From Massilia sp. METH4 (lineage in GTDB: Bacteria; Pseudomonadota; Gammaproteobacteria; Burkholderiales; Burkholderiaceae_D), in assembly GCF_037094685.1 (NCBI RefSeq), contig NZ_CP146614.1, forward strand, positions 4,216,001-4,280,000: a DNA stretch of 64,000 nucleotides, written 5' to 3'. A program made the position numbers and the translations under genes. Positions within the stretch are counted from its first letter, which is position 1, and the number at the start of each line of letters is the position of its first letter. A model generated the notes under the pieces. That model did not search any database. It was not told the DNA's origin and saw only the letters and a program-made list of their open reading frames with translations. Positions 1-64,000 of this stretch are shown here, piece by piece.

Positions 1-1
1 G

Positions 2-1360
2 ATATATAGCTTCGACCTTTTGCCGGAGCAGGGGCACGAACGCCCGGCGTTCATCAACCTGCAGCAGTATTATGTGGAAGGCTATCTGCAGGAGCGTGCC
101 CAGAAACTGCCGTCCCTGGACCTGCGCTGGAGCAGCAGGGTGACGGGTCTTACCCAGAATGCCGACGGCGTGACCCTGACCGTATCCGCGCCTGACCGCG
201 AGTATGCGCTGCGTGCGCAATACGTGGTGGCGGCCGATGGCGGCCGCAGCGCCATCCGCGGCTTCCTCGGCCTCGAAAGCAAGGGACGCGTGTTCCAGGA
301 CCGTTTCCTGATCGCCGACGTGAAGATGACGGCCGAGTTCCCGTCGGAGCGCTGGTTCTGGTTCGATCCGCCGTTCCACCGTGGTCAATCGGTGCTGCTG
401 CACCGCCAGCCCGACGATGTGTGGCGCATCGACTTCCAGCTGGGCTGGGATGCCGACCCGGTTGCCGAGCGCGCGCCCGAGCGCGTGATCCCACGCATCC
501 AGGCCCTGCTCGGCAAGGAGGTCGACTTCACGCTGGAATGGGTCAGCATCTACACGTTCTGCTGCCTGCGTATGGACAAATTCCGCCATGGCCGCGTGCT
601 GTTCGCCGGCGATTCGGCTCATGGTGTTTCGCCGTTCGGCGCCCGCGGCGCCAACAGCGGTGTACAGGATGCCGACAACCTGGCGTGGAAACTACGCTTA
701 GTCCTGCAGGGTAAGGCGCCCGATGCGCTGCTCGACACGTATGGCAGCGAGCGCGAATACGCGGCCGACGAGAACATCCTGAACTCCACGCGAGCAACCG
801 ACTTTATCACGCCCAAGAGCGCTGTGAGCCGGCTGTTCCGTGACGCGACGCTGCAACTGGCGCGCGACCATGCGTTTGCGCGCAAGATGGTCAACAGCGG
901 ACGGCTTTCGCTGCCTTCGGTGTATAGCGATTCGCTGTTGAACACGCCCGACGTGCAACCATTCGCCACCGCGTTGCGTCCTGGCGCGCCGGCCGCCGAT
1001 GCCCCGGTTGCCATCGATGGCGCACCGGACTGGCTGCTGCGGCGGGTCGGCGACGACTTCACTGGCATCTACTTTGCTGGCAGCCACATCGACGCCGAGG
1101 TACTGCGCCGGTGCGCCTGCCTTGCCGAAGCGGACGTTCCGATGCGCACGCTGGTCGTGGTGGCACCGGGCACGTCTGCCGGACCGGGCATGCTGGCCGA
1201 TACCGAAGGTCTGGTGCGCCAGCGCTACGGGGCACAACCGGGCAGCTTCTACCTGCTGCGCCCCGACCAGCACGTATGCGCGCGCTGGCGTGAATTCGAT
1301 GAGACGGCTGTCCGCCAAGCCATTGCCCGAGCCACCTGCAACGTGAAGGAAACAGCATGA
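2..1360 (+). CDS. FAD-dependent aromatic monooxygenase, 5' end cut by window edge
   Basis: The reading frame is already open at base 2, so the N-terminal Rossmann FAD motif lies outside the window. Visible are the DG-type motif (VVAADGGRSAIRGFLGL), the second FAD motif (LFAGDSAHGVSPFGARGANSG) and a C-terminal thioredoxin-like extension typical of the phenol hydroxylase/MhpA branch of class A flavoprotein monooxygenases. These enzymes use NAD(P)H and O2 to hydroxylate phenolic rings in the cytoplasm. About 100 residues are probably missing. The stop overlaps the start of a DUF2783 gene (ATGA), a pairing often seen with this branch. The substrate cannot be read from the sequence; a hydroxylated benzoate or phenylpropanoid is a reasonable guess. 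The family is secure, the substrate is not. Confidence 0.9.
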   Translation: MYSFDLLPEQGHERPAFINLQQYYVEGYLQERAQKLPSLDLRWSSRVTGLTQNADGVTLTVSAPDREYALRAQYVVAADGGRSAIRGFLGLESKGRVFQDRFLIADVKMTAEFPSERWFWFDPPFHRGQSVLLHRQPDDVWRIDFQLGWDADPVAERAPERVIPRIQALLGKEVDFTLEWVSIYTFCCLRMDKFRHGRVLFAGDSAHGVSPFGARGANSGVQDADNLAWKLRLVLQGKAPDALLDTYGSEREYAADENILNSTRATDFITPKSAVSRLFRDATLQLARDHAFARKMVNSGRLSLPSVYSDSLLNTPDVQPFATALRPGAPAADAPVAIDGAPDWLLRRVGDDFTGIYFAGSHIDAEVLRRCACLAEADVPMRTLVVVAPGTSAGPGMLADTEGLVRQRYGAQPGSFYLLRPDQHVCARWREFDETAVRQAIARATCNVKETA

Positions 1361-1569
1361 ACTCGCGTCTGAACCTCGACAGCAACCTGGCCGCGCCGGA
1401 TGACTTCTACGAAGCGCTGATCGACGCCCACCAGGAACTCGATGACGAGCAAAGCAAGATGTTGAATGCGCAACTGGTCCTGCTGCTGTCGAACCACATC
1501 GGCAACCTGGCGGTCTTGCTGGAAGCCCTTGCAATCGCGCGGGCAAACGCCGGCGTACAACCACGTTGA
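1357..1569 (+). CDS. DUF2783 small protein coupled to the monooxygenase
   Basis: A 70-residue acidic protein whose ATG overlaps the upstream stop codon, so the two genes are translationally coupled. The pattern DDFYEALIDAHQELDDEQS, then a leucine-rich helix with NHIGNLAVLLEAL, matches my recollection of DUF2783. That is a family of about 60-70 residues found almost only next to FAD-dependent aromatic monooxygenases. No catalytic motif or signal peptide is visible. It is probably a cytosolic accessory or stabilising partner of the monooxygenase, which is inference from the constant neighbourhood. Confidence 0.8.
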   Translation: MNSRLNLDSNLAAPDDFYEALIDAHQELDDEQSKMLNAQLVLLLSNHIGNLAVLLEALAIARANAGVQPR

Positions 1570-1680
1570 AACAAGGGGCGCAGTACGCAGCCCGGGCATG
1601 CTCTCTTAGAAGTTATGCTATTTACTCGCGCGCCCATCTGCCCATCAATCCGCCGTGGAAGCTCTGGCGAAGTCGGTATC

Positions 1681-2232
1681 ATGTACAGTTCCATTATCAC
1701 TACCGCACAGGCAGCGAAGCTCCTCGGAGTGTCGCCTAGAACGGCCCAACTGTGGATAGAAAGCGGGGAAATCCCGTCGTGGAAGACCCCGGGCGGCCAT
1801 CGTCGCGTGTTCCTGTCCGACGTGCTGTCGTTGCTGGCCTGCGTCGACCCTGGACAGCCGGCACCTCCAGTAGTCTGCGTCCTTGCCGACGAACGTCGCC
1901 ATGCAATGTGGACCGGTGCATTGAAGCGCCTCCGCGTCGGTAGCATCGCCTGTTTCGACGACCCTATCGCCGCAGCAGTGGCAATGGGCGCAGCAGTGCC
2001 GGAGGTGCTGCTGGTGCATGCGGAAACGGCCGACGACCTTCGCCCGGCTTTCCTCACGTCGCTACGGGCTGTCAGGCTGTTGGATCGCCTTCGCATCGTC
2101 GTTGCCACCCATCTTTCACCCGAGGTCGTTCACAAATTGCTGGTTCCGGCCCTGGCCTGTGAAACGGTCCAGCTCGACGAATCGACAGTGGATCTCGCCC
2201 CCAATCTTGGAGGGCTGTCGTGTTTCCGTTAA
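1681..2232 (+). CDS. Excisionase/MerR-type HTH DNA-binding protein
   Basis: A protein of 183 residues. Residues 5-50 form a winged HTH of the excisionase (HTH_17/MerR-like) type: ITTAQAAKLLGVSPRTAQLW, then IESGEIPSWKTPGGHRR. The rest (about 60-170) resembles a degenerate receiver-like alpha/beta domain (VVCVLADERRHAMW; EVLLVHAETADDLRP), but I see no clear phospho-acceptor aspartate pocket. It is likely a one-component transcriptional regulator. The frame stays open back to an ATG at 1615, but the start at 1681 puts the HTH at the N-terminus as usual. Its target is unknown; the FAD monooxygenase pair upstream and the sulfatase downstream are both on the same strand. Confidence 0.7.
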   Translation: MYSSIITTAQAAKLLGVSPRTAQLWIESGEIPSWKTPGGHRRVFLSDVLSLLACVDPGQPAPPVVCVLADERRHAMWTGALKRLRVGSIACFDDPIAAAVAMGAAVPEVLLVHAETADDLRPAFLTSLRAVRLLDRLRIVVATHLSPEVVHKLLVPALACETVQLDESTVDLAPNLGGLSCFR

Positions 2233-3118
2233 ACGCATCGTTCAACAGGCACCAGCAGGCATGGGCGTCTCGTATATCGCTACCTATCGCAACGGCATCC
2301 GCGCGACACTGGCGGCCAGCCGCCTGGGTGTAGTCCGTTACCAGCCCATGCCGGATTGCGACGCAAGCCAGGACTTCTACCGTACTACGGCATTCTTTCA
2401 TTTATCGCCAATTCGCCGCCGGTGCCGTATACGCACCTGCGCGCGCATTGGATTATGACCGAAAGGGTGCGGCACGATCCGCACCCTCGAAAAAGAATTG
2501 CCGGAGGCATTGCCGCCATACCGCCAGGTTTCGAGCCATCCCGACATGCCTGCAACCCAGTGAAGGGTTGCGGCATCAACGTGTCGGTCAACAGAACTGC
2601 GCGGCGCAGTCCCGCCGCCTGCTGAAGAAACGGATCAGTAAGCCTCGTTGCCTGATCACCTTGACGGCTTTGTCTGCTTTCAAGGGACTGGTCGCCACGC
2701 TCGGCATCCTGCACATGCCATCGGTATTCGGTATTGACGGCAACAGCGGTGGTCACGGCAACGGAGACGACTCGCCCAGCTTGGAGCGATTTTACGCGGT
2801 GGCATCGATCGACACAGAAGGCCAGTCGCCTGCGATCGGCCGGTTCACCGCCGTTTGCGCCTGGTTGTCGATTCCTTGCACAGACGTGGGACTGGGCTTT
2901 TCAGAATCCCCGCTCAAGTCCAACGCCTTGACCAGTTCATCAACCGAACGGGTCGAGCTCCATTCGCGGCAGTACCGAAAAGCGCATACCGCCATGCGAT
3001 TAACGCGCTTAGTGTTCGACGTTTCGGGAATATAGAATTGGGGCACCATAACAACGAGGCCGACTCGGCGCGAGCAGCACAGCAGTCGTGCTTGCCGCCC
3101 TCGGGCCAGATCGATCTG
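2233..3118. other. 886-base gap without a convincing gene
   Basis: Several open frames cross the gap but none has a recognisable domain. Two inverted repeats are visible: an 8-bp stem with a 6-base loop at 2465-2486 (arms GGGTGCGG and CCGCACCC), and a 7-bp-arm palindrome at 2596-2610 (ACTGCGC-G-GCGCAGT). The first could be a weak terminator for the HTH gene, but it lacks a T-tract on the plus strand. The gap probably also holds the sulfatase promoter. Confidence 0.5.
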
Positions 3119-4837
3119 ATGACTTCCAGGCGTTCCTTCCTTACTGCCTCTGCCATAGCAGGACTGTTTCCACTGGTTTCCTGCAGTTCCAGTTCCAGTT
3201 ACTCCCGTCCCAACATCGTGCTGATCGTGCTAGACGATGTGGGCTTCTCCGATCTTGGCCCTTATGGATCGGAGATCCGGACGCCGGCGATCAGCAGCCT
3301 CGCGAACGAAGGCGTGCGCTTCAACCGGTTCGACACCAAGGCGATCTGCTCGCCTACCCGTGCATCGCTGCTGACCGGGTGCAATCCGCAAACGGTCCGG
3401 ATGGCCGACTTGCCGGTGCCAAGTCCGGATCCGGCCAACACGACGAAGTATCGCGGCGAGCTTCCCGAAAATGCGCGCACGCTGGGCCAGGTGCTCAAGG
3501 ATGCCGGCTACTTCACGGCCGCATTCGGCAAGTGGCATCTTGCCCCCGGCAAGGAAGACGGCAAGCCTGGCAACAATGCCTCCTGGCCTCTGCAGCGCGG
3601 CTTCGACTATTTCTACGGGTTTGCGGCCGGCTGGACGGACCAGTACCATCCGAATCTCGTGGAAGGAAACTCGGTCGTGCCGGTGCCGATGCGAGCGGGC
3701 TATCACCTATCTGTCGACCTGGTTGACAGGGCTATCGCGAAGATCAGCGGCAACAAGACGGCAAACCCTGGTCAGCCTTTTTTCACATACCTTGCATTCG
3801 GGGCGGGGCACTCGCCGATCCAGGTGCCACGCGCCTATATTGACCGGTACGCGGGCGTTTACGAAAAGGGGTGGGATGTGTTGCGCCAGGAGCGCTTCAA
3901 CCGCATGCAGGCCATTCCCGGCCTGTTGCCGCCAACTACGAAACTGCCCGCGCGCAACACGGGCGACCGCGCCTGGAGCGATTTGACCGAGGACGAGCAG
4001 GTCGTGTTCGCGCGCTTCATGGCCACCTACGCCGGCTTCATTGAGCACACGGACGAACAGATCGGCCGTCTGGTCAGCCACCTGAAGTCGACGGGCGACT
4101 ACGACAATACGGTGTTTGTCGTCCTGTCCGACAACGGCGCGGCGAACGAGGCAGGACAGGTCGGCGCGTTCGAGCGGCTGTACTGGCCGAACACGCTCAC
4201 GCCCGCGCAGATGCGGGCGCGGCTCGACGAACTGGGCACCGACAAGACGCAGTCGCAGTACCAGCGGCCCTGGGCCATGCTGGGTAACACGCCGTTCCGG
4301 CGTTACAAGCTCTGGCCCCATGCCGGGGGCGTGCGCACCCCACTCGTGCTGAGCTGGGCAAACCGCATCGCGTCGCCGGGCACGGTGCGGCAGCAGTACC
4401 TGGATGTAAGCGACCTGGCGCCCACGCTGGCGGAACTGGCCGGCACGTCATTCCCGACGGCCGTCAATGGCGTGGCGCAGATACCGGTGGCAGGCAATTC
4501 GATCGAGCCGGTGTTGCGCGATCCACAGGCAAACGGTCGCGATGTACAATTCTTCGAGATGCGCGGCAACCGTGCCATCACGTCCGGCAAGTGGAAGGCG
4601 GTGGCGATCCACACGTATGGGCAGGATTTTTCGAAGGATAGGTGGGAACTGTTCGATCTGGCCAACGACTTCGCAGAATCGACCAACGTGGCCGCGGTCT
4701 ACCCCGCTAAGCTAGAGGAGCTCAAGCAACTGTGGGCCTCGGAAGCAGCGAAGTACAGCATGCCCGCCCTTTCCGATCCGCCGGCCTCCACGGTATACCT
4801 GAACGATTATGGAGATGCGCTGCTTGAAACACCGTGA
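3119..4837 (+). CDS. Exported type I sulfatase (arylsulfatase family)
   Basis: A protein of 572 residues from the ATG at 3119. The frame is open further upstream, but only this start gives a proper export signal: twin arginines (SRRSFLTA) followed by a lipobox-like LVSC at 19-22, suggesting a Tat-exported lipoprotein. The alkaline-phosphatase-fold sulfatase core begins with PNIVLIVLDDVGFSDLG (metal Asp39/Asp40). It carries the C-type formylglycine signature CSPTR at 77-81, so Cys77 is the residue oxidised to formylglycine. Sulfatases hydrolyse sulfate esters. Here the protein would sit in the periplasm or on a membrane. The last 29 bases overlap the formylglycine-generating enzyme gene, which strongly supports an active, maturation-dependent sulfatase. 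Substrate unknown; an aryl or steroid sulfate is possible. Confidence 0.93.
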   Translation: MTSRRSFLTASAIAGLFPLVSCSSSSSYSRPNIVLIVLDDVGFSDLGPYGSEIRTPAISSLANEGVRFNRFDTKAICSPTRASLLTGCNPQTVRMADLPVPSPDPANTTKYRGELPENARTLGQVLKDAGYFTAAFGKWHLAPGKEDGKPGNNASWPLQRGFDYFYGFAAGWTDQYHPNLVEGNSVVPVPMRAGYHLSVDLVDRAIAKISGNKTANPGQPFFTYLAFGAGHSPIQVPRAYIDRYAGVYEKGWDVLRQERFNRMQAIPGLLPPTTKLPARNTGDRAWSDLTEDEQVVFARFMATYAGFIEHTDEQIGRLVSHLKSTGDYDNTVFVVLSDNGAANEAGQVGAFERLYWPNTLTPAQMRARLDELGTDKTQSQYQRPWAMLGNTPFRRYKLWPHAGGVRTPLVLSWANRIASPGTVRQQYLDVSDLAPTLAELAGTSFPTAVNGVAQIPVAGNSIEPVLRDPQANGRDVQFFEMRGNRAITSGKWKAVAIHTYGQDFSKDRWELFDLANDFAESTNVAAVYPAKLEELKQLWASEAAKYSMPALSDPPASTVYLNDYGDALLETP

Positions 4838-5795
4838 ACACGATGATGGCCAGCCCCCCGGTATGGTCCGGGTTCCCGCCGCGACGTTCTCGATGGGCTC
4901 GGATACGGCGTATGAGGAGGAGCGTCCGCGGCGCAGGGTCGCCGTCGATGGCTTCTGGATTGACAGGACGCCCGTGACCAATAACCAGTTCGCGGCCTTC
5001 GTCGCCGCGACAGGGTACGTCACATTGGCGGAAATCGCGCCCGACCCGGGCATGTATCCTGGGTTGCAGCCCGAACAGTGCGTCGCGGGCTCTGCGGTGT
5101 TTGTGGCGCCGGCCGGCCCGGTACCGCTTTCGCAACCCGACGCTTGGTGGCGCTGGGTGATCGGGGCAAACTGGCAGCACCCGGCTGGGCCCAGGTCGTC
5201 GATCGAAGGCATTGGCGACCATCCGGTCGTGCACATCGCGCACCAGGATGCCGCCGCCTACGCACGATGGGCAGGCAAGTCGCTGCCCACCGAGGCGGAG
5301 TGGGAACTCGCGGCAGGCGGGGGCCTGGACGGCACCGCGTTCCCATGGGGCGAGGAACTGGCGCCTGATGGCAAAGGCATGTGCAATCACTGGCACGGCG
5401 AATTCCCCTGGCAGGACCTGAAGCCACCCGGCGCGGCAAGGACGTCCGCCGTTGGATCCTTCCCGCCAAACTGCTACGGCATCGTCGACATGATCGGCAA
5501 CGTGTGGGAATGGACCGACGACTGGTATGGACTGGCGCAGCCGAATTCTGGTCGGGCCTGCTGCGTGCCGCGTAACCCGCGCGGCAGCAGCCGCGACGAC
5601 AGCATCGATCACGACTGGGGCGGAGCGGTACCGCGCAAGGTACTGAAGGGCGGCTCGCACCTGTGCGCGCCGAACTACTGTGAACGATACCGGCCGTCCG
5701 CCCGGATTCCGCAGCCGGTCGATACGACGACAAGCCATGTGGGATTCCGCTGCGTACTGAGGGGACCGGCTTGGCACAATCAAGACTGGCATTAA
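4809..5795 (+). CDS. Formylglycine-generating enzyme (SUMF1 family)
   Basis: A protein of 328 residues that would oxidise the active-site cysteine of the adjacent sulfatase to C-alpha-formylglycine, using O2 and copper. The fold signature is complete: MVRVPAATFSMGSD near the N-terminus, KSLPTEAEWELAAGGG, NVWEWTDDWYG, and the catalytic pair in GGSHLCAPNYCERYR (Cys286 and Cys291) before the terminal GFRC. No signal peptide is visible, so maturation would occur in the cytoplasm before Tat export, which fits the sulfatase's twin-arginine signal. The gene starts inside the sulfatase gene (29-base overlap); an ATG two codons later is an alternative start. The pair is a self-contained sulfatase plus activator unit. 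Confidence 0.93.
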   Translation: MEMRCLKHREHDDGQPPGMVRVPAATFSMGSDTAYEEERPRRRVAVDGFWIDRTPVTNNQFAAFVAATGYVTLAEIAPDPGMYPGLQPEQCVAGSAVFVAPAGPVPLSQPDAWWRWVIGANWQHPAGPRSSIEGIGDHPVVHIAHQDAAAYARWAGKSLPTEAEWELAAGGGLDGTAFPWGEELAPDGKGMCNHWHGEFPWQDLKPPGAARTSAVGSFPPNCYGIVDMIGNVWEWTDDWYGLAQPNSGRACCVPRNPRGSSRDDSIDHDWGGAVPRKVLKGGSHLCAPNYCERYRPSARIPQPVDTTTSHVGFRCVLRGPAWHNQDWH

Positions 5796-6008
5796 CTGCT
5801 GTGCGATTGCCCACCAATGTGATACGAGCCAAATGGTACAGTACGTTCCAAGCAGGCAAAACCATCAGGGGCGATGAATTCATCGTGCTGCTCCAGGAGC
5901 TTGGAGCCGGCTTCGCTGCCGTCACCTACACCGCGCTCTCGATGGCGGAGCCGTCAGGCACGGCGTTGGCGCAACCAATCCGCACCCCTGGACAGTCACG
6001 CTGCGTGG

Positions 6009-6139
6009 ATCGAGCACCTGGTGCAGGCCGGAGCGTGATGCTGCCCGCGAACCACGTATTCCCACCGGCCGGCCTCGCTTTCATGTTCGCGGCCGTGCCG
6101 ATCTTGTTGACGTCGAAACCGACGTGCATTGCCGATACG
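6009..6139 (+). pseudogene. Frameshifted remnant of an EmrB/DHA2 transporter C-terminus
   Basis: Translation of 6032-6139 gives SVMLPANHVFPPAGLAF, then a stretch ending KPTCIADT. This aligns without gaps to the C-terminus of the intact EmrB encoded at 13163-14737 (SVMLATNQVFLWAGLAF ... KPTRVADT), with 21 of 36 residues identical by hand count. Just upstream, another frame (from 6009) reads IEHLVQAG, matching IEQLVQG of EmrB, so a frameshift separates the two parts. Weaker similarity may extend left to about 5908. No start codon, transmembrane body or ribosome site remains. It lies in the 500-base gap between the formylglycine-generating enzyme and the c-di-GMP gene, in opposite orientation to the intact copy. 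Confidence 0.7.
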
Positions 6140-6305
6140 ACACTCGCTAAGTTCGATGAATCTAGCAGGCGCAGCGAAGGCTTTCCTGTACAGCGCCTTA
6201 CGGCTGCCGTCACGACAGCATGTTCGACTCTGCAGCGGGTCATCGGCTTCCGTTACACCCTTTTTCATGGCGTGCAGCGTTCTGGCCGGATGACACGGCA
6301 AAATG

Positions 6306-8612
6306 TTACGCAGCAAGCTTCATCGGTGGGTTTTTCTTCAGCAGCGCAACAACTTCGGGCAGCGGAACCGGCCTGCAGTACAGGTAGCCCTGCATGCACG
6401 GGGCTCCGTGCATCGCCAGGAATCGTGCCTGTTCCACGGTCTCGATGCCTTCCGCGACGACACGCAAGCCCAGGTGGCCGGCCATCGCCAGGATCGACTG
6501 GACGATCGCCATGCCATTGGCATCATGGGGCATGTCGCGCATGAAGCTCCTGTCGATCTTCAGTTCGTAAAGCGGCATCTTGCGCAGATAAGCCAGGTTT
6601 GAATAACCAGTACCGAAGTCGTCGATCGAGAAGCGGATGCCCAACGTTGTCAAGTCGCCCATGCGAGTCACGGTTTCATCAAGGTTGTCGACCAGTAAGC
6701 CTTCGGTGACTTCGAGGATCAACTGTTGCGGCCGCATCCCGGTTTCAAGCAGCGTAGCCTTAACGCTGGAGACAAAATCGGGCTCGCGAAACTGGCGCGG
6801 GCTGACGTTTACCGATAATGGCAACGGGCAGCCTGCTGCGTCCAGCTCTCGCCAGGCCAGGCAAGCCTGGCGCAGCACCCATGCACCGAGCGGTACGATC
6901 AGTCCGGTTGCCTCCGCGACTGGAATGAACACGTCAGGTGGCGTCATCGTGCCATCGGCACGGCGCCAGCGCAGCAGTGTCTCGGCCCCGACCGGAGTGC
7001 CATCCGGGGCGACCTGCAGTTGCAGATGCAGTGCCAACTCATCGTTCTGCATTGCGCTGAGCAGGTCGCGCTCGAGCGTCAGCGCCTGTTCGGCACTGGC
7101 CAGCATCGTCGGTTGAAACAGCGCCACCCCCTTGCGCCCGGCTGCCTTGGCATGGTACATGGCCGTGTCGGCTTCACGGAGCAGATCCTGGACGGTTTGC
7201 CCCGCCCGCGTCGGCAGCGCCACCCCGATACTGCCTGACGAATGGTAGAACTGCCCGTCGATGGTGAGGGGTTCGCGCAGTGCCGCGCACACCTGATCCG
7301 CCAGCCGGAGCGCAGAAGTGGTTGCGACGCTCTCGTCGTTGCCCAGGTCTTCAAGCAGCACGACGAACTCGTCGCCGCCGAGGCGTGCTACCGTGTCACC
7401 CTTCCGCACCGAGCTGGACAATCGGGCCGCCACGTGCCTGAGCAGCGCGTCGCCTGTGGCGTGGCCGCGCGCATCGTTGACATGCTTGAAATTGTCGAGG
7501 TCGATGAACAGCACGCTGCCCAGGCCGCGTCCGGCATGCGCCTTCGCTACCAGCGCATCGAGGCGTTCCATCAGCAGGCGCCGGTTCGGGAGCCCGGTCA
7601 GTACGTCGAAGAACGCCAGTTGGTGGACCGCATTGGCGGCGCGGCGCTGTTCGGTGATGTCGCGCGCGATCGAGACCCAGTGTGTGATTGGCCCTGCCTC
7701 GCCCGCGAAAGGCACCATGTCCAGCTCGATCCAGTAAGGGGCACCAGCCTTTGTATAGTGCACCGTCTGGACAGACACCGGTTCGTACCGCGCCATCGCA
7801 TCGACAACGGTCGCGATCGCGACAGGATCGGTATCCGGACCGTGCAGCATGCGCATGCTGCGACCGATGATCTCATCGGCGCGGTAGCCGCTGCGGCGCT
7901 CGAAGGCAGCGTTGGCAAAGATCACCGGCTGCACGGTTCCGCGGCCATCGACCGCCTTGACGATCAGGACCATCTCGTTCAGGCCGGCGAGCGCCGCCGA
8001 CGTGAGTTGTAGTTCGCAGTTCAATGCGTGCAGTGCGGCCTGTCTTTCTTCCAGCGAGCCGGTGACCGTGCGTGCGTGGTCCAGCGAACGCGACAAGCCC
8101 TTGAGCATGGTGTCACACGTCAGCGTGACAAGGGCGGCGATACAAGTGAAGTTCACGGTAAGGATGAACACACCCTGCACTGCATGGGGTGGGTAGCCTG
8201 CGACAGCCAGGACGCTGAATCCGGCCAGACCGAGAACCAGGACGGTGCCCGCGGCCGCCGCAAGTGAGATCAGCGCCGGACGCACGCCGAGAAAGATCAC
8301 TGCCATGATCGGCAGCGCCATCAGCATGTAACAGATGCCGAAGGCATCGATCGTGATCATCGACAGGACTGACACGCCGTAAATGAGAGCGAGAAAACAC
8401 CATACACGGACGGCGTAGGGGAGGCGGCGCAGGCGCCAGATCACGAAGACGGTGCCGAGGGCGACCGTATCGATCAGAACGATCTGGTTCAGGCCGTGGT
8501 GAAGAGCAAGCGCCATGGTCGGGAGTGCAGTCACGAGCGTCAGCATCTGCACGATCGACATGACTGATTTAAAAATGCGCACACGCCATTGCGCGATATC
8601 GTTGAAGTCCAT
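6306..8612 (-). CDS. Membrane PAS-GGDEF-EAL c-di-GMP turnover protein
   Basis: A protein of 768 residues. Residues 1-170 contain about five hydrophobic helices. A PAS domain (about 210-320, ending in the PAC-like HWVSIARDITEQRR) is followed by a GGDEF domain with intact GGDEF at 412-416 and an inhibitory RxxD site at 403-406. The EAL domain has ETLLRW at 544-549 (EAL reads ETL, but the catalytic Glu is kept), DDFGTG at 664-669, Lys685 in KIDRS and EGIET at 721. Both the cyclase and the phosphodiesterase could therefore be active. It would make and/or degrade c-di-GMP at the inner membrane in response to a PAS-bound signal. It is the first of three minus-strand signalling genes. Confidence 0.93.
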   Translation of the reverse strand: MDFNDIAQWRVRIFKSVMSIVQMLTLVTALPTMALALHHGLNQIVLIDTVALGTVFVIWRLRRLPYAVRVWCFLALIYGVSVLSMITIDAFGICYMLMALPIMAVIFLGVRPALISLAAAAGTVLVLGLAGFSVLAVAGYPPHAVQGVFILTVNFTCIAALVTLTCDTMLKGLSRSLDHARTVTGSLEERQAALHALNCELQLTSAALAGLNEMVLIVKAVDGRGTVQPVIFANAAFERRSGYRADEIIGRSMRMLHGPDTDPVAIATVVDAMARYEPVSVQTVHYTKAGAPYWIELDMVPFAGEAGPITHWVSIARDITEQRRAANAVHQLAFFDVLTGLPNRRLLMERLDALVAKAHAGRGLGSVLFIDLDNFKHVNDARGHATGDALLRHVAARLSSSVRKGDTVARLGGDEFVVLLEDLGNDESVATTSALRLADQVCAALREPLTIDGQFYHSSGSIGVALPTRAGQTVQDLLREADTAMYHAKAAGRKGVALFQPTMLASAEQALTLERDLLSAMQNDELALHLQLQVAPDGTPVGAETLLRWRRADGTMTPPDVFIPVAEATGLIVPLGAWVLRQACLAWRELDAAGCPLPLSVNVSPRQFREPDFVSSVKATLLETGMRPQQLILEVTEGLLVDNLDETVTRMGDLTTLGIRFSIDDFGTGYSNLAYLRKMPLYELKIDRSFMRDMPHDANGMAIVQSILAMAGHLGLRVVAEGIETVEQARFLAMHGAPCMQGYLYCRPVPLPEVVALLKKNPPMKLAA

Positions 8613-8759
8613 CGTGAATTCTTTCTTGAATGACCGTGCCCGCCTTCGGGAGCCATCAGCTGCGGTTGACTGCCACGGCCATCATTGAATGGGGCTCGCC
8701 ATCACACGCCGTGCAATGACGCTGGGTGGCCGGCTCGCCACAGGTTGCGGGATGTCTGG

Positions 8760-10412
8760 CTACAGCGCGATGGCTGTCGGATTTCGCGCTCGGCGTGGCG
8801 AGACGCGGGAATGAGCCGCCATCTTCAGTGTCGGTCGGGGAGGCAGGAGCGTCGCCTCGGGTGCCGTGCCGGTCTGGAAGGTACCGACCAGAGCAGCCAG
8901 CTCATGGGCTTCCGTCTGCATGGCATCGGCCGCGGCGGCGGCCTCTTCGACCAGTGCTGCATTCCGTTGTGTCACCTGGTCCATATCCGCTATGGCCTGA
9001 TTCACCTCTTCGATCCCGGCACGCTGCACATCGCTGGCAGCGGCGATTCCGCTCACCAGGTCCGTCACACGCTTGACGCTGCCGACGACGTCTTCCATGG
9101 TTGCGCCGGCCTGGTCCACGAGACGGGTGCCAGCCTCGACCGTCGCGACCGAGTCATCGATGAGTCCCTTGATCTCCCTTGCCGCTGCGGCAGAGCGCTG
9201 CGCGAGGGTACGCACCTCGCCCGCGACCACGGCGAAGCCGCGACCTTGCGTTCCGGCGCGTGCCGCCTCGACGGCGGCATTGAGTGCCAGGATATTCGTC
9301 TGGAATGCGATGCCGTCAATGACGCCGATGATATCGGCGATCCGGCGTGACGACGCGTTGATGGCTCCCATGGTATGCACGACCTGCGCCACGACAGCGC
9401 CGCCGCGCGCCGCAGTGTCCGATGCAGCGCCAGCCAGTTCGCTTGCGTGGCGGGCGTTGCCGGTATTTTCCTTCACCGTCGTGGTCAGCTCTTCCATTGA
9501 CGATGCCGTCTCTTCGAGCGAACTGGCCTGCTGTTCCGTGCGGGAGGACAGGCTCTGGTTGCCGGCGTTGATTTCGTTCGAGGCAGCTGCAATCGTGTCG
9601 GTGCTTGCACGCACGCGGGTGACAATGCCCAACAAGGCGCTGCTCATCGCCTGCAACGCTGTCATCAGCTCCCCGGTCTCGTTTCTGGACGTCTCCCGGA
9701 CCCGTACTGTCAAATCGCCCTGTGCGACACGCTTGGCGATGCTCACAGCCTCGGCCAGCGGGACGAGGATGGTGCGCGACAGCCCATATGCCAGCCCGGC
9801 CCCCAGCAGCACTGCGGCAATCCCTCCGGCAATCAGCGTCAGTGCCAGCTGCGATGCCAGGTTGGCCACCGATTCGCTGCGTTCGACCAGCAAGGCCACT
9901 TCCTCGGTCTTGATGTCACTCAACAACTTGCGCATCGTATCCATCGATTGTCGACCGCGTCCTTCCTGCTCGAAAGCGACAACCTTTGACAGGTCGGAAT
10001 CGGCGCTCGCGCGTCGCAGCGAGATCCCCGGCTCGATCGCAGTGTCGCGCCAGCGTTCGACTTCTGCCATCAAACGTTGCAGGCGGTCGCGCTGGCCGGC
10101 GTCATTAATAACGAGCTTGCTCGCGTTCTGCAAATGTGTCCGGAACTCAGCCTTGCCGGTATGGTAGGGTTCCAGTGATGTCTCGAGTCCGGTCAGTGAG
10201 AAGCCTCTGGCGCCCGTTTCGATGTTGACCAAGCTCATCAGGGCTAAGTCCACTTCGCTCAGTGCCTGATAGGTCTTGATGTTCATTTCGCCCGCAGCGG
10301 CAAGCGCGGAGAAGTTCTTGAGAGCCAAGCCTACGAGCAGCAAAAGAAGCGCCGCCATGGCGCCAAAGCCAACATACAGCCGCGTTCGAATCGTAATATC
10401 GGAAATTTTCAT
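8760..10412 (-). CDS. Methyl-accepting chemotaxis protein with CHASE3-like sensor
   Basis: A protein of 550 residues from the ATG at 10412; an upstream frame extension has no features. TM1 lies near residues 10-30. A periplasmic helical domain with the CHASE3-type pattern ([13 protein letters not shown], then LEPYH) follows, then TM2 near 185-205, a HAMP region, and a long cytoplasmic coiled coil whose hairpin tip reads [20 protein letters not shown], the CheA/CheW-binding signature. No C-terminal NWETF-type CheR tether is present. It would transmit a periplasmic or membrane-sensed cue to the chemotaxis kinase. It is transcribed in the same direction as the two neighbouring c-di-GMP genes, suggesting a linked motility and biofilm block. 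Confidence 0.95.
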
Positions 10413-11085
10413 GAGATCGCCATTAGTTGTTCTGGTGCCGAGCCGTTCGGCTGGTATTTCTAAAAACAGCGTCTCCTGATCGAAAGCCGGTGTCGAATCG
10501 CCACGTGCCGTCATATCAATGGCCCTCTGGTACGGGGCCTTTCTGCGCGGGTGATGCCGGTTATCGGAGACAGTTGCGCCGAATCGTATTGCACCCGCTT
10601 GTCATGTCCCTGCCCTGACACCCACCGGGCCAATAAGAGCAATGCACATGATTTCACTCATTGTAAACTGTACGGACTAGTATAGTAAATACTATAGTGA
10701 AAGAAAAATTTCGTAAGAGAATTTTTCGGGCAACGGCGCAGGAGGTGGCCACGTGGACTGTCGCGCTCGTTAGGGCAGGGTCGTTCTGGCGCGGTTTCCA
10801 GGCATGCCGCAGTGGCCGAGCGAGACTGTGCCCGTGGACAGGCTGCTCGCACCTGGATGATGGCAGCCGCGATCCGCCATCATCGCCAGATGAATACCGC
10901 CGAGGTGTTCTTGGAGGGGGGCTATCCGCGAACGCCAGGCAGGAAGCGCGGTCGGAAGGGGAGCTGGCACGCGAGCACCACGTAACGCATGGATGGTGAC
11001 GAGTCGGACTGGAAGCTGGCGGCAAGGGCAGCACGATCAGGCAGGTGCTGAGTCATTCTTTGCCGGCTGGTGGTTAAAATTGAGC
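10413..11085. other. 673-base gap upstream of the chemoreceptor
   Basis: No gene is supported here. An open frame at 10697-10999 has no recognisable domain or good ribosome site. The notable content is an AT-rich island at about 10660-10710 in an otherwise GC-rich gap. It carries a copy of the 19-bp AAACTG-N7-YAGTTT palindrome and an adjoining palindrome, and is probably a promoter/operator region for the minus-strand chemoreceptor. Confidence 0.5.
10665..10683. promoter_or_regulatory. TetR-type operator copy, with adjoining palindrome
   Basis: AAACTGTACGGACTAGTAT matches the recurring AAACTG-N7-YAGTTT pattern. It abuts a second inverted repeat at 10681-10696 (arms TATAGTA and TACTATA around AA), and -10-like TATAGT hexamers lie inside the island. 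The nearest possible target is the chemoreceptor whose start is about 250 bases away on the minus strand. The assignment is by motif match only. Confidence 0.45.
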
Positions 11086-12774
11086 TCATCCATGAGGCTG
11101 ATGCAGTACCTCGTGAACACCGCCAGGCCACGCGGCTGCTTGCACGTTATTTCGACCGTGCTGCTTTGCCAGGTAAAGCGCCGCGTCGGCGGCACTGACC
11201 AGTGCCCGTCCGTCCGGGCCGAATGTCGGGTGGCTCGCCACACCAAACGAGGCAGTAACTTGCGGGATCACCCTGCCATCGTGTTCGATACGAAGGTTCT
11301 GGATCGCCTGTCGAATCATCTCGGCTCGCTCGGCCGCCATCGCTTCCGCGCATGCCGGCATGAGAACGATCATCTCTTCGCCGCCATACCGGCAAATGGT
11401 GTCCGCACTTCTGATCGTCGCCTTCGCGGCCGCGGCAACTGAGCCCAGCACGGCGTCTCCGGCACCGTGGCCGAAGGTATCGTTCACGCGCTTGAAATGG
11501 TCGATATCAAACATTATCACGGACAGCGGCTGCTGACTTCGCTGTGCGCGCGCCAGCTCGCGCTTTAACGTCTCTTCCATGAACCGGCGGTTGTAAAGAC
11601 CTGTCAGCGGATCGATAATCGACTGTTCGCGCAGCGCTTCCCTCAACCGGACATTCGATAGGGCCAGCGATACCTGTTCAGCCAGGACTGTCACGAGTTC
11701 TCGATGCATCTCAACATTATCGTCAGGCAGTCGATCGACCGTCACCGACATCAGGCCCAGAACCGCGCCTTGGGTCACCATGGGAATACACAGGTGAATG
11801 CGCCGATGTTCCGTCAGCAGATGCTGACAGCACAGGTCGGTCTCCGCAAGATGGTCATGCGGCCGACCGAGCCGCAGTGCCCAGCAGTCCTCCGGCGAGA
11901 TCGCACGTGCAGTCGCCTCCGCTCCCCAACTGGCGAGCGGCTCCAGGACATCGTTCGAATTGCGGTACAGGTAGACGGTCCCCGACGCACCCGGCAAGAG
12001 GGCAGTAAGGCATGGGCCCAATACCGCTGAAGTATCATCAAGCGCATGCACCGAGTCGATAGCCTGCAGCATGCGGGCGCTTCCCGACATCATCGCGTTG
12101 CGTAATTCTGCCGATGTAATCGCTTTTTTTAGCTGATCCGCAGCTACCGACCTGTCCCTGAGAAGCCGTCTGACGTTGAACGCGGCGATTCCCAGCAACA
12201 GCGCGTTGATCGCTCCCGCGAGTGCACTGAAGTACGCCACTTGAGCTGACCCGTCAATCAATGTCTGCCTGGCGTGATTGCGCCGCTCGGCCATGAGCGT
12301 GATCTGCCTGCCAATCAGAAGGCGCAGCTTGTCCATCTGTGCCTTGCCGACCGCTGACGCAGCAAACAAACTCTCGCGGGTCGCACCATAGTTCCTGCGT
12401 GCGGCAATGCTGTCGGCAGCGTTCGCAAGTTTTGCGTCGGTAAGTTCAACGATCTGGTTGATGGCATCGAGCTCCTGCGCGTCCAGCGCACCCTGAACCA
12501 GCTCGCGTTTCAGCGAAGGAATCTCAAGTACCGCAGCGGTGTAAGGCTCCAGGAAACTCTCCAGTCCGCTCATGACATAGCCGTTTTGACCGGTTTCGAC
12601 GTCGCGCATCATGCCAAGCAGGTCTGTATAAGCAGTCTGGCGATCCGCAGCGAGCTTCAGTACGGGTACGCCTTCGCTGACGCGGCTGTTGAAGAAGAAC
12701 GGGATTGCAGCGACGATGGAGGAGGCGAGAACCGCAGCGATAGCGATTCGTCGAACATGTGCTTCAACTGGCAT
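11086..12774 (-). CDS. CHASE3-GAF diguanylate cyclase (GGEEM variant)
   Basis: A protein of 562 residues from the ATG at 12774. There is an N-terminal TM (about 8-28), a periplasmic CHASE3-like domain (VETGQNGYVMSG, then LEPYT), TM2 near 178-198, a GAF domain (about 225-375) and a C-terminal GGDEF domain (about 385-540). The signature reads GGEEM at 464-468: GGEE is acceptable for catalysis, but the last position is Met rather than Phe. An RxxD inhibitory site is present at 455-458. It would synthesise c-di-GMP at the inner membrane. The CHASE3 sensor resembles that of the neighbouring chemoreceptor, so both may respond to a similar cue. Confidence 0.9.
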   Translation of the reverse strand: MPVEAHVRRIAIAAVLASSIVAAIPFFFNSRVSEGVPVLKLAADRQTAYTDLLGMMRDVETGQNGYVMSGLESFLEPYTAAVLEIPSLKRELVQGALDAQELDAINQIVELTDAKLANAADSIAARRNYGATRESLFAASAVGKAQMDKLRLLIGRQITLMAERRNHARQTLIDGSAQVAYFSALAGAINALLLGIAAFNVRRLLRDRSVAADQLKKAITSAELRNAMMSGSARMLQAIDSVHALDDTSAVLGPCLTALLPGASGTVYLYRNSNDVLEPLASWGAEATARAISPEDCWALRLGRPHDHLAETDLCCQHLLTEHRRIHLCIPMVTQGAVLGLMSVTVDRLPDDNVEMHRELVTVLAEQVSLALSNVRLREALREQSIIDPLTGLYNRRFMEETLKRELARAQRSQQPLSVIMFDIDHFKRVNDTFGHGAGDAVLGSVAAAAKATIRSADTICRYGGEEMIVLMPACAEAMAAERAEMIRQAIQNLRIEHDGRVIPQVTASFGVASHPTFGPDGRALVSAADAALYLAKQHGRNNVQAAAWPGGVHEVLHQPHG

Positions 12775-13162
12775 GACAAGGCGGTACTGGAAGGCTGGCC
12801 CGGTGTCGAAGAGCAATATACGGGCAGATGCCGTCACTCTACCCTACATCGTGGCACTTTCGATTTCCAAGGCAAAACAATGCTTCTACATGTTGCGTTT
12901 CGGCATCCAATGCCTGCAGGATTGAACATGCTGGAGGAGCTGACTGAGGTGCTGCGCTTCAGGCCACATATGCAGAACGATGTCGGGGACCGAACCCTCG
13001 CGCCGCACTAAGCGCCCTGGGGCGTGGCGCGCAACGTTCGTCAAGGGTTCGACCATGGTGCCATGCGCGATTTCGCGGTTCCTTCCGTACCACCGCGGTG
13101 CAGTTGAGCCAGGTGCATGGAGCTGTTCAGGTCCTGGCGGTGCCGACGTGTCGGCTGCGTTG
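12775..13162. other. 388-base gap, no gene recognised
   Basis: This lies between the cyclase start and the emrB stop. Short open frames on both strands show no domain, export signal or ribosome site. It presumably holds the cyclase promoter and the end of the efflux operon transcript. I saw no hairpin with a T-tract. Confidence 0.4.
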
Positions 13163-14737
13163 TCAGTGCGCTCCGGTCGTGTCTGCAACCCGTGTGGGTT
13201 TGGGCGCGAACCAGATCGCGATGGCTGCCAGAATAAAAGCCAATCCCGCCCATAGAAATACCTGGTTCGTGGCCAGCATTACGCTTTGCCCCTGTACCAG
13301 CTGTTCGATCATGCCCCGGGCTTGCTCGGACGGCAGGCCGTTCGCTGTCAGCATGCCCATGGTTTCGCCGCTTCGGTCCACCAGACCAGCCAGCTCGTCA
13401 TGATTGCGCGTAGTCTGGTTCTCCCAGGCGGTCTGTACCAGCGAGGTTGCGAACGCTCCCGCGACGGTGCGGCAGAAATTCATCAGGCCAGCTGCGGAGG
13501 CGGTCTCCAGTTCGTCCACGCTGGACAGGGCAAGGCTGGTAAGTGGCATGAAAAAGAACGGTAACCCGAGACCCTGGAACAGCAACAGCGAGCTGATTTG
13601 CCAGAGGGTCATGTCGGATGTGGCATCGGTGCGCAGAAGCGTCATGATGCCCAGCCACGCCACACCCAGGAAGACCAGGAGCCGGGAGTCCACCTTTTCG
13701 GAGAGGCTGGCGGCAAACGGCGCCGCCAGCACTGCCAATACGCCGCTGGCGGCCGTCGCGATGCCTGCCTGGCTTGCCGTATAGCCCATGTAGTTCTGGA
13801 GCCAGAGCGGCGTCAGCACCGTCGAGCCGAAGAAAGCACCGAACGCGAGGCAGATGGTGACTACGCTCATCGTGAATCCGCGATGACGGAATACTCGCAG
13901 GTCGACTACGGGCTCCTTGGCGGTGAGCTCCCAGATCAGGAACGCCAGGAAGCCAATGACGGCGACGATGGCCAAAACCACGATCTCGTGCGACGCAAAC
14001 CAGTCCAGGTTCTTTCCTTCGTCCAGCATGATCTGCATGGCTGATACCCATACGATCAGCAAACCCAGGCCAACGATATCGATACGCACTTTGAGGGAAG
14101 GCGTCTCGTAGCGTCTCAGTAATTTCCAGCCCAGGTAAGCGCAGACCAGCGCGATCGGGACATTGATGAAGAAGATAAACGGCCAACTAAGCTCGTCGCA
14201 TATCTTGCCGCCCAGGATAGGGCCGAGGATCGGGGCAACGAGCGTGGTCATGCCCCACAGTCCGACTGCGGCTGCCGCTTTTTCTTTCGGGAAGATGCGC
14301 AGCAACAGCGTCTGCGACAGGGGCATCAACGGCCCCCCGGACAAACCCTGGAACACGCGGAAGGCGACCAGGCTGCCCAGAGATGGCGCCAGGCCACACA
14401 GGATCGAGCACAGACCGAACATCACCATGGCGGTGATGAACACCCGGACCGAGCCAAAACGGTTCGCCAGCCATCCGGTAAGCGGTACGGTGATTGCCTC
14501 GGCTACCGCATACGAGGTGATCACCAGGGTGCCTTGGCTGTTCGACGCACCAAGGCCGCCAGCGATGTTCGGAACCGAGACGTTGGCGATCGTGGTATCG
14601 AGGACAACGATGAAATTGGCAGCCGCCAGCAGCAGCGCGGCCATCACCAGCTGTCCCCCGACGAGGGGCTGGTCAATGCGGGGCAGGGCTGTAGCAGCTG
14701 CGCCGGACGAGCCGGCATCCATGGTGGTGGAAGACAT
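13163..14737 (-). CDS. emrB: DHA2-family MFS multidrug transporter (EmrB/QacA type)
   Basis: A protein of 524 residues with about 14 hydrophobic segments, the size and topology of EmrB. Early motifs include LDTTIANVSVPNIAGGLG (TM1, motif D1 region), a motif-A-like WLANRFGSVRVF and a motif-C-like GPILGGKICDE. It would be the inner-membrane, proton-driven pump of a tripartite efflux system exporting hydrophobic or phenolic toxicants. It starts 9 bases after the emrA stop with a good AAGGA site, the last gene of a three-gene minus-strand operon (OMF, emrA, emrB). Its C-terminus has a degraded second copy near 6.0 kb. Confidence 0.95.
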   Translation of the reverse strand: MSSTTMDAGSSGAAATALPRIDQPLVGGQLVMAALLLAAANFIVVLDTTIANVSVPNIAGGLGASNSQGTLVITSYAVAEAITVPLTGWLANRFGSVRVFITAMVMFGLCSILCGLAPSLGSLVAFRVFQGLSGGPLMPLSQTLLLRIFPKEKAAAAVGLWGMTTLVAPILGPILGGKICDELSWPFIFFINVPIALVCAYLGWKLLRRYETPSLKVRIDIVGLGLLIVWVSAMQIMLDEGKNLDWFASHEIVVLAIVAVIGFLAFLIWELTAKEPVVDLRVFRHRGFTMSVVTICLAFGAFFGSTVLTPLWLQNYMGYTASQAGIATAASGVLAVLAAPFAASLSEKVDSRLLVFLGVAWLGIMTLLRTDATSDMTLWQISSLLLFQGLGLPFFFMPLTSLALSSVDELETASAAGLMNFCRTVAGAFATSLVQTAWENQTTRNHDELAGLVDRSGETMGMLTANGLPSEQARGMIEQLVQGQSVMLATNQVFLWAGLAFILAAIAIWFAPKPTRVADTTGAH

Positions 14738-14746
14738 GCTTGATCC

Positions 14747-15943
14747 TTAACGCACCGATGCGGTCTCGGTATTGGCGCTCGCGCGGGTGTCAATCGTGGC
14801 GGTCATCGACAGCCCGACCTGTAACGGATGCTCGCGTAATTGCTCGGCATCGAGCTTGATCCTCACCGGGAGGCGCTGCACTACCTTAAGCCAGTTACCG
14901 GTCGCGTTCTGCGACGGGATGACGGCAAAAGCCGAGCCCGTACCTCCGGAGAAACCAACTACCTCGCCATGGTAGGCGACAGCGCTACCGTACAAGTCCG
15001 ACTTCAACTCGACGGCCTGTCCGACGGCGACGTTCTTGAGCTGCACTTCCTTGAAGTTGGCATCCACGTGCACCTCCTCGAGAGGAACCACCGACATCAG
15101 CGGCGTGCCGGCCTGCACCCGCTGTCCGAGCTGCACCTGGCGTTTGGCGATCACACCGTCGACTGGAGCACGCAGCACCGTGCGATCAAGATCCACCTTG
15201 GCGCGTTCGTGCGCAGCCCGGGCCAGGGCGACCTCGGGATTCGTGTCGACGGTCGCATCCGCAGTCAGCGCCTGGCTGGCCTTGAGCGACCCGGCAGTGG
15301 CATTACGGTTCGCTTCGGCCTGGCTTACGGCAGCTTGCGCTGCGCGGACAGCAGCCTCGGCATTGGCAAACGCCGTGCGGGCGTTGGACAATTCCTCGCC
15401 GGATACCGAGCCTGAGCCGGCAAGGTCTTCACGGCGCGCCAAGTCCAGGCGCGCGCGTTGCAAGTCGGCCTGGCTCGACACAAGCTGCGCTGCCGCACGC
15501 TGGCGGTCCGCATCGCGCGCTGCCAGCTGGGCGAGATAGCCTTCGTCATTGGCCAGGAAACCACGTACGCGACGCTCCGCCCGCTCGAGTTCCGCAGCCG
15601 TGCGCGCGACTTCCAGCTTGGCGTCGGTAGGGTCGATCGTCACGAGAACGTCACCCTTCCTGACGTGCTGCGTGTCGATGACCTTGATGTCCCGGATCGT
15701 GCCGGCGACGGATGGCGTAATCTGCGCCATTTCTGCCGCCACATAGGCATTGTCGGTCGATACGTAGTGAGAGCTTGCTAAGAAATAATACGCTCCATAG
15801 CCGAGCGCAGCCGCCAGCACCGTGCCACCCAGCATGCCGAATAGCTTCTTGCGGGAGCCGGATGAATTCACGGGAGTTGGCGCGCTAACCGCCGTTGCAC
15901 TGCCGGTCGTTTCGCTGGGAGAAAGATCTGCTTTTTGCATCAT
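14747..15943 (-). CDS. emrA: EmrA-type periplasmic adaptor (HlyD/MFP family)
   Basis: A protein of 398 residues. A single N-terminal TM (about 32-54) is followed by the adaptor core: a split lipoyl/barrel domain (YVSTDNAYVAAEMAQITPSV; VDGVIAKRQVQLGQRV) around a long Ala/Arg/Glu-rich alpha-helical hairpin (about 125-235). It bridges EmrB and the outer-membrane factor in the periplasm. A second ATG directly follows the first (MM), and either may be used. It is located between the OMF gene (14-base gap) and emrB (9-base gap), so co-transcription is near certain. Confidence 0.95.
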   Translation of the reverse strand: MMQKADLSPSETTGSATAVSAPTPVNSSGSRKKLFGMLGGTVLAAALGYGAYYFLASSHYVSTDNAYVAAEMAQITPSVAGTIRDIKVIDTQHVRKGDVLVTIDPTDAKLEVARTAAELERAERRVRGFLANDEGYLAQLAARDADRQRAAAQLVSSQADLQRARLDLARREDLAGSGSVSGEELSNARTAFANAEAAVRAAQAAVSQAEANRNATAGSLKASQALTADATVDTNPEVALARAAHERAKVDLDRTVLRAPVDGVIAKRQVQLGQRVQAGTPLMSVVPLEEVHVDANFKEVQLKNVAVGQAVELKSDLYGSAVAYHGEVVGFSGGTGSAFAVIPSQNATGNWLKVVQRLPVRIKLDAEQLREHPLQVGLSMTATIDTRASANTETASVR

Positions 15944-15957
15944 GAGTCCTGTGTAAT

Positions 15958-17406
15958 TTATTCTTTACCATTTGTGACGGTGACACCGCCGCCCAGCGCA
16001 CGAATCATCTGGACGTTAAGGGCAAACATGCGGGTGCGCAGCGCGGTCAAGTCGCGGGTATTGCCGAGCAGCGCGTCTTCGGCATTGAGCACTTCGAGAT
16101 AGGTCGCCAAGCCGCCTCGATAGCGGTTGCGCATGATGTGCCACGCGTCTTCCGACGCAACGACGGCGGCTTCCGTACGATCGAGACGGCCAGATAGCAT
16201 GCGCTGGCTCGTCGCCGCGTCGGCCACCTCGCGTAATGCCTGAGCCAGCGTGTCGTTGTAACTTGCAACCGCTTCGTCATAGTCGGCGCGAGCCCCCTTG
16301 TATTGCCCCTGCAGGCGGGATGTATTAAAGACAGGCAGGCTCACCGCCGGCCCGGCATTGCCTGCAAGTGAACCGGATTTGGTCAGCATGTCCAGGCCCA
16401 GCGACTGGAACCCAATCGCCGCGCTGAGGTTGATGTTGGGATAGAACGCCGCGCGTGCTTCGTCGATGCGTTGCGCCATCGCCTGCGCACGTGCACGCGC
16501 AGCCGCGATGTCCGGACGACGGCCGATCAGTTCCGCCGGGAGCGACGAGGGTATCCTGATCGCAGCTGGCAGGTCGAGGACGGGGGCCGTGATGCCGAGC
16601 GCACGGTCGGGGCCTGCGCCTGCAAGGTAAGCCAGTTGATGCGCCTGTAGCGAAATCGACTCGTCGATCGCCAGCAGATCCGCTTCGGCAAGCGCCTGCC
16701 TTGCCTCGACCTGGCGCAAGCTGCCGACCGTCTCGAGGCCGCTGCGCTGCCGCTCGCTGAACAGGACTGCGGTCTGCCTGCGCAGCGCCAGGGCCTGTTG
16801 CGCCGTCGCCCTGGCCGCATGCAGACGGACCAGTTCAGCGTACCCGGAGGCGATCGCCGTGGTGAGCACGAGCCGAGCTTGGGCGCGATCGGCATCGGCT
16901 GCGTCAGCTTCAGACGTAACCGCGGCAACAGCTGCACGATTCTTGCCCCAGAAATCCAGTTCCCAGCTCAGGTTCAACGCCGCGCTGGCGCTTGTATTCC
17001 ACCCATGGGGGACGAACGCTTCCGGAACGCCGTTGTTGTAACTCTGCTTGACCTTTCCTGCAGCCACGCTGGCGTCAACAGACGGGGCAAGGCTGCCGCG
17101 TGCCGACTGAACCTGGGCGGCGGCTCTGTCGAACCGTGCCTGGGCGCTTGCCAGCGAGGGAGACGCTCGCAATGCTTCCTCAATCAATGAATCAAGTTGC
17201 GGGTCGCCGTACTCCTTCCACCATTGGTCGGTCGGCCATGCCCCGGCAAGCCCAGCGAAGCTCTGCGATGCAGGATAATCCGCGGCAGAATTCATATGTG
17301 GGAGCGGCGCTGTCTTGGGCACTTGGGCACATCCGGCAAGGACGAGAGCAAGTGCCAGGGCGAGGGCTGGTCCCCTTGTCCTGTGGGTGCACTGATGCAG
17401 GTGCAT
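15958..17406 (-). CDS. NodT-family outer-membrane efflux lipoprotein
   Basis: A protein of 482 residues from the ATG at 17406, which has an AGGA site 7 bases upstream; a TTG two codons earlier is less likely. The signal peptide ends in the lipobox LAGC. Two repeated OEP domains show the typical helical segments (LDSLIEEALRASPSLASAQARF; IGRRPDIAAARARA) of TolC/OprM-type trimeric channels. It would form the outer-membrane duct for the EmrAB pump and leads the operon. The tandem operator copies at 17424-17447 lie only about 20 bases upstream of the start, where they would overlap the promoter. Confidence 0.95.
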   Translation of the reverse strand: MHLHQCTHRTRGPALALALALVLAGCAQVPKTAPLPHMNSAADYPASQSFAGLAGAWPTDQWWKEYGDPQLDSLIEEALRASPSLASAQARFDRAAAQVQSARGSLAPSVDASVAAGKVKQSYNNGVPEAFVPHGWNTSASAALNLSWELDFWGKNRAAVAAVTSEADAADADRAQARLVLTTAIASGYAELVRLHAARATAQQALALRRQTAVLFSERQRSGLETVGSLRQVEARQALAEADLLAIDESISLQAHQLAYLAGAGPDRALGITAPVLDLPAAIRIPSSLPAELIGRRPDIAAARARAQAMAQRIDEARAAFYPNINLSAAIGFQSLGLDMLTKSGSLAGNAGPAVSLPVFNTSRLQGQYKGARADYDEAVASYNDTLAQALREVADAATSQRMLSGRLDRTEAAVVASEDAWHIMRNRYRGGLATYLEVLNAEDALLGNTRDLTALRTRMFALNVQMIRALGGGVTVTNGKE

Positions 17407-17423
17407 GAACAAATCCTATATCA

Positions 17424-17447
17424 AAACTAAACGGTACAGTACAGTTT
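17424..17447. promoter_or_regulatory. Two overlapping TetR-type operators before the efflux operon
   Basis: The site AAACGGTACAGTACAGTTT (17429-17447) fits AAACTG-N7-YAGTTT with an exact right half. A second register, AAACTA-N7-CAGTAC, starts five bases earlier (17424-17442). The pair sits about 18-40 bases upstream of the OMF ATG, a repressor-like position. Overlapping registers could let two TetR dimers bind opposite faces of the DNA, which is inference. Confidence 0.6.
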
Positions 17448-17837
17448 AAAGAGAGATTTTCTATGCGTCAAGTAATCCCCGATCGCATATCGGAAACGGC
17501 ACGCGCTGAAGGTTGCCGGCAGCCGCACCGCATACTTGCTAGGGCACGGCGTTGCCAGGAAAGGAAAATTGCATGCGCGGTACGGCACGCCCGCGCCGCT
17601 TTTCGCCAGATACCGATCGGGGCATTGGAGCTGGAATCAGGCTGGCAGAGAGACATTCAGACACGCCAAGCCCCGTAGCGCCTCGAAGTTCCACTGCTCG
17701 CATGGCAGGACACCCGCGAAAGCCCGGCAGTTGTCGTATATTCACCGGGTCGGCGACGGCGCCACGACGATGCGGCACTCGTCACGCCTCGCGCCCTCCT
17801 GGCCTTGCGCGGCGGCCGAAGAGTTCAATTGCGTAAT
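17448..17837. other. Gap of about 390 bases between efflux operon and hydrolase
   Basis: Apart from the operator just to its left I recognise nothing. A short plus-strand frame at 17463-17678 (71 codons) begins close to the operator. It has no good ribosome site or domain, so I did not call it. Confidence 0.4.
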
Positions 17838-18617
17838 TTAGTGCCTGGCAATGAAGCTCAGTACCGCGGCATTGAAAGCGCCCGGCTGCTCCCAATACGC
17901 CGAGTGGCCGGCTTCGGCAATAATGGCATAGCGTGAATTGGGCAAGTGTGGCCGCAACAGCGCCAGAAGAGCTGGCGGCGTCAACAAGTCGGCTGCCCCT
18001 GTGAGGAAAAGCGCTGGCGGCTTCAACTGCCGCAAGGTTCGCCAGTCCAGCACGTTTTCTTTCGGCTGCAAGCGAGTCGGATTTGGAGCGCCCATCCGTT
18101 CCAGCACCATCCACCGCGATGTGCCGTTGGGGTTCAGGGCGCGATAGGCCGGTCCGAGTTCGCGGATATGCGGTGGCAGGGCCATGACTTCCGGTGTGAG
18201 CAGTCGGCTGGTTGCCGCGACAAACTCTGCTTCGTCGATGCCACCTAGGCTTGACGCGACAACCAGGCTTCGCACCAATTCCGGATGACTGACGCCAAAG
18301 TCCAGCGCGGTAAATCCGCCGGCGGCCGTGCCGACGAGATGAAACGGCGGCAATTCCAGGTGCCGTGCCAGCCCGAGCAGGTCTGCGGTGCCGGACACGT
18401 TCTTGTCGGGGGCTGCGACAGCAGAGCGATAATGGCCACGGCGGGAATAAGCGATGACGCGGTAACCCTCCTTGCCAAAGCGTTCCTGCTGATAAGGCCA
18501 GGATGCAGCGCTTCCTGTGGCAGCGTGCAACAAGACGATGGGGACCCCGGATCCGCCACTATCCTGGTACCACAACCTGGCCCCATCCACGTCGGCCCAC
18601 CCGCCCTTGGCCACCAT
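17838..18617 (-). CDS. Alpha/beta-fold hydrolase-like protein with Ala at nucleophile position
   Basis: A protein of 259 residues from the ATG at 18617, preceded by GAGGAG; longer starts have no better support. The alpha/beta fold is clear: oxyanion region VLLHAATGS, nucleophile elbow FHLVGTAAGGFTAL, acid Asp210 in TGAADLLTP and His238 in AEAGHSAYW. The elbow reads G96-T-A-A-G100, so the residue normally Ser, Cys or Asp is Ala98. Asp and His are kept. Either the family uses an unusual chemistry, as cofactor-free dioxygenases of this fold show that nucleophile-independent reactions exist, or it is a non-hydrolytic protein. It follows the intradiol dioxygenase on the same strand (182-base gap). 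Confidence 0.8.
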   Translation of the reverse strand: MVAKGGWADVDGARLWYQDSGGSGVPIVLLHAATGSAASWPYQQERFGKEGYRVIAYSRRGHYRSAVAAPDKNVSGTADLLGLARHLELPPFHLVGTAAGGFTALDFGVSHPELVRSLVVASSLGGIDEAEFVAATSRLLTPEVMALPPHIRELGPAYRALNPNGTSRWMVLERMGAPNPTRLQPKENVLDWRTLRQLKPPALFLTGAADLLTPPALLALLRPHLPNSRYAIIAEAGHSAYWEQPGAFNAAVLSFIARH

Positions 18618-18799
18618 GTGCCGCGGCTCCTCGGGCCAATTGTCCACAGCTGGATAGAACAAGGTCGCGTTTTGTTCGGCCCCGGAGTAGGGGCAGGATG
18701 ATTGCTCCACGGTTTCTCCGGCATTCAGTTTGTGATGACGGCCATGCACATGGCTGCCGGGCAAGCATGTCGGCGCCCGGCAGTTCGGAACCGCCGGGA

Positions 18800-19621
18800 T
18801 CAGCTGAAGCCAGCCCCCAGCGTGATCGTCCCGCGCAGTGAGCCATCTGGCTTCTGCGTGATTTTCAGAACGTCTTCCATTCCGGATACGCCACTCTGCC
18901 GGCGCACCAGATCGTTTTCATTCGTGTAGATGGTCACCCCTCGATTCTGGTAAGCGCTGTGTGTCGATTGAATGACGTTGAGCACCGCCTGCGGGAAGTA
19001 GAGCTGTGACGTAATCATCGTATCCCGCCCCAGGAAGGCACGAAGGTGGATATGCACCGCACGTGGCATGTACCAGCCCGGGACGATCGTGTGGAACGTC
19101 ACCTTGCCCTCGGCGTCGGTGAGTTGCGCACCGCGCAGGAAGCGTTCCTTGTCGCTGGCTTTTGCATGTCCATGCTCGTCGAGGGAGCTCAGGTCCGGCA
19201 TCTGGTTGGGATCACTGGCCAGGTAACCGCTGTATTCCCCTTGCGCGTTGCAGTGCCAGATCGAGATCATCGCCCCCTTGATGGGCCGGCAGTTCGAATT
19301 CGCAGCCACGAGTTGCAGTTCGAGTTCAAGGGGAATGCCTGGCTGGTTCTCGCGGATATCGGAGCGGATGAGCTGCTTGTCGATGAAATAGGGACCTTCC
19401 ACGGTCGCGGTGGCAACGCGGCACATATTGGGCACCTGCCCGAGGAGGTCGTCGACTGCGACAGCATCGCCCAGCGCGCTTTGCGCAAGGGCAGGAGAGA
19501 GCAGCCCGCTGACTGGAGTTAGCATGGTGCCCAGCAATCCTGTCAGCAGCGTCCTGCGCTTGATCAGGAATTCGTTCGGTACATCGTCGTGTTCAGCCAT
19601 ACTTGCTGCTTCGTTTCCCAT
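18800..19621 (-). CDS. Secreted intradiol ring-cleavage dioxygenase
   Basis: A protein of 273 residues from the ATG at 19621, which has AAAGGA 5 bases upstream. A Tat-like leader (KRRTLLTGLLG ... ALAQ, about 21-47) indicates export. The dioxygenase domain resembles the protocatechuate 3,4-dioxygenase beta subunit. All four Fe(III) ligands are visible: Tyr78 (EGPYF), Tyr184 (PGWY), His190 and His192 (AVHIHL). The enzyme would cleave catechol-type rings between the two hydroxyls, here apparently outside the cytoplasm. That suits detoxifying external catechols rather than feeding central metabolism. An operator copy lies about 135 bases upstream, and the gene is divergent from tetR. The reaction class is secure, the substrate unknown. 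Confidence 0.92.
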   Translation of the reverse strand: MGNEAASMAEHDDVPNEFLIKRRTLLTGLLGTMLTPVSGLLSPALAQSALGDAVAVDDLLGQVPNMCRVATATVEGPYFIDKQLIRSDIRENQPGIPLELELQLVAANSNCRPIKGAMISIWHCNAQGEYSGYLASDPNQMPDLSSLDEHGHAKASDKERFLRGAQLTDAEGKVTFHTIVPGWYMPRAVHIHLRAFLGRDTMITSQLYFPQAVLNVIQSTHSAYQNRGVTIYTNENDLVRRQSGVSGMEDVLKITQKPDGSLRGTITLGAGFS

Positions 19622-19756
19622 GTTCGTCCTTTCGTTAATGATCAACACTCTCCTCCGGCACCGGCAGGCCCATGCGATGCTCCGGGCAACGTGCGCACGG
19701 CCAGGGATCCTCACGGCGTGTTCAATACCTCATCAGCCTCGCGTGCTGCCTAAACA

Positions 19757-19775
19757 AAACTGATACGTCCAGTTT
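19757..19775. promoter_or_regulatory. TetR-type operator, best palindrome of the set
   Basis: AAACTGATACGTCCAGTTT has perfectly complementary 6-base arms (AAACTG/CAGTTT) around 7 bases. It lies in the divergent region between the intradiol dioxygenase (minus) and tetR (plus), about 135 bases from the dioxygenase start. Confidence 0.65.
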
Positions 19776-19894
19776 ACTTTAAAATTGACAGGGTGGTGGA
19801 CATTTTTTGCAACAGTGCGGCGCCTGACAAAAGTGTCTGGATATGAGTGGATGGACGTCAGCAACATTGTCGCGCTGTACCCGGGGGATAATGT

Positions 19895-19913
19895 AAACTG
19901 ATCTGTATAGTTA
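19895..19913. promoter_or_regulatory. TetR-type operator before tetR (autoregulation site)
   Basis: AAACTGATCTGTATAGTTA has the same 6-7-6 layout, about 50 bases upstream of the tetR ATG, and a -10-like TATAGT overlaps its right arm. This position suits autorepression. Confidence 0.6.
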
Positions 19914-19965
19914 AACAGGCTGATATCTTGTTAGCCATGAAGCCAGTTGGTAGCAAGGAAAATGT

Positions 19966-20592
19966 ATGCGCAAGAAAACTGAGGAGAAACGCCAAGCCAT
20001 CCTCGCTGCGGCAAGGCAAACCTTCCGTGAAAGTGGTTTTGAAACAAGCTCGATGGATGACATCGCGATGAGAGCCGGTGCGTCGAAAGCGACGGTCTAC
20101 GGTTACTTCCCGTCCAAGGAGGCGCTGTTTCTCGAGGTGATCCTCGACGTAGGGGAGGCCCATGGCGATGCCGCGTTCAAGGAACTGATCGCCAGTGAAA
20201 ACCTGTCGGACGGGCTTAGACGGTTTGGCGAGCAGCACCTGGCATTTATCTCGACGCCAGGAGCCATCGCGCTGGCGCGCCTGGCAATCACCGAAGGCGG
20301 GCGCTCGGGCTTGGGTAGGGAATTCTATGCAAGAGGACCAGGCGCGATGATCGAGCGTTTGGCACGGTATCTGGAAGGGGCAAGCCAAAGGGGACAACTG
20401 CGGAAGTGCGACCCGAACCAGATGGCGGAGCACCTCATTTCCCTGTATGAGGCGGGCCTTCTCATCCGATGCCTGTTCGGTTATCCGTTGCAACTGGACG
20501 AACAGCGAAGGGACACGTCGGTAGCACGCGCAGTAGATGTTTTCATGAATTTCTATGGGGTACCTCGGGACGACGCCAAGCCCGAGTGGTAG
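19966..20592 (+). CDS. TetR/AcrR-family repressor, likely master of the operator set
   Basis: A protein of 208 residues. The HTH (about 10-55) reads QAILAAARQTFRESGFETSS, then IAMRAGASKATVYGYFPSKE, a textbook TetR N-terminus. The C-terminal ligand domain resembles the AefR-like TetR_C group (FISTPGAIALARLAITEGGR). Such repressors release DNA when they bind a hydrophobic or aromatic ligand and usually control efflux pumps. It lies between a divergent intradiol dioxygenase and the RND operon it precedes. Operator copies occur before itself, both neighbours and the EmrAB operon. I infer that it is the regulator of these sites, although the second TetR (26654) is a competitor. Confidence 0.92.
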   Translation: MRKKTEEKRQAILAAARQTFRESGFETSSMDDIAMRAGASKATVYGYFPSKEALFLEVILDVGEAHGDAAFKELIASENLSDGLRRFGEQHLAFISTPGAIALARLAITEGGRSGLGREFYARGPGAMIERLARYLEGASQRGQLRKCDPNQMAEHLISLYEAGLLIRCLFGYPLQLDEQRRDTSVARAVDVFMNFYGVPRDDAKPEW

Positions 20593-20719
20593 TAGCTCAC
20601 CCAACCCCTGGGACCTGCAACTCGGCAGGTTGCCGGCGCCGCAGGTCGGCCACGGCTGCGCGGCAGGCGGACCCTTATTGTTGCATCCGTGCGGCAACTA
20701 TCCTAAAAATCTCTTTACT

Positions 20720-20738
20720 GAACTAGGTCGTTTAGTTT
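20720..20738. promoter_or_regulatory. TetR-type operator before the RND efflux operon
   Basis: GAACTAGGTCGTTTAGTTT fits the 6-7-6 layout with a degenerate left arm and an exact TAGTTT right arm, about 125 bases upstream of the adaptor ATG. Confidence 0.55.
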
Positions 20739-20861
20739 AGAGTCGTGGTCATGGGTTCACCGGTTTTGACAAGGTGGGGAGCAATCTCGCCCAGTGGCAC
20801 TTTTTCGCTCAAATGTAGAATGAATATTCATTCTATCTTTCTAACAAGACTGGAAGTATGT

Positions 20862-22061
20862 ATGAACAGGTCTCTCTTCAGCCAGCCGCATCGGTCGGCA
20901 GGCATTCTTTTCCTCGCAGGTGCGGCGGCGCTGACCGCCGGCTGCGACTCCGATAAGCAACAGCCGGCTGGCCAGGGTGGGCCGGGGGGTAAGATGCCTC
21001 CAGCACAGGTATCCGTTTACACGGTGCAGCCCCAGGCGCTGCCGGTAGTCACCGAGTTGCCAGGCCGTACGTCGGCGTTCCAGATCGCGGAAGTACGCCC
21101 TCAGGTGGCCGGCATCGTGCAGAAACGCCTGTTCACGGAAGGTGCTGACGTGACGGCGGGGACGCCCCTGTACCAGATCGATCCGGCCACGTACCAGGCG
21201 TCGTTCACTGCTGCCAAGGCCGCGCTGGCGCGTGCACAGGCGAACCTCCTGACAGCCGGGCCGAAAGTGAAACGCTATAGGGAGCTGGTGGAGATAGAGG
21301 GTGTGAGCCGACAAGACTACGATGACGCCGTGGCCGCCGAAGCGCAGGCCCGTGCCGACGTCGAATCGGCGAAGGCACAGCTGGAGAGTGCGCGCATCAA
21401 CGTGGGGTATACGAAGGTCGAGGCACCGATCTCGGGCCGCATCGGCCGTTCCAATGTCACCGCCGGTGCGCTGGTGACGGCCGGGCAGGCCACGGCGCTC
21501 ACCACTGTCCAGCAGCTCAACCCCATTTATGTCGACGTCACGCAGTCTGGTGAGGAATTGCTGCGGCTGCGCAAGGCGATGGAAGGCGACGGCATGAAGA
21601 AAGCTTCCGGTAAGGTCACGTTGAAACTGGCCGACGGAACCACTTATGCGCAGGAAGGCAAGCTGCAGTTCGCCGACGCGAGCGTTGACCCGGGGACGGG
21701 CAATGTCACGCTGCGGGCATTGTTCCCGAACCCGAAGCACGAGCTGCTGCCGGGCATGTTCGTGCGGGCTGTCGTCGAAAGCGGAGTGAACGAACAGGCC
21801 ATTGCCGTGCCCCAGCAGGGCGTCAGCCGCAACCAAAAAGGCGAAGCGACGGCACTCGTCCTGAATCGGCAAGGCATCGTGGAACAGCGTGTGATCGCCA
21901 CGACGGGAACCGCCGGCGACAAATGGCTGGTCAGTTCGGGCCTGGCAACTGGAGACCGGGTGATCGTCGAAGGCATCCAGAAAGTCAAGCCTGGCGCGCC
22001 CGCCGTGGTTGCTCCGGAAGCGGCCGGTGTAGCTGGTGCCAAGCCCGCCGCCGCCCATTAA
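20862..22061 (+). CDS. RND efflux periplasmic adaptor lipoprotein (AcrA/MexA type)
   Basis: A protein of 399 residues from the ATG at 20862 (GGAAG upstream). A lipoprotein signal ends in LTAGC. The adaptor core then shows the lipoyl halves (AEVRPQVAGIVQKRLF; VEAPISGRIGRS), an alpha-hairpin (about 100-170) and beta-barrel and membrane-proximal domains near the C-terminus. It would link the inner-membrane RND pump to the outer-membrane channel, anchored by its N-terminal lipid. It is the first gene of an adaptor-pump-channel-tetR operon, 20 bases before the pump gene. Confidence 0.95.
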   Translation: MNRSLFSQPHRSAGILFLAGAAALTAGCDSDKQQPAGQGGPGGKMPPAQVSVYTVQPQALPVVTELPGRTSAFQIAEVRPQVAGIVQKRLFTEGADVTAGTPLYQIDPATYQASFTAAKAALARAQANLLTAGPKVKRYRELVEIEGVSRQDYDDAVAAEAQARADVESAKAQLESARINVGYTKVEAPISGRIGRSNVTAGALVTAGQATALTTVQQLNPIYVDVTQSGEELLRLRKAMEGDGMKKASGKVTLKLADGTTYAQEGKLQFADASVDPGTGNVTLRALFPNPKHELLPGMFVRAVVESGVNEQAIAVPQQGVSRNQKGEATALVLNRQGIVEQRVIATTGTAGDKWLVSSGLATGDRVIVEGIQKVKPGAPAVVAPEAAGVAGAKPAAAH

Positions 22062-22081
22062 GCCAGCAGGAGTAAAACAAC

Positions 22082-25000
22082 ATGGCAAGATTTTTCATCG
22101 ATCGCCCCATCTTTGCATGGGTCATCGCGATCGTCATCATGCTCGCGGGCGCACTTGCTATCTGGGGGCTGCCGATCGCGCAGTATCCCAGCATCGCGCC
22201 GCCTTCGATTTCGATTTCCGGCTCTTACCCGGGCGCTTCGGCGAAGACGGTGGAAGACGCGGTCACTCAGGTCATCGAGCAGAAGATGAAGGGTATCGAC
22301 GGCTTGCGCTACATGAGCTCGTCGTCGGATTCAACCGGCGGTATCAGCATCACGCTGACGTTCGCGAACGGCACCAACCCCGACATCGCCCAGGTTCAGG
22401 TACAGAACAAGCTGCAGCTGGCCACGCCACTGCTGCCCGCTGCCGTCACGCAGCAGGGACTGGTCGTGTCGAAGGCGACAAAGAACTTCCTGCTGGTACT
22501 GGGCTTTGTGTCCGAAGATAACAGCATGGACAACGGCGACCTGGGGGACTATGTCGCAGCCAACGTGCTCGATCCATTGTCCCGCGTAGCCGGCGTGGGC
22601 GATGTCACGCAGTTCGGTTCGCAATATGCGATGCGTATCTGGCTGGACCCGACCAAGCTGACCAGCTATCAACTGACACCAGCCGACGTGATCACTGCCG
22701 TGCAGGCGCAGAACGCGGAAGTTTCCGCGGGTGAGCTGGGTGGTTCGCCTTCGGTTCCTGGACAGCAGTTAAACGCGACCGTGACCGCCCAGAGCCGACT
22801 GCAGACCGCCGAGCAGTTCGGTGCGATCCTGCTGAAAACGCAAGCCAATGGCGCCACGGTGCATCTGCGCGACGTCGCGACCATGGAGCTGGGTCGGGAA
22901 AGCTATAACACGGTGGCGCGCTTTAACGGCAAGCCGGCCACGGGTATCGCCATCAAGCTGGCCACCGGCGCGAATGCTTTGGACACTGCTGAAGCCGTCA
23001 AGGCCCGAGTCGAGGAGCTCAGCAAGCTGTTCCCGAAAGGAATGAAGGCGGTGACCGCCTTCGACACGACGCCGTTCGTCGAATTGTCGATCGAGGAAGT
23101 GGTCAAGACGCTGGCCGAGGCCATCGTGCTGGTGTTCCTTGTGATGTACCTGTTCCTGCAAAATTTCCGCGCCACGCTGATCCCGACGATGGCGGTCCCC
23201 GTCGTGCTGCTCGGCACCTTCGCCGTGCTGTCCACGCTTGGTTATTCGATCAACACGCTGACGATGTTCGCGATGGTGCTTGCCATCGGCCTCCTGGTGG
23301 ACGATGCAATCGTCGTGGTGGAAAACGTCGAGCGCGTGATGACGGAGGAAGGCCTGTCGCCGAAGGAGGCGACCAAGAAATCGATGGGCCAGATTTCGGG
23401 CGCGCTGGTCGGCATCGCGATGGTGCTGTCCGCCGTATTCGTGCCGATGGCCTTCTTCGGTGGTTCCACCGGCGTGATTTACCGGCAATTCTCGGTCACG
23501 ATTGTGTCGGCCATGGTGCTGTCGGTGCTGGTGGCCATGATCTTCACGCCGGCGCTGTGCGCCACTATCCTCAAGCCGGTCGAGAAGGGCCATCACTTGA
23601 CGAACCGCGGCTTCTTCGGCTGGTTCAACCGCACGTTCGAAAAGAGCACGGACAAGTATCAGGGGGCGGTGGCCGGCATGATTCGCCGCCGTGTGCCGTC
23701 GATGATCCTCTATGCCGTGTTGTTGGCCGTGCTGGCGCTGGTGTTCATGCGGTTGCCGACCTCGTTCCTGCCGGACGAAGACCAGGGCGTGCTGTTCACG
23801 CAGATCCAGCTGCCGACCGGCGCCACGCAGGAACGCACCCTGAAGACGATCGAGAAGGTCGAGGACTTCTTCCTGAACCAGGAAAAGGCCAACGTCGCTT
23901 CGGTGTTCGCCGTGGCCGGCTTCTCGTTCGGCGGCAATGGCCAGAATACCGGTATCGCCTTCGTGCGGATGAAGGATTGGTCCGAACGGGCCGGCGCGGA
24001 AAACAAGGTCAGTGCGATTGCCGGCCGTGCCATGGGCGCACTGCTGCAGTTGCGCGACTCGATGGTGTTCTCGTTCGCGCCGCCGGCGGTGATCGAGCTG
24101 GGCAACGCTTCGGGCTTCGACCTGCAATTGCAGGACGTGGGCGGCGTGGGGCATGACGCGTTGATGGCTGCGCGTAATCAGTTGCTCGGCATGGCCGCGC
24201 AGAATAAGATGCTGGCGGGCGTGCGCCCTAACGGCCAGGAAGACACACCGCAGTACAAGGTCACGATCGACCAGCAGAAAGCGACCGCGCTGGGACTGTC
24301 GGTGTCAGACGTGAATCGCGTGCTGTCGGTGGGCTGGGGATCGTCGTATGTCAACGACTTCATCGACCGCGGCCGTGTGAAGAAAGTCTATGTGCAGGGC
24401 CAGGCCGATGCGCGCATGGCGCCGGAAGACCTCGACAAGTGGTTTGTCCGGAACACGGCCGGAGAAATGGTTCCTTTCTCGGCCTTTGCGTCGGGCCAAT
24501 GGATATATGCATCGCCACGCCTGGAGCGCTACAACGGCCTGCCTTCGGTCAATATCCAGGGTACCCCGGCGCCAGGCGTGAGCTCTGGTGCGGCAATGGC
24601 GGAGATGGAGAAATTGATAGCGCAACTGCCAGCAGGCATCGGCTATGAATGGACCGGCCTGTCGGTCGAGGAACGCGACTCGGGTTCGCAGACCCCAATG
24701 CTGTACTCGATTTCGCTGCTGATCGTGTTCCTCTGCCTGGCCGCCCTGTATGAAAGCTGGTCGGTGCCGGTATCGGTACTGCTGGTAGTCCCGCTGGGTA
24801 TTCTCGGCACGGTGCTGGCCACCACGCTGTTCCATTTGTCGAACGACGTGTACTTTCAGGTCGGCTTGCTGACGGTGGTCGGCCTCGCGGCGAAGAATGC
24901 GATCCTGATCGTCGAATTTGCCAAGGAATTGCAGGAGAGCGGCCGCGATCTGCGCGAAGCCACGCTGGAAGCGGTGAAGCTGCGCCTGCGGCCAATCCTC

Positions 25001-25234
25001 ATGACGTCAATCGCCTTCGGCCTTGGCGTGCTGCCGCTCGCCGTGGCAAGCGGCGCTGGCTCCGGCAGCCAGAACGCCATTGGCGTGGGCGTGCTGGGAG
25101 GCATGCTGACGGCAACGTTCCTCGGCATCTTCTTTGTACCGGTCTTTTTCGTGCTGGTGCGCAGCATGTTCGGGGCGAAGGCCACTGACAATGCGCTGCA
25201 GGCAACCGGTGCCATCGTTAAGGAAACCCATTGA
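22082..25234 (+). CDS. RND multidrug efflux pump (AcrB/MexB, HAE-1 family)
   Basis: A protein of 1050 residues, the normal HAE-1 length. It begins [17 protein letters not shown], the classic RND N-terminus. It carries the TM4 proton-relay aspartate pair in [15 protein letters not shown], the conserved [12 protein letters not shown] region, and the second-half motif [13 protein letters not shown] in the TM10 area. Two large periplasmic loops (after TM1 and TM7) form the porter and docking domains. It would export hydrophobic drugs, solvents or phenolics from the periplasm and inner leaflet. The start has AGGAG upstream. It is flanked by its adaptor and outer-membrane channel genes. Confidence 0.97.
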
Positions 25235-25235
25235 C

Positions 25236-26654
25236 ATGAACAAGATTCGATTTTCCCTGGTTGGCCTCGCCGTGGCAGCGGCGCTTGCCGGTTGCAACTT
25301 GGCGCCGGTCTACCAGCGACCGGCAGCCCCGGTCACGCCGGCCTGGCCGCAGGGCGAGGCATATCAGGCAGCCCCGGCTGCGGTCGATCCGAACCAGGCG
25401 GCAGACATTGCGTGGCGCGATTTCATCGCTGATGAGAAGCTCAGGCAACTGATCGAACTGGCACTGGGCAATAACCGGGACCTGCGCGTTTCCGTTCTCA
25501 ACATCGAGGCCGCCCGTGCACAGTATCGTGTGACACGCGCCGACCGCGTGCCGAACGTGAACGCCAGCGTCGGCCAGACTGCCCAGCGCGTGCCGGACAA
25601 TGCCTCGGCCACTGGCGAAGGCTACATCACGCGCCAGTACAGCGCGGGACTGGGGATATCGGCCTTCGAGCTCGACTTCTTTGGCAAGGTAAGGAACCTG
25701 GCGGAATCGGCACTGCAGCAATACCTGGCAACCGAGGAAGCGCGTCGGGCCCAGCAGATCAGCCTCGTGTCGGAAGTGGCCAATGCATGGCTGACGCTGT
25801 CCGCCGACCAGGAGCGCCTGCGCCTGGCGCAGGACACCCTGAAGAGCCAGCAGATCTCTTTGGAGCTGTCGAAACGCCGCTTCGAAGCCGGCGCCACATC
25901 CGGCCTGGACATGTATGAAGCCCAGACCAGCGTGGAGTCGGCGCGCAGCGACGTGGCCGTCTATACCGCACAGGTAGCTGCGGACCGCAATGCGCTCACG
26001 CTGCTGGTCGGCGCCGAAGTGCCGGCCGACTTGCTGCCGCAGGACGCGCTGCAGCCGGTTACCCAACTGGCTGACATGCCGGAAGGCGTGCCATCGGAGG
26101 TGCTGCAGCGCCGCCCCGACGTGCTTTCCGCCGAGCGCACGCTGCAGGCCTACAACGCCAACATCGGCGTGGCTAGAGCAGCGTTTTTCCCAAGCATCTC
26201 CCTGACAGCCTCCGCCGGTGCAGCCAGCAGTTCGTTGTCGAACCTGTTCAAGGCCGGTGCGGGCACCTGGACGTTCATTCCGCAGTTGACGCTGCCGATC
26301 TTTGCGGGCGGCGCGAACCAGGCCAACCTGGACCTGGCGCGAGCCAACCGGGACATTGCGTTAGCGCAATACGAGAAGGCGATCCAGTCGGCATTCCGCG
26401 AGGTGGCCGACGCGCTGGCGCAGCGTGGCACGCTCGAGGAGCGCGTGGCGTCCCAGGCGGCACTGGTGGAAGCTTCCGCCAGAAGCTACCGCATCCACGA
26501 ACAGCGCTACCAGAAGGGCGCCGAGTCATACCTAAACGCCCTGGTCTCGCAACGCAACCTGTACGCGGCTCAGCAGGGCGACATCAGTGCGCGGCTCGCC
26601 AGGGCAAGCAACCGGGTGACACTGTACAAGGTACTCGGCGGAGGCTGGCAGTAA
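25236..26654 (+). CDS. RND efflux outer-membrane channel lipoprotein (OprM/NodT type)
   Basis: A protein of 472 residues from the ATG at 25236, two bases after the pump stop. A lipoprotein signal ends in LAGC. Two OEP repeats follow, with the conserved FELDFFGKVRNLAESAL and LQRRPDVLSAERTL segments. It forms the outer-membrane and periplasmic tunnel for the RND pump. The stop codon overlaps the start of a tetR gene (TAATG), so the repressor is translationally linked to the pump. Confidence 0.96.
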   Translation: MNKIRFSLVGLAVAAALAGCNLAPVYQRPAAPVTPAWPQGEAYQAAPAAVDPNQAADIAWRDFIADEKLRQLIELALGNNRDLRVSVLNIEAARAQYRVTRADRVPNVNASVGQTAQRVPDNASATGEGYITRQYSAGLGISAFELDFFGKVRNLAESALQQYLATEEARRAQQISLVSEVANAWLTLSADQERLRLAQDTLKSQQISLELSKRRFEAGATSGLDMYEAQTSVESARSDVAVYTAQVAADRNALTLLVGAEVPADLLPQDALQPVTQLADMPEGVPSEVLQRRPDVLSAERTLQAYNANIGVARAAFFPSISLTASAGAASSSLSNLFKAGAGTWTFIPQLTLPIFAGGANQANLDLARANRDIALAQYEKAIQSAFREVADALAQRGTLEERVASQAALVEASARSYRIHEQRYQKGAESYLNALVSQRNLYAAQQGDISARLARASNRVTLYKVLGGGWQ

Positions 26655-27304
26655 TGCGAGGCCCCGCCCAGGACGCACCATTGCGGGGCACGACAGCCAT
26701 GGCAAGCAGGATACCAGAGCAGATAGCGCGGGGAAACCTGCGCCGGAAACAGGTGCTTGACGCGGCGGCGATGTGCATGGCGCGCAGCGGTTTCCACGGC
26801 GCCAGCATGGCGTCGATCGCGCGCGCCGCGGGCATGAGCCCAGGGCACATCTACCATTACTTCGATGGCAAGGATGCGATTATCGCCGCCCTCGTTTCGG
26901 AACGTGTCAGCCGTCTTGCGGCGCAGATCGGCGCCATCGAACTGTCGGTGGATCCCCTCGCTGAAATACTGCAGGCGGTGCCCAAATGGATCGACGAATC
27001 GATCGATGCCGAGAAAGCAAGGCTGCCAGTGGAAATTGCCGCCGAAGCCTGCCGCAACTCGGTCGTTGCCGATATTGCGCGCGATGCCGAGCACCGCGCG
27101 CAGACGGTGTTCATCAGCGGCCTGCGGGCAGGCCGGGAGCGGCTTGGCCTGGCGATCGACGAGGGAGTCCTTCGTGCACGCACCAGTGCCATCTTCTCGC
27201 TGTTCGAAGGCTTGCGGATGCGTGCGCTGCACGAGCAGGGGGCTAACACTGCTGTCCTGGCAGAATCGGTCCGGATAGCGGTCAGGGGATTGTTGTACGA
27301 GTGA
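26654..27304 (+). CDS. TetR-family repressor co-transcribed with the RND operon
   Basis: A protein of 216 residues. The start at 26654 overlaps the channel gene stop, with GGAGG 9 bases upstream; an ATG at 26699 would still keep the HTH. The HTH reads KQVLDAAAMCMARSGFHGAS, then IARAAGMSPGHIYHYFDGKD. The C-terminal half resembles the BetI-like ligand domain. Being the last gene of the efflux operon, it would rise with the pump and could limit its induction. It differs clearly from the TetR at 19966, so the two probably see different ligands. It converges with the LysR gene to its right. Confidence 0.88.
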   Translation: MRGPAQDAPLRGTTAMASRIPEQIARGNLRRKQVLDAAAMCMARSGFHGASMASIARAAGMSPGHIYHYFDGKDAIIAALVSERVSRLAAQIGAIELSVDPLAEILQAVPKWIDESIDAEKARLPVEIAAEACRNSVVADIARDAEHRAQTVFISGLRAGRERLGLAIDEGVLRARTSAIFSLFEGLRMRALHEQGANTAVLAESVRIAVRGLLYE

Positions 27305-27373
27305 ACCCGACAGGACAGCACACTGGATCGCGCGACAGTGCCTGGACGGCGTGATCCGCGGGATACAAAGCGG

Positions 27374-28267
27374 TCATCGCGGCACTGTCGGCTGCTCTGC
27401 AATTACCTGAAGTGCCGTGTCGATGAAAGCCTGGACTTTCGGCGATGTGTACTTCTGGCCTGGGTAGACGAACGAAAACCCGCTAACCATCGCCAGTCGC
27501 CACCCATCCAGCACGGGGACCAGGGCCCCGGAGCGATGGGCGTCCGCCGCCAGGAAGTCGGGTAGCAAACCGATGCCGCCTTCGAGCGCGAGCATGGCCT
27601 TGATCGCAATGGAATCGTCGGCGATGACACGGCCGGTGACCGGAATATCGACCTCGACCTTGCCGTTCCACAGCCGAAGTGATTTCATCCCTGCATAGCT
27701 GACGAAGTGGTGCAGCGCCAGCTCTTCCGGACGAGCGGGAGTCCCGTGCGCCTTCAAGTAATGCGGGGCAGCCCACAGCCCGATGGTCAGGTCGCGAAAG
27801 GGTTTCGCGATCATGGAGGAATCCTTCAGGGAACCTGCCCGTATTGCCAGATCTATGCCTTCGCCAATCAGGTCGGCAACGCGATTCGAGAGGATCATTT
27901 CCACGCGAACGTCTTCGTATCTGTCGAGGTAAGCCCGTGTGATTACGGGGAGCAAGGTATGACCGATATCGATGGGCACGGTCACTCTCAGCAGGCCGCT
28001 CGGTCTGCTCCGTGTCGACATCAATGCCGACTCTCCAAGTTCTAGTTCTTCGACCGCCCTGGCGCAGTGCTGGTAATAGCGCTGGCCCCCTTCGGTGACG
28101 TGCAGCTTGCGTGTCGTGCGCTGCAGCAGCGTCACCCCAAGGCGTTTTTCCAGCGCGGCCACTTTGGCACTAACGGTTGTCTTGGGCATCTTCAGCAATT
28201 TGGCTGCTGCAGAAAAGCTGCCGGTATCGACCACCCTGACAAACACGAGTACCGCATCGAGATCCAT
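27374..28267 (-). CDS. LysR-family regulator divergent from yceI
   Basis: A protein of 297 residues. The N-terminal winged HTH (MDLDAVLVFVRVVDTGSFSA, then MPKTTVSAKVAALEKRLGV) is followed by the periplasmic-binding-like effector domain. It belongs to the large group of short-range LysR regulators (CrgA/PtrR/AaeR-like) that usually control the divergent neighbour, here the YceI gene starting 138 bases away. The shared intergenic space holds two direct TACCGT-N2-AGTG repeats that could be its binding site. The effector is unknown. Confidence 0.93.
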   Translation of the reverse strand: MDLDAVLVFVRVVDTGSFSAAAKLLKMPKTTVSAKVAALEKRLGVTLLQRTTRKLHVTEGGQRYYQHCARAVEELELGESALMSTRSRPSGLLRVTVPIDIGHTLLPVITRAYLDRYEDVRVEMILSNRVADLIGEGIDLAIRAGSLKDSSMIAKPFRDLTIGLWAAPHYLKAHGTPARPEELALHHFVSYAGMKSLRLWNGKVEVDIPVTGRVIADDSIAIKAMLALEGGIGLLPDFLAADAHRSGALVPVLDGWRLAMVSGFSFVYPGQKYTSPKVQAFIDTALQVIAEQPTVPR

Positions 28268-28279
28268 TATTGTGCGTCT

Positions 28280-28314
28280 TACCGTACAGTGATTCCCGAT
28301 TATACCGTCTAGTG
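28280..28314. promoter_or_regulatory. Direct repeat in the LysR/yceI divergent promoter
   Basis: TACCGTACAGTG (28280-28291) and TACCGTCTAGTG (28303-28314) differ at two positions and are spaced 23 bases apart, about two helical turns. They share the CAGT/TAGT core with the TetR-type palindromes but lack the left arm. This could be a LysR site or a half-site version of the other operator. Confidence 0.35.
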
Positions 28315-28404
28315 CAAAATCCGGGGCGCATCTATAGTGGCTTCATGACCGCATCTGTTGCACCGCGCAGAATGCGCAGACCACTATCACATGACGGATA
28401 TCGA

Positions 28405-28980
28405 ATGACCCGACTCACTCACCTGTTCTACGCGATTGGCCTTGCCACGACGGCTTTCCCGGCACTGGCTGCACCCAAGATCTATACCGCCGACGCCACT
28501 CATACTTTCCCGCGCTTCTCATACAGCCACCTGGGTTTTTCCTCGCAGCAGTCCACGTTCAACAAGACGTCTGCCGAAGTGGTATTCGATCAGGCCGCGA
28601 AGAAAGCGTCGGTCGACGTGTCCATCGACATGAAGTCCGTGAATACCGGTTCGGCCCTGTTCAATGAGCATATTCAGGCCCCTGACTTCTTCGATACCGC
28701 CAAGTTCCCAACGGCAACTTTCAAATCGACCAGCGTGGCGTTCGAAGGCGACAGGCCTGTTCGCGTCGACGGCAATCTGACGATCAAGGGTATTACCCGT
28801 CCGGTTGCCCTGACGGTGACATCGTTCCAGGCAAAGCCGCACCCGATGATGAAGAAGGACGCCATCGGCGCGAACGCATACACGGTGATCAAGCGTTCCG
28901 AATTCGGTGCCGGCGCGTACGCGCCGGCGGTCGGCGACGACGTGCGAATTGACATCTCGTTCGAAGCCTTGGCGCAGTAA
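28405..28980 (+). CDS. YceI-family periplasmic lipocalin-like protein
   Basis: A protein of 191 residues from the ATG at 28405. A signal peptide (about 1-22, ending ALAAPK) precedes a YceI beta-barrel with the family patterns YTADATHTFPRFSYSHLG, then SVDVSIDMKSVNT and FKSTSVAFEG. YceI proteins bind polyisoprenoid or other hydrophobic quinone-like molecules in the periplasm. The gene is the first of a plus-strand run with the QorB-like reductase (65-base gap) and the DODA-type dioxygenase, so a link to quinone or catechol handling is reasonable. Confidence 0.93.
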   Translation: MTRLTHLFYAIGLATTAFPALAAPKIYTADATHTFPRFSYSHLGFSSQQSTFNKTSAEVVFDQAAKKASVDVSIDMKSVNTGSALFNEHIQAPDFFDTAKFPTATFKSTSVAFEGDRPVRVDGNLTIKGITRPVALTVTSFQAKPHPMMKKDAIGANAYTVIKRSEFGAGAYAPAVGDDVRIDISFEALAQ

Positions 28981-29045
28981 CGCCCGGCGATCCGGGTGCG
29001 AGCCGCTAGAGCGTGCCCGATCGATTCCAGACACAAGGAGATCAT

Positions 29046-29900
29046 ATGATTGGCATTACCGGAGCATCCGGCCAGCTCGGCCGGCTCGTCATCGAACAAC
29101 TGTTGAGGCAAATGCCCGCCAGCGAGATCGTTGCGCTGGTGCGCGATCCTGCAAAGGCAGCCAGCCTGCAGGCTGCGGGCGTGCATGTTCGCCTGGCTGA
29201 TTACAACAGGCCCGACACGCTCGGCCCGGCGCTCGCCGGTGTCGAGCGGCTGCTGCTGATTTCATCGAGCGAAGTGGGCCAGCGCACGCCGCAGCATCGG
29301 GCTGTCATCGAGGCGGCACAGCAGGCCGGCGTGAAGCTGCTGGCTTATACGAGCCTGTTGCATGCCGACACCTCGCCGCTTCCGCTCGCGGCCGAACACA
29401 AGGAAACCGAAGCATTGCTGAAGGATTCCAGTCTTGCCCATGTAATATTGCGCAACGGCTGGTATCTGGATAATTACCTGGGCCTGATCCCTGGCGCCGT
29501 GCAGAGCGGTGTCCTGATCGGTTGTGCCGGCGAGGGGCGCATATCGGCCGCGGCGCGCGCCGATTTCGCCCTGGCCGCAGCCACGGTGCTGACCCGCGCC
29601 AACCAGGCTGGCCGCGTCTATGAGCTGGCAGGCGACGAGTCGTTCACGCTGACCGCGCTGGCTGCGGAAATCTCCCGTCAATCAGGGCGGCCGGTCGCGT
29701 ACCAGAACATGCCACAGGCCGAACACCGCGCTGCACTGATGGAGGCAGGGGTGCCGGAGTTCATGGCAACCGTACTGGCCGAATCGGACGCTGGCATCGC
29801 CCAGGGGGCGCTGTTCGATGACGGCCGCCAGCTCAGCAAGCTGATCGGCCGGCCGAGCACGTCGCTGGCGATGATGGTCAAGGCCGGGCTGGAACAATAA
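29046..29900 (+). CDS. NmrA-like NAD(P)H quinone oxidoreductase (QorB type)
   Basis: A protein of 284 residues from the ATG at 29046 with a strong AAGGAG site. An atypical SDR Rossmann motif opens the protein (MIGITGASGQLGRLVIEQLL). The body matches the QorB/NmrA group (IVALVRDPAKAASLQAAGV; LAYTSLLHADTSPLPLA; LRNGWYLDNYLG). QorB reduces quinones with NADPH in the cytosol. Being between YceI and a ring-cleaving dioxygenase, and near NDH-2, it supports a quinone-detoxification role. Exact substrate not determinable. Confidence 0.9.
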   Translation: MIGITGASGQLGRLVIEQLLRQMPASEIVALVRDPAKAASLQAAGVHVRLADYNRPDTLGPALAGVERLLLISSSEVGQRTPQHRAVIEAAQQAGVKLLAYTSLLHADTSPLPLAAEHKETEALLKDSSLAHVILRNGWYLDNYLGLIPGAVQSGVLIGCAGEGRISAAARADFALAAATVLTRANQAGRVYELAGDESFTLTALAAEISRQSGRPVAYQNMPQAEHRAALMEAGVPEFMATVLAESDAGIAQGALFDDGRQLSKLIGRPSTSLAMMVKAGLEQ

Positions 29901-29908
29901 CCGTACCG

Positions 29909-29935
29909 GGCCACGGCGCACAGCGCGCCGTGGCC
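29909..29935. terminator. Strong intercistronic hairpin
   Basis: Arms GGCCACGGCGC and GCGCCGTGGCC (11 bp, perfect) flank a 5-base loop between the QorB-like gene and the dioxygenase. There is no T-tract, so it may attenuate transcription, stabilise mRNA or mark a partial terminator rather than a full stop. Confidence 0.45.
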
Positions 29936-29949
29936 AATGAGGAGCTGTC

Positions 29950-30789
29950 GTGCAATCACGCCGTTTACCCGTCTATTTCCTGTCCCATGGCGGTGGGCCG
30001 TGGCCATGGGTCGCGCCGATGCGCCAGGGACTCGCCGTTACCGCGCGTGAATTCGCCGCTCTGCCTGCGCGCCTTCCTGGCAGGCCCAAGGCGATACTGA
30101 TGATCTCGGGTCACTGGGAATGCCGTGAGTTTACGGTGTCGACCGCGGAGCGGCCGCCGATGGAATACGACTACTCGGGGTTCCCTGAGCACACCTACCA
30201 CATCCGTTACCCCGCCCCCGGCGCGCCATGGCTTGCCGGCCAGGTAAGCGAATTGCTGGCTTCGGCCGGGGTGCCGACCGGCGCGGACCCATCGCGCGGT
30301 TTCGATCACGGCGTCTTTGTGCCGCTGAGCCTGATGTATCCCGACGCCGACATTCCCGTCGTGATGCTGTCGATGAAATCGGACTATGACGCGGCCGAAC
30401 ATATCCGGATAGGGGCGGCGCTTGCACCGTTGCGCGACGAGGGTGTTCTCATTATTGGCAGCGGACTGACGTATCACAACATGCGCAATTTCGGCGGCGA
30501 TGAATCGCTCACGGTGTCGACTGCCTTCGAACGATTCCTGGCAACGGCGATCGCCCATGAAAGCCCCGCCATGCGCAATGCGATGTTGGCGGCTTGGGAA
30601 ACGGCGCCGATGGCACGCAGGGCGCATCCTCGAGAAGACCATCTATTGCCGTTGATGGTTGTCGCCGGCGCCGCGCAGGAAGACCCTGGGCGCACGCTGT
30701 TCGTCGACCAGTTCATGAAGATCGCGATGGCGTCCTATGAATTCGGCGTGAATGCCGGGCACGCTGGCACGGCGCGATCGGATGAATGA
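29950..30789 (+). CDS. Class III extradiol dioxygenase (DODA/YgiD type)
   Basis: A protein of 279 residues starting at a GTG with GAGGAG upstream. The LigB-superfamily signatures are present: YFLSHGGGP with the first His, LMISGHWE, GFDHGVFVPLSLMYP, and GSGLTYHNMRNF near residue 180, which supply the metal His ligands and the acid/base His of 4,5-DOPA extradiol dioxygenases. It would cleave catechol rings in the cytosol. The genomic link with QorB-like and NDH-2 genes suggests removal of catechols that would otherwise redox-cycle. It converges with ndh. Confidence 0.92.
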   Translation: MQSRRLPVYFLSHGGGPWPWVAPMRQGLAVTAREFAALPARLPGRPKAILMISGHWECREFTVSTAERPPMEYDYSGFPEHTYHIRYPAPGAPWLAGQVSELLASAGVPTGADPSRGFDHGVFVPLSLMYPDADIPVVMLSMKSDYDAAEHIRIGAALAPLRDEGVLIIGSGLTYHNMRNFGGDESLTVSTAFERFLATAIAHESPAMRNAMLAAWETAPMARRAHPREDHLLPLMVVAGAAQEDPGRTLFVDQFMKIAMASYEFGVNAGHAGTARSDE

Positions 30790-30940
30790 CGGAAAGCCTA
30801 CGCGACAGGTCGCAGTGCACGCTTCGACGCATCGCCAGCAGAGCTTGCTTTGATTTGGGCATGCGTGCCGTCGATGCGACGGTTCGGTGACGCAACTCAC
30901 GCGTGAACACACCGCCCAGCGTCCAGGACCTCAATGCTTG

Positions 30941-30968
30941 CCCTCGGTCAGGACAGCCTGACCGAGGG
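30941..30968. terminator. 12-bp hairpin between convergent genes
   Basis: Perfect arms CCCTCGGTCAGG and CCTGACCGAGGG surround a 4-base loop (ACAG). The hairpin spans the ndh stop codon and lies downstream of the dioxygenase stop, so it can serve both transcripts. There is no T-tract on either side, but this stem is among the strongest hairpins I noticed. Confidence 0.6.
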
Positions 30969-32240
30969 CTTGACGCGCCGGCTGAGAACATCGATCAGCC
31001 ACAGCAGGCTGCCCTTCCACGGGCCATGGATCCTCGACTGGTACTGCCGGTACAGCATCGCGTGGCCAAGCTGGGCAACGCGGCCCCGTATGAAGCCGCC
31101 GTCGAAGAAGCCAAATCGGCCGAGCGTTCCGTAGGCACCGTAACCGCCCAGCGAGACCAGCGAGCCGAAGTCCTCGTAGCTTGCGGCCGGCGCCGCTTCG
31201 CCGGCAATGATCCTGGGCAGGTATTTGCCGAGATAGCGTGTCTGCTGAAAGGCAGCCTGGGCCGTAGTGGGCACCGGCGCCTCCCGCCCAGGCAGCCTCG
31301 GGCTGGCGCAGTCGCCAAGCGCGAAGAGGGCAGGGTCGGATTCGACTTGCAGCGTGGGGCCGACCACCAGCTGTCCGGATCTGGTTCGTTCCAGGCCTTC
31401 CAGCGTACCGAGGAACTCGGGTGCCTTCACGCCCGCGGCCCAGACCTTGAGGTCGGCCGGTAGCGTCGCACCATCGATGAAGTGGAACCCGGCACTGTCG
31501 ACCTTCGTCACGCGCGCGCCCGTACGTACTTCGACCCCGAGCGCCTCAAGCTTCGTCTGCGCGGCGCTTGCCACCTTGTCGGGAAACGGTCCGAGCAGGC
31601 GCGGGCCCGATTCGATCAGCAAGACCTTCAGATAGCCCGCAGCTCCACGGATGCCGTACTGCTCTGCCACCGCGGCGATTTGTATCAGCTCGGCCGCCAA
31701 CTCCACCCCGGTCGCACCGCCGCCGACGATACCGACGGTGAGCGCCTGTTTCGCCAGTGCATACTTGACCAACTTGGCGCGCAGCCGGTCGTTGAATGCG
31801 ATCGCCTCGGACCGACAGTCGATGCGTGCGCAGTGCTCCGCGACGCCAGGCGTGCCGAAATCGTTTGCCTTGCTTCCAACAGCCAGTACCAATGTGTCGT
31901 AAGCGATCGATCGTGCGGGGACAATTTCTTCTCCGCCGGAAATGAGCGGTGCGAGGCTGACCTGGCGCCGCGAGCGATCGATGGAAATGGCCTCGCCCAG
32001 TTCGAAATCGAAGCCATGCGACAGTGCCTGGGCTGCGAATACCGTCTGTTGCGCTCCAGAGTCCGACGTTCCGGCAGCGATCGTGTGCAACATCGGTTTC
32101 CAGACATAAGCGGTTTCGCGGTCAACCAGCGTAACCGCCAGGCGCTTCTTCCCGGCGTGCTTTCCGGCCAGGTGCGTGGCCAAATCCAGTCCAGCCACTC
32201 CGCCACCGATGATGACCAGCTTGTGTTCGTCCTTTACCAT
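30948..32240 (-). CDS. ndh: Type II NADH dehydrogenase (NDH-2)
   Basis: A protein of 430 residues from the ATG at 32240 (AGGAAAGG upstream). Two dinucleotide folds are present: LVIIGGGVAGLDLATHLAG (FAD) and LTVGIVGGGATGVELAAEL (NADH). The FAD-closing motif is ALGDCASP. The quinone-site motif AQAAFQQTRYLGKYL and a C-terminal amphipathic region match NDH-2. It would pass electrons from NADH to quinone at the inner face of the membrane without pumping protons, keeping quinones reduced. An operator copy about 75 bases upstream suggests co-regulation with the efflux systems, which is unusual for a housekeeping respiratory enzyme. Confidence 0.93.
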   Translation of the reverse strand: MVKDEHKLVIIGGGVAGLDLATHLAGKHAGKKRLAVTLVDRETAYVWKPMLHTIAAGTSDSGAQQTVFAAQALSHGFDFELGEAISIDRSRRQVSLAPLISGGEEIVPARSIAYDTLVLAVGSKANDFGTPGVAEHCARIDCRSEAIAFNDRLRAKLVKYALAKQALTVGIVGGGATGVELAAELIQIAAVAEQYGIRGAAGYLKVLLIESGPRLLGPFPDKVASAAQTKLEALGVEVRTGARVTKVDSAGFHFIDGATLPADLKVWAAGVKAPEFLGTLEGLERTRSGQLVVGPTLQVESDPALFALGDCASPRLPGREAPVPTTAQAAFQQTRYLGKYLPRIIAGEAAPAASYEDFGSLVSLGGYGAYGTLGRFGFFDGGFIRGRVAQLGHAMLYRQYQSRIHGPWKGSLLWLIDVLSRRVKPSVRLS

Positions 32241-32667
32241 GTAGGTGCCCTTTCCTGTTGCGCTGTGGAGAATGACAGAATGATGTAGCGGCGCGAAACT
32301 TCGAGCGCCGGCGATTAACCGTACGGGACAGTTCAATTTTAGCTGAGGCTTTCGCATCAGAGCACGCGGTTGCCGATGGGGTAGCTAACACGGCGCTAGC
32401 GCGGCCCGGCCTCGGTGCTGCCCGGTTCGCAAATCCCTGTATTACCGGGAGCACCAGCCGGACCCGAGGCAAGGTCGCAGGTTCCCCGCAGCAAGCGCGA
32501 TCGTCGCGTATCGCGATCCCTCGGCCCTGGTTGAGTCTTGGGGGAGAAGCACCTGTCGCCGGGCGGCCCGCTTTGCCGGCACGACGTTCAGGATGATCCC
32601 CCGAGAAAACTTTTGTTACCCCTTGGTCATACGACGTGCACCCGCATGCTGGCGGAACCTGCTCGCC
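32241..32667. other. 427-base gap between ndh and lipase genes
   Basis: The left part carries the ndh promoter and the operator copy at 32316-32334. The rest, downstream of the lipase stop, shows no recognised gene. Confidence 0.4.
32316..32334. promoter_or_regulatory. TetR-type operator before ndh
   Basis: TAACCGTACGGGACAGTTC keeps the 6-7-6 layout with imperfect arms (AAC..G / CAGTT). It lies about 75 bases upstream of the ndh ATG, overlapping a probable promoter. Confidence 0.45.
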
Positions 32668-34614
32668 TCAAGGTGCAGGCACTTCCGAATGAGGATCAGC
32701 CAATCCGTCGAGATGCTCGTGCAGGATCCGGCGGATCTCGAGGATCGCTGCGGGGGTTTCCTGGACGCTGTGCGAGTAGGGAATCACTTTTTCCGAAAGT
32801 GCCCCGGTGAGATGCGAACTCCGGTATGGCACAAGACCGTCGCTGGAATCGGCAAGGGGCACATGCGGCGTGTCGTTGGCGATGATGGAGTGGAACCGCA
32901 CCGCTTCGCCTATCGGCAGTTCCGCAGAGGCCCGGATGAATGGGTCGCGCTCGCTCAAGTTGCGGATGCCGTTTGCGGAGTCGAGGAACGAATTCGGATC
33001 GACGTCGCCGGGTACAGCCAGCAATTCTGCCACGTCTTTCACCTTGGCGAGCACAGAAGCGGGAAGGGCGACCAGCCTTGCCGCGAAGCGCGCAACAGCG
33101 GATTCCGCGAACGGGGTCCCGCGGTGTGGAGCGGCAACGAACACCGCGCGGCTAACCTGCGGCAACGGGTCGAAACTGGCATACGGGGCAAGGACGGACC
33201 TGGCTTGCGCTAACTGGCCGCCGTCGAGCTCGCGGGTACGCGTAATGTCGTGCCAAAGCCTGTCGCCCGATGAAGAGACCGCTAGCCGGCTCAGCAGCCC
33301 GCCCATGCTGTGCCCGACCAGCACCATGTCGCGCGATGCCGGCGCCGTGCCACCTGGATCGAAGCGCGCCACGGTACGCGAGATGGCGCTACGTATTGCA
33401 GCATGATTGATCGCTATCGGTACGTTGGTAGGATAATAGATTTGCCAGATCTGGTAATTCTGACGAAGGCGCTCGTCGCCCAGCAATTCGTTCGCCACGT
33501 TGATCCATGCTTCCGGACTGCTGGCCAGTCCGTGAAGCAGAATGATCGTCCTGCGTGACGGATCGTACGGCTGCATCAAATACAGCCGGGGCTCGTCTAG
33601 CGCATTACCCTTCCCCACCAGCGTCAGAAGCGACTGGGCACTGAAGTCCGAGCGCGCCAGCCACAGGCCATATGCAGCCGTGAAATCGCCCGCCAGGGGA
33701 ACGGTGGTGCCAGCGATCCTTACCGTCGATTGCCGGTAGGGATCGTGGACTGCGATGCGCACCTCTTTCGTTTGCAGGATCGCGTCGAGCGATGTGCCTG
33801 CAAAATCCACGATGACCGTCGTGGAAGCGAAAGGCGTTTCAAGATAGGGTTCGTGTCCGCGAGAGCGCGGCACGATGCCGGTTCCGGTCGACGACACCAG
33901 CGAGGCACCGATGCCATCGCGGCGGTACTGGTTGCGCACGCCGGCAAACGTCAGCGAAGCTGCAGGAATCAGTTCAGCGGGCAACTCGCTGCCATGCACG
34001 AGGCTGCCATCGATACGGCCTTCGATGCGCCATTTTCCGGATACGAGAGAGAAGCTGCCATCGCTGTCGACGCGCCTTTCATTGCGCCCTTGGCGCTGTG
34101 CTGCGCCGAACAGGTTCGTAACAGCTTGCTGGACCGAAAAATTATAGTAGTCACGCACCTGGCCCTGACGTTCCTCGAGCGCACGCTGTTCAAGCCGTCG
34201 CCTGGTGAGGAAGAGGTAGGCGTGGGCGTGCCGCGCGGCCTCGAGGTAGGCATTGATGATCGCCTCCGGATCTTGCGTCGCGGCAGGTTGGCGAATCAGT
34301 GCCAAGCCTTCTTCCAGCCATAGCTCCGACAAGACGGAGAGGCGCTGTTCGTCGTTGAGACCAGTGGAGGCACCGACTTGCAGCCTGCAGGTCGCCGCCT
34401 GGCGCGCACATGTCTTGCGGTCTGTTCCGACGACCTGCAGCGCGTTTTCCGCAGGAATGCTCAGCCGGCCCGTGGTCAGAATATCGCCGCGCCGGGAGGT
34501 CATGTAATCACGTGTCGGGAGGGAAGAAACCTTAACCCCCGCGCAGCCGGCAATCATTCCCGCAAGAAAAGCGAATAAGATTGCACGTGAGCCGAAGGGA
34601 AAAAGTACGCGCAT
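32668..34614 (-). CDS. Lipoprotein with C-terminal lipase/esterase domain
   Basis: A protein of 648 residues from the ATG at 34614; the frame opens earlier but only this start gives a lipoprotein signal (FAFLAGMIAGC). An uncharacterised N-terminal half of about 330 residues is followed by an alpha/beta-hydrolase domain: oxyanion loop IILLHGLASSPEAW, nucleophile elbow VLVGHSMGGLLSR, a PHRGTPF segment and an acid and His region ending in YSHSVQET. It would be an envelope-anchored esterase or lipase acting on large or hydrophobic substrates. It stands alone, with 267 bases to the next gene. The family is well supported, the function beyond esterase is not. Confidence 0.85.
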   Translation of the reverse strand: MRVLFPFGSRAILFAFLAGMIAGCAGVKVSSLPTRDYMTSRRGDILTTGRLSIPAENALQVVGTDRKTCARQAATCRLQVGASTGLNDEQRLSVLSELWLEEGLALIRQPAATQDPEAIINAYLEAARHAHAYLFLTRRRLEQRALEERQGQVRDYYNFSVQQAVTNLFGAAQRQGRNERRVDSDGSFSLVSGKWRIEGRIDGSLVHGSELPAELIPAASLTFAGVRNQYRRDGIGASLVSSTGTGIVPRSRGHEPYLETPFASTTVIVDFAGTSLDAILQTKEVRIAVHDPYRQSTVRIAGTTVPLAGDFTAAYGLWLARSDFSAQSLLTLVGKGNALDEPRLYLMQPYDPSRRTIILLHGLASSPEAWINVANELLGDERLRQNYQIWQIYYPTNVPIAINHAAIRSAISRTVARFDPGGTAPASRDMVLVGHSMGGLLSRLAVSSSGDRLWHDITRTRELDGGQLAQARSVLAPYASFDPLPQVSRAVFVAAPHRGTPFAESAVARFAARLVALPASVLAKVKDVAELLAVPGDVDPNSFLDSANGIRNLSERDPFIRASAELPIGEAVRFHSIIANDTPHVPLADSSDGLVPYRSSHLTGALSEKVIPYSHSVQETPAAILEIRRILHEHLDGLADPHSEVPAP

Positions 34615-34881
34615 GGCAGGTGGGTCGGAATATAACGAGGTGAAGTGCATTGGGAAAGCGATCACTATGCGGCACGCCTGGCGTGACACTGTTTCGGCAG
34701 GCTGCCATCTGAACGGCTGGGCAAAAGCATCAATCTGATGTTCTGACGCGTAACGCCTCGTTCCTTGCGCCCAAGTATAGATCAAAGCCGAACATGCTCA
34801 CCAGCGGCGAAGGTCCATCGCTCAGCCGTGCCGCGACAAGGCTGACGGCCGAAATGTCCCCGGTACGGTGGAAACGCGTGC

Positions 34882-35898
34882 TCATCCGCCACCTTGCTGC
34901 ACTTGCTTGACCGCGCCGGCCATCGCTTCCCAGGCTTTGACCACATGCTCGAAACGTCCCTTGTGAAGAAAAAGGTGGTCGGCGCCCCGGATGGTCAGAT
35001 GGCGGAACCTCGCGTTCTCCTTGCGCAGTCTTGCGTCGAACGCGGCAGCATCCGAGTAGGCTGCGTCGAGCTCTGCGCTGACGATGAATACTTCTGGAAG
35101 TTTGGCAAGCTGGTTGGAAAATATCGGAGACGCCAGGGGATTGCGCCTGTCCAAGTATTTTGGAAGATAAACGTCGTTGACCTGCTCCATGGTGGCGACC
35201 GTCAGATCCTGCTTGCGCTCCGTGGAAATGCTTTTCGTGTGCGGATCGCTGTCCAGATCGAGGACCGGAACACACGCGACCACGCCACGCAGGCCGAAAC
35301 TCTGTCGTTCGAGCGCCAGCAGAGCGACGGCAATCGACAGGTTCGCGCCTGCGCTTTCGCCACCGACCGACAGGCGTTCGGGATCGATTCCCAGATCGTC
35401 GGCGTGGCATGCTACCCATTCGATGACCTCATGGGACTGCATGACTGGCGCGGGGAATGTGTCGCGCGGCGCGAGGACGTAATCGATGTTGATGACGACG
35501 CAGCCTGCCTGATTCGAGAGGTAGTTGCACCAGGGCGCATCGGCCTTCAGCCCGCCCACTACGAAACCGCCCCCGTGAAGATGGAAATGCACCGGCAGCC
35601 TGGACCCCGCCATCGTGGCTGGACGGTACATGTCGATCCTGGCAGGGCCGAAGGAAGTGGGCACAACGTGGCGTTCCACTGTCGCGGCGCCAGCGCGAGG
35701 ATACCGGCCGAATCGGGCCGTGACGGCCTCGAGCATCCTGACGATCAACTTCAGCAGCGCAAGCTTGAGTCGGCCGGCATTGGTCAGGCGCGCCATGTCG
35801 GGGCCCGCGACCGTGGCAGGCTGGTTCAGGACGGCGATGCCAGCCATGATGAGGATCAGTAGCAGGCCGAGTCCTGCGAGAATGACTTGTCGAGACAT
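34882..35898 (-). CDS. Membrane-anchored HSL-family esterase
   Basis: A protein of 338 residues; the start has AAAGGAAAG upstream. An N-terminal TM anchor (about 5-27) is followed by the hormone-sensitive-lipase-type alpha/beta hydrolase: the HGGG oxyanion motif (FHLHGGGFVVGG), nucleophile in GGESAGANLS, acid region VSAELDAAYSDA and His in GADHLFLHKG. It would hydrolyse short- to medium-chain or aromatic esters at the membrane. Same strand as the lipoprotein lipase but 267 bases away, so probably separate. It may release phenolic acids from esters in this phenolic-rich region (inference). Confidence 0.9.
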   Translation of the reverse strand: MSRQVILAGLGLLLILIMAGIAVLNQPATVAGPDMARLTNAGRLKLALLKLIVRMLEAVTARFGRYPRAGAATVERHVVPTSFGPARIDMYRPATMAGSRLPVHFHLHGGGFVVGGLKADAPWCNYLSNQAGCVVINIDYVLAPRDTFPAPVMQSHEVIEWVACHADDLGIDPERLSVGGESAGANLSIAVALLALERQSFGLRGVVACVPVLDLDSDPHTKSISTERKQDLTVATMEQVNDVYLPKYLDRRNPLASPIFSNQLAKLPEVFIVSAELDAAYSDAAAFDARLRKENARFRHLTIRGADHLFLHKGRFEHVVKAWEAMAGAVKQVQQGGG

Positions 35899-36152
35899 TT
35901 TTTGCTTTCCTTTGCAATCGCGTCACGTTATTACAGCCATGCCTGGACAGCACGACAGGCCATCAACCGGTCCCCGCAGGGGAGCTATACGTCGGCGTCC
36001 GGTACGAGCTGGCGTAGCGGCTTCGAGAACGCCATGCCGATGAAGCCGGGATAACGCTTGCCCTCCCGTAGCATACGGACCTGCACCACGGATCAGGGTG
36101 CTGCGACAGTCAAGTACAGTCGCAGCGGCCGGAAACATCGGCTCTTAAATCT

Positions 36153-36171
36153 ATACTGGTCGGTTTAGTTT
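36153..36171. promoter_or_regulatory. TetR-type operator in the esterase/dehydrogenase gap
   Basis: ATACTGGTCGGTTTAGTTT fits AAACTG-N7-YAGTTT with one mismatch in the left arm. It is about 255 bases from the esterase start and 390 from the dehydrogenase start, so the target is unclear. Confidence 0.45.
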
Positions 36172-36393
36172 AACATTGTTGGACCATGCGGCTAGGAAAA
36201 TACAGATTAGTTCGCCAAAATTTCATCCCAGAAGCCTCATGCGTGTACGGGCGGTTATCTGACAGTGCGGGGGACGGCTATCGGATGTTAGGCGGCATAG
36301 AGCTGGATATGGAGCACGTCTGCTGATCCGATCGCACGGGTTTCCCTCCGCATCAACAATCTTGTCCTTCCCGATTGCTTCGGTTAACATGAA

Positions 36394-36418
36394 TTAATAT
36401 CAGGCAGTCTGATATTAA
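36394..36418. promoter_or_regulatory. 25-base perfect palindromic operator candidate
   Basis: Arms TTAATATCAG and CTGATATTAA (10 bp, no mismatch) flank GCAGT. It lies about 140 bases upstream of the acyl-CoA dehydrogenase gene. It is AT-rich in a GC-rich genome and different from the other operator family, so another dimeric regulator is expected. I see no T-tract and do not read it as a terminator. Confidence 0.5.
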
Positions 36419-36559
36419 CTGGGCACGGCATGGACGACATGGCCCACCGGGCTGCGGATTCTGCGGCGTGATTGGACGATCTGTTATCGAAGCGGAGGTT
36501 GCATCGACACCGTGCCTCGAACCCTGAGCCGTCCCAACCCCTTCACTAGAGCCAACGTC

Positions 36560-38323
36560 ATGTTTTCCTACCAGCCGCCAGTCAAGCACATGCAGTACGT
36601 ACTGTCCGACGTCTTGTCGGCAACAGACACTCTAAGGGTGGATGCCGGTTACAACGAGATCGACGAACAGCTCGTCAGGCAAGTGCTGGAAGAAGCAGGG
36701 CGCTTCACTGCCGAAGTGCTATTCCCGGTCAATGCGTCGGGCGACAGGCAAGGGTGCCGGTTCGAGAGCGGAGCCGTGTTCACGCCGGACGGTTTCCGGG
36801 ATGCGTACCGCCAGTTCGTCGATTCGGGTTGGGCTGCACTGGCATGCGACCCTGGGTACGGCGGACAGGGCTTGCCGCATGTACTGAATTGCGCGCTGCA
36901 GGAAATGATGATCAGCGCCAATCACGCATGGACGATGTATCCCGGCGTACTGCATGGGGCCTACACGTGCCTCAAGGCCCATGGCAGCGAGGAACTCAAG
37001 CAATACTACCTGCCGAAGATCGTGAGCGGCGAGTGGCTTGTGACCATGGCCCTGACCGAACCGCAAGCAGGCAGCGATGTCGGCCTGCTGCGCACTCGCG
37101 CGGTGGAAGGAGACACGGGCACCTATCGTCTGTCAGGCAACAAGATCTTCATTTCCGGCGGCGAGCACGACCTGACCGAGAACATCGTTCACCTGGTGCT
37201 GGCCCGGATTCCGGGCGGGCCGGAGGGCAGCAAGGGCGTTTCGCTGTTTGTCGTGCCCAAGATATGCCCGGATGGCAGCCGCAATCAGGTTACCTGCACC
37301 GGTATCGAGCACAAAATGGGCATCCGCGGCAGCGCCACTTGCTCGCTTGAGTTTGCCGGAGCTACCGGCTGGCTGGTCGGCGAACCACACCGCGGGCTTG
37401 CTGCCATGTTCGTGATGATGAACGCGGCGCGCATGCTGGTCGGAGCCCAGGGCCTGGGCATAGCGGAAACCGTGTACCAGAACGCTGCAAGGTATGCGAA
37501 CGAACGACTGCAAATGAAAGCCGTCGATCGGCCTGCCGAAAGAAAGGACCAGCCTGCCGATCCGATTGCCCTGCATCCGCCCGTCAGGCGCCTGCTGCTG
37601 TCGCAACGTGCCTATGTCGAAGGCGGTCGCATGATGCTCTACTGGAGCGGCCTGATGCTCGACCTTGCCGAGCGCCACCCAATCCCCCAGCGCCGTCAGG
37701 ATTTCGAACAGATGCTGGCGCTCGTGACACCCGTCGTGAAAGCGTTCCTCACCGAAAAGGGATTCCAGGGAGCGAGCGATGCGCTGCAGGTCTATGGCGG
37801 GTACGGCGTCATTACCGAGACCGGCGTCGAACAGTACCTGCGCGACTGCCGCGTCACGATGATCTACGAGGGTACCAATGAGATCCAGGCGATCGACTTG
37901 GTAGTGCGCAAGATTCTGGGGGACCAGGGCGTGCGCCTGGGCCGCTTCCTCGAACTCGTGCGTGCAACAGTGCAGGCCGAGCGCACTGGACCCTTCGCCG
38001 GCCATAGCGAATGTCTGTCCAAGCTTGCCACTGAGCTTGCCGCTATCGCGCGGGCCGTGTGCGAATCCGGCACCGCGAACCTGACGCCGCTTCACTGGGT
38101 TGCCGGCGACGTTCTCCGCCTGATGGGGCATTGCATCATCGGCTGGCTGTTGCTCAGGAGTGCGAGCGCTTCCTGCAACAACCGCGAAGACGATTACGCA
38201 TTTCACGACGAGCGACTGGAAACCGTCGATCACTACTTCGCGTATGAGTTTACCGAGACGCACGCAGCACTGGCCGTGCTACGCGCAAGTTTCGCGCAGC
38301 ATGGCCTGTCCCTGACGTGGTAG
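36560..38323 (+). CDS. Long acyl-CoA dehydrogenase with C-terminal extension
   Basis: A protein of 587 residues from the ATG at 36560, longer than the usual 380-residue enzymes. It belongs to the group with an acyl-CoA dehydrogenase C-terminal domain (DmdC-like). Visible are the FAD-binding TMALTEPQAGSDVG and FISGGEHDLTENIVHLVLAR, the substrate-site GIEHKMGIRGSATC, and the catalytic glutamate region IYEGTNEIQAIDL. It would oxidise an acyl-CoA to the enoyl-CoA in the cytosol, passing electrons to ETF. No other beta-oxidation gene is next to it. It could act on side-chain CoA esters from aromatic catabolism such as phenylpropanoyl-CoA, but this is a guess. Confidence 0.93.
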   Translation: MFSYQPPVKHMQYVLSDVLSATDTLRVDAGYNEIDEQLVRQVLEEAGRFTAEVLFPVNASGDRQGCRFESGAVFTPDGFRDAYRQFVDSGWAALACDPGYGGQGLPHVLNCALQEMMISANHAWTMYPGVLHGAYTCLKAHGSEELKQYYLPKIVSGEWLVTMALTEPQAGSDVGLLRTRAVEGDTGTYRLSGNKIFISGGEHDLTENIVHLVLARIPGGPEGSKGVSLFVVPKICPDGSRNQVTCTGIEHKMGIRGSATCSLEFAGATGWLVGEPHRGLAAMFVMMNAARMLVGAQGLGIAETVYQNAARYANERLQMKAVDRPAERKDQPADPIALHPPVRRLLLSQRAYVEGGRMMLYWSGLMLDLAERHPIPQRRQDFEQMLALVTPVVKAFLTEKGFQGASDALQVYGGYGVITETGVEQYLRDCRVTMIYEGTNEIQAIDLVVRKILGDQGVRLGRFLELVRATVQAERTGPFAGHSECLSKLATELAAIARAVCESGTANLTPLHWVAGDVLRLMGHCIIGWLLLRSASASCNNREDDYAFHDERLETVDHYFAYEFTETHAALAVLRASFAQHGLSLTW

Positions 38324-38753
38324 GCCCGTCAGCAGCCGCGAGGACGAGCATGATATCGACATGCATCGTCACGCTTAGCGTGCGGGCCTTGCCCCTCACG
38401 GCCCAGTTAGCGCCACGCCATGCCAGCCACGGGCATCCAGGCTTGCCTTCCATACCCGTTCGATCTCGTGTACAACGTCGGGACGCTTTGCTCGTGCACA
38501 GGGCAAAGCCGGATTACATTGCGGAGCACTGCCGACCGGCCTGCACCGGTAAATCGATTTGCCGCGCTCATTCTGGAACACTATGCGGCGCTGTGCCAGG
38601 ACCGCCGAGCTGCTCTAGCATTCCAGATGCCATTTGCGGTAAGGTTCGCCGGGCATGTCCCACGGCCAAATCCTCCATGCGTTATTGGCTGACGCACTCG
38701 TGTACGCCAAGTCGGAGTGATATTCCAAATATAGGAAATCGTAACAGGATGCC
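38324..38753. other. 430-base gap before the NodD-like regulator
   Basis: No gene recognised. It presumably contains the LysR promoter. I looked for ATC-N9-GAT sites here and found none. Confidence 0.4.
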
Positions 38754-39671
38754 ATGCGCCACCGTCAGTTAGACCTCAACCTCTTGATCCCGTTACAGGC
38801 CTTGCTGGAACACCGCAGCGTTACGCGCGCGGCATTGGCCGTCAACGTCAGCCAGTCGACCATGAGCGGAATCCTGCAGCGGTTGCGCGACAGTCTCGGG
38901 GATCCGCTATTGGTACAGGTAGGACGGCACATGCGGCTGACACCGCTTGCGGAGAGCCTGATCGGCCCGTCACAGCACGTACTGGATGACATCGATTCGT
39001 TGCTTGAAACCCAGGCAGTGTTCGATCCTGCTACTGTGCGCAGCAGGATCGTCATCGCCACGTCCGACTACGTGGTATCGGATTTTCTGGGAGACTTGCT
39101 GGCACGCATCGCGCAAGAGGCCCCGCGCTTGCGTTTCGTTCTGGCGCCACCGGTGGCTGACTGGGGCAACGAAATGGACGCCGGCCGTGTCGACTACGTC
39201 ATCTGTCCTGCACATGTATCGTCTAGCGAGCATCCCTCGACAGTCCTTTTCGAGGACACCTATACCGTCGTTGCATGGGCAGAGAACCGGCCCACTCGAG
39301 GCATCGAGAGGCTCAGCTTGGAGCGGTATCAGTCTCTCGGGCATGTGATCTTCCATACTGCCGTGGGGCGTCCCTGGTTCGAGCAGTGGTACACAACCGA
39401 GTATGGCGAAAGCAGGCGTATTGAAATGCTCGTCAGCGGTTTCAACATGATGCCCGCCCTGGTGATCGGCACCGACCGCATTGCCACGGTCCAGACGCGT
39501 CTCGCGCGGCGCGCGGCTGCTGTGATGCCGCTCAAACTGATGGCGTTGCCCATCGCGGTACCTCCGCTCGTCGAGGTGGTGCAGTGGAGCCGGCATCGCG
39601 AAGCTGATCCTGTCCACAAATGGGTGCTGGCCCGACTGCTGGCGGGCGCTTCGGAACTGGCGGCCGTCTAG
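38754..39671 (+). CDS. NodD/FdeR-like LysR regulator of the catabolic supercluster
   Basis: A protein of 305 residues with AGGA before the ATG. The N-terminus reads MRHRQLDLNLLIPLQALLEH, then NVSQSTMSGILQRLRDSLGD, LLVQVGRHMRLTPLAE. The DLNLL opening, the SQxxMS helix and the LTPLAE end of the HTH are hallmarks of the NodD/LinR/NahR branch, which bind aromatic or flavonoid inducers through the C-terminal domain. It lies directly upstream of the first Rieske operon. NodD-box-like ATC-N9-GAT sites lie at 39796 and 49857. I infer that it activates both regions when a phenolic or flavonoid is present, like FdeR of Herbaspirillum. Confidence 0.9.
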   Translation: MRHRQLDLNLLIPLQALLEHRSVTRAALAVNVSQSTMSGILQRLRDSLGDPLLVQVGRHMRLTPLAESLIGPSQHVLDDIDSLLETQAVFDPATVRSRIVIATSDYVVSDFLGDLLARIAQEAPRLRFVLAPPVADWGNEMDAGRVDYVICPAHVSSSEHPSTVLFEDTYTVVAWAENRPTRGIERLSLERYQSLGHVIFHTAVGRPWFEQWYTTEYGESRRIEMLVSGFNMMPALVIGTDRIATVQTRLARRAAAVMPLKLMALPIAVPPLVEVVQWSRHREADPVHKWVLARLLAGASELAAV

Positions 39672-39795
39672 AGGCATTCATCGCATCACCATCGATGCTT
39701 CTGCGCTGCCACCCGGTATGCCTGCCATCGACCGTAAGCAGCACGCTGCCTCAGCCCCTGCCGAGGCATAGTTCCTGGGTTTGCAAGCACCATGC

Positions 39796-39810
39796 ATCGA
39801 GAAATCCGAT
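39796..39810. promoter_or_regulatory. NodD-box-like site before the Rieske operon
   Basis: ATCGAGAAATCCGAT has the NodD-type core ATC-N9-GAT (also T-N11-A) with arms ATCG/CGAT. It lies about 100 bases upstream of the oxygenase ATG at 39911, a normal activator distance. A further inverted repeat, CCACTA...TAGTGG, spans 39818-39847, closer to the start. Confidence 0.55.
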
Positions 39811-39910
39811 AATCTGACCACTAAAAAATCGATTTGTCCAATAGTGGATCGGTCTCTTAGAGTATCACTTAGCCGAGCCGTAGAGCTTACGGCTACTCTT
39901 GGAGACTAAT

Positions 39911-41008
39911 ATGAGCATTGAATTCCTCCCGGGCGCCTGCACGGCCGCCGGCGGTCCATACGCGGGCAAGGTGGGCGCCAACTATCCTCGCAATCAGTGG
40001 TGGGTGGCCGCGACGACCGATGAAGTCACGCGCCAGCCCATGCGGCGCTGGCTGCTCGACCTGCCGGTCGCCCTGTACCGTACGGAGGCGGGCGCCGTCG
40101 TCGCGCTCGACGATCGTTGCCCCCACCGCTGGGCGCCGCTGTCCAGCGGCTGGCTCGAAGGAGACAACATCGTTTGTGGCTATCACGGGCTGCGTTTCTC
40201 GACGGAAGGGAGATGCGTCAAGGCGCCTACCCAGGCGAACCCGCCGACGCGCGCCAAGGTGCATGCCTATCCTGTCCGCGAGATCGGTCCACTGGTGTGG
40301 ATCTGGACCGGCGACCCCGCCCTGGCCGCCGACAGCGAACCGCACGCCGTGGACTGGCACGTTGATCCAGGCTGGAGCCTGGTCGGCGGCGCGATGGAAG
40401 CGGAAGCCAACTACATGCTGCTGAAGGAAAACGTGCTGGACTTGACACACTTCGGCTACGTCCACCGCACTACTTTCAAGATCCTCGATTTCGACCGTCC
40501 ACCCGAAGTCACGGTCAAGGGCGAACAGGTTGAATTTCACCTTGAATTCCCCGCTGTCAAGCTGGCGCCATTGTTCGGCGCTCTGACGGGCTTTGGCGAA
40601 CGGCCGATTGCGCGTGTGAACTGGGGGCGCAGCCTGTCGCCCGCTCTGCACCTCGCGGGGCAGGATTTTACCGATCCCGCGCCGCAAGCCGGTCAACGCC
40701 GCACCGCCGCCTTCCGCGTCATGCACGCTACCACGCCGATCAGTCCGACCCGCATGCACTACTTCTGGATGGCGGGCTGGGACGTGCCGTTGACCCAGGA
40801 ACAGCGCGACCTGATGCGCGACACCACGTTGCTCGGTTTTAAGGAGGACAAGGACATGATCGAAGCCATCCAGGCCACGATCACGCAGGACCCGCGCGGC
40901 CTGAACTACCCGGAAATCATGGTGACGAGCGACCAGTCGGCAGTGCAGGCGCGCCGGCAGTTGCAGATTCGCCTGGCCCGCGATGGCGAATTGAACCAAC
41001 GGAATTGA
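39911..41008 (+). CDS. Rieske mononuclear-iron oxygenase, VanA-like demethylase group
   Basis: A protein of 365 residues; the ATG at 39911 has GGAG upstream, and a TTG four codons earlier is less likely. The Rieske [2Fe-2S] ligands are Cys70, His72, Cys89 and His92 (CPHRWAP; CGYHGL). The catalytic iron site is ENVLDLTHFGYVH with Asp177, His180 and His185. Length and layout match single-component alpha-type oxygenases such as vanillate O-demethylase or dicamba monooxygenase, which release formaldehyde from methoxy or N-methyl groups. No reductase is in this operon, so the VanB-like reductase at 62852 probably serves both Rieske enzymes. Substrate unknown. Confidence 0.93.
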   Translation: MSIEFLPGACTAAGGPYAGKVGANYPRNQWWVAATTDEVTRQPMRRWLLDLPVALYRTEAGAVVALDDRCPHRWAPLSSGWLEGDNIVCGYHGLRFSTEGRCVKAPTQANPPTRAKVHAYPVREIGPLVWIWTGDPALAADSEPHAVDWHVDPGWSLVGGAMEAEANYMLLKENVLDLTHFGYVHRTTFKILDFDRPPEVTVKGEQVEFHLEFPAVKLAPLFGALTGFGERPIARVNWGRSLSPALHLAGQDFTDPAPQAGQRRTAAFRVMHATTPISPTRMHYFWMAGWDVPLTQEQRDLMRDTTLLGFKEDKDMIEAIQATITQDPRGLNYPEIMVTSDQSAVQARRQLQIRLARDGELNQRN

Positions 41009-41013
41009 TCGCC

Positions 41014-42363
41014 ATGACAAAACGAACCCTGATACGTTGCGACCGCCTGTTTACCGGCCTTGAGGACGAAATACGCCGTGACCATACCATCATCGTCGAA
41101 GAGGGCTTCTTTACCTACGTCGGCCCGGCATCCAACGCACCTGCTCAGGCGCCGGGCGATACGGTCATCGATGCTGGCGAACGGTTCGTCATGCCGGGCC
41201 TGGTAGATGCGCATACCCATCTTGTATTCGGCAATGCCCGCAGCGAGGAAGATATCGATTTCTGGGGCACACCGGAATTTCGCGCGCTGCGGGGACTGTT
41301 CTTCGCCCAGCGCGTCCTGGCCGCAGGCTACACGTCCATCGTGGTGCCGGGAGACGCCGGGAACTGCAGCATCAGTGTGCGGGATTCGATCAATGCCGGC
41401 CTGTTCGACGGCCCGCGCATTGCTGCCAGCAGCAACGTGATCGCCAACCGCCACAGCCTGAACGACTGGTTTCCCGAGCATGTCGGCACGCCGGACTATG
41501 TGACCGGACGGCTGTGCACGACGCGCGATGCGCAGATCGAAGAAGTGCGCCGCCAGGCCAAGGCCGGCGTCGATTGCATCAAGATCGCGATGGACGGTAC
41601 GCACTTCCGCGAGAACGGCACGCACATCGCGGCGTTCACTCAGGAAGAAATCAGCGGCATGGTGACCGAGGCCCACAGGCTCGGCAAGAAGATCGTCGTG
41701 CACGCCTATGGCAAGGAAGCTGTCCTGTATGCGGCCAGGGCCGGCGTGGACATCATCAACCATGCATTCTTTGCCGACGACGAGTGCATCGAAGCGATGC
41801 TCAAGTCCGGCAGCCACGTCTCGCCGACGCTGACATTCCTGCGCAATAACGTCGACTTCTGCCCGAGCTGGGAACCGACCGCCACCTCCGGCTACCAAGG
41901 CGCGCAACGGCGCATCATCGAGGTCGCGAAAAAAACCTTGAACCGCATGCGCGAAGCCGGCGTGCCCTTCATGGCAGGCAGCGATTCGGGCTTTGCCGTG
42001 ACGCCGTACGGCGAGTGGCACGCCCGGGAAATCGAAATCCTGGTCGACTGGATCGGCTTCACGCCGGCCCAGGCGCTGCGCATCGCGACCGCCGGCACGG
42101 CCAAGGCGATGCCGCGCGGGCAACTGCTGGGTGCGATCGAGGCAGGCCGCCGCGCCGACTTCCTGCTCGTCGACGGCGACCCGCTGGCCGACGTACGCGT
42201 GCTGCAGCAGCGCGAAGCAATCGACGCGGTGTACCTCGACGGCCGCTTGATGTCGTTCAAGCAGCGCCCATACGACGCCTACAAGGTGAGCCACTTCAAT
42301 TCGCTGAAGTGGACCGATGTCTACAGCCGTGAGCGCGTTGCCGAAATTCGCGCCACGACCTGA
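41014..42363 (+). CDS. Metal-dependent amidohydrolase family protein
   Basis: A protein of 449 residues from the ATG at 41014; an in-frame start at 41005 overlaps the previous stop. The amidohydrolase barrel shows MPGLVDAHTHLVFG (HxH), KIAMDG with a carboxylatable lysine, VVHAYGKEA and IINHAFFADDE (third and fourth His), and MAGSDSGFAVTPYGEW with the catalytic Asp. It resembles the prolidase/imidazolonepropionase-like group acting on amides or cyclic amides and esters. It would hydrolyse an intermediate or conjugate in the cytosol, in one operon with the Rieske oxygenase and two small accessory genes. Confidence 0.92.
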   Translation: MTKRTLIRCDRLFTGLEDEIRRDHTIIVEEGFFTYVGPASNAPAQAPGDTVIDAGERFVMPGLVDAHTHLVFGNARSEEDIDFWGTPEFRALRGLFFAQRVLAAGYTSIVVPGDAGNCSISVRDSINAGLFDGPRIAASSNVIANRHSLNDWFPEHVGTPDYVTGRLCTTRDAQIEEVRRQAKAGVDCIKIAMDGTHFRENGTHIAAFTQEEISGMVTEAHRLGKKIVVHAYGKEAVLYAARAGVDIINHAFFADDECIEAMLKSGSHVSPTLTFLRNNVDFCPSWEPTATSGYQGAQRRIIEVAKKTLNRMREAGVPFMAGSDSGFAVTPYGEWHAREIEILVDWIGFTPAQALRIATAGTAKAMPRGQLLGAIEAGRRADFLLVDGDPLADVRVLQQREAIDAVYLDGRLMSFKQRPYDAYKVSHFNSLKWTDVYSRERVAEIRATT

Positions 42364-42382
42364 ATCCCAAGCGAAAAATACC

Positions 42383-42781
42383 ATGACACAGACTTTGCAA
42401 GAACAACTGATCAGCCTGGAACAGAATCGCTGCCGCTGCCTGATGGAGAACGACATCGACGGCTTGCGCAATCTGCTGTCGAAGGAACTGGTGCACGTTC
42501 ATACACGGGCCAATGTCCATAGCCTGGACGAATATCTCCATTTTGTCCGGGAGGTGACCCAGGTCCTCGACCTGAGCCGCGGTCCACTGACGGTACGCGA
42601 ACTGGGCGACGGTGCCGCCATCATGCTGGGCCGCCAGACCAACCGCTCGCGGGTACGTTCCAGCGGGAGCGTCGTCGTGACGCAGGCCCAGGTCACGCAG
42701 GCCTGGGTGCGCGAACAGGATGGCGCATGGCGCATTGCTGTCTTCCACGGTACCGCGCTGCCGGCGGAGCAGGCCAAATGA
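42383..42781 (+). CDS. NTF2-like (SnoaL/DUF4440) protein
   Basis: A protein of 132 residues from the ATG at 42383. The cone-shaped NTF2 fold is suggested by the pattern LMENDIDGLRNLLSKELVHV, then SLDEYLHFVREV and a C-terminal WRIAVFHGTAL strand. Relatives include small hydratases, isomerases or cyclases and nuclear transport-like binding proteins in aromatic and polyketide pathways. It may catalyse a tautomerisation or hydration in this operon, but no active-site assignment is possible. The next gene overlaps by ATGA. Confidence 0.82.
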   Translation: MTQTLQEQLISLEQNRCRCLMENDIDGLRNLLSKELVHVHTRANVHSLDEYLHFVREVTQVLDLSRGPLTVRELGDGAAIMLGRQTNRSRVRSSGSVVVTQAQVTQAWVREQDGAWRIAVFHGTALPAEQAK

Positions 42782-43200
42782 AGCTCGATGTCGCGCTGGC
42801 CGTTGCGCAGGGTGTCCTGGCCGAAGGGCAAACTCGCCACTTTGCACCGTTGACGGTGGCGGTCCTCGATGCGGGCGGCCACACGGTAGTGCTGCTGCGC
42901 AGCGATGGGTCTAGCCTATTGCGGTCGCAGATTGCCACCGGCAAGGCATACGGCGTACTGGGCTTGGGCTTCGGCGGCCGTGAACTGGCGGCGCGCGCCG
43001 CGAAGATGCCTGCATTTTTCGACGCCCTCATTGAACTGTCGGACGGCCGCATGGTACCGGTTCCCGGTGGCGTGCTGGTGCGCTCGGCCGATGGTGCGCT
43101 GCTGGGCGCCGTCGGGGTCAGCGGCGACACCTCCGACAACGACGAGATCTGTGCGCTGGCGGCGATCGAGGCGACCGGACTGGTTGCCGATGCAGGGTAG
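42778..43200 (+). CDS. GlcG/HbpS-family small protein
   Basis: A protein of 140 residues starting in an ATGA overlap with the NTF2-like gene. The family pattern is clear: LTVAVLDAGGHTVVLLRSDG, then ATGKAYGVLGLG and GGVLVR...LLGAVGVSG. The GlcG/HbpS (DUF336) fold binds haem or acts in C-C bond or corrinoid-related accessory roles. It is often the last small gene of aromatic or glycolate catabolic operons with no settled function. It ends in a strong hairpin overlapping the stop codon. Confidence 0.88.
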   Translation: MKLDVALAVAQGVLAEGQTRHFAPLTVAVLDAGGHTVVLLRSDGSSLLRSQIATGKAYGVLGLGFGGRELAARAAKMPAFFDALIELSDGRMVPVPGGVLVRSADGALLGAVGVSGDTSDNDEICALAAIEATGLVADAG

Positions 43201-43230
43201 CGGTGGCATTGGGCCAGCGCTACCCTGCAT
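43190..43230. terminator. Hairpin ending the first Rieske operon
   Basis: Perfect 13-bp arms ATGCAGGGTAGCG (43190-43202) and CGCTACCCTGCAT (43218-43230) flank a 15-base loop. The left arm includes the GlcG-like gene's stop codon. No T-tract follows, but stem length and position suggest a terminator or mRNA-protecting structure. Confidence 0.6.
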
Positions 43231-43369
43231 TCGCCGGGTCCGGACAGTCAAGCGCACGGCCAGTTTGACGACAAATTTCTCGGCACCGATTTCCAGCACC
43301 CATCGCGCGGCAAGGCCGTGCAAGCGCGCGCGCCAGCGGCCAAGAGACTGACAATAACCATGGGGAGCA

Positions 43370-44728
43370 ATGCATATGGAACAAAGCCGCAGCGAAAATT
43401 ACCGCAAGCTGATCGATGAAAGCAGGCTTTCGGGCATGCAGTGGACCGTGATCGCCCTGTGTTTCCTGATCATGTTCCTCGACGGCCTGGATACCGTACT
43501 GATCGGCTTCCTCGCACCGTACATCGGCAAGGAATGGCACTTGAGCAAGGATGCGTTGACACAGGCATTCACGGCAGGTGTCGTCGGGCTGATGATCGCT
43601 GGATGCCTGGCGGGCATCCTGGCCGACCGCGTTGGCCGCCGCCCCTTGCTGCTGCTGGCGGTAACGCTGTTCGGCGCGAGCAACCTGGCGACCGCTTACT
43701 GCGATTCGCTGGGCATGCTGGTTGCCTTGCGCTTCCTGACCGGCCTCGGCCTGGGCGCTGCCATGCCCTGTGCGGTGGCACTGGTATCCGAGTATGCACC
43801 TGCGCGGCGGCGCGGCCTGATCACTACATCGATGTACAGCGCCTATACCCTGGGCGGTGCGGCAGTCGGCTGGATTACGCCGATCATCGCGCAGCAGCAC
43901 GGCTGGCGCGCCATGTTCGTGGTCGGCGCAGTACTACCGCTCGCACTGTTGCCTTTCCTGTTGTTGTCGATGCCGGAATCGATCGGGTTCCTGGCAGAGC
44001 GCCGGCGCGACCTCGCCAAGGTTGCAGCCCTGCTGTCACGCATCCTCGGGCGGCGGGTCGACGCAGCGGCGCTGGCTTTGACTGCTCAGCCCGTGGCGCC
44101 CAGCAACCCGCTATGGACGATCCTGTCGGCTGGCTATGGCCTGCAGACGACGCTGCTGTGGCTCGGCAATGGAGCTGGACTGCTGATTACCTTTACGCTG
44201 ATTAACTGGCTGCCGAGCTTCCTGAGCTTCAAGCACGTCACGACCTTCACGGCCGCGTTCAGTGCTGCCTGCTTGCAGGCCGGCGGTGCGATCGGCTCGC
44301 TAGTCATGGGCTGGCTCATGGACCGCATCGACGGCCGCAAGGTCACGGTCTGCGTGTACCTGGGCGCTGCTGTCCTTTCTCTGGCCTGGCCCGTTGCCCT
44401 CGACGGCGGAGATGGCGCGTTGCTCGCAGCCGGTTTTGCCGCGGGCATGCTGGTTATGGGCGGCCAGACGGGATTCCAGGTACTGGCCACTTCGGTGTAT
44501 CCGGTCGCGGTGCGCGCAACCGGACTGAGCTGGATGCAGAGCGTCGGTCGCCTCGGCGGCATCCTCGGCATCCAGCTGGCCGGCCTGGGTATCGCCCGCA
44601 ACATCGATCCGGTGCTGATGCTCCAGGCGCTTGCCGTGCCGGCGCTGGTAGCAGCGCTCGGCGCAGCAGCGCTGCACTGGCGTTTGCGCCGGCGACCAGG
44701 CTATGGTGCCGCAACCAGCCACGGCTGA
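43370..44728 (+). CDS. AAHS-family aromatic acid MFS permease
   Basis: A protein of 452 residues with 12 hydrophobic segments; an ATG two codons later is an alternative start. The signature DGLDTVLIGFLAPYIG in TM1 is the acidic DxxD motif of the aromatic acid:H+ symporters (PcaK, BenK, MhpT), and motif A reads GILADRVGRRPLLL. It would import an aromatic acid using the proton gradient. The neighbouring porin gene could supply outer-membrane entry. It lies between the first Rieske operon and the convergent FdhA operon, inside the catabolic supercluster. Confidence 0.94.
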   Translation: MHMEQSRSENYRKLIDESRLSGMQWTVIALCFLIMFLDGLDTVLIGFLAPYIGKEWHLSKDALTQAFTAGVVGLMIAGCLAGILADRVGRRPLLLLAVTLFGASNLATAYCDSLGMLVALRFLTGLGLGAAMPCAVALVSEYAPARRRGLITTSMYSAYTLGGAAVGWITPIIAQQHGWRAMFVVGAVLPLALLPFLLLSMPESIGFLAERRRDLAKVAALLSRILGRRVDAAALALTAQPVAPSNPLWTILSAGYGLQTTLLWLGNGAGLLITFTLINWLPSFLSFKHVTTFTAAFSAACLQAGGAIGSLVMGWLMDRIDGRKVTVCVYLGAAVLSLAWPVALDGGDGALLAAGFAAGMLVMGGQTGFQVLATSVYPVAVRATGLSWMQSVGRLGGILGIQLAGLGIARNIDPVLMLQALAVPALVAALGAAALHWRLRRRPGYGAATSHG

Positions 44729-44972
44729 CCCGTACCTTTCCGACCGGCGAGCCGCAGCAAGGACGGCGCACCCGACCGTGGGTGAAGCACGCACGTCGTC
44801 GGGTACTGCCTGGCGGTGACAGGTACCTTCGTCGTGGCGCGACCGCGGCTGCATCGCGCGGGCGCTTGATCGTCGGCAGGGTCGCTCATCCATCTTAAGC
44901 AGAACGGTAGCGCCCCGCAATTCGTGCCCTGGCTGCCAGTAGAGTGGGCGCACCATATAACGGAGACAATCG

Positions 44973-45998
44973 ATGGACTTACGCGCCGGTCTGGTCATCG
45001 CCGCCATGTGCGCCGCTCTTCTCTTATCCGCCGACGCCACAGCGCAGTCGGCCACTTCGCAAGTAACGTTTGGCGGAACTATCGATACGTACATAGGACG
45101 CCAGCAGTTGGCCGGCCAGGCTTCCGCCGCCACGGTCAGCCCCAGTGGACTGACCACGTCGTTCTGGAGCATTTCAGCCGTCGAAGACCTGGGCGGCGGG
45201 TTCAAGGCGCAAGCTTTCCTGTCCGCATTCATGCAGCCCGATACGGGCAGTTCAGGGCGCTATCCCGGCGACGCGTTTTTGTCACGCCGTGCATCGGTCG
45301 GTATTGCCGGCGCCTTCGGCGAGATAAGCGTCGGCCGCATGGCATCGCCATTTTTCCTGACGATGGTGGGGTTCGATCCGTTCGCTGGCGGCTCGCTGGG
45401 TCCGATCTTCCAGCATACCTATCCAGGTGGACAGCCATTGGCGGCGCCGATGCAGGTCGGCGATTCGAGCATCAGCAACATGATAAACTATCAGACACCG
45501 GCGCTCCATGGGATCAAGCTGAATGCTTCTTACGGGTTAAGCGAGCAGGCCGGCCAAGGTGACAATGACCGCCTCGGCGCGAGCCTGACCTACACCAATG
45601 GCCCCTTGGCCGTTGCGATGGCGATGGAGCGCAACAAAGCCCAGCTTGATCCCGGCGAAACCAGGCAGGATGACGCCATGCTGGCTGCAGCCTACGACTT
45701 CGAAAGGGGCAAGGGATTCCTGCAAATAGCGAGGCACAAGAAAAATTCAATGGACATAGAGTACTGGACTTCCATGGTTGGCGCGACGGTTCCGATAGGC
45801 GCAGGCAACCTGCTGGTCGCCTGGGGAAGAACGCGCTACGAAGCTGCGGCGCTGAGAAAAAACCGCAGTAGTACGACTGTCGTGTACGACTACGTCCTGT
45901 CCCGACGAACCGACATCTATCTCGGACTGGAGAATGACCGGATCACGGGGGCGTCGGTCGGCAACAGCCTGTTCGCCGGCATGCGTCTCAGGTTTTAA
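44973..45998 (+). CDS. Gram-negative general porin (Burkholderiales type)
   Basis: A protein of 341 residues; GGAG precedes the ATG. A signal peptide (about 1-24, ending TAQS) is followed by a beta-barrel beginning VTFGGTIDTYIG, with the typical FWSISAVEDLGGGFKAQAFL strand pair and SVGIAGAFGEISVGRMASP. It ends in MRLRF, the C-terminal phenylalanine recognised by the BAM complex. It forms a trimeric outer-membrane channel. Its place next to an aromatic-acid permease suggests substrate entry. Confidence 0.93.
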   Translation: MDLRAGLVIAAMCAALLLSADATAQSATSQVTFGGTIDTYIGRQQLAGQASAATVSPSGLTTSFWSISAVEDLGGGFKAQAFLSAFMQPDTGSSGRYPGDAFLSRRASVGIAGAFGEISVGRMASPFFLTMVGFDPFAGGSLGPIFQHTYPGGQPLAAPMQVGDSSISNMINYQTPALHGIKLNASYGLSEQAGQGDNDRLGASLTYTNGPLAVAMAMERNKAQLDPGETRQDDAMLAAAYDFERGKGFLQIARHKKNSMDIEYWTSMVGATVPIGAGNLLVAWGRTRYEAAALRKNRSSTTVVYDYVLSRRTDIYLGLENDRITGASVGNSLFAGMRLRF

Positions 45999-46370
45999 CG
46001 CGCGAAAGCCTAGCACATGCGCCGGCAAGGGGGCCAGACGGTGCTATGGGAGCAGGGCCTGTTCTCTGGCGCAAATGGTTTCGCCGGGCAGGAGTCCAGC
46101 GACTTGGGCAAGCTGTTCGGTGCGCAGTGGCAGCCTGTTGGCACCAGAGCACGCTGGTGCCGGTAAGTGCGTATTTCTCTAGTCGACTTCCACTTGCACA
46201 TCCGCGTGCGCCCAGCCAGTAGATCTTCCAGCAGCTGCTCGCCCGCTGGTTGGAAATAAATTGGAAGGAGCGCCGCCAACCTGCCGGCGGTTCTTGCGCT
46301 GCCGGAACCAGACGAACCGCCACGCTGCGGTCCGTCTGCTACTGCTCTCTTCTGATGCTACAGCAGCGGC
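45999..46370. other. 372-base gap between convergent porin and fdhA
   Basis: No gene. A perfect 8-bp hairpin (GGCACCAG/CTGGTGCC, 6-base loop) at 46140-46161 may terminate the porin transcript. A smaller 6-bp hairpin (GCTCAG/CTGAGC) overlaps the end of fdhA at 46369-46386. Confidence 0.45.
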
Positions 46371-47570
46371 TCAGGCTGCGCTGAGCATGTGATGCGGGTC
46401 GATGACGAACTTCTTCGCCACGCCCGCGTCGAACTCCCCATAGCCCTGCGGTGCCTGGTCCAGGCTGATCACCTGCACGTTGACGATTTCAGCGACATTG
46501 ATGCGGTCCCACAGGATCGCCTGCATCAGCGCGCGGTTGTACTTCATCACCGGGGTCTGGCCGGTATGGAAGCTGTGCGACTTGGCCCAGCCCAGGCCCA
46601 GGCGGATCGACAGGCTGCCGCTCTTCGCGGCCGTATCGACCGCGCCCGGATCATCGGTCACGTACAGGCCCGGAATGCCGATCTTGCCTGCAGCGCGGGT
46701 GATCTCCATCAGCGAATTGAGCACCGTGGCCGGCGCTTCGTGCTGCGCGCCCGCATGGCCGTGTCCACGCGCCTCGAAACCGACGCAATCGATCGCGCAA
46801 TCGACTTCTGGCGTGCCGAGGATCTGCGCGATCTGCTCGCCCAGTGAAGCATCCTGCGACAGGTCGACAGTCTCGAAGCCCACGGCCCTGGCGTGCGCGA
46901 GGCGGGCCGGGTTGACGTCGCCGACGATCGTCACGGCCGCGCCCAGCAGGCGTGCCGAGGCCGCCGCCGCCATGCCGACAGGGCCAGCGCCGGCGATATA
47001 CACGGTGCTGCCCGGACCGACGCCTGCCGTCACCGCGCCGTGGTAGCCGGTCGGCAGGATATCGGACAGGCAAGTAAGGTCGCGGATCTTGACCATCGCC
47101 CGGTCGCGATCCGGGAACTTGAGCAGGTTGAAGTCGGCATAAGGCACCATCACGAATTCGGACTGCCCGCCGATCCAGCCGCCCATGTCGACATAGCCGT
47201 AGGCGCCGCCCGCGCGCGAGGGGTTCACGCTCAGGCACACGCCGGTATGCTGTTCCTTGCACGTGCGGCAGCGGCCGCAGGCGACGTTGAACGGCACCGA
47301 GACCAGGTCGCCGATCCGCAGCGTTTCCACGTCGCGGCCTACCTCGAGGACTTCGCCGGTAATCTCATGGCCGAGCACCAGGCCGGTCTGGGCAGTGGTA
47401 CGGCCGCGCACCATGTGCTGGTCCGAGCCGCAGATATTGGTCGATACCACGCGCAGGATCACGCCATGTTCGATCTTCCTGCCGTTCGGATCTTCCAGCT
47501 TCGGAAAGGGAATCCCCTGGACTTCGACCTTTCCCTGGCCGATATACACCACACCACGATTTTCTGCCAT
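46371..47570 (-). CDS. fdhA: Glutathione-independent formaldehyde dehydrogenase
   Basis: A protein of 399 residues from the ATG at 47570, with AGGAG six bases upstream; ATGs further up are too close to that site. It is a zinc medium-chain dehydrogenase: catalytic zinc site Cys47 (NICGSDQH), His68 and Glu69 (LGHEITGEV), structural zinc Cys98, Cys101, Cys104 and Cys112, and nucleotide-binding IAGAGPVGMAAAASA. Length and the MVRGRTTAQTGLVLGHE segment match Pseudomonas putida FdhA, which oxidises formaldehyde to formate with NAD+ and no glutathione. Its presence among Rieske demethylases strongly suggests removal of formaldehyde from O- or N-demethylation. Confidence 0.93.
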   Translation of the reverse strand: MAENRGVVYIGQGKVEVQGIPFPKLEDPNGRKIEHGVILRVVSTNICGSDQHMVRGRTTAQTGLVLGHEITGEVLEVGRDVETLRIGDLVSVPFNVACGRCRTCKEQHTGVCLSVNPSRAGGAYGYVDMGGWIGGQSEFVMVPYADFNLLKFPDRDRAMVKIRDLTCLSDILPTGYHGAVTAGVGPGSTVYIAGAGPVGMAAAASARLLGAAVTIVGDVNPARLAHARAVGFETVDLSQDASLGEQIAQILGTPEVDCAIDCVGFEARGHGHAGAQHEAPATVLNSLMEITRAAGKIGIPGLYVTDDPGAVDTAAKSGSLSIRLGLGWAKSHSFHTGQTPVMKYNRALMQAILWDRINVAEIVNVQVISLDQAPQGYGEFDAGVAKKFVIDPHHMLSAA

Positions 47571-47666
47571 CTTCATCTCCTGTTTGTATTGCTGGGTGGC
47601 GACGGCTTTCACGATGTTGTCGTCAAGGCCGCCAATGCTTCAAAATTCGTTAGCAAACTTTGCCAT

Positions 47667-48434
47667 TCACTGCAAGGGCCGGCCGCCATCGACCGGAATC
47701 ACGGCACCGGTAGTGAATGGCAGGTGGGTCGTCAGTGCCACGACCGCAAGCGCGACCTCGCGCGGATCGGCCAGGCGTTGCAGGGGTGTGCGCCGGGCCT
47801 GCTCGTCATGCCATTCGGGGGCCATCGACTTGACGAAATCGGTATCGGACAAACCCGGCGACACCGACACCACGCGTATTGCCGGTGCCAGCGCACGTGC
47901 CAGCGATTTCGTCATGTTGTCGACCGCCGCCTTGGAGGCGCAGTACATCACGTTGCTGCCCATGGCGGTGACTGCGGCGATCGACGAAACGTTCACCACC
48001 AGTCCGTCGCCGCCGGCGGCGAGCAGTGGGCGCAGCGCGCGAACCGCGGCGAATGGTCCGCGCACGTTGGTGGCCAGCACGCTGTCGATCAACCCATCAT
48101 CGAGGCCGTCCAGGTCCGCATGTGCCACGAAGCTGGTAGTGCCCGCGCAGTTGACCAGGATGTCGCAGCGCCCATAACGCTCGCCGATGGCCGTTGCCAG
48201 GCGGTGCAGGGCGGCGCTGTCCGTCACCGGCGCGGGCAGGGCGGCGTGCCTGGCCCTGGCGGTCGGCAGGCTGGCCGCCAGGGCCAGGGCGCGTTCGGCA
48301 GATCTGTTGTAGCCAACCACCACCGTGGCTCCATGACGCGCCAATTCCGTGCATATGGCCGCACCGATCCCGCCAGCTCCACCAGTCACCAGGGCGACTT
48401 TGCAGTACAGCGGCGATGTCACATGGTCATTCAT
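47667..48434 (-). CDS. Short-chain dehydrogenase/reductase
   Basis: A protein of 255 residues. Classical SDR: cofactor motif [17 protein letters not shown], the structural NCAGTT, catalytic Ser in [12 protein letters not shown] and YxxxK in [10 protein letters not shown]. The C-terminal [11 protein letters not shown] closes the fold. NAD(P)-dependent oxidation or reduction of an alcohol or keto group in the cytosol. Its start overlaps the stop of the HisD-like gene by 8 bases, and fdhA follows 96 bases downstream, so the three are probably one operon divergent from the DUF1302 operon. Confidence 0.94.
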
Positions 48435-49719
48435 GCTGGCTAGCCTTTGCGAATCGGCGCAGGCGAATGTCGGCCTGTTCCTTGTGGCCCGAGAATTGTT
48501 CCAGCGCGCACAGGCGTGAGCAGTATTCGCCCACGATCACCGACGCTTCATCGGTCAGGATGCGCTGATAGGTATGGGTCTTGATGAACTTGCCGACCCA
48601 CAGCCCGCCCGTGTAGCGCCCTGCGCGCATGGTCGGCAGCGTATGATTCGTGCCGATCACCTTGTCGCCGTACGAAACATTGGTCCGGTGGCCCAGGAAC
48701 AGGCCCCCATAGTTGGTCATTCGCGCCAGGAACCAGTCCGGATCATCTGTCATTACCTGCACGTGCTCGGAACAGATGCGCTCGGATTCCTGCAGCATTT
48801 CCTCTTTCGTCTCACACAGGATGATTTCGCCGTAGTCGCGCCACGACACGCTGGCGATCGGTGCGGTGTCCAGGCGCGCCAGCACGGCCTCGATGGCGGC
48901 CGGCAGCTCCTCGGCGATCTTGCGACTCGTCGTCACGCAATAGGCGGGGGATGTTGGACCATGCTCGGCCTGGCCGAGCAGGTCGACCGCCACCAGTTCT
49001 GCGTCGACGGTGTCGTCGCAAATCACCATCGTCTCGGTCGGGCCGGCGAACAGGTCGATGCCAACGCGGCCGAACAGCTGGCGCTTGGCTTCGGCAACAT
49101 AGGCGTTACCGGGACCGACGATCATGTCGACAGGGGCAATGTTCTCGGTGCCGATCGCCATCGCCGCCACGCCCTGCACGCCACCGATCACATAGATTTC
49201 GTCAGCACCGGCCAATGCCATCGCCGCCACGATTTCGGGGGAAGGCTTGCCGCCAAACGGCGGCGCGCAGGCAATCACGCGCTTGACGCCGGCGACCTTG
49301 GCCGTCAGCACGCTCATGTGGGCCGAGGCCAGCAGCGGGTATTTGCCACCCGGGATATAGCAGCCGACCGAATTGACCGGAATATTCTTGTGGCCCAGAA
49401 TCACGCCGGGCAGCGTTTCCACCTCGATGTCGTGCAGCGCAGCCAGTTGGGCCTCGGCAAAGTTGCGGATCTGGGTCTGGGCAAACTTGATGTCTTCCAG
49501 GGCCTGCGGCGAGAGGGCATCGATGCACGCCTGGACTTCCTCCTGGCTCAGCCGCAGCGATGGCGGATTCCACTTGTCGAATTGGTCCGAGTATCTGCGC
49601 ACTGCCTGTTCGCCATGCCGCTCGATGTCGGCCAGGATCTTTGCGACCGTGCTGCGTACCTCGTTGTCGAGCTCGGCCTTGGCTTTGACCGGTTTACCTT
49701 TTTTTAGGTAGGAAATCAC
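48427..49719 (-). CDS. Histidinol-dehydrogenase-like alcohol dehydrogenase
   Basis: A protein of 430 residues from the GTG at 49719 with GGAG about 8 bases upstream. HisD-fold motifs are kept: [28 protein letters not shown], zinc-site Gln/His in [12 protein letters not shown], the catalytic SEHVQV, and [13 protein letters not shown] with the later Asp/His region. No histidine biosynthesis gene is near, and members of this branch (for example HpsN, sulfopropanediol dehydrogenase) oxidise primary alcohols to carboxylates in two NAD+ steps. I infer a catabolic role on an alcohol intermediate. It leads the minus-strand operon. Confidence 0.9.
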
Positions 49720-49856
49720 CGCTTGTCTCCTGATGTCGGGTTGGTCTGGGTTGTCGACAGGCCATCCGATTACCGGGGCCGACGACCTGTCGAATCCGGC
49801 ATGCCCCTGCATGCGTTCGAGGGACTCCATTGTTGAAGATGTCTGCAGGGATATTA

Positions 49857-49871
49857 ATCAAGCTGGGCGAT
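49857..49871. promoter_or_regulatory. NodD-box-like site in the divergent promoter
   Basis: ATCAAGCTGGGCGAT has the ATC-N9-GAT core, extended to AATC...GATT arms. It is about 140 bases upstream of the HisD-like gene and 250 upstream of the leader ORF, so it could serve both operons. It is the same pattern as the site at 39796. Confidence 0.5.
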
Positions 49872-50107
49872 TCGCAATAACCGTTTATAACGTTTTGAAC
49901 TATCGTGAACTCCGGTAGAAATGCCGCCATGCGGATTTCCGTCGCAGGCAGCGTACGCGTCGCCAGGGTGGGTTCAGGAATCCGAAAGGTATGGCTAAAT
50001 CCGGTAGGTTGAACCGGGATAAACGGTTTTTGGTGTAGTTCCCCCAGCGCTATGATCGTCTCGACAAAAACGAGCTTCGCCAGGAGCCGGACATAAGGAG
50101 ACCAGTC

Positions 50108-50176
50108 ATGCCCCATTACCACCACATCGTCGCGTCAACCCCCGTCCGCGTTCGAGAGTCGACGGTAGCCGCCTGA
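50108..50176 (+). CDS. Candidate 22-residue leader peptide
   Basis: An ATG with a strong AAGGAG seven bases upstream opens a 22-codon frame beginning MPHYHHIVAS and ending STVAA. Its stop codon overlaps the right arm of a perfect 8-bp hairpin, and the DUF1302 gene starts 167 bases later. Such a layout suits a translation-coupled attenuator. It carries no signal peptide. Coding potential cannot be proven from one sequence. Confidence 0.4.
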   Translation: MPHYHHIVASTPVRVRESTVAA

Positions 50177-50182
50177 CTCTCG
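50153..50182. repeat. Hairpin overlapping the leader stop codon
   Basis: Arms CGAGAGTC (50153-50160) and GACTCTCG (50175-50182) with a 14-base loop. Ribosomes finishing the 22-codon leader would occupy both arms, so leader translation could control folding. Confidence 0.5.
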
Positions 50183-50343
50183 AGGCGAACCGGCCTGTTG
50201 CCAGTGCGGCGGCAACGGCGGTCAGTTCCATAAAGCAGCTTTTTTACACTGCGCCTGCGCCAGGCAGGTGCCCGCTCGGCTGCGCGCTGTGCACGCAGCT
50301 TTCATAAAAAAAACTGGCCGGACAGGCCAAACTGGAGACAACA

Positions 50344-52023
50344 ATGCATAGCAAAAGGGCGCCGGCCGATACGCCGCGCATGAACGTAGCGAGGCCACTG
50401 CTGCTGGCCTCGATGATGGCCCAGGTGTTCGCCGTACCGTTCGCGCATGGCGGCGAGATCGAGACGTCCGTTCCGGATCTCAAGATACGCTGGGACAACA
50501 CGGTCAAGTACAGTGCCGCCTTCCGGGTCAAGGATCCGTCCGACCAATTCAAGGCCGATCCGAACCAGGATGACGGCACGCGCAATTTCGATCGCGGCCT
50601 GGTCTCGAACCGGCTCGACCTGCTGTCCGAATTCGACGCCACCTACAATAACTTCGGTCTGCGCCTGAGCGGTGCCGCCTGGTACGACACCGAATACACC
50701 GGTACCAACGACAACGACAGCGCGCCGGGCACGGGCAATGCCTTCGGCGTCGCGTACAACCGCTTTTCGGCCGGTACACGCAAGGTCAATGGCCGCGACG
50801 TGGAGTTGCTGGACGCTTTTGTTTCCGCCCGCTTCGAGCCCGGCGGCACGCCGGTCACGGTGCGCGTCGGTCGCCATGCGCTGCTGTGGGGCGAGAGCAT
50901 GTTTTTCGGCAGCAATGGCATTGCCGCCGGTCAGGCGCCGACGGACGTCAGCAAGGCCCTGTCCGTGCCGAACCTGCGCTTTAACGAACTGATTCGCCCG
51001 GACAACCAGGTGTCGGGCCAGGTCCAGATCAGCCCGACTCTCGCGCTGGCCGGCTACTACAAGCTTGGCTGGGAGGGTAATCGCATGCCCGGCACGGGCA
51101 GCTACTTCGCCGGTGTCGCCACCGATTTCGTGTTGCCCGGATCCGACATGCTGTACATACCTGGCGCCGGTACCGCGGCTTTCCTCGGCCGTGCCCGCGA
51201 CATGGAGCCTGGCGACTCGGGGCAGGGTGGCCTGCAACTGAAATATCGCCCCGAGAACAGCGACGTCGACTTCGGTTTCTACGCGCTGCAATACAACGAA
51301 CGCGGCTTCCAGGTCCTCCTCAAGCCGGGGTACTTCAGCGCGCCGCCGATAGCGCCAAACCAGGTGGGCGAGTACCAGCTGGTCTATCACAAGCACGTGC
51401 GCACCTTTGGGCTCAGCGCGAGCACGTCGGTCGGCAACGTGAATTTTGCCGGCGAAGTCTCGGTGCACCGCAATCTAGGCCTGCAAAGCACGGCGCAGGT
51501 CGACCTCGGCGGCACCAGCGACAACGACAAGAATCCGCTATACGCGGTGGGCAATTCGGTGCAGGCACAGTTCTCGTGGATCGCGTCGCTGGGGCCGAGC
51601 TTCATCGCTGCCGAGGCGAGCTGGGTCGGCGAAGTTGCATGGAACCGTCGAACCAGTATCACGAAGAACGCCGCTGCGCTCGATCCCAACTCCACGCGCA
51701 GCGCGTGGTCGCTGCGCACGATATACGAGCCGAGCTACCGCCAGGTCCGGCCGGGACTGGACATTAGCGTCCCGGTCGGCCTCGGATACTCGCCAAGTGG
51801 CCGTTCCAGCGTCGTGGGTGCCTTCAGCACGCCGCGCAGCGGCGATGTCAATGTCGGCATCAATGGTACGTACCTGGATGCATGGCGCATCGGCTTGAGC
51901 TATACGCACTATTTCGGCAGCGCCAATACCTTCCTGGTACCGATCTCGCTGGCCAACCAGACCTACGGACAAGGCCTGAAGGACCGCGACTATATCGCGC
52001 TGTCCGTGCGACGCACTTTCTAA
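50344..52023 (+). CDS. DUF1302 outer-membrane protein
   Basis: A protein of 559 residues with GGAG before the ATG. A signal peptide spans about 1-36. The body is a beta-rich barrel with DUF1302 features: LKIRWDNTVKYSAAFRVKD near the mature start, RVGRHALLWGESMFFG, a SGQVQISPTLALAGYYKL segment, and a terminal phenylalanine (SVRRTF). These proteins are predicted outer-membrane channels and nearly always precede a DUF1329 gene in operons for steroid, terpenoid or other hydrophobic aromatic breakdown. It would move a hydrophobic substrate or product across the outer membrane together with the following three genes. Confidence 0.9.
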   Translation: MHSKRAPADTPRMNVARPLLLASMMAQVFAVPFAHGGEIETSVPDLKIRWDNTVKYSAAFRVKDPSDQFKADPNQDDGTRNFDRGLVSNRLDLLSEFDATYNNFGLRLSGAAWYDTEYTGTNDNDSAPGTGNAFGVAYNRFSAGTRKVNGRDVELLDAFVSARFEPGGTPVTVRVGRHALLWGESMFFGSNGIAAGQAPTDVSKALSVPNLRFNELIRPDNQVSGQVQISPTLALAGYYKLGWEGNRMPGTGSYFAGVATDFVLPGSDMLYIPGAGTAAFLGRARDMEPGDSGQGGLQLKYRPENSDVDFGFYALQYNERGFQVLLKPGYFSAPPIAPNQVGEYQLVYHKHVRTFGLSASTSVGNVNFAGEVSVHRNLGLQSTAQVDLGGTSDNDKNPLYAVGNSVQAQFSWIASLGPSFIAAEASWVGEVAWNRRTSITKNAAALDPNSTRSAWSLRTIYEPSYRQVRPGLDISVPVGLGYSPSGRSSVVGAFSTPRSGDVNVGINGTYLDAWRIGLSYTHYFGSANTFLVPISLANQTYGQGLKDRDYIALSVRRTF

Positions 52024-52041
52024 AGTAACGAGGAGACCATC

Positions 52042-53394
52042 ATGACCTACGAGACCACCAAGACCATTGCGGCCATCTGCGGCGCGCTCCTGCTGGGGAC
52101 TGCCGCGCATGCGGCCACCCCGGAGGAGGCCGCTCAACTGAAGGCGACGCTGACGCCGCTCGGCGGCGAACGCGCCGGAAACAAGGATGGCACCATCCCG
52201 GCCTGGGACGGCGGCTTCACCAAAGCGATGCCCGGCTTTGCCAATGGCGGCAAGCGCGGCGACCCGTTTGCCAGCGAAAAGCCGCTGTACACCATCACTG
52301 CCAAGAATGCCGCGCAATATGCGGACAAGCTTTCCGATGGCGTGAAGGAGATGCTGAGGAAGTATCCCGACACCTATCGCCTCGACATCTACCCGACCCA
52401 TCGCACCGCTGCCGCGCCCCAGTGGGTCTACGACAATACGGCCAGGAACGCGGTCAATGGCAAGCTGAACGGTCAAACCCCGGAAGGCATCTACGGCGGC
52501 ATTCCGTTCCCGATCCCGAAGAGCGGCGCGGAAGCGATGTGGAACCACTCGCTGCGCTGGCGAGGTACGGACTGGCATGCCGATTTCCGTGGCATCCAGG
52601 TCACGGCAGATGGCAAGCCGGTCGTGACCGTCGATGGCCGCGGGGACTTCCAGATGCCGTACTACAGCAAGGACGGCGACGCCGCCGCGTTCAACGGCGA
52701 GTACTGGCTGATCCGCCTGGTCAACGCCGGCCCGCCAATCCGTGCCGGCGAAGCGATCCTCGGCCGTGAGAACCTGAAGGCCGAAAAGAGCCAGGCGTGG
52801 GTTTACCTCACCGGGCAGCGCCGCGTCAGGAAGCTTCCCGTCGCCTGCTGCGACACCCCGACTCCGGCCACGGCCGGCATCATGTCCTTCGACGAGGTCG
52901 ATGTCTTCACCGGGCGCCTCGACCGCTTCGACTGGAAGCTGGTCGGGAAGAAGGAGATGTATATCCCTTATAACGCCAACAAGATGCTGCAGCCCAAAAT
53001 CGCGGACCTGCTTGGCAAGAACCACCTGAACCCGGACTACATCCGCTGGGAGCTGCACCGCGTCTGGGTGGTCGAGGCCAGCCTAGCACCCGGCAAGCGC
53101 CACCAGGCGCCAAAGGGCCGCTACTACCTCGACGAGGATACCTGGACCGCCGTGCTTGGCGACCGCTGGGATGCCAACGGCCAGCTATGGAAAACCATGT
53201 TCGCCAACCCGATCGTCATGCCGGACCTGCCGGCCACCGCCCCGCCGCAGCAGTTCGGTTTCTACGACCTCGTGTCGGGCGCCTGGTACGTGAATGGGGT
53301 GATGAACGAGAAAGCCGAGCAGTACAAGGTCATGCCCCGCTATGGCAACACCGTATTCACACCGGAAGCCATGGCAGGCGAAGGGCAGCGCTGA
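52042..53394 (+). CDS. DUF1329 periplasmic protein
   Basis: A protein of 450 residues with GAGGAG before the ATG. A signal peptide ends near residue 26 (TAAHAAT). The family signature is evident: GGERAGNKDGTIPAWDGG, later YRLDIYPTHRTAAAP, GGIPFPIPKSGAEAMWNH and RRVRKLP. DUF1329 is predicted to have a LolA/LolB-like lipid-carrier fold, so it may ferry hydrophobic molecules through the periplasm between the DUF1302 barrel and the MMPL pump. It is 18 bases from the DUF1302 stop. Confidence 0.93.
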   Translation: MTYETTKTIAAICGALLLGTAAHAATPEEAAQLKATLTPLGGERAGNKDGTIPAWDGGFTKAMPGFANGGKRGDPFASEKPLYTITAKNAAQYADKLSDGVKEMLRKYPDTYRLDIYPTHRTAAAPQWVYDNTARNAVNGKLNGQTPEGIYGGIPFPIPKSGAEAMWNHSLRWRGTDWHADFRGIQVTADGKPVVTVDGRGDFQMPYYSKDGDAAAFNGEYWLIRLVNAGPPIRAGEAILGRENLKAEKSQAWVYLTGQRRVRKLPVACCDTPTPATAGIMSFDEVDVFTGRLDRFDWKLVGKKEMYIPYNANKMLQPKIADLLGKNHLNPDYIRWELHRVWVVEASLAPGKRHQAPKGRYYLDEDTWTAVLGDRWDANGQLWKTMFANPIVMPDLPATAPPQQFGFYDLVSGAWYVNGVMNEKAEQYKVMPRYGNTVFTPEAMAGEGQR

Positions 53395-53446
53395 CGGGTC
53401 GTCGCAGACCGGGGCTGGCCATGCCTGGCCCCGTCAAGGAGCAAAC

Positions 53447-54577
53447 ATGTACAAACATCTATTTTTTTTGAGGCGCCTGCTGCTCGGCATCGTCACGGCC
53501 GGCATGTTCGCATGCGGCAAGGCGGTTGCCGCGGCCCCGGCAACCGTCGCCGACCCGCTGGACCGGCCCGCTGTGATGGTGCGCGTACCCGGAAACGCCT
53601 ACCTGACAGGGCTTGCGCAAGCGGGCAAGCGCCTGGTGGGTGTCGGCGAACGCGGCATCATCGTGCTGTCGGACGACGGCGGCACCACCTGGCGCCAGGC
53701 AAAATCGCCGACCAGCGTCACGCTGGCCGCGGTGCAGTTCCCGACGCCCACCCAGGGCTGGGCCGTGGGCCATTATGGCGTCATCCTGCATAGCGCCGAC
53801 GGCGGCGAGAGCTGGACGCGTCAGCTGGACGGCATGCAGGCCGCGCAGCTCGCCCTTGCCGATGCCCAGTCTCGTTCCGCGCCGGGCGATGACGGCCGCT
53901 ACCTGGCCGAGGCCAAGCGCCTGGTCGCCGATGGCGCCGACAAACCCTTTCTTGGGGTGCATTTTGCCGATGCCCGCAACGGTTTCGCGGTGGGGGCCTA
54001 CAACCTGGCGTTTCGCACCCGCGATGGCGGCAAGACCTGGCAGCCCTGGCTGAGCCGGCTTGACAACGCGCGTGGCAACCACCTGTACGCCGTCCAGGCG
54101 GCTCGCAACGCTGTCTACATCGCTGGCGAACAGGGTGTGCTGCTGCGGTCACTCGATGACGGGGAGCGCTTCGAACGCCTGGACACCGGCTACAAGGGCA
54201 GTTTCTTTGCGCTGGCCGTGCGCGGTGCCGAAGTCGTGCTCGCCGGTTTGCGCGGCAACGCATTCCGCTCTGCCGATCGCGGAGACACCTGGGAAAAGCT
54301 CGTCGTGCCGGTGCCGGTGTCGATCACCGCGCTCGGTAGGCGCTTGGACGGCACTCTTCTGCTGGCGAACCAGGCGGGCCAGCTCCTGGCGACGACAGGC
54401 AGCACTGCCGCCATGGTTCCGTTGCCGACGGGCGGCCTGCCGCCACTTAATGACATCGTGGTGCAGCCTGACGGCAGCATTGTCGCCGCCAGCATGTTCG
54501 GCGCGATTCGCCTGCCTGCGCTTCCCCCGACCAAGCCCACCCCCCCCACGCCATCTCATTCGATTGCCGCAAAATGA
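53447..54577 (+). CDS. YCF48-like beta-propeller periplasmic protein
   Basis: A protein of 376 residues from the ATG at 53447 (AAGGAG upstream). An N-terminal signal precedes repeated BNR/YCF48-type blades: VLSDDGGTTWRQAKS, ILHSADGGESWTRQL, AFRTRDGGKTWQPWL and AFRSADRGDTWEKLV. Such propellers accompany RND/MMPL exporters in DUF1302/DUF1329 operons and probably act as periplasmic assembly or adaptor factors. The stop overlaps the MMPL start (ATGA), so the pair is translationally coupled. Confidence 0.9.
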   Translation: MYKHLFFLRRLLLGIVTAGMFACGKAVAAAPATVADPLDRPAVMVRVPGNAYLTGLAQAGKRLVGVGERGIIVLSDDGGTTWRQAKSPTSVTLAAVQFPTPTQGWAVGHYGVILHSADGGESWTRQLDGMQAAQLALADAQSRSAPGDDGRYLAEAKRLVADGADKPFLGVHFADARNGFAVGAYNLAFRTRDGGKTWQPWLSRLDNARGNHLYAVQAARNAVYIAGEQGVLLRSLDDGERFERLDTGYKGSFFALAVRGAEVVLAGLRGNAFRSADRGDTWEKLVVPVPVSITALGRRLDGTLLLANQAGQLLATTGSTAAMVPLPTGGLPPLNDIVVQPDGSIVAASMFGAIRLPALPPTKPTPPTPSHSIAAK

Positions 54578-57030
54578 TACCGACCCCACCCTCCGACCGC
54601 AGCGGCGTGACCGGTCTCGCCAGCTTCGATCCGCAGTCCGGGTCCTGGCTCGAGCGGCTGCTGTTCAACCATCGCCTGATCGTGGTCCTCCTGTGCGCGC
54701 TCGTCACCGGCATGCTCGGCTACCAGGCCAGCAAGTTGCGCCTGAACGCCAGTTTCGAAAAGACGATTCCGACCAGCCATCCGTTCATCGCCAATTATCT
54801 CAAGTACCGCAAGGAATTGAGCGGCCTTGGCAATGCCGTGCGCATCGTGGTCGTCAACCCGGCCGGCACGATCTACGACCGCCGTTACCTCGACACGCTT
54901 GCCCGGATCAACGACGAGGTCTTCCTCCTGCCGGGCGTCGAGCGGCCGTTCATGAAATCGCTGTGGACGCCGAACACGCGCTGGACCGGGGTCACGGAAG
55001 AGGGCCTCGAAGGTGGCCCGGTCATCCCCGAGGACTATGATGGCGGCGCGGGCAGCCTGCACAGGCTCGAGGCAAATGTCGCACGCTCCAACGAAATCGG
55101 CCAGACCATTGCGCTCGATGCGAAGTCGAGCGTCATCTACGTACCGCTCGGCGAGGTCGATGCGCAAGGTAGGCCGCTCGATTACCGGGCACTATCGGCG
55201 GCGCTGGAAGAAATCCGCGCAAAGTACGAGCAGCAGGGCGTACGGATCCATGTGACAGGCTTCGCCAAGGTCGTCGGCGACCTGATCGATGGCGTGCGTC
55301 AAGTATTGATGTTCTTTGCCGTCGCCATCCTCATTGCTGCCGCCATGGTGTACTGGTTTACCCGCTGCGTGCGGTCGACCGCCCTGGTCGTGATCAGCTC
55401 GCTGATCGCGGTGACATGGCAGCTCGGCCTGCTGCCGACGCTCGGTTATGCCCTCGATCCGTATTCGATGCTGGTACCGTTCCTGATCTTCGCGATCGGC
55501 ATGAGCCATGGCGCCCAGAAGATGAACGGCATCATGCAGGACATCGGCCGCGGCGCTCACAAGCTGGTGGCGGCGCGCTTCACTTTCCGCCGCCTGTTCC
55601 TGGCTGGCCTGACCGCCTTGCTGGCCGACGCGGTAGGCTTCGCGGTGCTGCTGGTGATCGACATCCAGGTCATCAAGGAACTGGCGGTGGCCGCCAGCAT
55701 GGGTGTGGCGGCACTGATCTTCACCAACCTGATCCTGCTGCCGATCCTGCTTTCCTACACGGGCGTGAGCCGGAAAGCGGCGGCGCGCAGCCTGCGCGCC
55801 GAAGTGGCAGAAGCCTGCGGGGGCGAGAAGGAGGGCCTGTGGCGCTTCCTCGACCTGTTCACCCGCAAACGCTACGCCACGCTGGCGGTGCTGGGCGCGG
55901 TGGTGATCGGCGCTGGCGGCCTCGTCGCGAGCCTGCGCCTGAATATCGGTGACCTCGATCCCGGCGCACCGGAATTGCGGGCCGACTCCCGCTACAACCG
56001 CGATGTCGCCTACATGAACGCCCATTATGGCGCCGGCAGCGACATCTATGCCGTGCTGGTGAAAACCCCGGACAACGGGGGCTGTTCCAGCTACGACGTG
56101 CTCAAACGCGTCGACGCGCTCGAGTGGGAGCTGCGCCAGCTCGAAGGCGTGGAATCGGTCAATACGCTGGCGCTGCTGAACCGGCGTATGTTGAGCGGTC
56201 TGAACGAAGCCAATCCGAAGTGGTACGAGCTGGTCAAGAACCAGGAAATGCTGAACACGGTTACGGCCGGCGCACCGCGAGGCCTGTACAACGAATCGTG
56301 CGGCCTCCTGACCATGTATGTCTTCCTGAAAGATCACCGTGCAGGCACGCTGGCGCGCGTGGTCGATCACGTGGAGCGCTTCGCAGCATCCAACAACACG
56401 GCCGACGTCCAGTTCCTGCAGGCAGCCGGCAGTGCCGGCATCGAGGCGGCCACCAACATCGTCGTGAAGCGCGCCTGGAACGAGATGCTGTTGCTGGTCT
56501 ACGGCGCGGTGGTCGTGCTGTCCTTCGTCACATTCCGTTCGTGGCGCGCGGTCGTCGTGGCAGTGCTGCCGCTGATGCTCACTTCGGTGCTGGCCGAAGC
56601 CCTGATGGTCTTCCTCGGCATGGGCGTGAAGGTGGCGACGCTGCCGGTGATTGCCCTGGGTGTCGGCATTGGCATCGACTATGCGCTGTACATCCTGAGC
56701 GTCGTGCAGGCGCGCATGAAGGAAGGCATGAGTCTGTCGGAAGCCTACTACCGGGCACTGCTGTTCACCGGCAAGGTGGTAATGCTCACCGGCGTCACCC
56801 TGGCCGTCGGCGTGGCGACCTGGGCATTTTCGCCGATCAAGTTCCAGGCCGACATGGGCATCCTGCTCGGATTCATGTTCCTCGTGAACATGCTGGGCGC
56901 CCTGGTCCTGTTACCCGCGCTCAGCCATTTCCTGTTGCCGAAGCAGGGGCAGGGCACCGTGCCCGAAAGCGCGCTCGCTGCAAGCCGGACCACCGACCTG
57001 CAGCGGTCCGTGACCAACGTCGCTGGATAA
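54574..57030 (+). CDS. MMPL/RND-superfamily hydrophobe transporter
   Basis: A protein of 818 residues with about 12 transmembrane segments in two MMPL-like halves, each with a large periplasmic loop after its first TM. The halves show the family GMSHGAQKMNGIMQ and GVGIGIDYALYILSVVQARM segments, the latter in the proton-relay region. Members in DUF1302/DUF1329 clusters are thought to move steroids, terpenoids or other hydrophobic substrates. The direction (uptake or export) cannot be told from sequence. It is the inner-membrane engine of the four-gene transport module. Confidence 0.93.
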   Translation: MIPTPPSDRSGVTGLASFDPQSGSWLERLLFNHRLIVVLLCALVTGMLGYQASKLRLNASFEKTIPTSHPFIANYLKYRKELSGLGNAVRIVVVNPAGTIYDRRYLDTLARINDEVFLLPGVERPFMKSLWTPNTRWTGVTEEGLEGGPVIPEDYDGGAGSLHRLEANVARSNEIGQTIALDAKSSVIYVPLGEVDAQGRPLDYRALSAALEEIRAKYEQQGVRIHVTGFAKVVGDLIDGVRQVLMFFAVAILIAAAMVYWFTRCVRSTALVVISSLIAVTWQLGLLPTLGYALDPYSMLVPFLIFAIGMSHGAQKMNGIMQDIGRGAHKLVAARFTFRRLFLAGLTALLADAVGFAVLLVIDIQVIKELAVAASMGVAALIFTNLILLPILLSYTGVSRKAAARSLRAEVAEACGGEKEGLWRFLDLFTRKRYATLAVLGAVVIGAGGLVASLRLNIGDLDPGAPELRADSRYNRDVAYMNAHYGAGSDIYAVLVKTPDNGGCSSYDVLKRVDALEWELRQLEGVESVNTLALLNRRMLSGLNEANPKWYELVKNQEMLNTVTAGAPRGLYNESCGLLTMYVFLKDHRAGTLARVVDHVERFAASNNTADVQFLQAAGSAGIEAATNIVVKRAWNEMLLLVYGAVVVLSFVTFRSWRAVVVAVLPLMLTSVLAEALMVFLGMGVKVATLPVIALGVGIGIDYALYILSVVQARMKEGMSLSEAYYRALLFTGKVVMLTGVTLAVGVATWAFSPIKFQADMGILLGFMFLVNMLGALVLLPALSHFLLPKQGQGTVPESALAASRTTDLQRSVTNVAG

Positions 57031-57036
57031 ACCGGT

Positions 57037-57056
57037 GTCCCGGATGTTGCCGGGAC
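57037..57056. repeat. Small intercistronic hairpin
   Basis: Arms GTCCCGG and CCGGGAC (7 bp) with a 6-base loop in the 54-base gap between the MMPL and hydrolase genes. It may adjust relative mRNA levels of the transport and catabolic halves. Confidence 0.35.
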
Positions 57057-57084
57057 GCCTTCTCACCATAGAAAGCTGATCAAG

Positions 57085-58245
57085 ATGTTCAAATATTTCC
57101 CTACCAATTACGTGTGGAACCTGTCGATCAACCTGGCCCTGGAAATGGGCGCCAGGGTCGGCGAGATCGAGGAAATGTGCGCCCCCCTGCAGGAGGCAGC
57201 CACCCAGCCCGACGCGGCCGGCACGAAGGCATTCCGCGAGACCTGGGTCCGGATGGCTGACAAACTGTGTGGCTTGGCCGAGGAAGACGAGACACTCGGC
57301 CGCTTGATCTCGGCCGGCGACAAGTACGGTCGTGCGTCGACCTACTACATCACGGCCGAGCGTCTGCTTGCGCACGGCTCGCCGGGCCGCATTGAACTGT
57401 ACAAGCGCTTCATCGACGTGTTCAACAAGAGCGTCCGCCTGGCAGGCGAGAACTGCGAGCGCGTCGAGATCCCTTACGACAACGCGCATATTGCCGGCCT
57501 GTACACCCGTGCCGAAGGCGTTGGCCGCCCTGCGCCGCTGCTGGTGCAGGTAAACGGCCTTGATTCGACTAAGGAGATGAAATACCGCGTCGGACTGCCG
57601 CGGTGGCTCGCGCAGCGTGGCGTTTCGTCGCTGGTGATCGACCAGCCGGGCAGCGGCGAGGCGCTGCGCTTGCACGACATGCATGCGGTCTTCGACAGCG
57701 AGCGCTGGGCCAGCAAGGTAGTCGACTGGCTGGAAACGCGCGCCGACGTGGACCCGAAGCGCATTGGCCTCGAAGGCGTGTCGCTGGGCGGTTATTTTTG
57801 CCCGCGTGCGGTAGCCTTCGAGCCGCGCTTCGCCTGTGGTGTTGCGTGGGGGGGCAACCACGACTGGCGCGACGTGCAGAAGAAGCGGCTGGCCAAAGAA
57901 GGTTCCTTCCCGGTGCCGCACTACTGGGAGCACGTGCGCTGGGTATGGGGCGCGAAGGACCAGGACGACTTCATGCGAATCGCGGAGAACGTGCACCTGG
58001 ATGGCGTGCTGGACCGCATCAAAGTGCCGTTCCTGGTGACGCACGGCAGCAAGGACTCGCAGATTCCGCTGCACTGGGCGGAGCGCACCTACGAACAGCT
58101 CGTCAACAGCCCGAAGCGCGAACTGAAGATTTTCACTGAGCGCGAGGGGGGGGTGCAGCACTCCAGCTTCGACAATTCCGCCAATGCAGGCGCCTTCATC
58201 GCCGACTGGGTTGCCGAGACGCTCGGCGGACGCACCGCCCTGTAA
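57085..58245 (+). CDS. C-C bond hydrolase of the DHPON-hydrolase/Ayg1 group
   Basis: A protein of 386 residues. A helical N-terminal domain of about 125 residues precedes an alpha/beta-hydrolase core: IPYDNAHIAGLYTRAE, elbow GLEGVSLGGYFCPRA with the nucleophile Ser, acid Asp in VTHGSKDSQIP and His in GGVQHSSFDN. This architecture matches 2,6-dihydroxypseudooxynicotine hydrolase and fungal Ayg1, which cleave C-C bonds of 1,3-diketone-like groups by retro-Claisen chemistry. It directly precedes the extradiol dioxygenase, so it probably hydrolyses the ring-opened product. Substrate inferred only from context. Confidence 0.9.
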   Translation: MFKYFPTNYVWNLSINLALEMGARVGEIEEMCAPLQEAATQPDAAGTKAFRETWVRMADKLCGLAEEDETLGRLISAGDKYGRASTYYITAERLLAHGSPGRIELYKRFIDVFNKSVRLAGENCERVEIPYDNAHIAGLYTRAEGVGRPAPLLVQVNGLDSTKEMKYRVGLPRWLAQRGVSSLVIDQPGSGEALRLHDMHAVFDSERWASKVVDWLETRADVDPKRIGLEGVSLGGYFCPRAVAFEPRFACGVAWGGNHDWRDVQKKRLAKEGSFPVPHYWEHVRWVWGAKDQDDFMRIAENVHLDGVLDRIKVPFLVTHGSKDSQIPLHWAERTYEQLVNSPKRELKIFTEREGGVQHSSFDNSANAGAFIADWVAETLGGRTAL

Positions 58246-58280
58246 TTCACACGTTTGATCAAATTGAAAGATAGCGAACC

Positions 58281-59237
58281 ATGAATATCATCGGACCCGA
58301 TGCACTGCTGTTCGGCGTCGACGACGTCGCCGCCTGCGCGCAATACCTTACCGACTACGGCCTGAAGCCGGTCGATGCCGGCCCCGGCGGCGGCCGTTTC
58401 GAGGCTCTCGACGGCAGCGCAATCATCCTGGCGCACAAGGATTCGCCGCTGCTGCCACCGGCAATGCCCACCTCCAGCATGCTGCGCAAGACGATCTACG
58501 GCGTGGCCGACCACGCCACCCTCGACGCTATCGCCGGCGAACTTGGGCGGGATCGCGAAGTGCGCAGCCTGCCTGACGGCAGCGTCGAAAGCGTCGACGA
58601 CGCCGGCTTCGTACTGGGTTTCCAGATCACCGTGCGGCGCCAGCTCGACATGCCGGCCGAGCGCGTCAACGCGCCTGGCTCGCCAGGCCGTCCGGTCAAC
58701 CATTTCGCGGTCGACGAAGCGAATCCGGCCTTGCCGCGCACGCTGTCGCACGTCGTGTATTTCGTGCCCGACGCGGCGCAGGCCGAAGCTTTTTATGTGA
58801 ACCGTCTCGGCTTCGCATGTACCGACCGCCTGATTGGCGCAGGCCCTTTCCTGCGCCCGGCCGGCACGCTGGACCACCATACCCTGTTCATGATCCAGAC
58901 GCCCCCGTTCATGAAGGGCATCGAGCACTTCACCTTCCACATGGGCGGGCCAACCGACGTCATGCACGCCGGCACGCGCTTCGTGAACAAGGGCTACCAG
59001 TCGTTCTGGGGACCGGGGCGCCACAAGATGGGCTCGAACTGGTTCTGGTACTTCAACAGCCCGCTGGGCTGCCATGTCGAGTACGACGCGGACATGGACC
59101 TGCACGACGACAGCTGGCAAGCCCGCGAGGTACCGATCAGCGCCGATGCCTCGCAACTGTTCCTGTTCGAGATGCGCGACAAGTGGGCGCCGGGCGGCCC
59201 GCCGCCGGGTGCGGCAGGCGCGGCCGAGCGTCACTAG
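58281..59237 (+). CDS. fdeC: Two-domain VOC extradiol dioxygenase, FdeC-like
   Basis: A protein of 318 residues with two VOC (betaalphabetabetabeta) domains, the layout of type I extradiol dioxygenases. The Fe(II) triad falls in the second domain: His157 (LSHVVYF), His216 (GIEHFTFHMGG) and Glu267 (GCHVEYDADMDL). The catalytic region FWGPGRHKMGSNWF also fits. It would open a catechol-type ring next to the hydroxyls. Followed by a Rieske ferredoxin and a FAD monooxygenase, it matches the order I recall in the fde operon, where FdeC opens ring A of 8-hydroxynaringenin. The symbol rests on that synteny and should be tested. Confidence 0.85.
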   Translation: MNIIGPDALLFGVDDVAACAQYLTDYGLKPVDAGPGGGRFEALDGSAIILAHKDSPLLPPAMPTSSMLRKTIYGVADHATLDAIAGELGRDREVRSLPDGSVESVDDAGFVLGFQITVRRQLDMPAERVNAPGSPGRPVNHFAVDEANPALPRTLSHVVYFVPDAAQAEAFYVNRLGFACTDRLIGAGPFLRPAGTLDHHTLFMIQTPPFMKGIEHFTFHMGGPTDVMHAGTRFVNKGYQSFWGPGRHKMGSNWFWYFNSPLGCHVEYDADMDLHDDSWQAREVPISADASQLFLFEMRDKWAPGGPPPGAAGAAERH

Positions 59238-59257
59238 GCGGGGCAGGGGAGAGCGCA

Positions 59258-59605
59258 ATGGCCCGCTTCTACCTCGGCCCGGCCAGCGCCATCGCCGAAG
59301 GCACATCGGTCGGGTACGACCCGCAAGGGACGGGCCGCGACAGTGTGCTGGTGGTGCGCAAGGATGGCCGCCTGTACGGCTATCTCGACCGCTGCCCGCA
59401 CTACGGCGACACACCCATGGCCTGGCGCAAGGATGCCTACTTGAACGGCGAAGGCACGCGCATCGTGTGCGCGGCGCACGGAGCGCAATTTTCCATCGAG
59501 AGCGGTGCCTGCACGCTGGGGCCGTGCCTGGGCCGGTCACTGCGGCGGGTGCCGCTCGCGGTTGACGCAGACAACAGCATTCATGCAGAACTAGAAGACG
59601 TTTAA
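59258..59605 (+). CDS. Small Rieske [2Fe-2S] ferredoxin-like protein
   Basis: A protein of 115 residues carrying a complete Rieske motif: Cys46, His48 (CPHYGDTP) and Cys71, His74 (CAAHGAQF). The spacing is that of NirD/BphF-type ferredoxins, and there is no TM or signal. It would shuttle single electrons, or assist the neighbouring dioxygenase or monooxygenase. No ring-hydroxylating alpha/beta pair is adjacent. In the fde operon a similar Rieske protein lies between dioxygenase and monooxygenase, so it may keep the extradiol iron reduced. Confidence 0.88.
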   Translation: MARFYLGPASAIAEGTSVGYDPQGTGRDSVLVVRKDGRLYGYLDRCPHYGDTPMAWRKDAYLNGEGTRIVCAAHGAQFSIESGACTLGPCLGRSLRRVPLAVDADNSIHAELEDV

Positions 59606-59616
59606 GGAGACACATC

Positions 59617-60744
59617 ATGGCAGCAGCAAACCGGGTACTCATCATCGGCGGCGGTTTTTCCGGCATGTCGGCGGCAATTGAATTGCGCAAGCGCGGCGTC
59701 GAGGTGGATCTCGTGGAAATCGATCCGGGCTGGCGTTCGTATGGCGCCGGTATCAGCTTGGGCGGGGCGACGCTGCGGGCGTTCCGGACGCTCGGCATAC
59801 TCGATGAATTCCTGCGCCGCGGCGCGGCGTCGGATGGCGTCGACGTGTTTCTCGCCAACGGCGCGCAGGTCGCGACGCTGCCCACCCCTCGGGTAGCCGG
59901 CCCGGACGTTCCCGGGGGCGGGGCGATCCTTCGCCCCGTACTGGCGGCCATCCTCGCGGATGCGACACGCGCATCGGGGGCCGGCGTTCGCCTCGGCTGT
60001 ACCTTCACGACGATCGCGCATGACGAAGGAGGCGTCGATGTGGGCTTCAGCGACGGCAGCAGTGGCCGCTACGACCTGGTGATCGGCGCCGACGGCCTGT
60101 ATTCGAAGGTACGCGATGTGCTGTTCCCGGATGCGCCGAAACCGAAATACAGCGGGCAAGGCGTCTGGCGCGCTGTGCTGCCGCGCCCACCGGAAGTCGA
60201 GCGCGCCGGAATGTGGCTCGGACCGAAGGTCAAGACTGGCGTGAACCCTGTGTCTGCCAGCGAAATGTACCTGTTCGTGACGGAAGACCGTGCCGAAAAC
60301 ACACACGTCGACCCGTTGCGCTTCGTACCGATGCTGAAGGATCTGCTGGCGCCGTTCCCGGCCCCGCTGATGCAGGCGATCCGTGGACAGCTCGACGAAT
60401 CGTCGCAGGTGATCTACCGGCCGCTCGAAGCGCTGCTGATGCCCCAGCCCTGGAGCGTCGGCCGCGTTGTGCTGATCGGCGATACCGTGCACGCGACCAC
60501 GCCGCACATGGCCTCTGGTGCCTGCATCGGTATCGAGGATGCGCTGGTGCTGGCCCAGGAACTGGATAAGACCACCGAAGTGACGGGCGCGCTGGCAGCG
60601 TTCCAGGCACGGCGCTGGGACCGTTGTCGCATGGTGGTCGAGAACTCCTGCCGCCTTGGCGAGATCGAGATCGCCGGCGGCGACAAGGAAGAACATGGCC
60701 GCATCATGCGCGAGACGCTGATGAGCCTGGCGGGCCCCATCTGA
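59617..60744 (+). CDS. fdeE: FAD-dependent aromatic hydroxylase, FdeE-like
   Basis: A protein of 375 residues with AAGGAG before the ATG. Class A flavoprotein hydroxylase: VLIIGGGFSGMSAAIELRKR, DLVIGADGLYSKVR, and RVVLIGDTVHATTPHMASGA. It resembles salicylate, urate and naringenin 8-hydroxylases in size. It would insert one oxygen into a phenolic ring using NAD(P)H, producing the catechol-like substrate for the extradiol dioxygenase two genes upstream. In Herbaspirillum, FdeE does this to naringenin at C8. Assignment by family and gene order, not by alignment. Confidence 0.85.
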   Translation: MAAANRVLIIGGGFSGMSAAIELRKRGVEVDLVEIDPGWRSYGAGISLGGATLRAFRTLGILDEFLRRGAASDGVDVFLANGAQVATLPTPRVAGPDVPGGGAILRPVLAAILADATRASGAGVRLGCTFTTIAHDEGGVDVGFSDGSSGRYDLVIGADGLYSKVRDVLFPDAPKPKYSGQGVWRAVLPRPPEVERAGMWLGPKVKTGVNPVSASEMYLFVTEDRAENTHVDPLRFVPMLKDLLAPFPAPLMQAIRGQLDESSQVIYRPLEALLMPQPWSVGRVVLIGDTVHATTPHMASGACIGIEDALVLAQELDKTTEVTGALAAFQARRWDRCRMVVENSCRLGEIEIAGGDKEEHGRIMRETLMSLAGPI

Positions 60745-60808
60745 CCCGACCTGGCGGCCGTCCTTTACGGGACGCCCCCCGATGACCGAGTTGACGCAGG
60801 AGAACATC

Positions 60809-61618
60809 ATGGCCAGACGATTCGTGGATCTGTCGATCTACCTTGAGAACGAAGTACTATCCGATCCGCCGCCGCTGGCGCCGAAGATCACCTACCAGAC
60901 ACATGCGGACACGCTGCCGGAATTCATGGCGATGATCCCCGGCACGGCTGCGCAGGACTATCCCGACGGTGAGGCCGCCGCCGCGGAATGGGTGACGCTG
61001 ACCACCCACAGCGGCACCCACCTGGACGCGCCGTATCATTTTCACTCGACGATGGATGCCAGGAACGGCGGGAAGAAGCCCTCGCTCACGATCGATGAGG
61101 TGCCGCTGGAATGGTGCTTCCAGCCCGGCGTGAAACTCGATTTTCGTCATTTTCCGGACGGCTATGTCGCCACCGCCGCCGACGTGGAAGAAGAACTGGC
61201 GCGAATCGGCCACAGCCTGCAGCCGCTCCATATCGTGGTGGTCAATACGCGCGCCGGCAGCCGCTACGGCCATGGCGACTATGTGTCGGCGGGCTGCGGA
61301 ATGGGCTACGACGCCACCATGTACCTGCTCGAGCGCGGCGTGCGCCTGACCGGCACCGACGCATGGAGCTGGGACGCGCCGTTCGCGTATACGGCAAAGA
61401 AAATCGCCGAAACGGGCGACAAGTCGCTGATCTGGGAAGGCCACAAGGCTGGGCGCGATATCGGCTACTGCCACTTGGAGAAACTGCACCAGCTCGAAGC
61501 GTTGCCCGGCAACGGTTTCTTCATCAGCTGTTTCCCGCATAAGGTGCGCCGGGGTTCCGCCGGGTGGACGCGGGCGGTGGCAATCTTCGACGATGCGCTG
61601 CTGACATTGCCGCGCTGA
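60809..61618 (+). CDS. Cyclase/kynurenine-formamidase-family hydrolase
   Basis: A protein of 269 residues from the ATG at 60809 (AGGAG upstream). The metal-binding signature HSGTHLDAPYHFHS (HxGTHxDxPxH) defines the cyclase superfamily (KynB-like, manganese or zinc hydrolases). Later LVVVNTRAG-like and TDAWSWDAPFAY segments fit. Members hydrolyse formamides, lactones or ring-cleavage products, or catalyse ring closure. In this cluster it could open a lactone formed after ring cleavage. It lies between the FAD hydroxylase and the second Rieske oxygenase, in one plus-strand operon. Confidence 0.92.
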   Translation: MARRFVDLSIYLENEVLSDPPPLAPKITYQTHADTLPEFMAMIPGTAAQDYPDGEAAAAEWVTLTTHSGTHLDAPYHFHSTMDARNGGKKPSLTIDEVPLEWCFQPGVKLDFRHFPDGYVATAADVEEELARIGHSLQPLHIVVVNTRAGSRYGHGDYVSAGCGMGYDATMYLLERGVRLTGTDAWSWDAPFAYTAKKIAETGDKSLIWEGHKAGRDIGYCHLEKLHQLEALPGNGFFISCFPHKVRRGSAGWTRAVAIFDDALLTLPR

Positions 61619-61680
61619 AGCAAAACTTTACTATTCAAACTGCGTTCCGTGCCACGGGACGCCTGCACAAGGAGACAAAC

Positions 61681-62784
61681 ATGGCATTTCTACGCAACGC
61701 ATGGTACGTCGCTGCATGGGACAACGAAATCCCGGCCGACGCCCTGTTCCAGCGCACCCTGCTGAACGAATCGGTGCTGCTCTTTCGCGACGACGCCGGT
61801 GTGGTACAGGCGATCTCGAACCGCTGCGCGCACCGTTTTGCGCCCCTGCATATGGGCAAACGCGTGGCCAACGGGGTCCAGTGCCCATACCATGGCCTGC
61901 AGTTCGACGGTAGCGGAAAATGCACCGGCAATCCGCATGGCGACGGCAAGATCCCGACGGCAGCGGTCGTGAAGAGCTACCCGGTGGTCGAGAAATACAG
62001 CACGATCTGGATCTGGATGGGCGACGCCGCGAATGCCGATGCAGCGCTGATTCCCGACTTCTCCTGCATGGATCCGGAGCACTTTTACGTCGGCAAGCGC
62101 TACCTGCATGCCAAGGCAAACTACGTGCTCGAGAGTGACAACATCCTGGACCTGAGCCATATCCAGTACCTGCATCCGGGCACCCTCGGCAGCGAGACGG
62201 TATCGAATGCGATCACCAGCGTCAAGCAGGTCGGCAATACTGTGTACTCGAACCGCCAGACCGTGGCTGAGATCATGCCGGATTTCCTGTATGCCGCGAT
62301 GGGCATCCCGCATGGCCAGCCAGTGGACCGCTGGATCGACGTGCGCTGGGATGCACCCGCGAACATGCTGCTCGACGCCGGCGCGGTGGCGACCGGCGGC
62401 GAGCGCAGCGCTGGCAAGTCGTTCCCGCTGCCGCACCTGTTCACCCCGGAGACCGACACCAGCACCCACTACTGGTTCTCCTTCTGCGTCCCGAAGGCCC
62501 TGGGCGAATTCGCCAAGCAGGTCGCAGAGGAACAGGTGCAGGCATTGAGCGTGCCATTTACCAACGAGGATCTGCCGATGCTCGAGGCGCAACAGCAGAT
62601 GATGGGCGACGCCGATTTCTGGTCCTTGAAGCCGGTGCTCCTGCCGGGAGACGCCGGTGCGATTCGTGCGCGCCGGGTGCTCGACACGCTGATCGCTGCC
62701 GAACAGAAGCGCGCCGCGCAGCAGCCGCTCCAGGAACCGGCGGTGGTGCCGGTCCCGGTCCGGGCGCCAGTGTCATCGCACTGA
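61681..62784 (+). CDS. VanA-like Rieske O-demethylase oxygenase
   Basis: A protein of 367 residues from the ATG at 61681 (AAGGAG upstream). It opens MAFLRNAWYVAAWDNEI, closely following vanillate O-demethylase VanA. Rieske ligands are Cys49, His51, Cys68 and His71 (CAHRFAP; CPYHGLQF). The mononuclear iron site is SDNILDLSHIQYLH with Asp157, His160 and His165. It would demethylate a methoxyl group and release formaldehyde, using electrons from the VanB-like reductase 67 bases downstream. The substrate may be a methoxylated flavonoid or a methoxybenzoate derived from it. Confidence 0.94.
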   Translation: MAFLRNAWYVAAWDNEIPADALFQRTLLNESVLLFRDDAGVVQAISNRCAHRFAPLHMGKRVANGVQCPYHGLQFDGSGKCTGNPHGDGKIPTAAVVKSYPVVEKYSTIWIWMGDAANADAALIPDFSCMDPEHFYVGKRYLHAKANYVLESDNILDLSHIQYLHPGTLGSETVSNAITSVKQVGNTVYSNRQTVAEIMPDFLYAAMGIPHGQPVDRWIDVRWDAPANMLLDAGAVATGGERSAGKSFPLPHLFTPETDTSTHYWFSFCVPKALGEFAKQVAEEQVQALSVPFTNEDLPMLEAQQQMMGDADFWSLKPVLLPGDAGAIRARRVLDTLIAAEQKRAAQQPLQEPAVVPVPVRAPVSSH

Positions 62785-62851
62785 TGCTTTTTGCGGCAGT
62801 ACGCGGCGCAGACCGTCTGCCGTTCCTTTCCACGTCAGAGGTACCAGAATC

Positions 62852-63805
62852 ATGAACAGCATTCAAGTCAAGGTAGTCTCCCGCCGAATGGAGGCCGAAC
62901 GCATCGCCAGCTTCGAACTGGCCCGTATCGATGGGGGCGCTTTACCCCCGTTCTCGGCCGGGGCCCATATCGACGTGGAGATCCGTCCCGGGCTCGTGCG
63001 CCAGTATTCACTCTGCAATGATCCCGACGAGACACACCGCTACCTGATTGCAGTGCTGCGCGACGCGGCGTCGCGCGGCGGCTCCGTCGCCATGCACGAC
63101 GACCTGCAGGTGGGGAGCACACTTCGGATCAGCGAGCCGAAAAACCACTTTCCCCTCGTGCCGGCCCCCCACTATCTGCTGTTCGCGGGCGGCATTGGCG
63201 TCACGCCGATCCTGTGCATGGCAGAGCGCCTTGCCCGTACCGGTGCCCGGTTCACGATGCACTACTGCGCCCGCTCGCCCGGCCACGCCGCATTTGCGGA
63301 TCGCATCGCGCTGTCCGGTTTTGCCGGCCGGGTGCACTTCCACTTCGACTCCGGCGCAGCGGAACAGAAGCTCGACCTGTCGGCGGTGCTGGCACAGGCA
63401 CAGGATGCCCTCCTCTATGTCTGCGGCCCGGCCGGATTCATCGACTTTGTCACCGGTGCGGCAAAGGCGGCGGGGTGGCCGGCCCACGCGGTGCACCAGG
63501 AATACTTCGGCATGACACCCCAGGACAGTTCGGACGACACCGCGTTCGACGTACGCATCGCCAGCAGCGGCAATACTTACCGTGTTCCCGCAGACCAGAC
63601 AGTGGCCCAGGCGCTTGCGGAACATGGCATCGACATTCCCATGTCGTGCGAGCAGGGCGTATGCGGAACCTGCATCACGCGCGTGCTGGATGGCATGCCG
63701 GACCACCGCGACATGTATTTCAGCGACGAGGAAAAGGCGTGCAACGACCAGTTCACACCGTGCTGTTCGCGTGCCAGGAGCCCGCTGCTGGTACTGGACC
63801 TGTAA
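62852..63805 (+). CDS. VanB-like flavin/[2Fe-2S] oxygenase reductase
   Basis: A protein of 317 residues of the phthalate-dioxygenase-reductase type: an FMN-binding barrel (GAHIDVEIRPGLVRQYSL), an NAD domain (LLFAGGIGVTPILCMAERL; LYVCGPAGFIDFV) and a C-terminal plant-type ferredoxin domain with CEQGVCGTC and a fourth Cys in FTPCCSR. It moves electrons from NADH through FMN to the Rieske oxygenase. It is adjacent to the VanA-like gene and is the only such reductase seen in the window, so it may serve both Rieske oxygenases. Its stop overlaps the next start (TAATG). Confidence 0.95.
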   Translation: MNSIQVKVVSRRMEAERIASFELARIDGGALPPFSAGAHIDVEIRPGLVRQYSLCNDPDETHRYLIAVLRDAASRGGSVAMHDDLQVGSTLRISEPKNHFPLVPAPHYLLFAGGIGVTPILCMAERLARTGARFTMHYCARSPGHAAFADRIALSGFAGRVHFHFDSGAAEQKLDLSAVLAQAQDALLYVCGPAGFIDFVTGAAKAAGWPAHAVHQEYFGMTPQDSSDDTAFDVRIASSGNTYRVPADQTVAQALAEHGIDIPMSCEQGVCGTCITRVLDGMPDHRDMYFSDEEKACNDQFTPCCSRARSPLLVLDL

Positions 63806-64000
63806 TGCATACGCCTGTGCTCGAAACCGCTGGCACTGGTGCCAAGTCGGCCGCCCGGGCGAACAATGAGACCCCCATGCCAACCTATTACCCCCTTCGT
63901 ACCGCCGTCATCCTGATGCTTTCCCACGTTGCCGGCATGATCGACCTGGTGGCGCTGCCGCTGTGGATCGGTGCACTGGTCGGGCATTACGGTCTCGACT
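63805..64000 (+). CDS. MFS transporter, 3' end cut by window edge
   Basis: An ATG overlapping the reductase stop opens a frame still open at base 64000 (65 codons). After about 30 polar residues it reads YYPLRTAVILMLSHVAGMID, then LVALPLWIGALVGHYGL, which looks like TM1 and the start of TM2 of an MFS permease. Another ATG (MPTYYP, 63877) could be the true start. Tight coupling to the demethylase reductase suggests a transporter for the same pathway. Too short to assign a subfamily. Confidence 0.65.
   Translation, partial: MHTPVLETAGTGAKSAARANNETPMPTYYPLRTAVILMLSHVAGMIDLVALPLWIGALVGHYGLD

Follow-up and report, generated by a model that had tools for sequence, protein, structure and literature searches.

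The region examined here, positions 38754-64000 of a 64,000-nt window (the whole stretch of DNA analyzed), holds most of a cluster that by sequence combines two fde lineages in a mosaic. The cluster probably serves aerobic breakdown of flavonoids through ring A, with an extension for O-methylated substrates. The window comes from Massilia sp. METH4 (GCF_037094685.1, contig NZ_CP146614.1, 4,216,001-4,280,000). This reading draws support from family-level gene identities, gene layout, an operator-like motif, the mosaic pattern, and the fact that fde-type operons in other species include VanA2-VanB or HisD-SDR. All gene types named in a preliminary description of this DNA were located by Pfam or NCBIfam domains or by reading the sequence (Table 1). 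The main unit is an apparent transcription unit of 11 genes (50344-63805) with intergenic gaps of -4 to 67 bp, in which homologues of FdeB, C, D, E, and G are followed by VanA2-VanB. The window edge truncates the cluster, which extends to about 69.15 kb.

Table 1. Features of the METH4 locus in window coordinates; percentages are identities to relatives
Feature	Position	Strand	Remarks
LysR1	38754-39671	+	PF00126 + PF03466; adjoins VanA1 unit
VanA1, Rieske monooxygenase, O-/N-demethylase class	39911-41008	+	VanA_C + Rieske; CPH..CGYH, DLTHFGYVH
AmidoH, amidohydrolase (imidazolonepropionase/Xaa-Pro dipeptidase-like)	41014-42363	+	PF01979
SnoaL-like (DUF4440) protein	42317-42781	+	start uncertain
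HbpS-like protein	42727-43200	+	start uncertain
MFS transporter	43370-44728	+
Gram-negative porin	44973-45998	+
FdhA, glutathione-independent formaldehyde dehydrogenase	46371-47612	-	TIGR02819; third gene of HisD operon
SDR dehydrogenase	47667-48434	-	second gene of HisD operon; 81% and 72-73% relatives
HisD/HpsN-family dehydrogenase	48427-49830	-	PF00815; first gene of operon
Operator-like 39-bp motif before HisD operon	49879-49917	-	strand of gene it precedes
Weaker motif before DUF1302 unit	49990-50028	+	strand of gene it precedes; 24.8 bits
DUF1302 protein	50344-52023	+	first gene of main unit; 74% M. putida, 49% Massilia PDC64
DUF1329 protein	52042-53394	+	88% M. putida
BNR/YCF48-like protein	53447-54577	+
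MMPL/RND-type transporter	54574-57030	+	86% M. putida
FdeB-type alpha/beta hydrolase (C-C hydrolase class)	57085-58245	+	GVSLGG motif; 86% to Massilia PDC64 fde locus
FdeC-type VOC extradiol dioxygenase	58281-59237	+	Pfam Glyoxalase; 81% PDC64, 73% Herbaspirillum huttiense
FdeD-type Rieske ferredoxin	59258-59605	+	read from sequence; CPH..CAAH; 61% PDC64
FdeE-type FAD hydroxylase	59617-60744	+	80% PDC64, 68-69% H. huttiense
FdeG-type cyclase-family hydrolase	60782-61618	+	PF04199; 87% to H. huttiense gene, equal operon place
VanA2, Rieske O-demethylase candidate	61681-62784	+	VanA_C + Rieske domains; iron-site motifs
VanB-type reductase	62852-63805	+	57% to gene in Azospirillum B510 fde unit
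FdeF-like MFS	63877-64980	+	63877-64000 in window, ends outside; 48% to MFS of H. huttiense fde operon
LysR2	65084-66022		beyond window end
SMP-30	66108-67151		beyond window end
FAH	67198-68193		beyond window end
Epimerase-like gene	ends 69149		beyond window end, after FAH

The preliminary description likened the core to the fde naringenin pathway, and sequence, gene order, and a tree bear this out. The fde cluster of Herbaspirillum seropedicae SmR1 was compared through the loci of H. huttiense, Herbaspirillum sp. GW103, and Burkholderia anthina, and in this comparison of sequence and synteny, as had been proposed, the core matches. FdeB-C-D precede FdeE (57085-60744) as in H. huttiense and B. 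anthina; the order hydrolase, VOC, Rieske, FAD is constant in mapped loci (with some gene-caller gaps), and all four are present in 73 of 80 named fde loci. Also common to Herbaspirillum and METH4 are the cyclase, FAH, epimerase-like protein, MFS, and a LysR gene whose divergent promoter carries an operator-like motif. Homologues of FdeF, FdeG, FdeI, and FdeJ share 48%, 87%, 50%, and 45% identity with Herbaspirillum genes, the letters F-J being assigned here by gene order and not from a paper. The best solved relative of the FdeB-type hydrolase is 2,6-dihydroxypseudooxynicotine hydrolase (2jbw), and dihydroxybiphenyl dioxygenases are among those of the VOC protein. At the sequence level, the FdeE-type protein is 67-80% identical to FAD proteins of the 80 fde loci, and one 76% relative is labelled 'naringenin degradation protein FdeE' by its source. 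The FAD tree places it in a clade (support 99/97) with proteins from Massilia PDC64, Telluria antibiotica, Duganella, and Pseudoduganella, and with that of a second fde core that METH4 carries at 5.90 Mb.

This second core, whose FAD protein is 73% identical to the FdeE-type protein in the window, could hold the flavonoid role, leaving the present locus to a related non-flavonoid benzopyranone or polyphenol through an FdeE homologue shifted in specificity. HisD and SMP-30 are indeed missing from the classical B. anthina operon and from the H. huttiense locus stretch compared. However, the FAD, VOC, hydrolase, and cyclase proteins are 68-87% identical to those of Herbaspirillum fde, with the FAD protein branching inside the fde tree; such a change of substrate seems quite improbable.

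The cluster had been called enlarged, which holds in part. Three additions look linked to it (VanA2-VanB, HisD-SDR-FdhA, and SMP-30), but the transport genes and the cyclase are ordinary: DUF1329/BNR/MMPL genes occur in 48 of 80 fde loci, and the FdeG-type cyclase, first taken as an extra, in 58 of 80. Relative to Herbaspirillum, neither the FdeA-position MetA-type channel nor the FdeH-position cupin, both accessory, has a match in the window plus 33 kb. Instead of or besides the Herbaspirillum set, METH4 carries DUF1302/DUF1329/BNR/MMPL, SMP-30, VanA2-VanB, and HisD-SDR-FdhA. SMP-30 occupies the place where most fde loci carry the cupin, which was not found in the stretches covered of 17 of 60 loci. 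Four of these 60 have SMP-30, 43 the cupin, none both, and 13 neither; this exclusion (P 0.005, or 0.02 if loci L008 and L009 are counted once) rests on four SMP-30 loci. The replacement suggests a second way of carrying out the pyranone step.

Two plasmid loci are close counterparts of the cluster. The fde unit of Azospirillum sp. B510 plasmid pAB510c, read in one direction as DUF1302-DUF1329-B-C-D-E-SMP30-G-FAH-BNR-MMPL-VanA-VanB-epimerase, resembles METH4 in having SMP-30 without the cupin, VanA2-VanB within the unit, and the same transport genes. Its hydrolase, VOC, FAD, and cyclase proteins are 70-82% identical to those of METH4 and its Rieske protein 51%, whereas the 29 kb read of B510 contain no HisD, SDR, or FdhA match. 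In the Massilia putida plasmid NZ_CP019037.1, identity is high for HisD (88%), SDR (81%), DUF1302 (74%), DUF1329 (88%), and MMPL (86%) and lower for FAD (56%), VOC (60%), and hydrolase (63%). The 31 kb read there contain no match to VanA, VanB, FdhA, SMP-30, or the cyclase, and this cluster has neither SMP-30 nor the FdeH cupin.

Regulation may be tied to the 39-bp motif. A pairwise comparison with the LysR2-SMP-30 gap revealed the site before the HisD operon; in that gap a site at 66042, beyond the window, matches it at 30 of 39 bases and was included in the first matrix. With the HisD-operon site left out of the matrix it scores 48.1 bits, against at most 18.4 in 100 shuffles of 97 kb, and a matrix built on 13 sites taken from other loci ranks it first in the 97 kb. 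Under the general matrix it is only just above background, at 25.7 against a best of 24.3 in 18 background stretches (in L117, a flank of a Derxia fde locus) and 24.5 in 100 dinucleotide shuffles. The site before DUF1302 scores 18.9 bits under this matrix, a value that 6 of 100 dinucleotide shuffles of the 97 kb also attain; sites before DUF1302 are also present in L008 and L009. Relatives of the motif adjoin LysR genes of other fde loci, and three loci added later (L124 from M. putida, L125 from B510, and L126) all have it before fde genes. LysR2 is 37% identical to the H. huttiense LysR and has the operator-like motif in its divergent promoter. LysR2, outside the window, is the likely fde regulator, and not LysR1, the LysR in the window that had been grouped with the core. 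The motif offers a marker for finding flavonoid-regulon genes in other genomes.

HisD probably starts at 49719 (GTG after AGGAGAC) and not at 49830. Its nearest solved relatives are sulfopropanediol (DHPS) dehydrogenases, with 398.7 bits against 264.2 bits for histidinol dehydrogenases, and HisD-SDR might accordingly be a DHPS oxidation module that merely adjoins the fde cluster. Four weaker HisD relatives (78, 74, 68, and 62-63%) are located away from fde genes, with none in their neighborhoods, and a search of 80 fde loci with 10-kb flanks found no HisD relative. Yet the closest relatives found, from Duganella guangzhouensis (84-87%) and M. putida (88-89%), belong to fde-type operons in which Rieske ferredoxin and FAH genes flank them, and the METH4 HisD operon has the LysR2-side motif, making the DHPS module a very remote prospect. 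The next plasmid match after M. putida is at 68.6%. SDR relatives adjoin HisD in the same fde-type operons (81% in M. putida, 72-73% in Duganella). FdhA passes NCBIfam TIGR02819 (769.1 bits, cut-off 636.95), and its proposed membership in the fde set is strengthened by the motif before its operon and by a 92% relative in a Noviherbaspirillum fde locus, where a 30.6-bit motif lies 110-150 bp before the ORF; this link rests on one other genus.

Evidence for a demethylation branch centers on VanA2-VanB. Both VanA1 and VanA2 have the VanA_C domain, the Rieske CxH..CxxH motif, and the D..H....H iron site. These domains and iron-site motifs are shared with DdmC and with 7qwt, the best solved relative of VanA2 (250.4 bits), which PMC12445004 lists as GdmA. 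An adjoining VanB-type reductase is likewise a shared trait, whereas placement in a flavonoid unit sets VanA2 apart. As the preliminary description held, the core is joined to a VanA-like oxygenase and VanB; all lie in one apparent transcription unit. The combination is not unique: of 80 fde loci, 16 have a VanA-type oxygenase within 10 kb (17 genes in all, against 0.78 expected), a count that does not represent independent events because the loci are related. A separate VanA count covers 41 loci partly chosen for VanA. B510 has the combination as well, with a VanA 64% identical to VanA2 that is the best match among 72,556 plasmid records.

The neighborhood could also be explained if the fde cluster were an ordinary one that handles non-methylated flavonoids, while VanA2-VanB and FdhA had stayed close by to serve vanillate-type acids derived from lignin, all within one aromatic island. 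In what looks by eye like a cat/ben region, 14-16 kb past the window end, are genes for an intradiol dioxygenase (4294054) and for a ring-hydroxylating oxygenase (4295276). Of 78 intradiol dioxygenase loci, 6 have a VanA_C gene within 10 kb and 14 have one within 25 kb, and another METH4 vanA-like gene (4.684 Mb) is near an intradiol dioxygenase (4.690 Mb). Against this division of labor, VanA2-VanB start 62 bp after the cyclase gene and recur inside the fde unit of Azospirillum, a member of another class, and the fde-type motif precedes the FdhA operon. On balance the division is unlikely, and an extension of the fde pathway to O-methylated substrates is the preferred reading.

We infer every reaction and substrate of this pathway, the order of demethylation, and the binding of the motif by LysR2. 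Uptake would involve DUF1302/DUF1329/BNR/MMPL and the FdeF-like MFS. FdeE with FdeD would hydroxylate ring A, FdeC would open it, and FdeB would cut a C-C bond to yield an aryl-(dihydro)pyranone, a lactone that FdeG and SMP-30, the latter in place of the FdeH cupin, may open. FAH, the epimerase-like protein, SDR, and HisD could convert the side chain to an aromatic acid. When ring B bears a methoxy group (for example, isovanillate from hesperetin), VanA2-VanB would demethylate the product to protocatechuate and FdhA would oxidize the released formaldehyde, with LysR2 controlling the set through the 39-bp operator. Demethylation had been placed before ring hydroxylation and cleavage; it more likely follows removal of ring A and probably acts on a methoxybenzoate, because a Duganella VanA2 relative (81-82%) stands near pcaH-pcaG-pcaB-pcaCD and because IfcA, a related hydroxylase, can use methoxylated isoflavones, among them formononetin and biochanin A, as substrates (PMC11069340).

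The ifc isoflavone cluster of Variovorax sp. V35, in the parts of its description used here (PMC11069340), resembles the proposed pathway in A-ring 8-hydroxylation followed by VOC cleavage and in having a 2,6-DHPON-type hydrolase in the cluster. IfcA is reported to be 36.3% identical to FdeE; the window protein groups with FdeE-type proteins. A double cupin mutant of ifc accumulates a pyranone, while the METH4 locus has no FdeH-type cupin. Those parts describe no demethylase, V35 did not degrade glycitein, and daidzein degradation was unaffected by loss of the FdeB-like hydrolase. The aerobic A-ring pathways described, fde and ifc, are given neither a demethylase nor a formaldehyde route in the accounts consulted, and the METH4 locus poses directly the question of whether VanAB, FdhA, and HisD-SDR widen the fde diet to hesperetin-type compounds. 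A broader and tentative proposal is that an FdeR-type operator, from Azospirillum to Herbaspirillum, might define a movable flavonoid regulon of Proteobacteria. Here it may have captured a complete branch for methoxy groups (O-demethylase, reductase, and formaldehyde dehydrogenase), together with a dehydrogenase of the HisD/HpsN family now put to use on an alcohol derived from a flavonoid. The outcome would be a pathway devoted to O-methylated flavonoids that disposes of its own formaldehyde.

The far-left genes, from VanA1 through AmidoH, SnoaL, and HbpS to the MFS and porin, are weakly tied to the fde set. VanA1, whose best solved relative is the dicamba O-demethylase DdmC (171.3 bits), and the amidohydrolase had been listed among the genes joined to the core, but a LysR of its own adjoins this unit, and the LysR1-VanA1 gap lacks an fde-type motif (best 2.6 bits). 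Slightly favored is the view that the unit forms an aromatic pathway apart from the flavonoid route, controlled by LysR1. Neither AmidoH nor VanA1 was seen near the two closest fde relatives, where 56 and 41 kb were read, and a search of 145 genomes of the family at E<=1e-140 found AmidoH in one, METH4 itself. Pulling the other way, AmidoH relatives occur in fde loci L079 (78%) and L065 (70.7%), from Ramlibacter paludis and a Rubrivivax MAG, and the R. paludis fde locus has a VanA_C gene downstream. Moreover, a Paraburkholderia hospita plasmid carries adjacent VanA1-like and VanA2-like genes and, about 36 kb from them, a 64% relative of FdeE.

The core of the cluster is, by sequence, an fde core, and the cluster as a whole is real and well placed among fde clusters, the type of which is the naringenin cluster of Herbaspirillum seropedicae. 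The preliminary description had called the core fde-like, and sequence, gene order and the FAD-protein tree all bear this out. A 76% identical relative of the FAD protein carries the source name 'naringenin degradation protein FdeE'. A scan of named genomes with the FAD protein gave 305 confirmed relatives, the best 80 of which were kept as fde loci, some of them cut by contig ends; hydrolase, VOC, Rieske and FAD genes occur together in 73 of these 80. Identities across the 80 loci are 74-88% for the hydrolase, 65-82% for VOC, 43-63% for Rieske, 67-80% for FAD and 81-89% for the cyclase. The Herbaspirillum huttiense locus holds LysR, MetA-type channel, hydrolase, VOC, Rieske, FAD, MFS, cyclase, cupin, FAH and epimerase-like genes, and annotated Burkholderia anthina genes follow the same order with an added EthD gene. 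The letters F to J are assigned here by this order; the names FdeA, FdeC, FdeD, FdeE and FdeR are those found in PMC8552027, PMC11069340 and PMC10799723, which together with PMC11303751 are, in the parts consulted, the source of our statements on fde. The word fde does not occur in the main text of PMC4440368 by text search. Among solved structures the hydrolase is nearest to 2,6-dihydroxypseudooxynicotine hydrolase, a C-C hydrolase, and the same likeness is reported for locus 59470 of ifc, the isoflavone cluster of Variovorax sp. V35 (PMC11069340).

Coordinates of the features discussed (window positions unless marked)
Feature	Position	Strand	Content
Left wing	from 38754		LysR1 and VanA1-AmidoH-SnoaL-HbpS-MFS-porin
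Main unit	50344-63805	+	DUF1302, DUF1329, BNR, MMPL, hydrolase (FdeB), VOC (FdeC), Rieske (FdeD), FAD (FdeE), cyclase (FdeG), VanA2, VanB
ORF over FdeF	64027-65136		wrong-strand call
Efflux-like set	20745-26654		genes by a TetR-type ORF, resembling an RND set by eye
VanA pair (L122)	genome 4203.2-4205.0 kb	-	two adjacent VanA_C genes, ~11 kb before window start
Intradiol dioxygenase	genome 4.69 Mb		pcaH-like by eye
Second core	genome 5.896-5.902 Mb (L095 about 11800-17640)	-	cyclase, FAH, FAD, VOC, hydrolase
Second FdeE copy	genome 5.898 Mb
ORF over second cyclase	L095 11854-12618		wrong-strand call
VanA2-like fragment, Telluria antibiotica	L009 18805-18972		55 aa, 75% identity
VanB-like gene, Duganella guangzhouensis	L111 about 6250-7200		in two frames

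All gene types named in the preliminary description were found by ORF, Pfam and NCBIfam searches, in a host genome that is a single contig of 6.88 Mb, of which the window covers bases 4216001-4280000. The FAD protein has GxGxxG-like, DG and GD motifs, both VanA proteins have CxH..CxxH and D..H....H, and a motif check finds CPH..CAAH in the Rieske ferredoxin, GVSLGG in the hydrolase and HSGTHLDAPYH in the cyclase. The 11 genes of the main unit all point the same way, with -4 to 67 bp between neighbours, and therefore probably form a single transcription unit. The window edge cuts the cluster, which continues to ~69.15 kb with an FdeF-like MFS gene, LysR2 (minus strand), SMP-30, FAH and an epimerase-like gene. 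Past the last of these lies a gene with weak GH35/GH42 matches and a DUF5597 match, and farther on one intradiol dioxygenase gene and one ring-hydroxylating oxygenase gene; beyond the window, cat, ben, chemotaxis, porin and IS are names read by eye except where a search supports them. The simple gene caller placed wrong-strand ORFs over FdeF and over the cyclase of the second core (table).

Transport genes and cyclase, part of the enlargement in the preliminary description, are taken as ordinary and not as new: DUF1329, BNR and MMPL occur together in 48 of the 80 fde loci and the cyclase in 58. The cluster is a variant in which the fde core is joined by VanAB, by a HisD-SDR-FdhA operon under a shared operator-like motif, and by SMP-30 in the place of the cupin. 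Titles and abstract openings of open PMC papers yield no description of fde core, VanAB, HisD-SDR-FdhA and SMP-30 together; the pairing of fde with VanAB occurs elsewhere, as in Azospirillum sp. B510.

Pairwise identities suggest a mosaic. The left genes are closest to Massilia putida (HisD 88%, SDR 81%, DUF1302 74%, DUF1329 88%), with DUF1302 and DUF1329 at 49% and 67% to Massilia PDC64. The core genes are closer to PDC64 than to M. putida: hydrolase 86 versus 63%, VOC 81 versus 60%, Rieske 61 versus 45%, FAD 80 versus 56%, FAH 77 versus 66% and epimerase 76 versus 61%. BNR (64% to M. putida, 65% to PDC64) and MMPL (86 and 82%) are nearly equal. A canonical core thus seems to have been joined here to the left half of a HisD-type cluster, with a junction that would fall around 53-57 kb.

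HisD, SDR and FdhA form one minus-strand operon. HisD-family enzymes carry out a two-step oxidation of an alcohol to the acid. No HisD relative was found in the 80 fde loci, whose 10-kb flanks would barely reach HisD at the window's spacing, so a wider search was made. It found HisD at 84-87% identity in Duganella guangzhouensis and at 88-89% on a Massilia putida plasmid, each time within an fde-type operon of FAD (55-56%), VOC, Rieske, HisD, SDR, FAH and hydrolase genes; the next plasmid match drops to 68.6%. The stretches read around four weaker relatives (78% in genome G140, 74% in genome G153, 68% in Ramlibacter paludis, 62-63% in H. huttiense) contain no fde genes, and hence the link to fde is confined to the closest HisD group. 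For FdhA, the 80 loci hold a single relative, 92% identical, which belongs to the Noviherbaspirillum Root189 fde locus. The M. putida plasmid, NZ_CP019037.1, is typed as mobilizable, and its HisD-type fde-like cluster lies beside MFS, heme-binding, amidohydrolase and porin genes.

The operator-like motif emerged from a pairwise comparison of six gaps on both strands. The stretch ahead of HisD shares 30 of 39 bases with the LysR2-SMP-30 gap, in the same orientation relative to the gene, and clear relatives lie in LysR2-side promoters of two fde loci (L008 and L009, the latter from Telluria antibiotica) and of the Duganella HisD cluster. With a matrix of four such sites, including the window's LysR2-SMP-30 site and leaving out the HisD site, the HisD site scores 48.1 bits; the maximum was 18.4 over 100 shuffles of 97 kb and 32.7 over 78 other fde loci. 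Of these 78, 45 have a LysR match, and in 18 of the 45 the top-scoring site is no more than 350 bp from a LysR start, where 2.0 would be expected. A general matrix was built from 13 hand-picked sites, none from the window: ten of the 18 LysR-proximal sites (picked from 13 listed) and three from loci L009 and L097. Across the 97 kb its three top sites are, in order, that of HisD (25.7), that of the LysR2-SMP-30 gap (24.6) and one ahead of DUF1302 (18.9). Of 100 dinucleotide shuffles none exceeds 24.5 and six attain 18.9; a single background stretch out of 18 attains 24.3. All three later-fetched loci carry a motif of 30.0 to 37.9 bits before fde genes, in M. putida before DUF1302 and in Azospirillum B510 and B. 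anthina in the gap separating LysR from the operon's first gene. A 30.6-bit site also lies upstream of the Noviherbaspirillum FdhA. According to PMC10799723, FdeR binds T-N11-A boxes and protects a 60-bp stretch lying between fdeR and fdeA. The nod-box core ATC-N9-GAT, with one match in each of two gaps, was set aside.

Among the 60 loci longer than 20 kb, an FdeH-type cupin is present in 43, an SMP-30 relative (>50%) in four, both in none and neither in 13; this lack of overlap has P 0.005, or 0.02 if L008 and L009 are treated as one locus. SMP-30 without an FdeH-type cupin is also found in the window, the Duganella HisD cluster and Azospirillum B510, and M. putida has neither within 31 kb. 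Because the ifc cupins are described as acting on a pyranone (PMC11069340), SMP-30, of a lactonase-type family, may take the cupin's pyranone step here.

VanA-like genes are enriched near fde cores. The 80 loci (1.51 Mb) hold 17 such genes, counted as tblastn matches of at least 200 aa, in 16 loci, against 0.78 expected from Pfam matches (124 VanA_C matches in ~241 Mb of 39 genomes); because of the kinship among the loci, the 16 are not independent events. A control gave VanA_C within 10 kb in six of 78 intradiol dioxygenase loci versus 13 of 41 fde loci, the latter including 13 genomes (of the 39 chosen) known beforehand to have VanA near fde; the count free of genome choice is that of the 80 loci. 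Several separate VanA lineages occur in fde loci in a tree drawn without the VanA genes of loci L071 and L079 (missed by the motif filter) and the short L009 piece. Azospirillum sp. B510, of another class, has VanA (64%) and VanB (57%) within its fde unit, after MMPL, and this VanA is the best of five VanA2 matches at E 1e-80 among 72,556 plasmid records. In D. guangzhouensis a VanA2 relative (81-82%) lies ~16 kb from fdeE, its VanB separated by <1 kb from pcaH, pcaG, pcaB and pcaCD in the same direction. The Duganella VanB-like gene falls in two frames, through either a frameshift or a slip in the assembly. Among solved structures VanA2 is nearest to 7qwt, listed in PMC12445004 as GdmA of Rhizorhabdus wittichii RW1; that article cites a paper on Rieske monooxygenases for guaiacol O-demethylation. 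The T. antibiotica VanA2-like fragment adjoins transposase-like ORFs downstream of the fde cluster. Beside the Noviherbaspirillum fde locus lie a divergent second FAD gene (51%), a VanA2-like gene (43%) and a LysR gene with a 35.1-bit motif. The host genome has six VanA_C matches in total.

Published accounts (PMC8552027, PMC11069340, PMC10799723) ascribe C8 hydroxylation and A-ring opening to FdeE, IfcA, FdeC and IfcB, and the ifc product is given as 2-hydroxy-5-(4-hydroxyphenyl)-4H-pyran-4-one (PMC11069340). By chemical analogy with this pyranone, the FdeB step would leave an aryl-dihydropyranone and oxaloacetate from a flavanone. The lactone would then be opened, and a beta-diketone-type cut by FAH would release an aromatic acid, isovanillate in the case of a hesperetin-type ring B, which VanA2-VanB could convert to protocatechuate. 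Recombinant IfcA is described as accepting the methoxylated glycitein, formononetin and biochanin A, and not 4',7-dimethoxyisoflavone (PMC11069340); ring-B demethylation after the A-ring steps would thus fit this substrate range, with early demethylation a possible alternative.

The left wing looks like a separate unit. LysR1, the NodD-like LysR placed with the core in the preliminary description, is rejected as fde regulator on present evidence, as the LysR1-VanA1 gap has no fde-type motif (2.6). A link of the wing to the fde route is possible but unproven, because AmidoH relatives occur in fde loci of Ramlibacter paludis (78%) and a Rubrivivax MAG (70.7%), and MFS, HbpS-type and porin genes, at 28-45% only, adjoin the M. 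putida cluster. The Ramlibacter stretch also has GH3, MFS and VanA_C genes, and its single motif site is near its LysR and not near AmidoH; the Rubrivivax stretch has no site at 20 bits. Against plasmids, the amidohydrolase and VanA1 give distant matches only.

Strong FdeE relatives occur in ten of 145 genomes of the window's family (evenly drawn from a larger group), own genome counted. This genome has two copies, the second core having FAD at 73%, VOC at 84% and hydrolase at 86%. The FAD tree (84 rows) groups the window protein with those of Massilia PDC64, T. antibiotica, D. guangzhouensis and Pseudoduganella umbonata and with the genome's own second copy (support 99/97). The second copy is nearest to P. 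umbonata, which rules out a recent in-genome duplication of the core.

GH3 genes are present in the fde loci of Massilia yuzhufengensis and R. paludis, the former also with GH2 and a LigAB-type dioxygenase gene; these suggest deglycosylation and other B-ring routes within fde loci. The second core has a 38.9-bit fde-type motif ~60 bp before its hydrolase gene and an adjoining 704-aa ORF.
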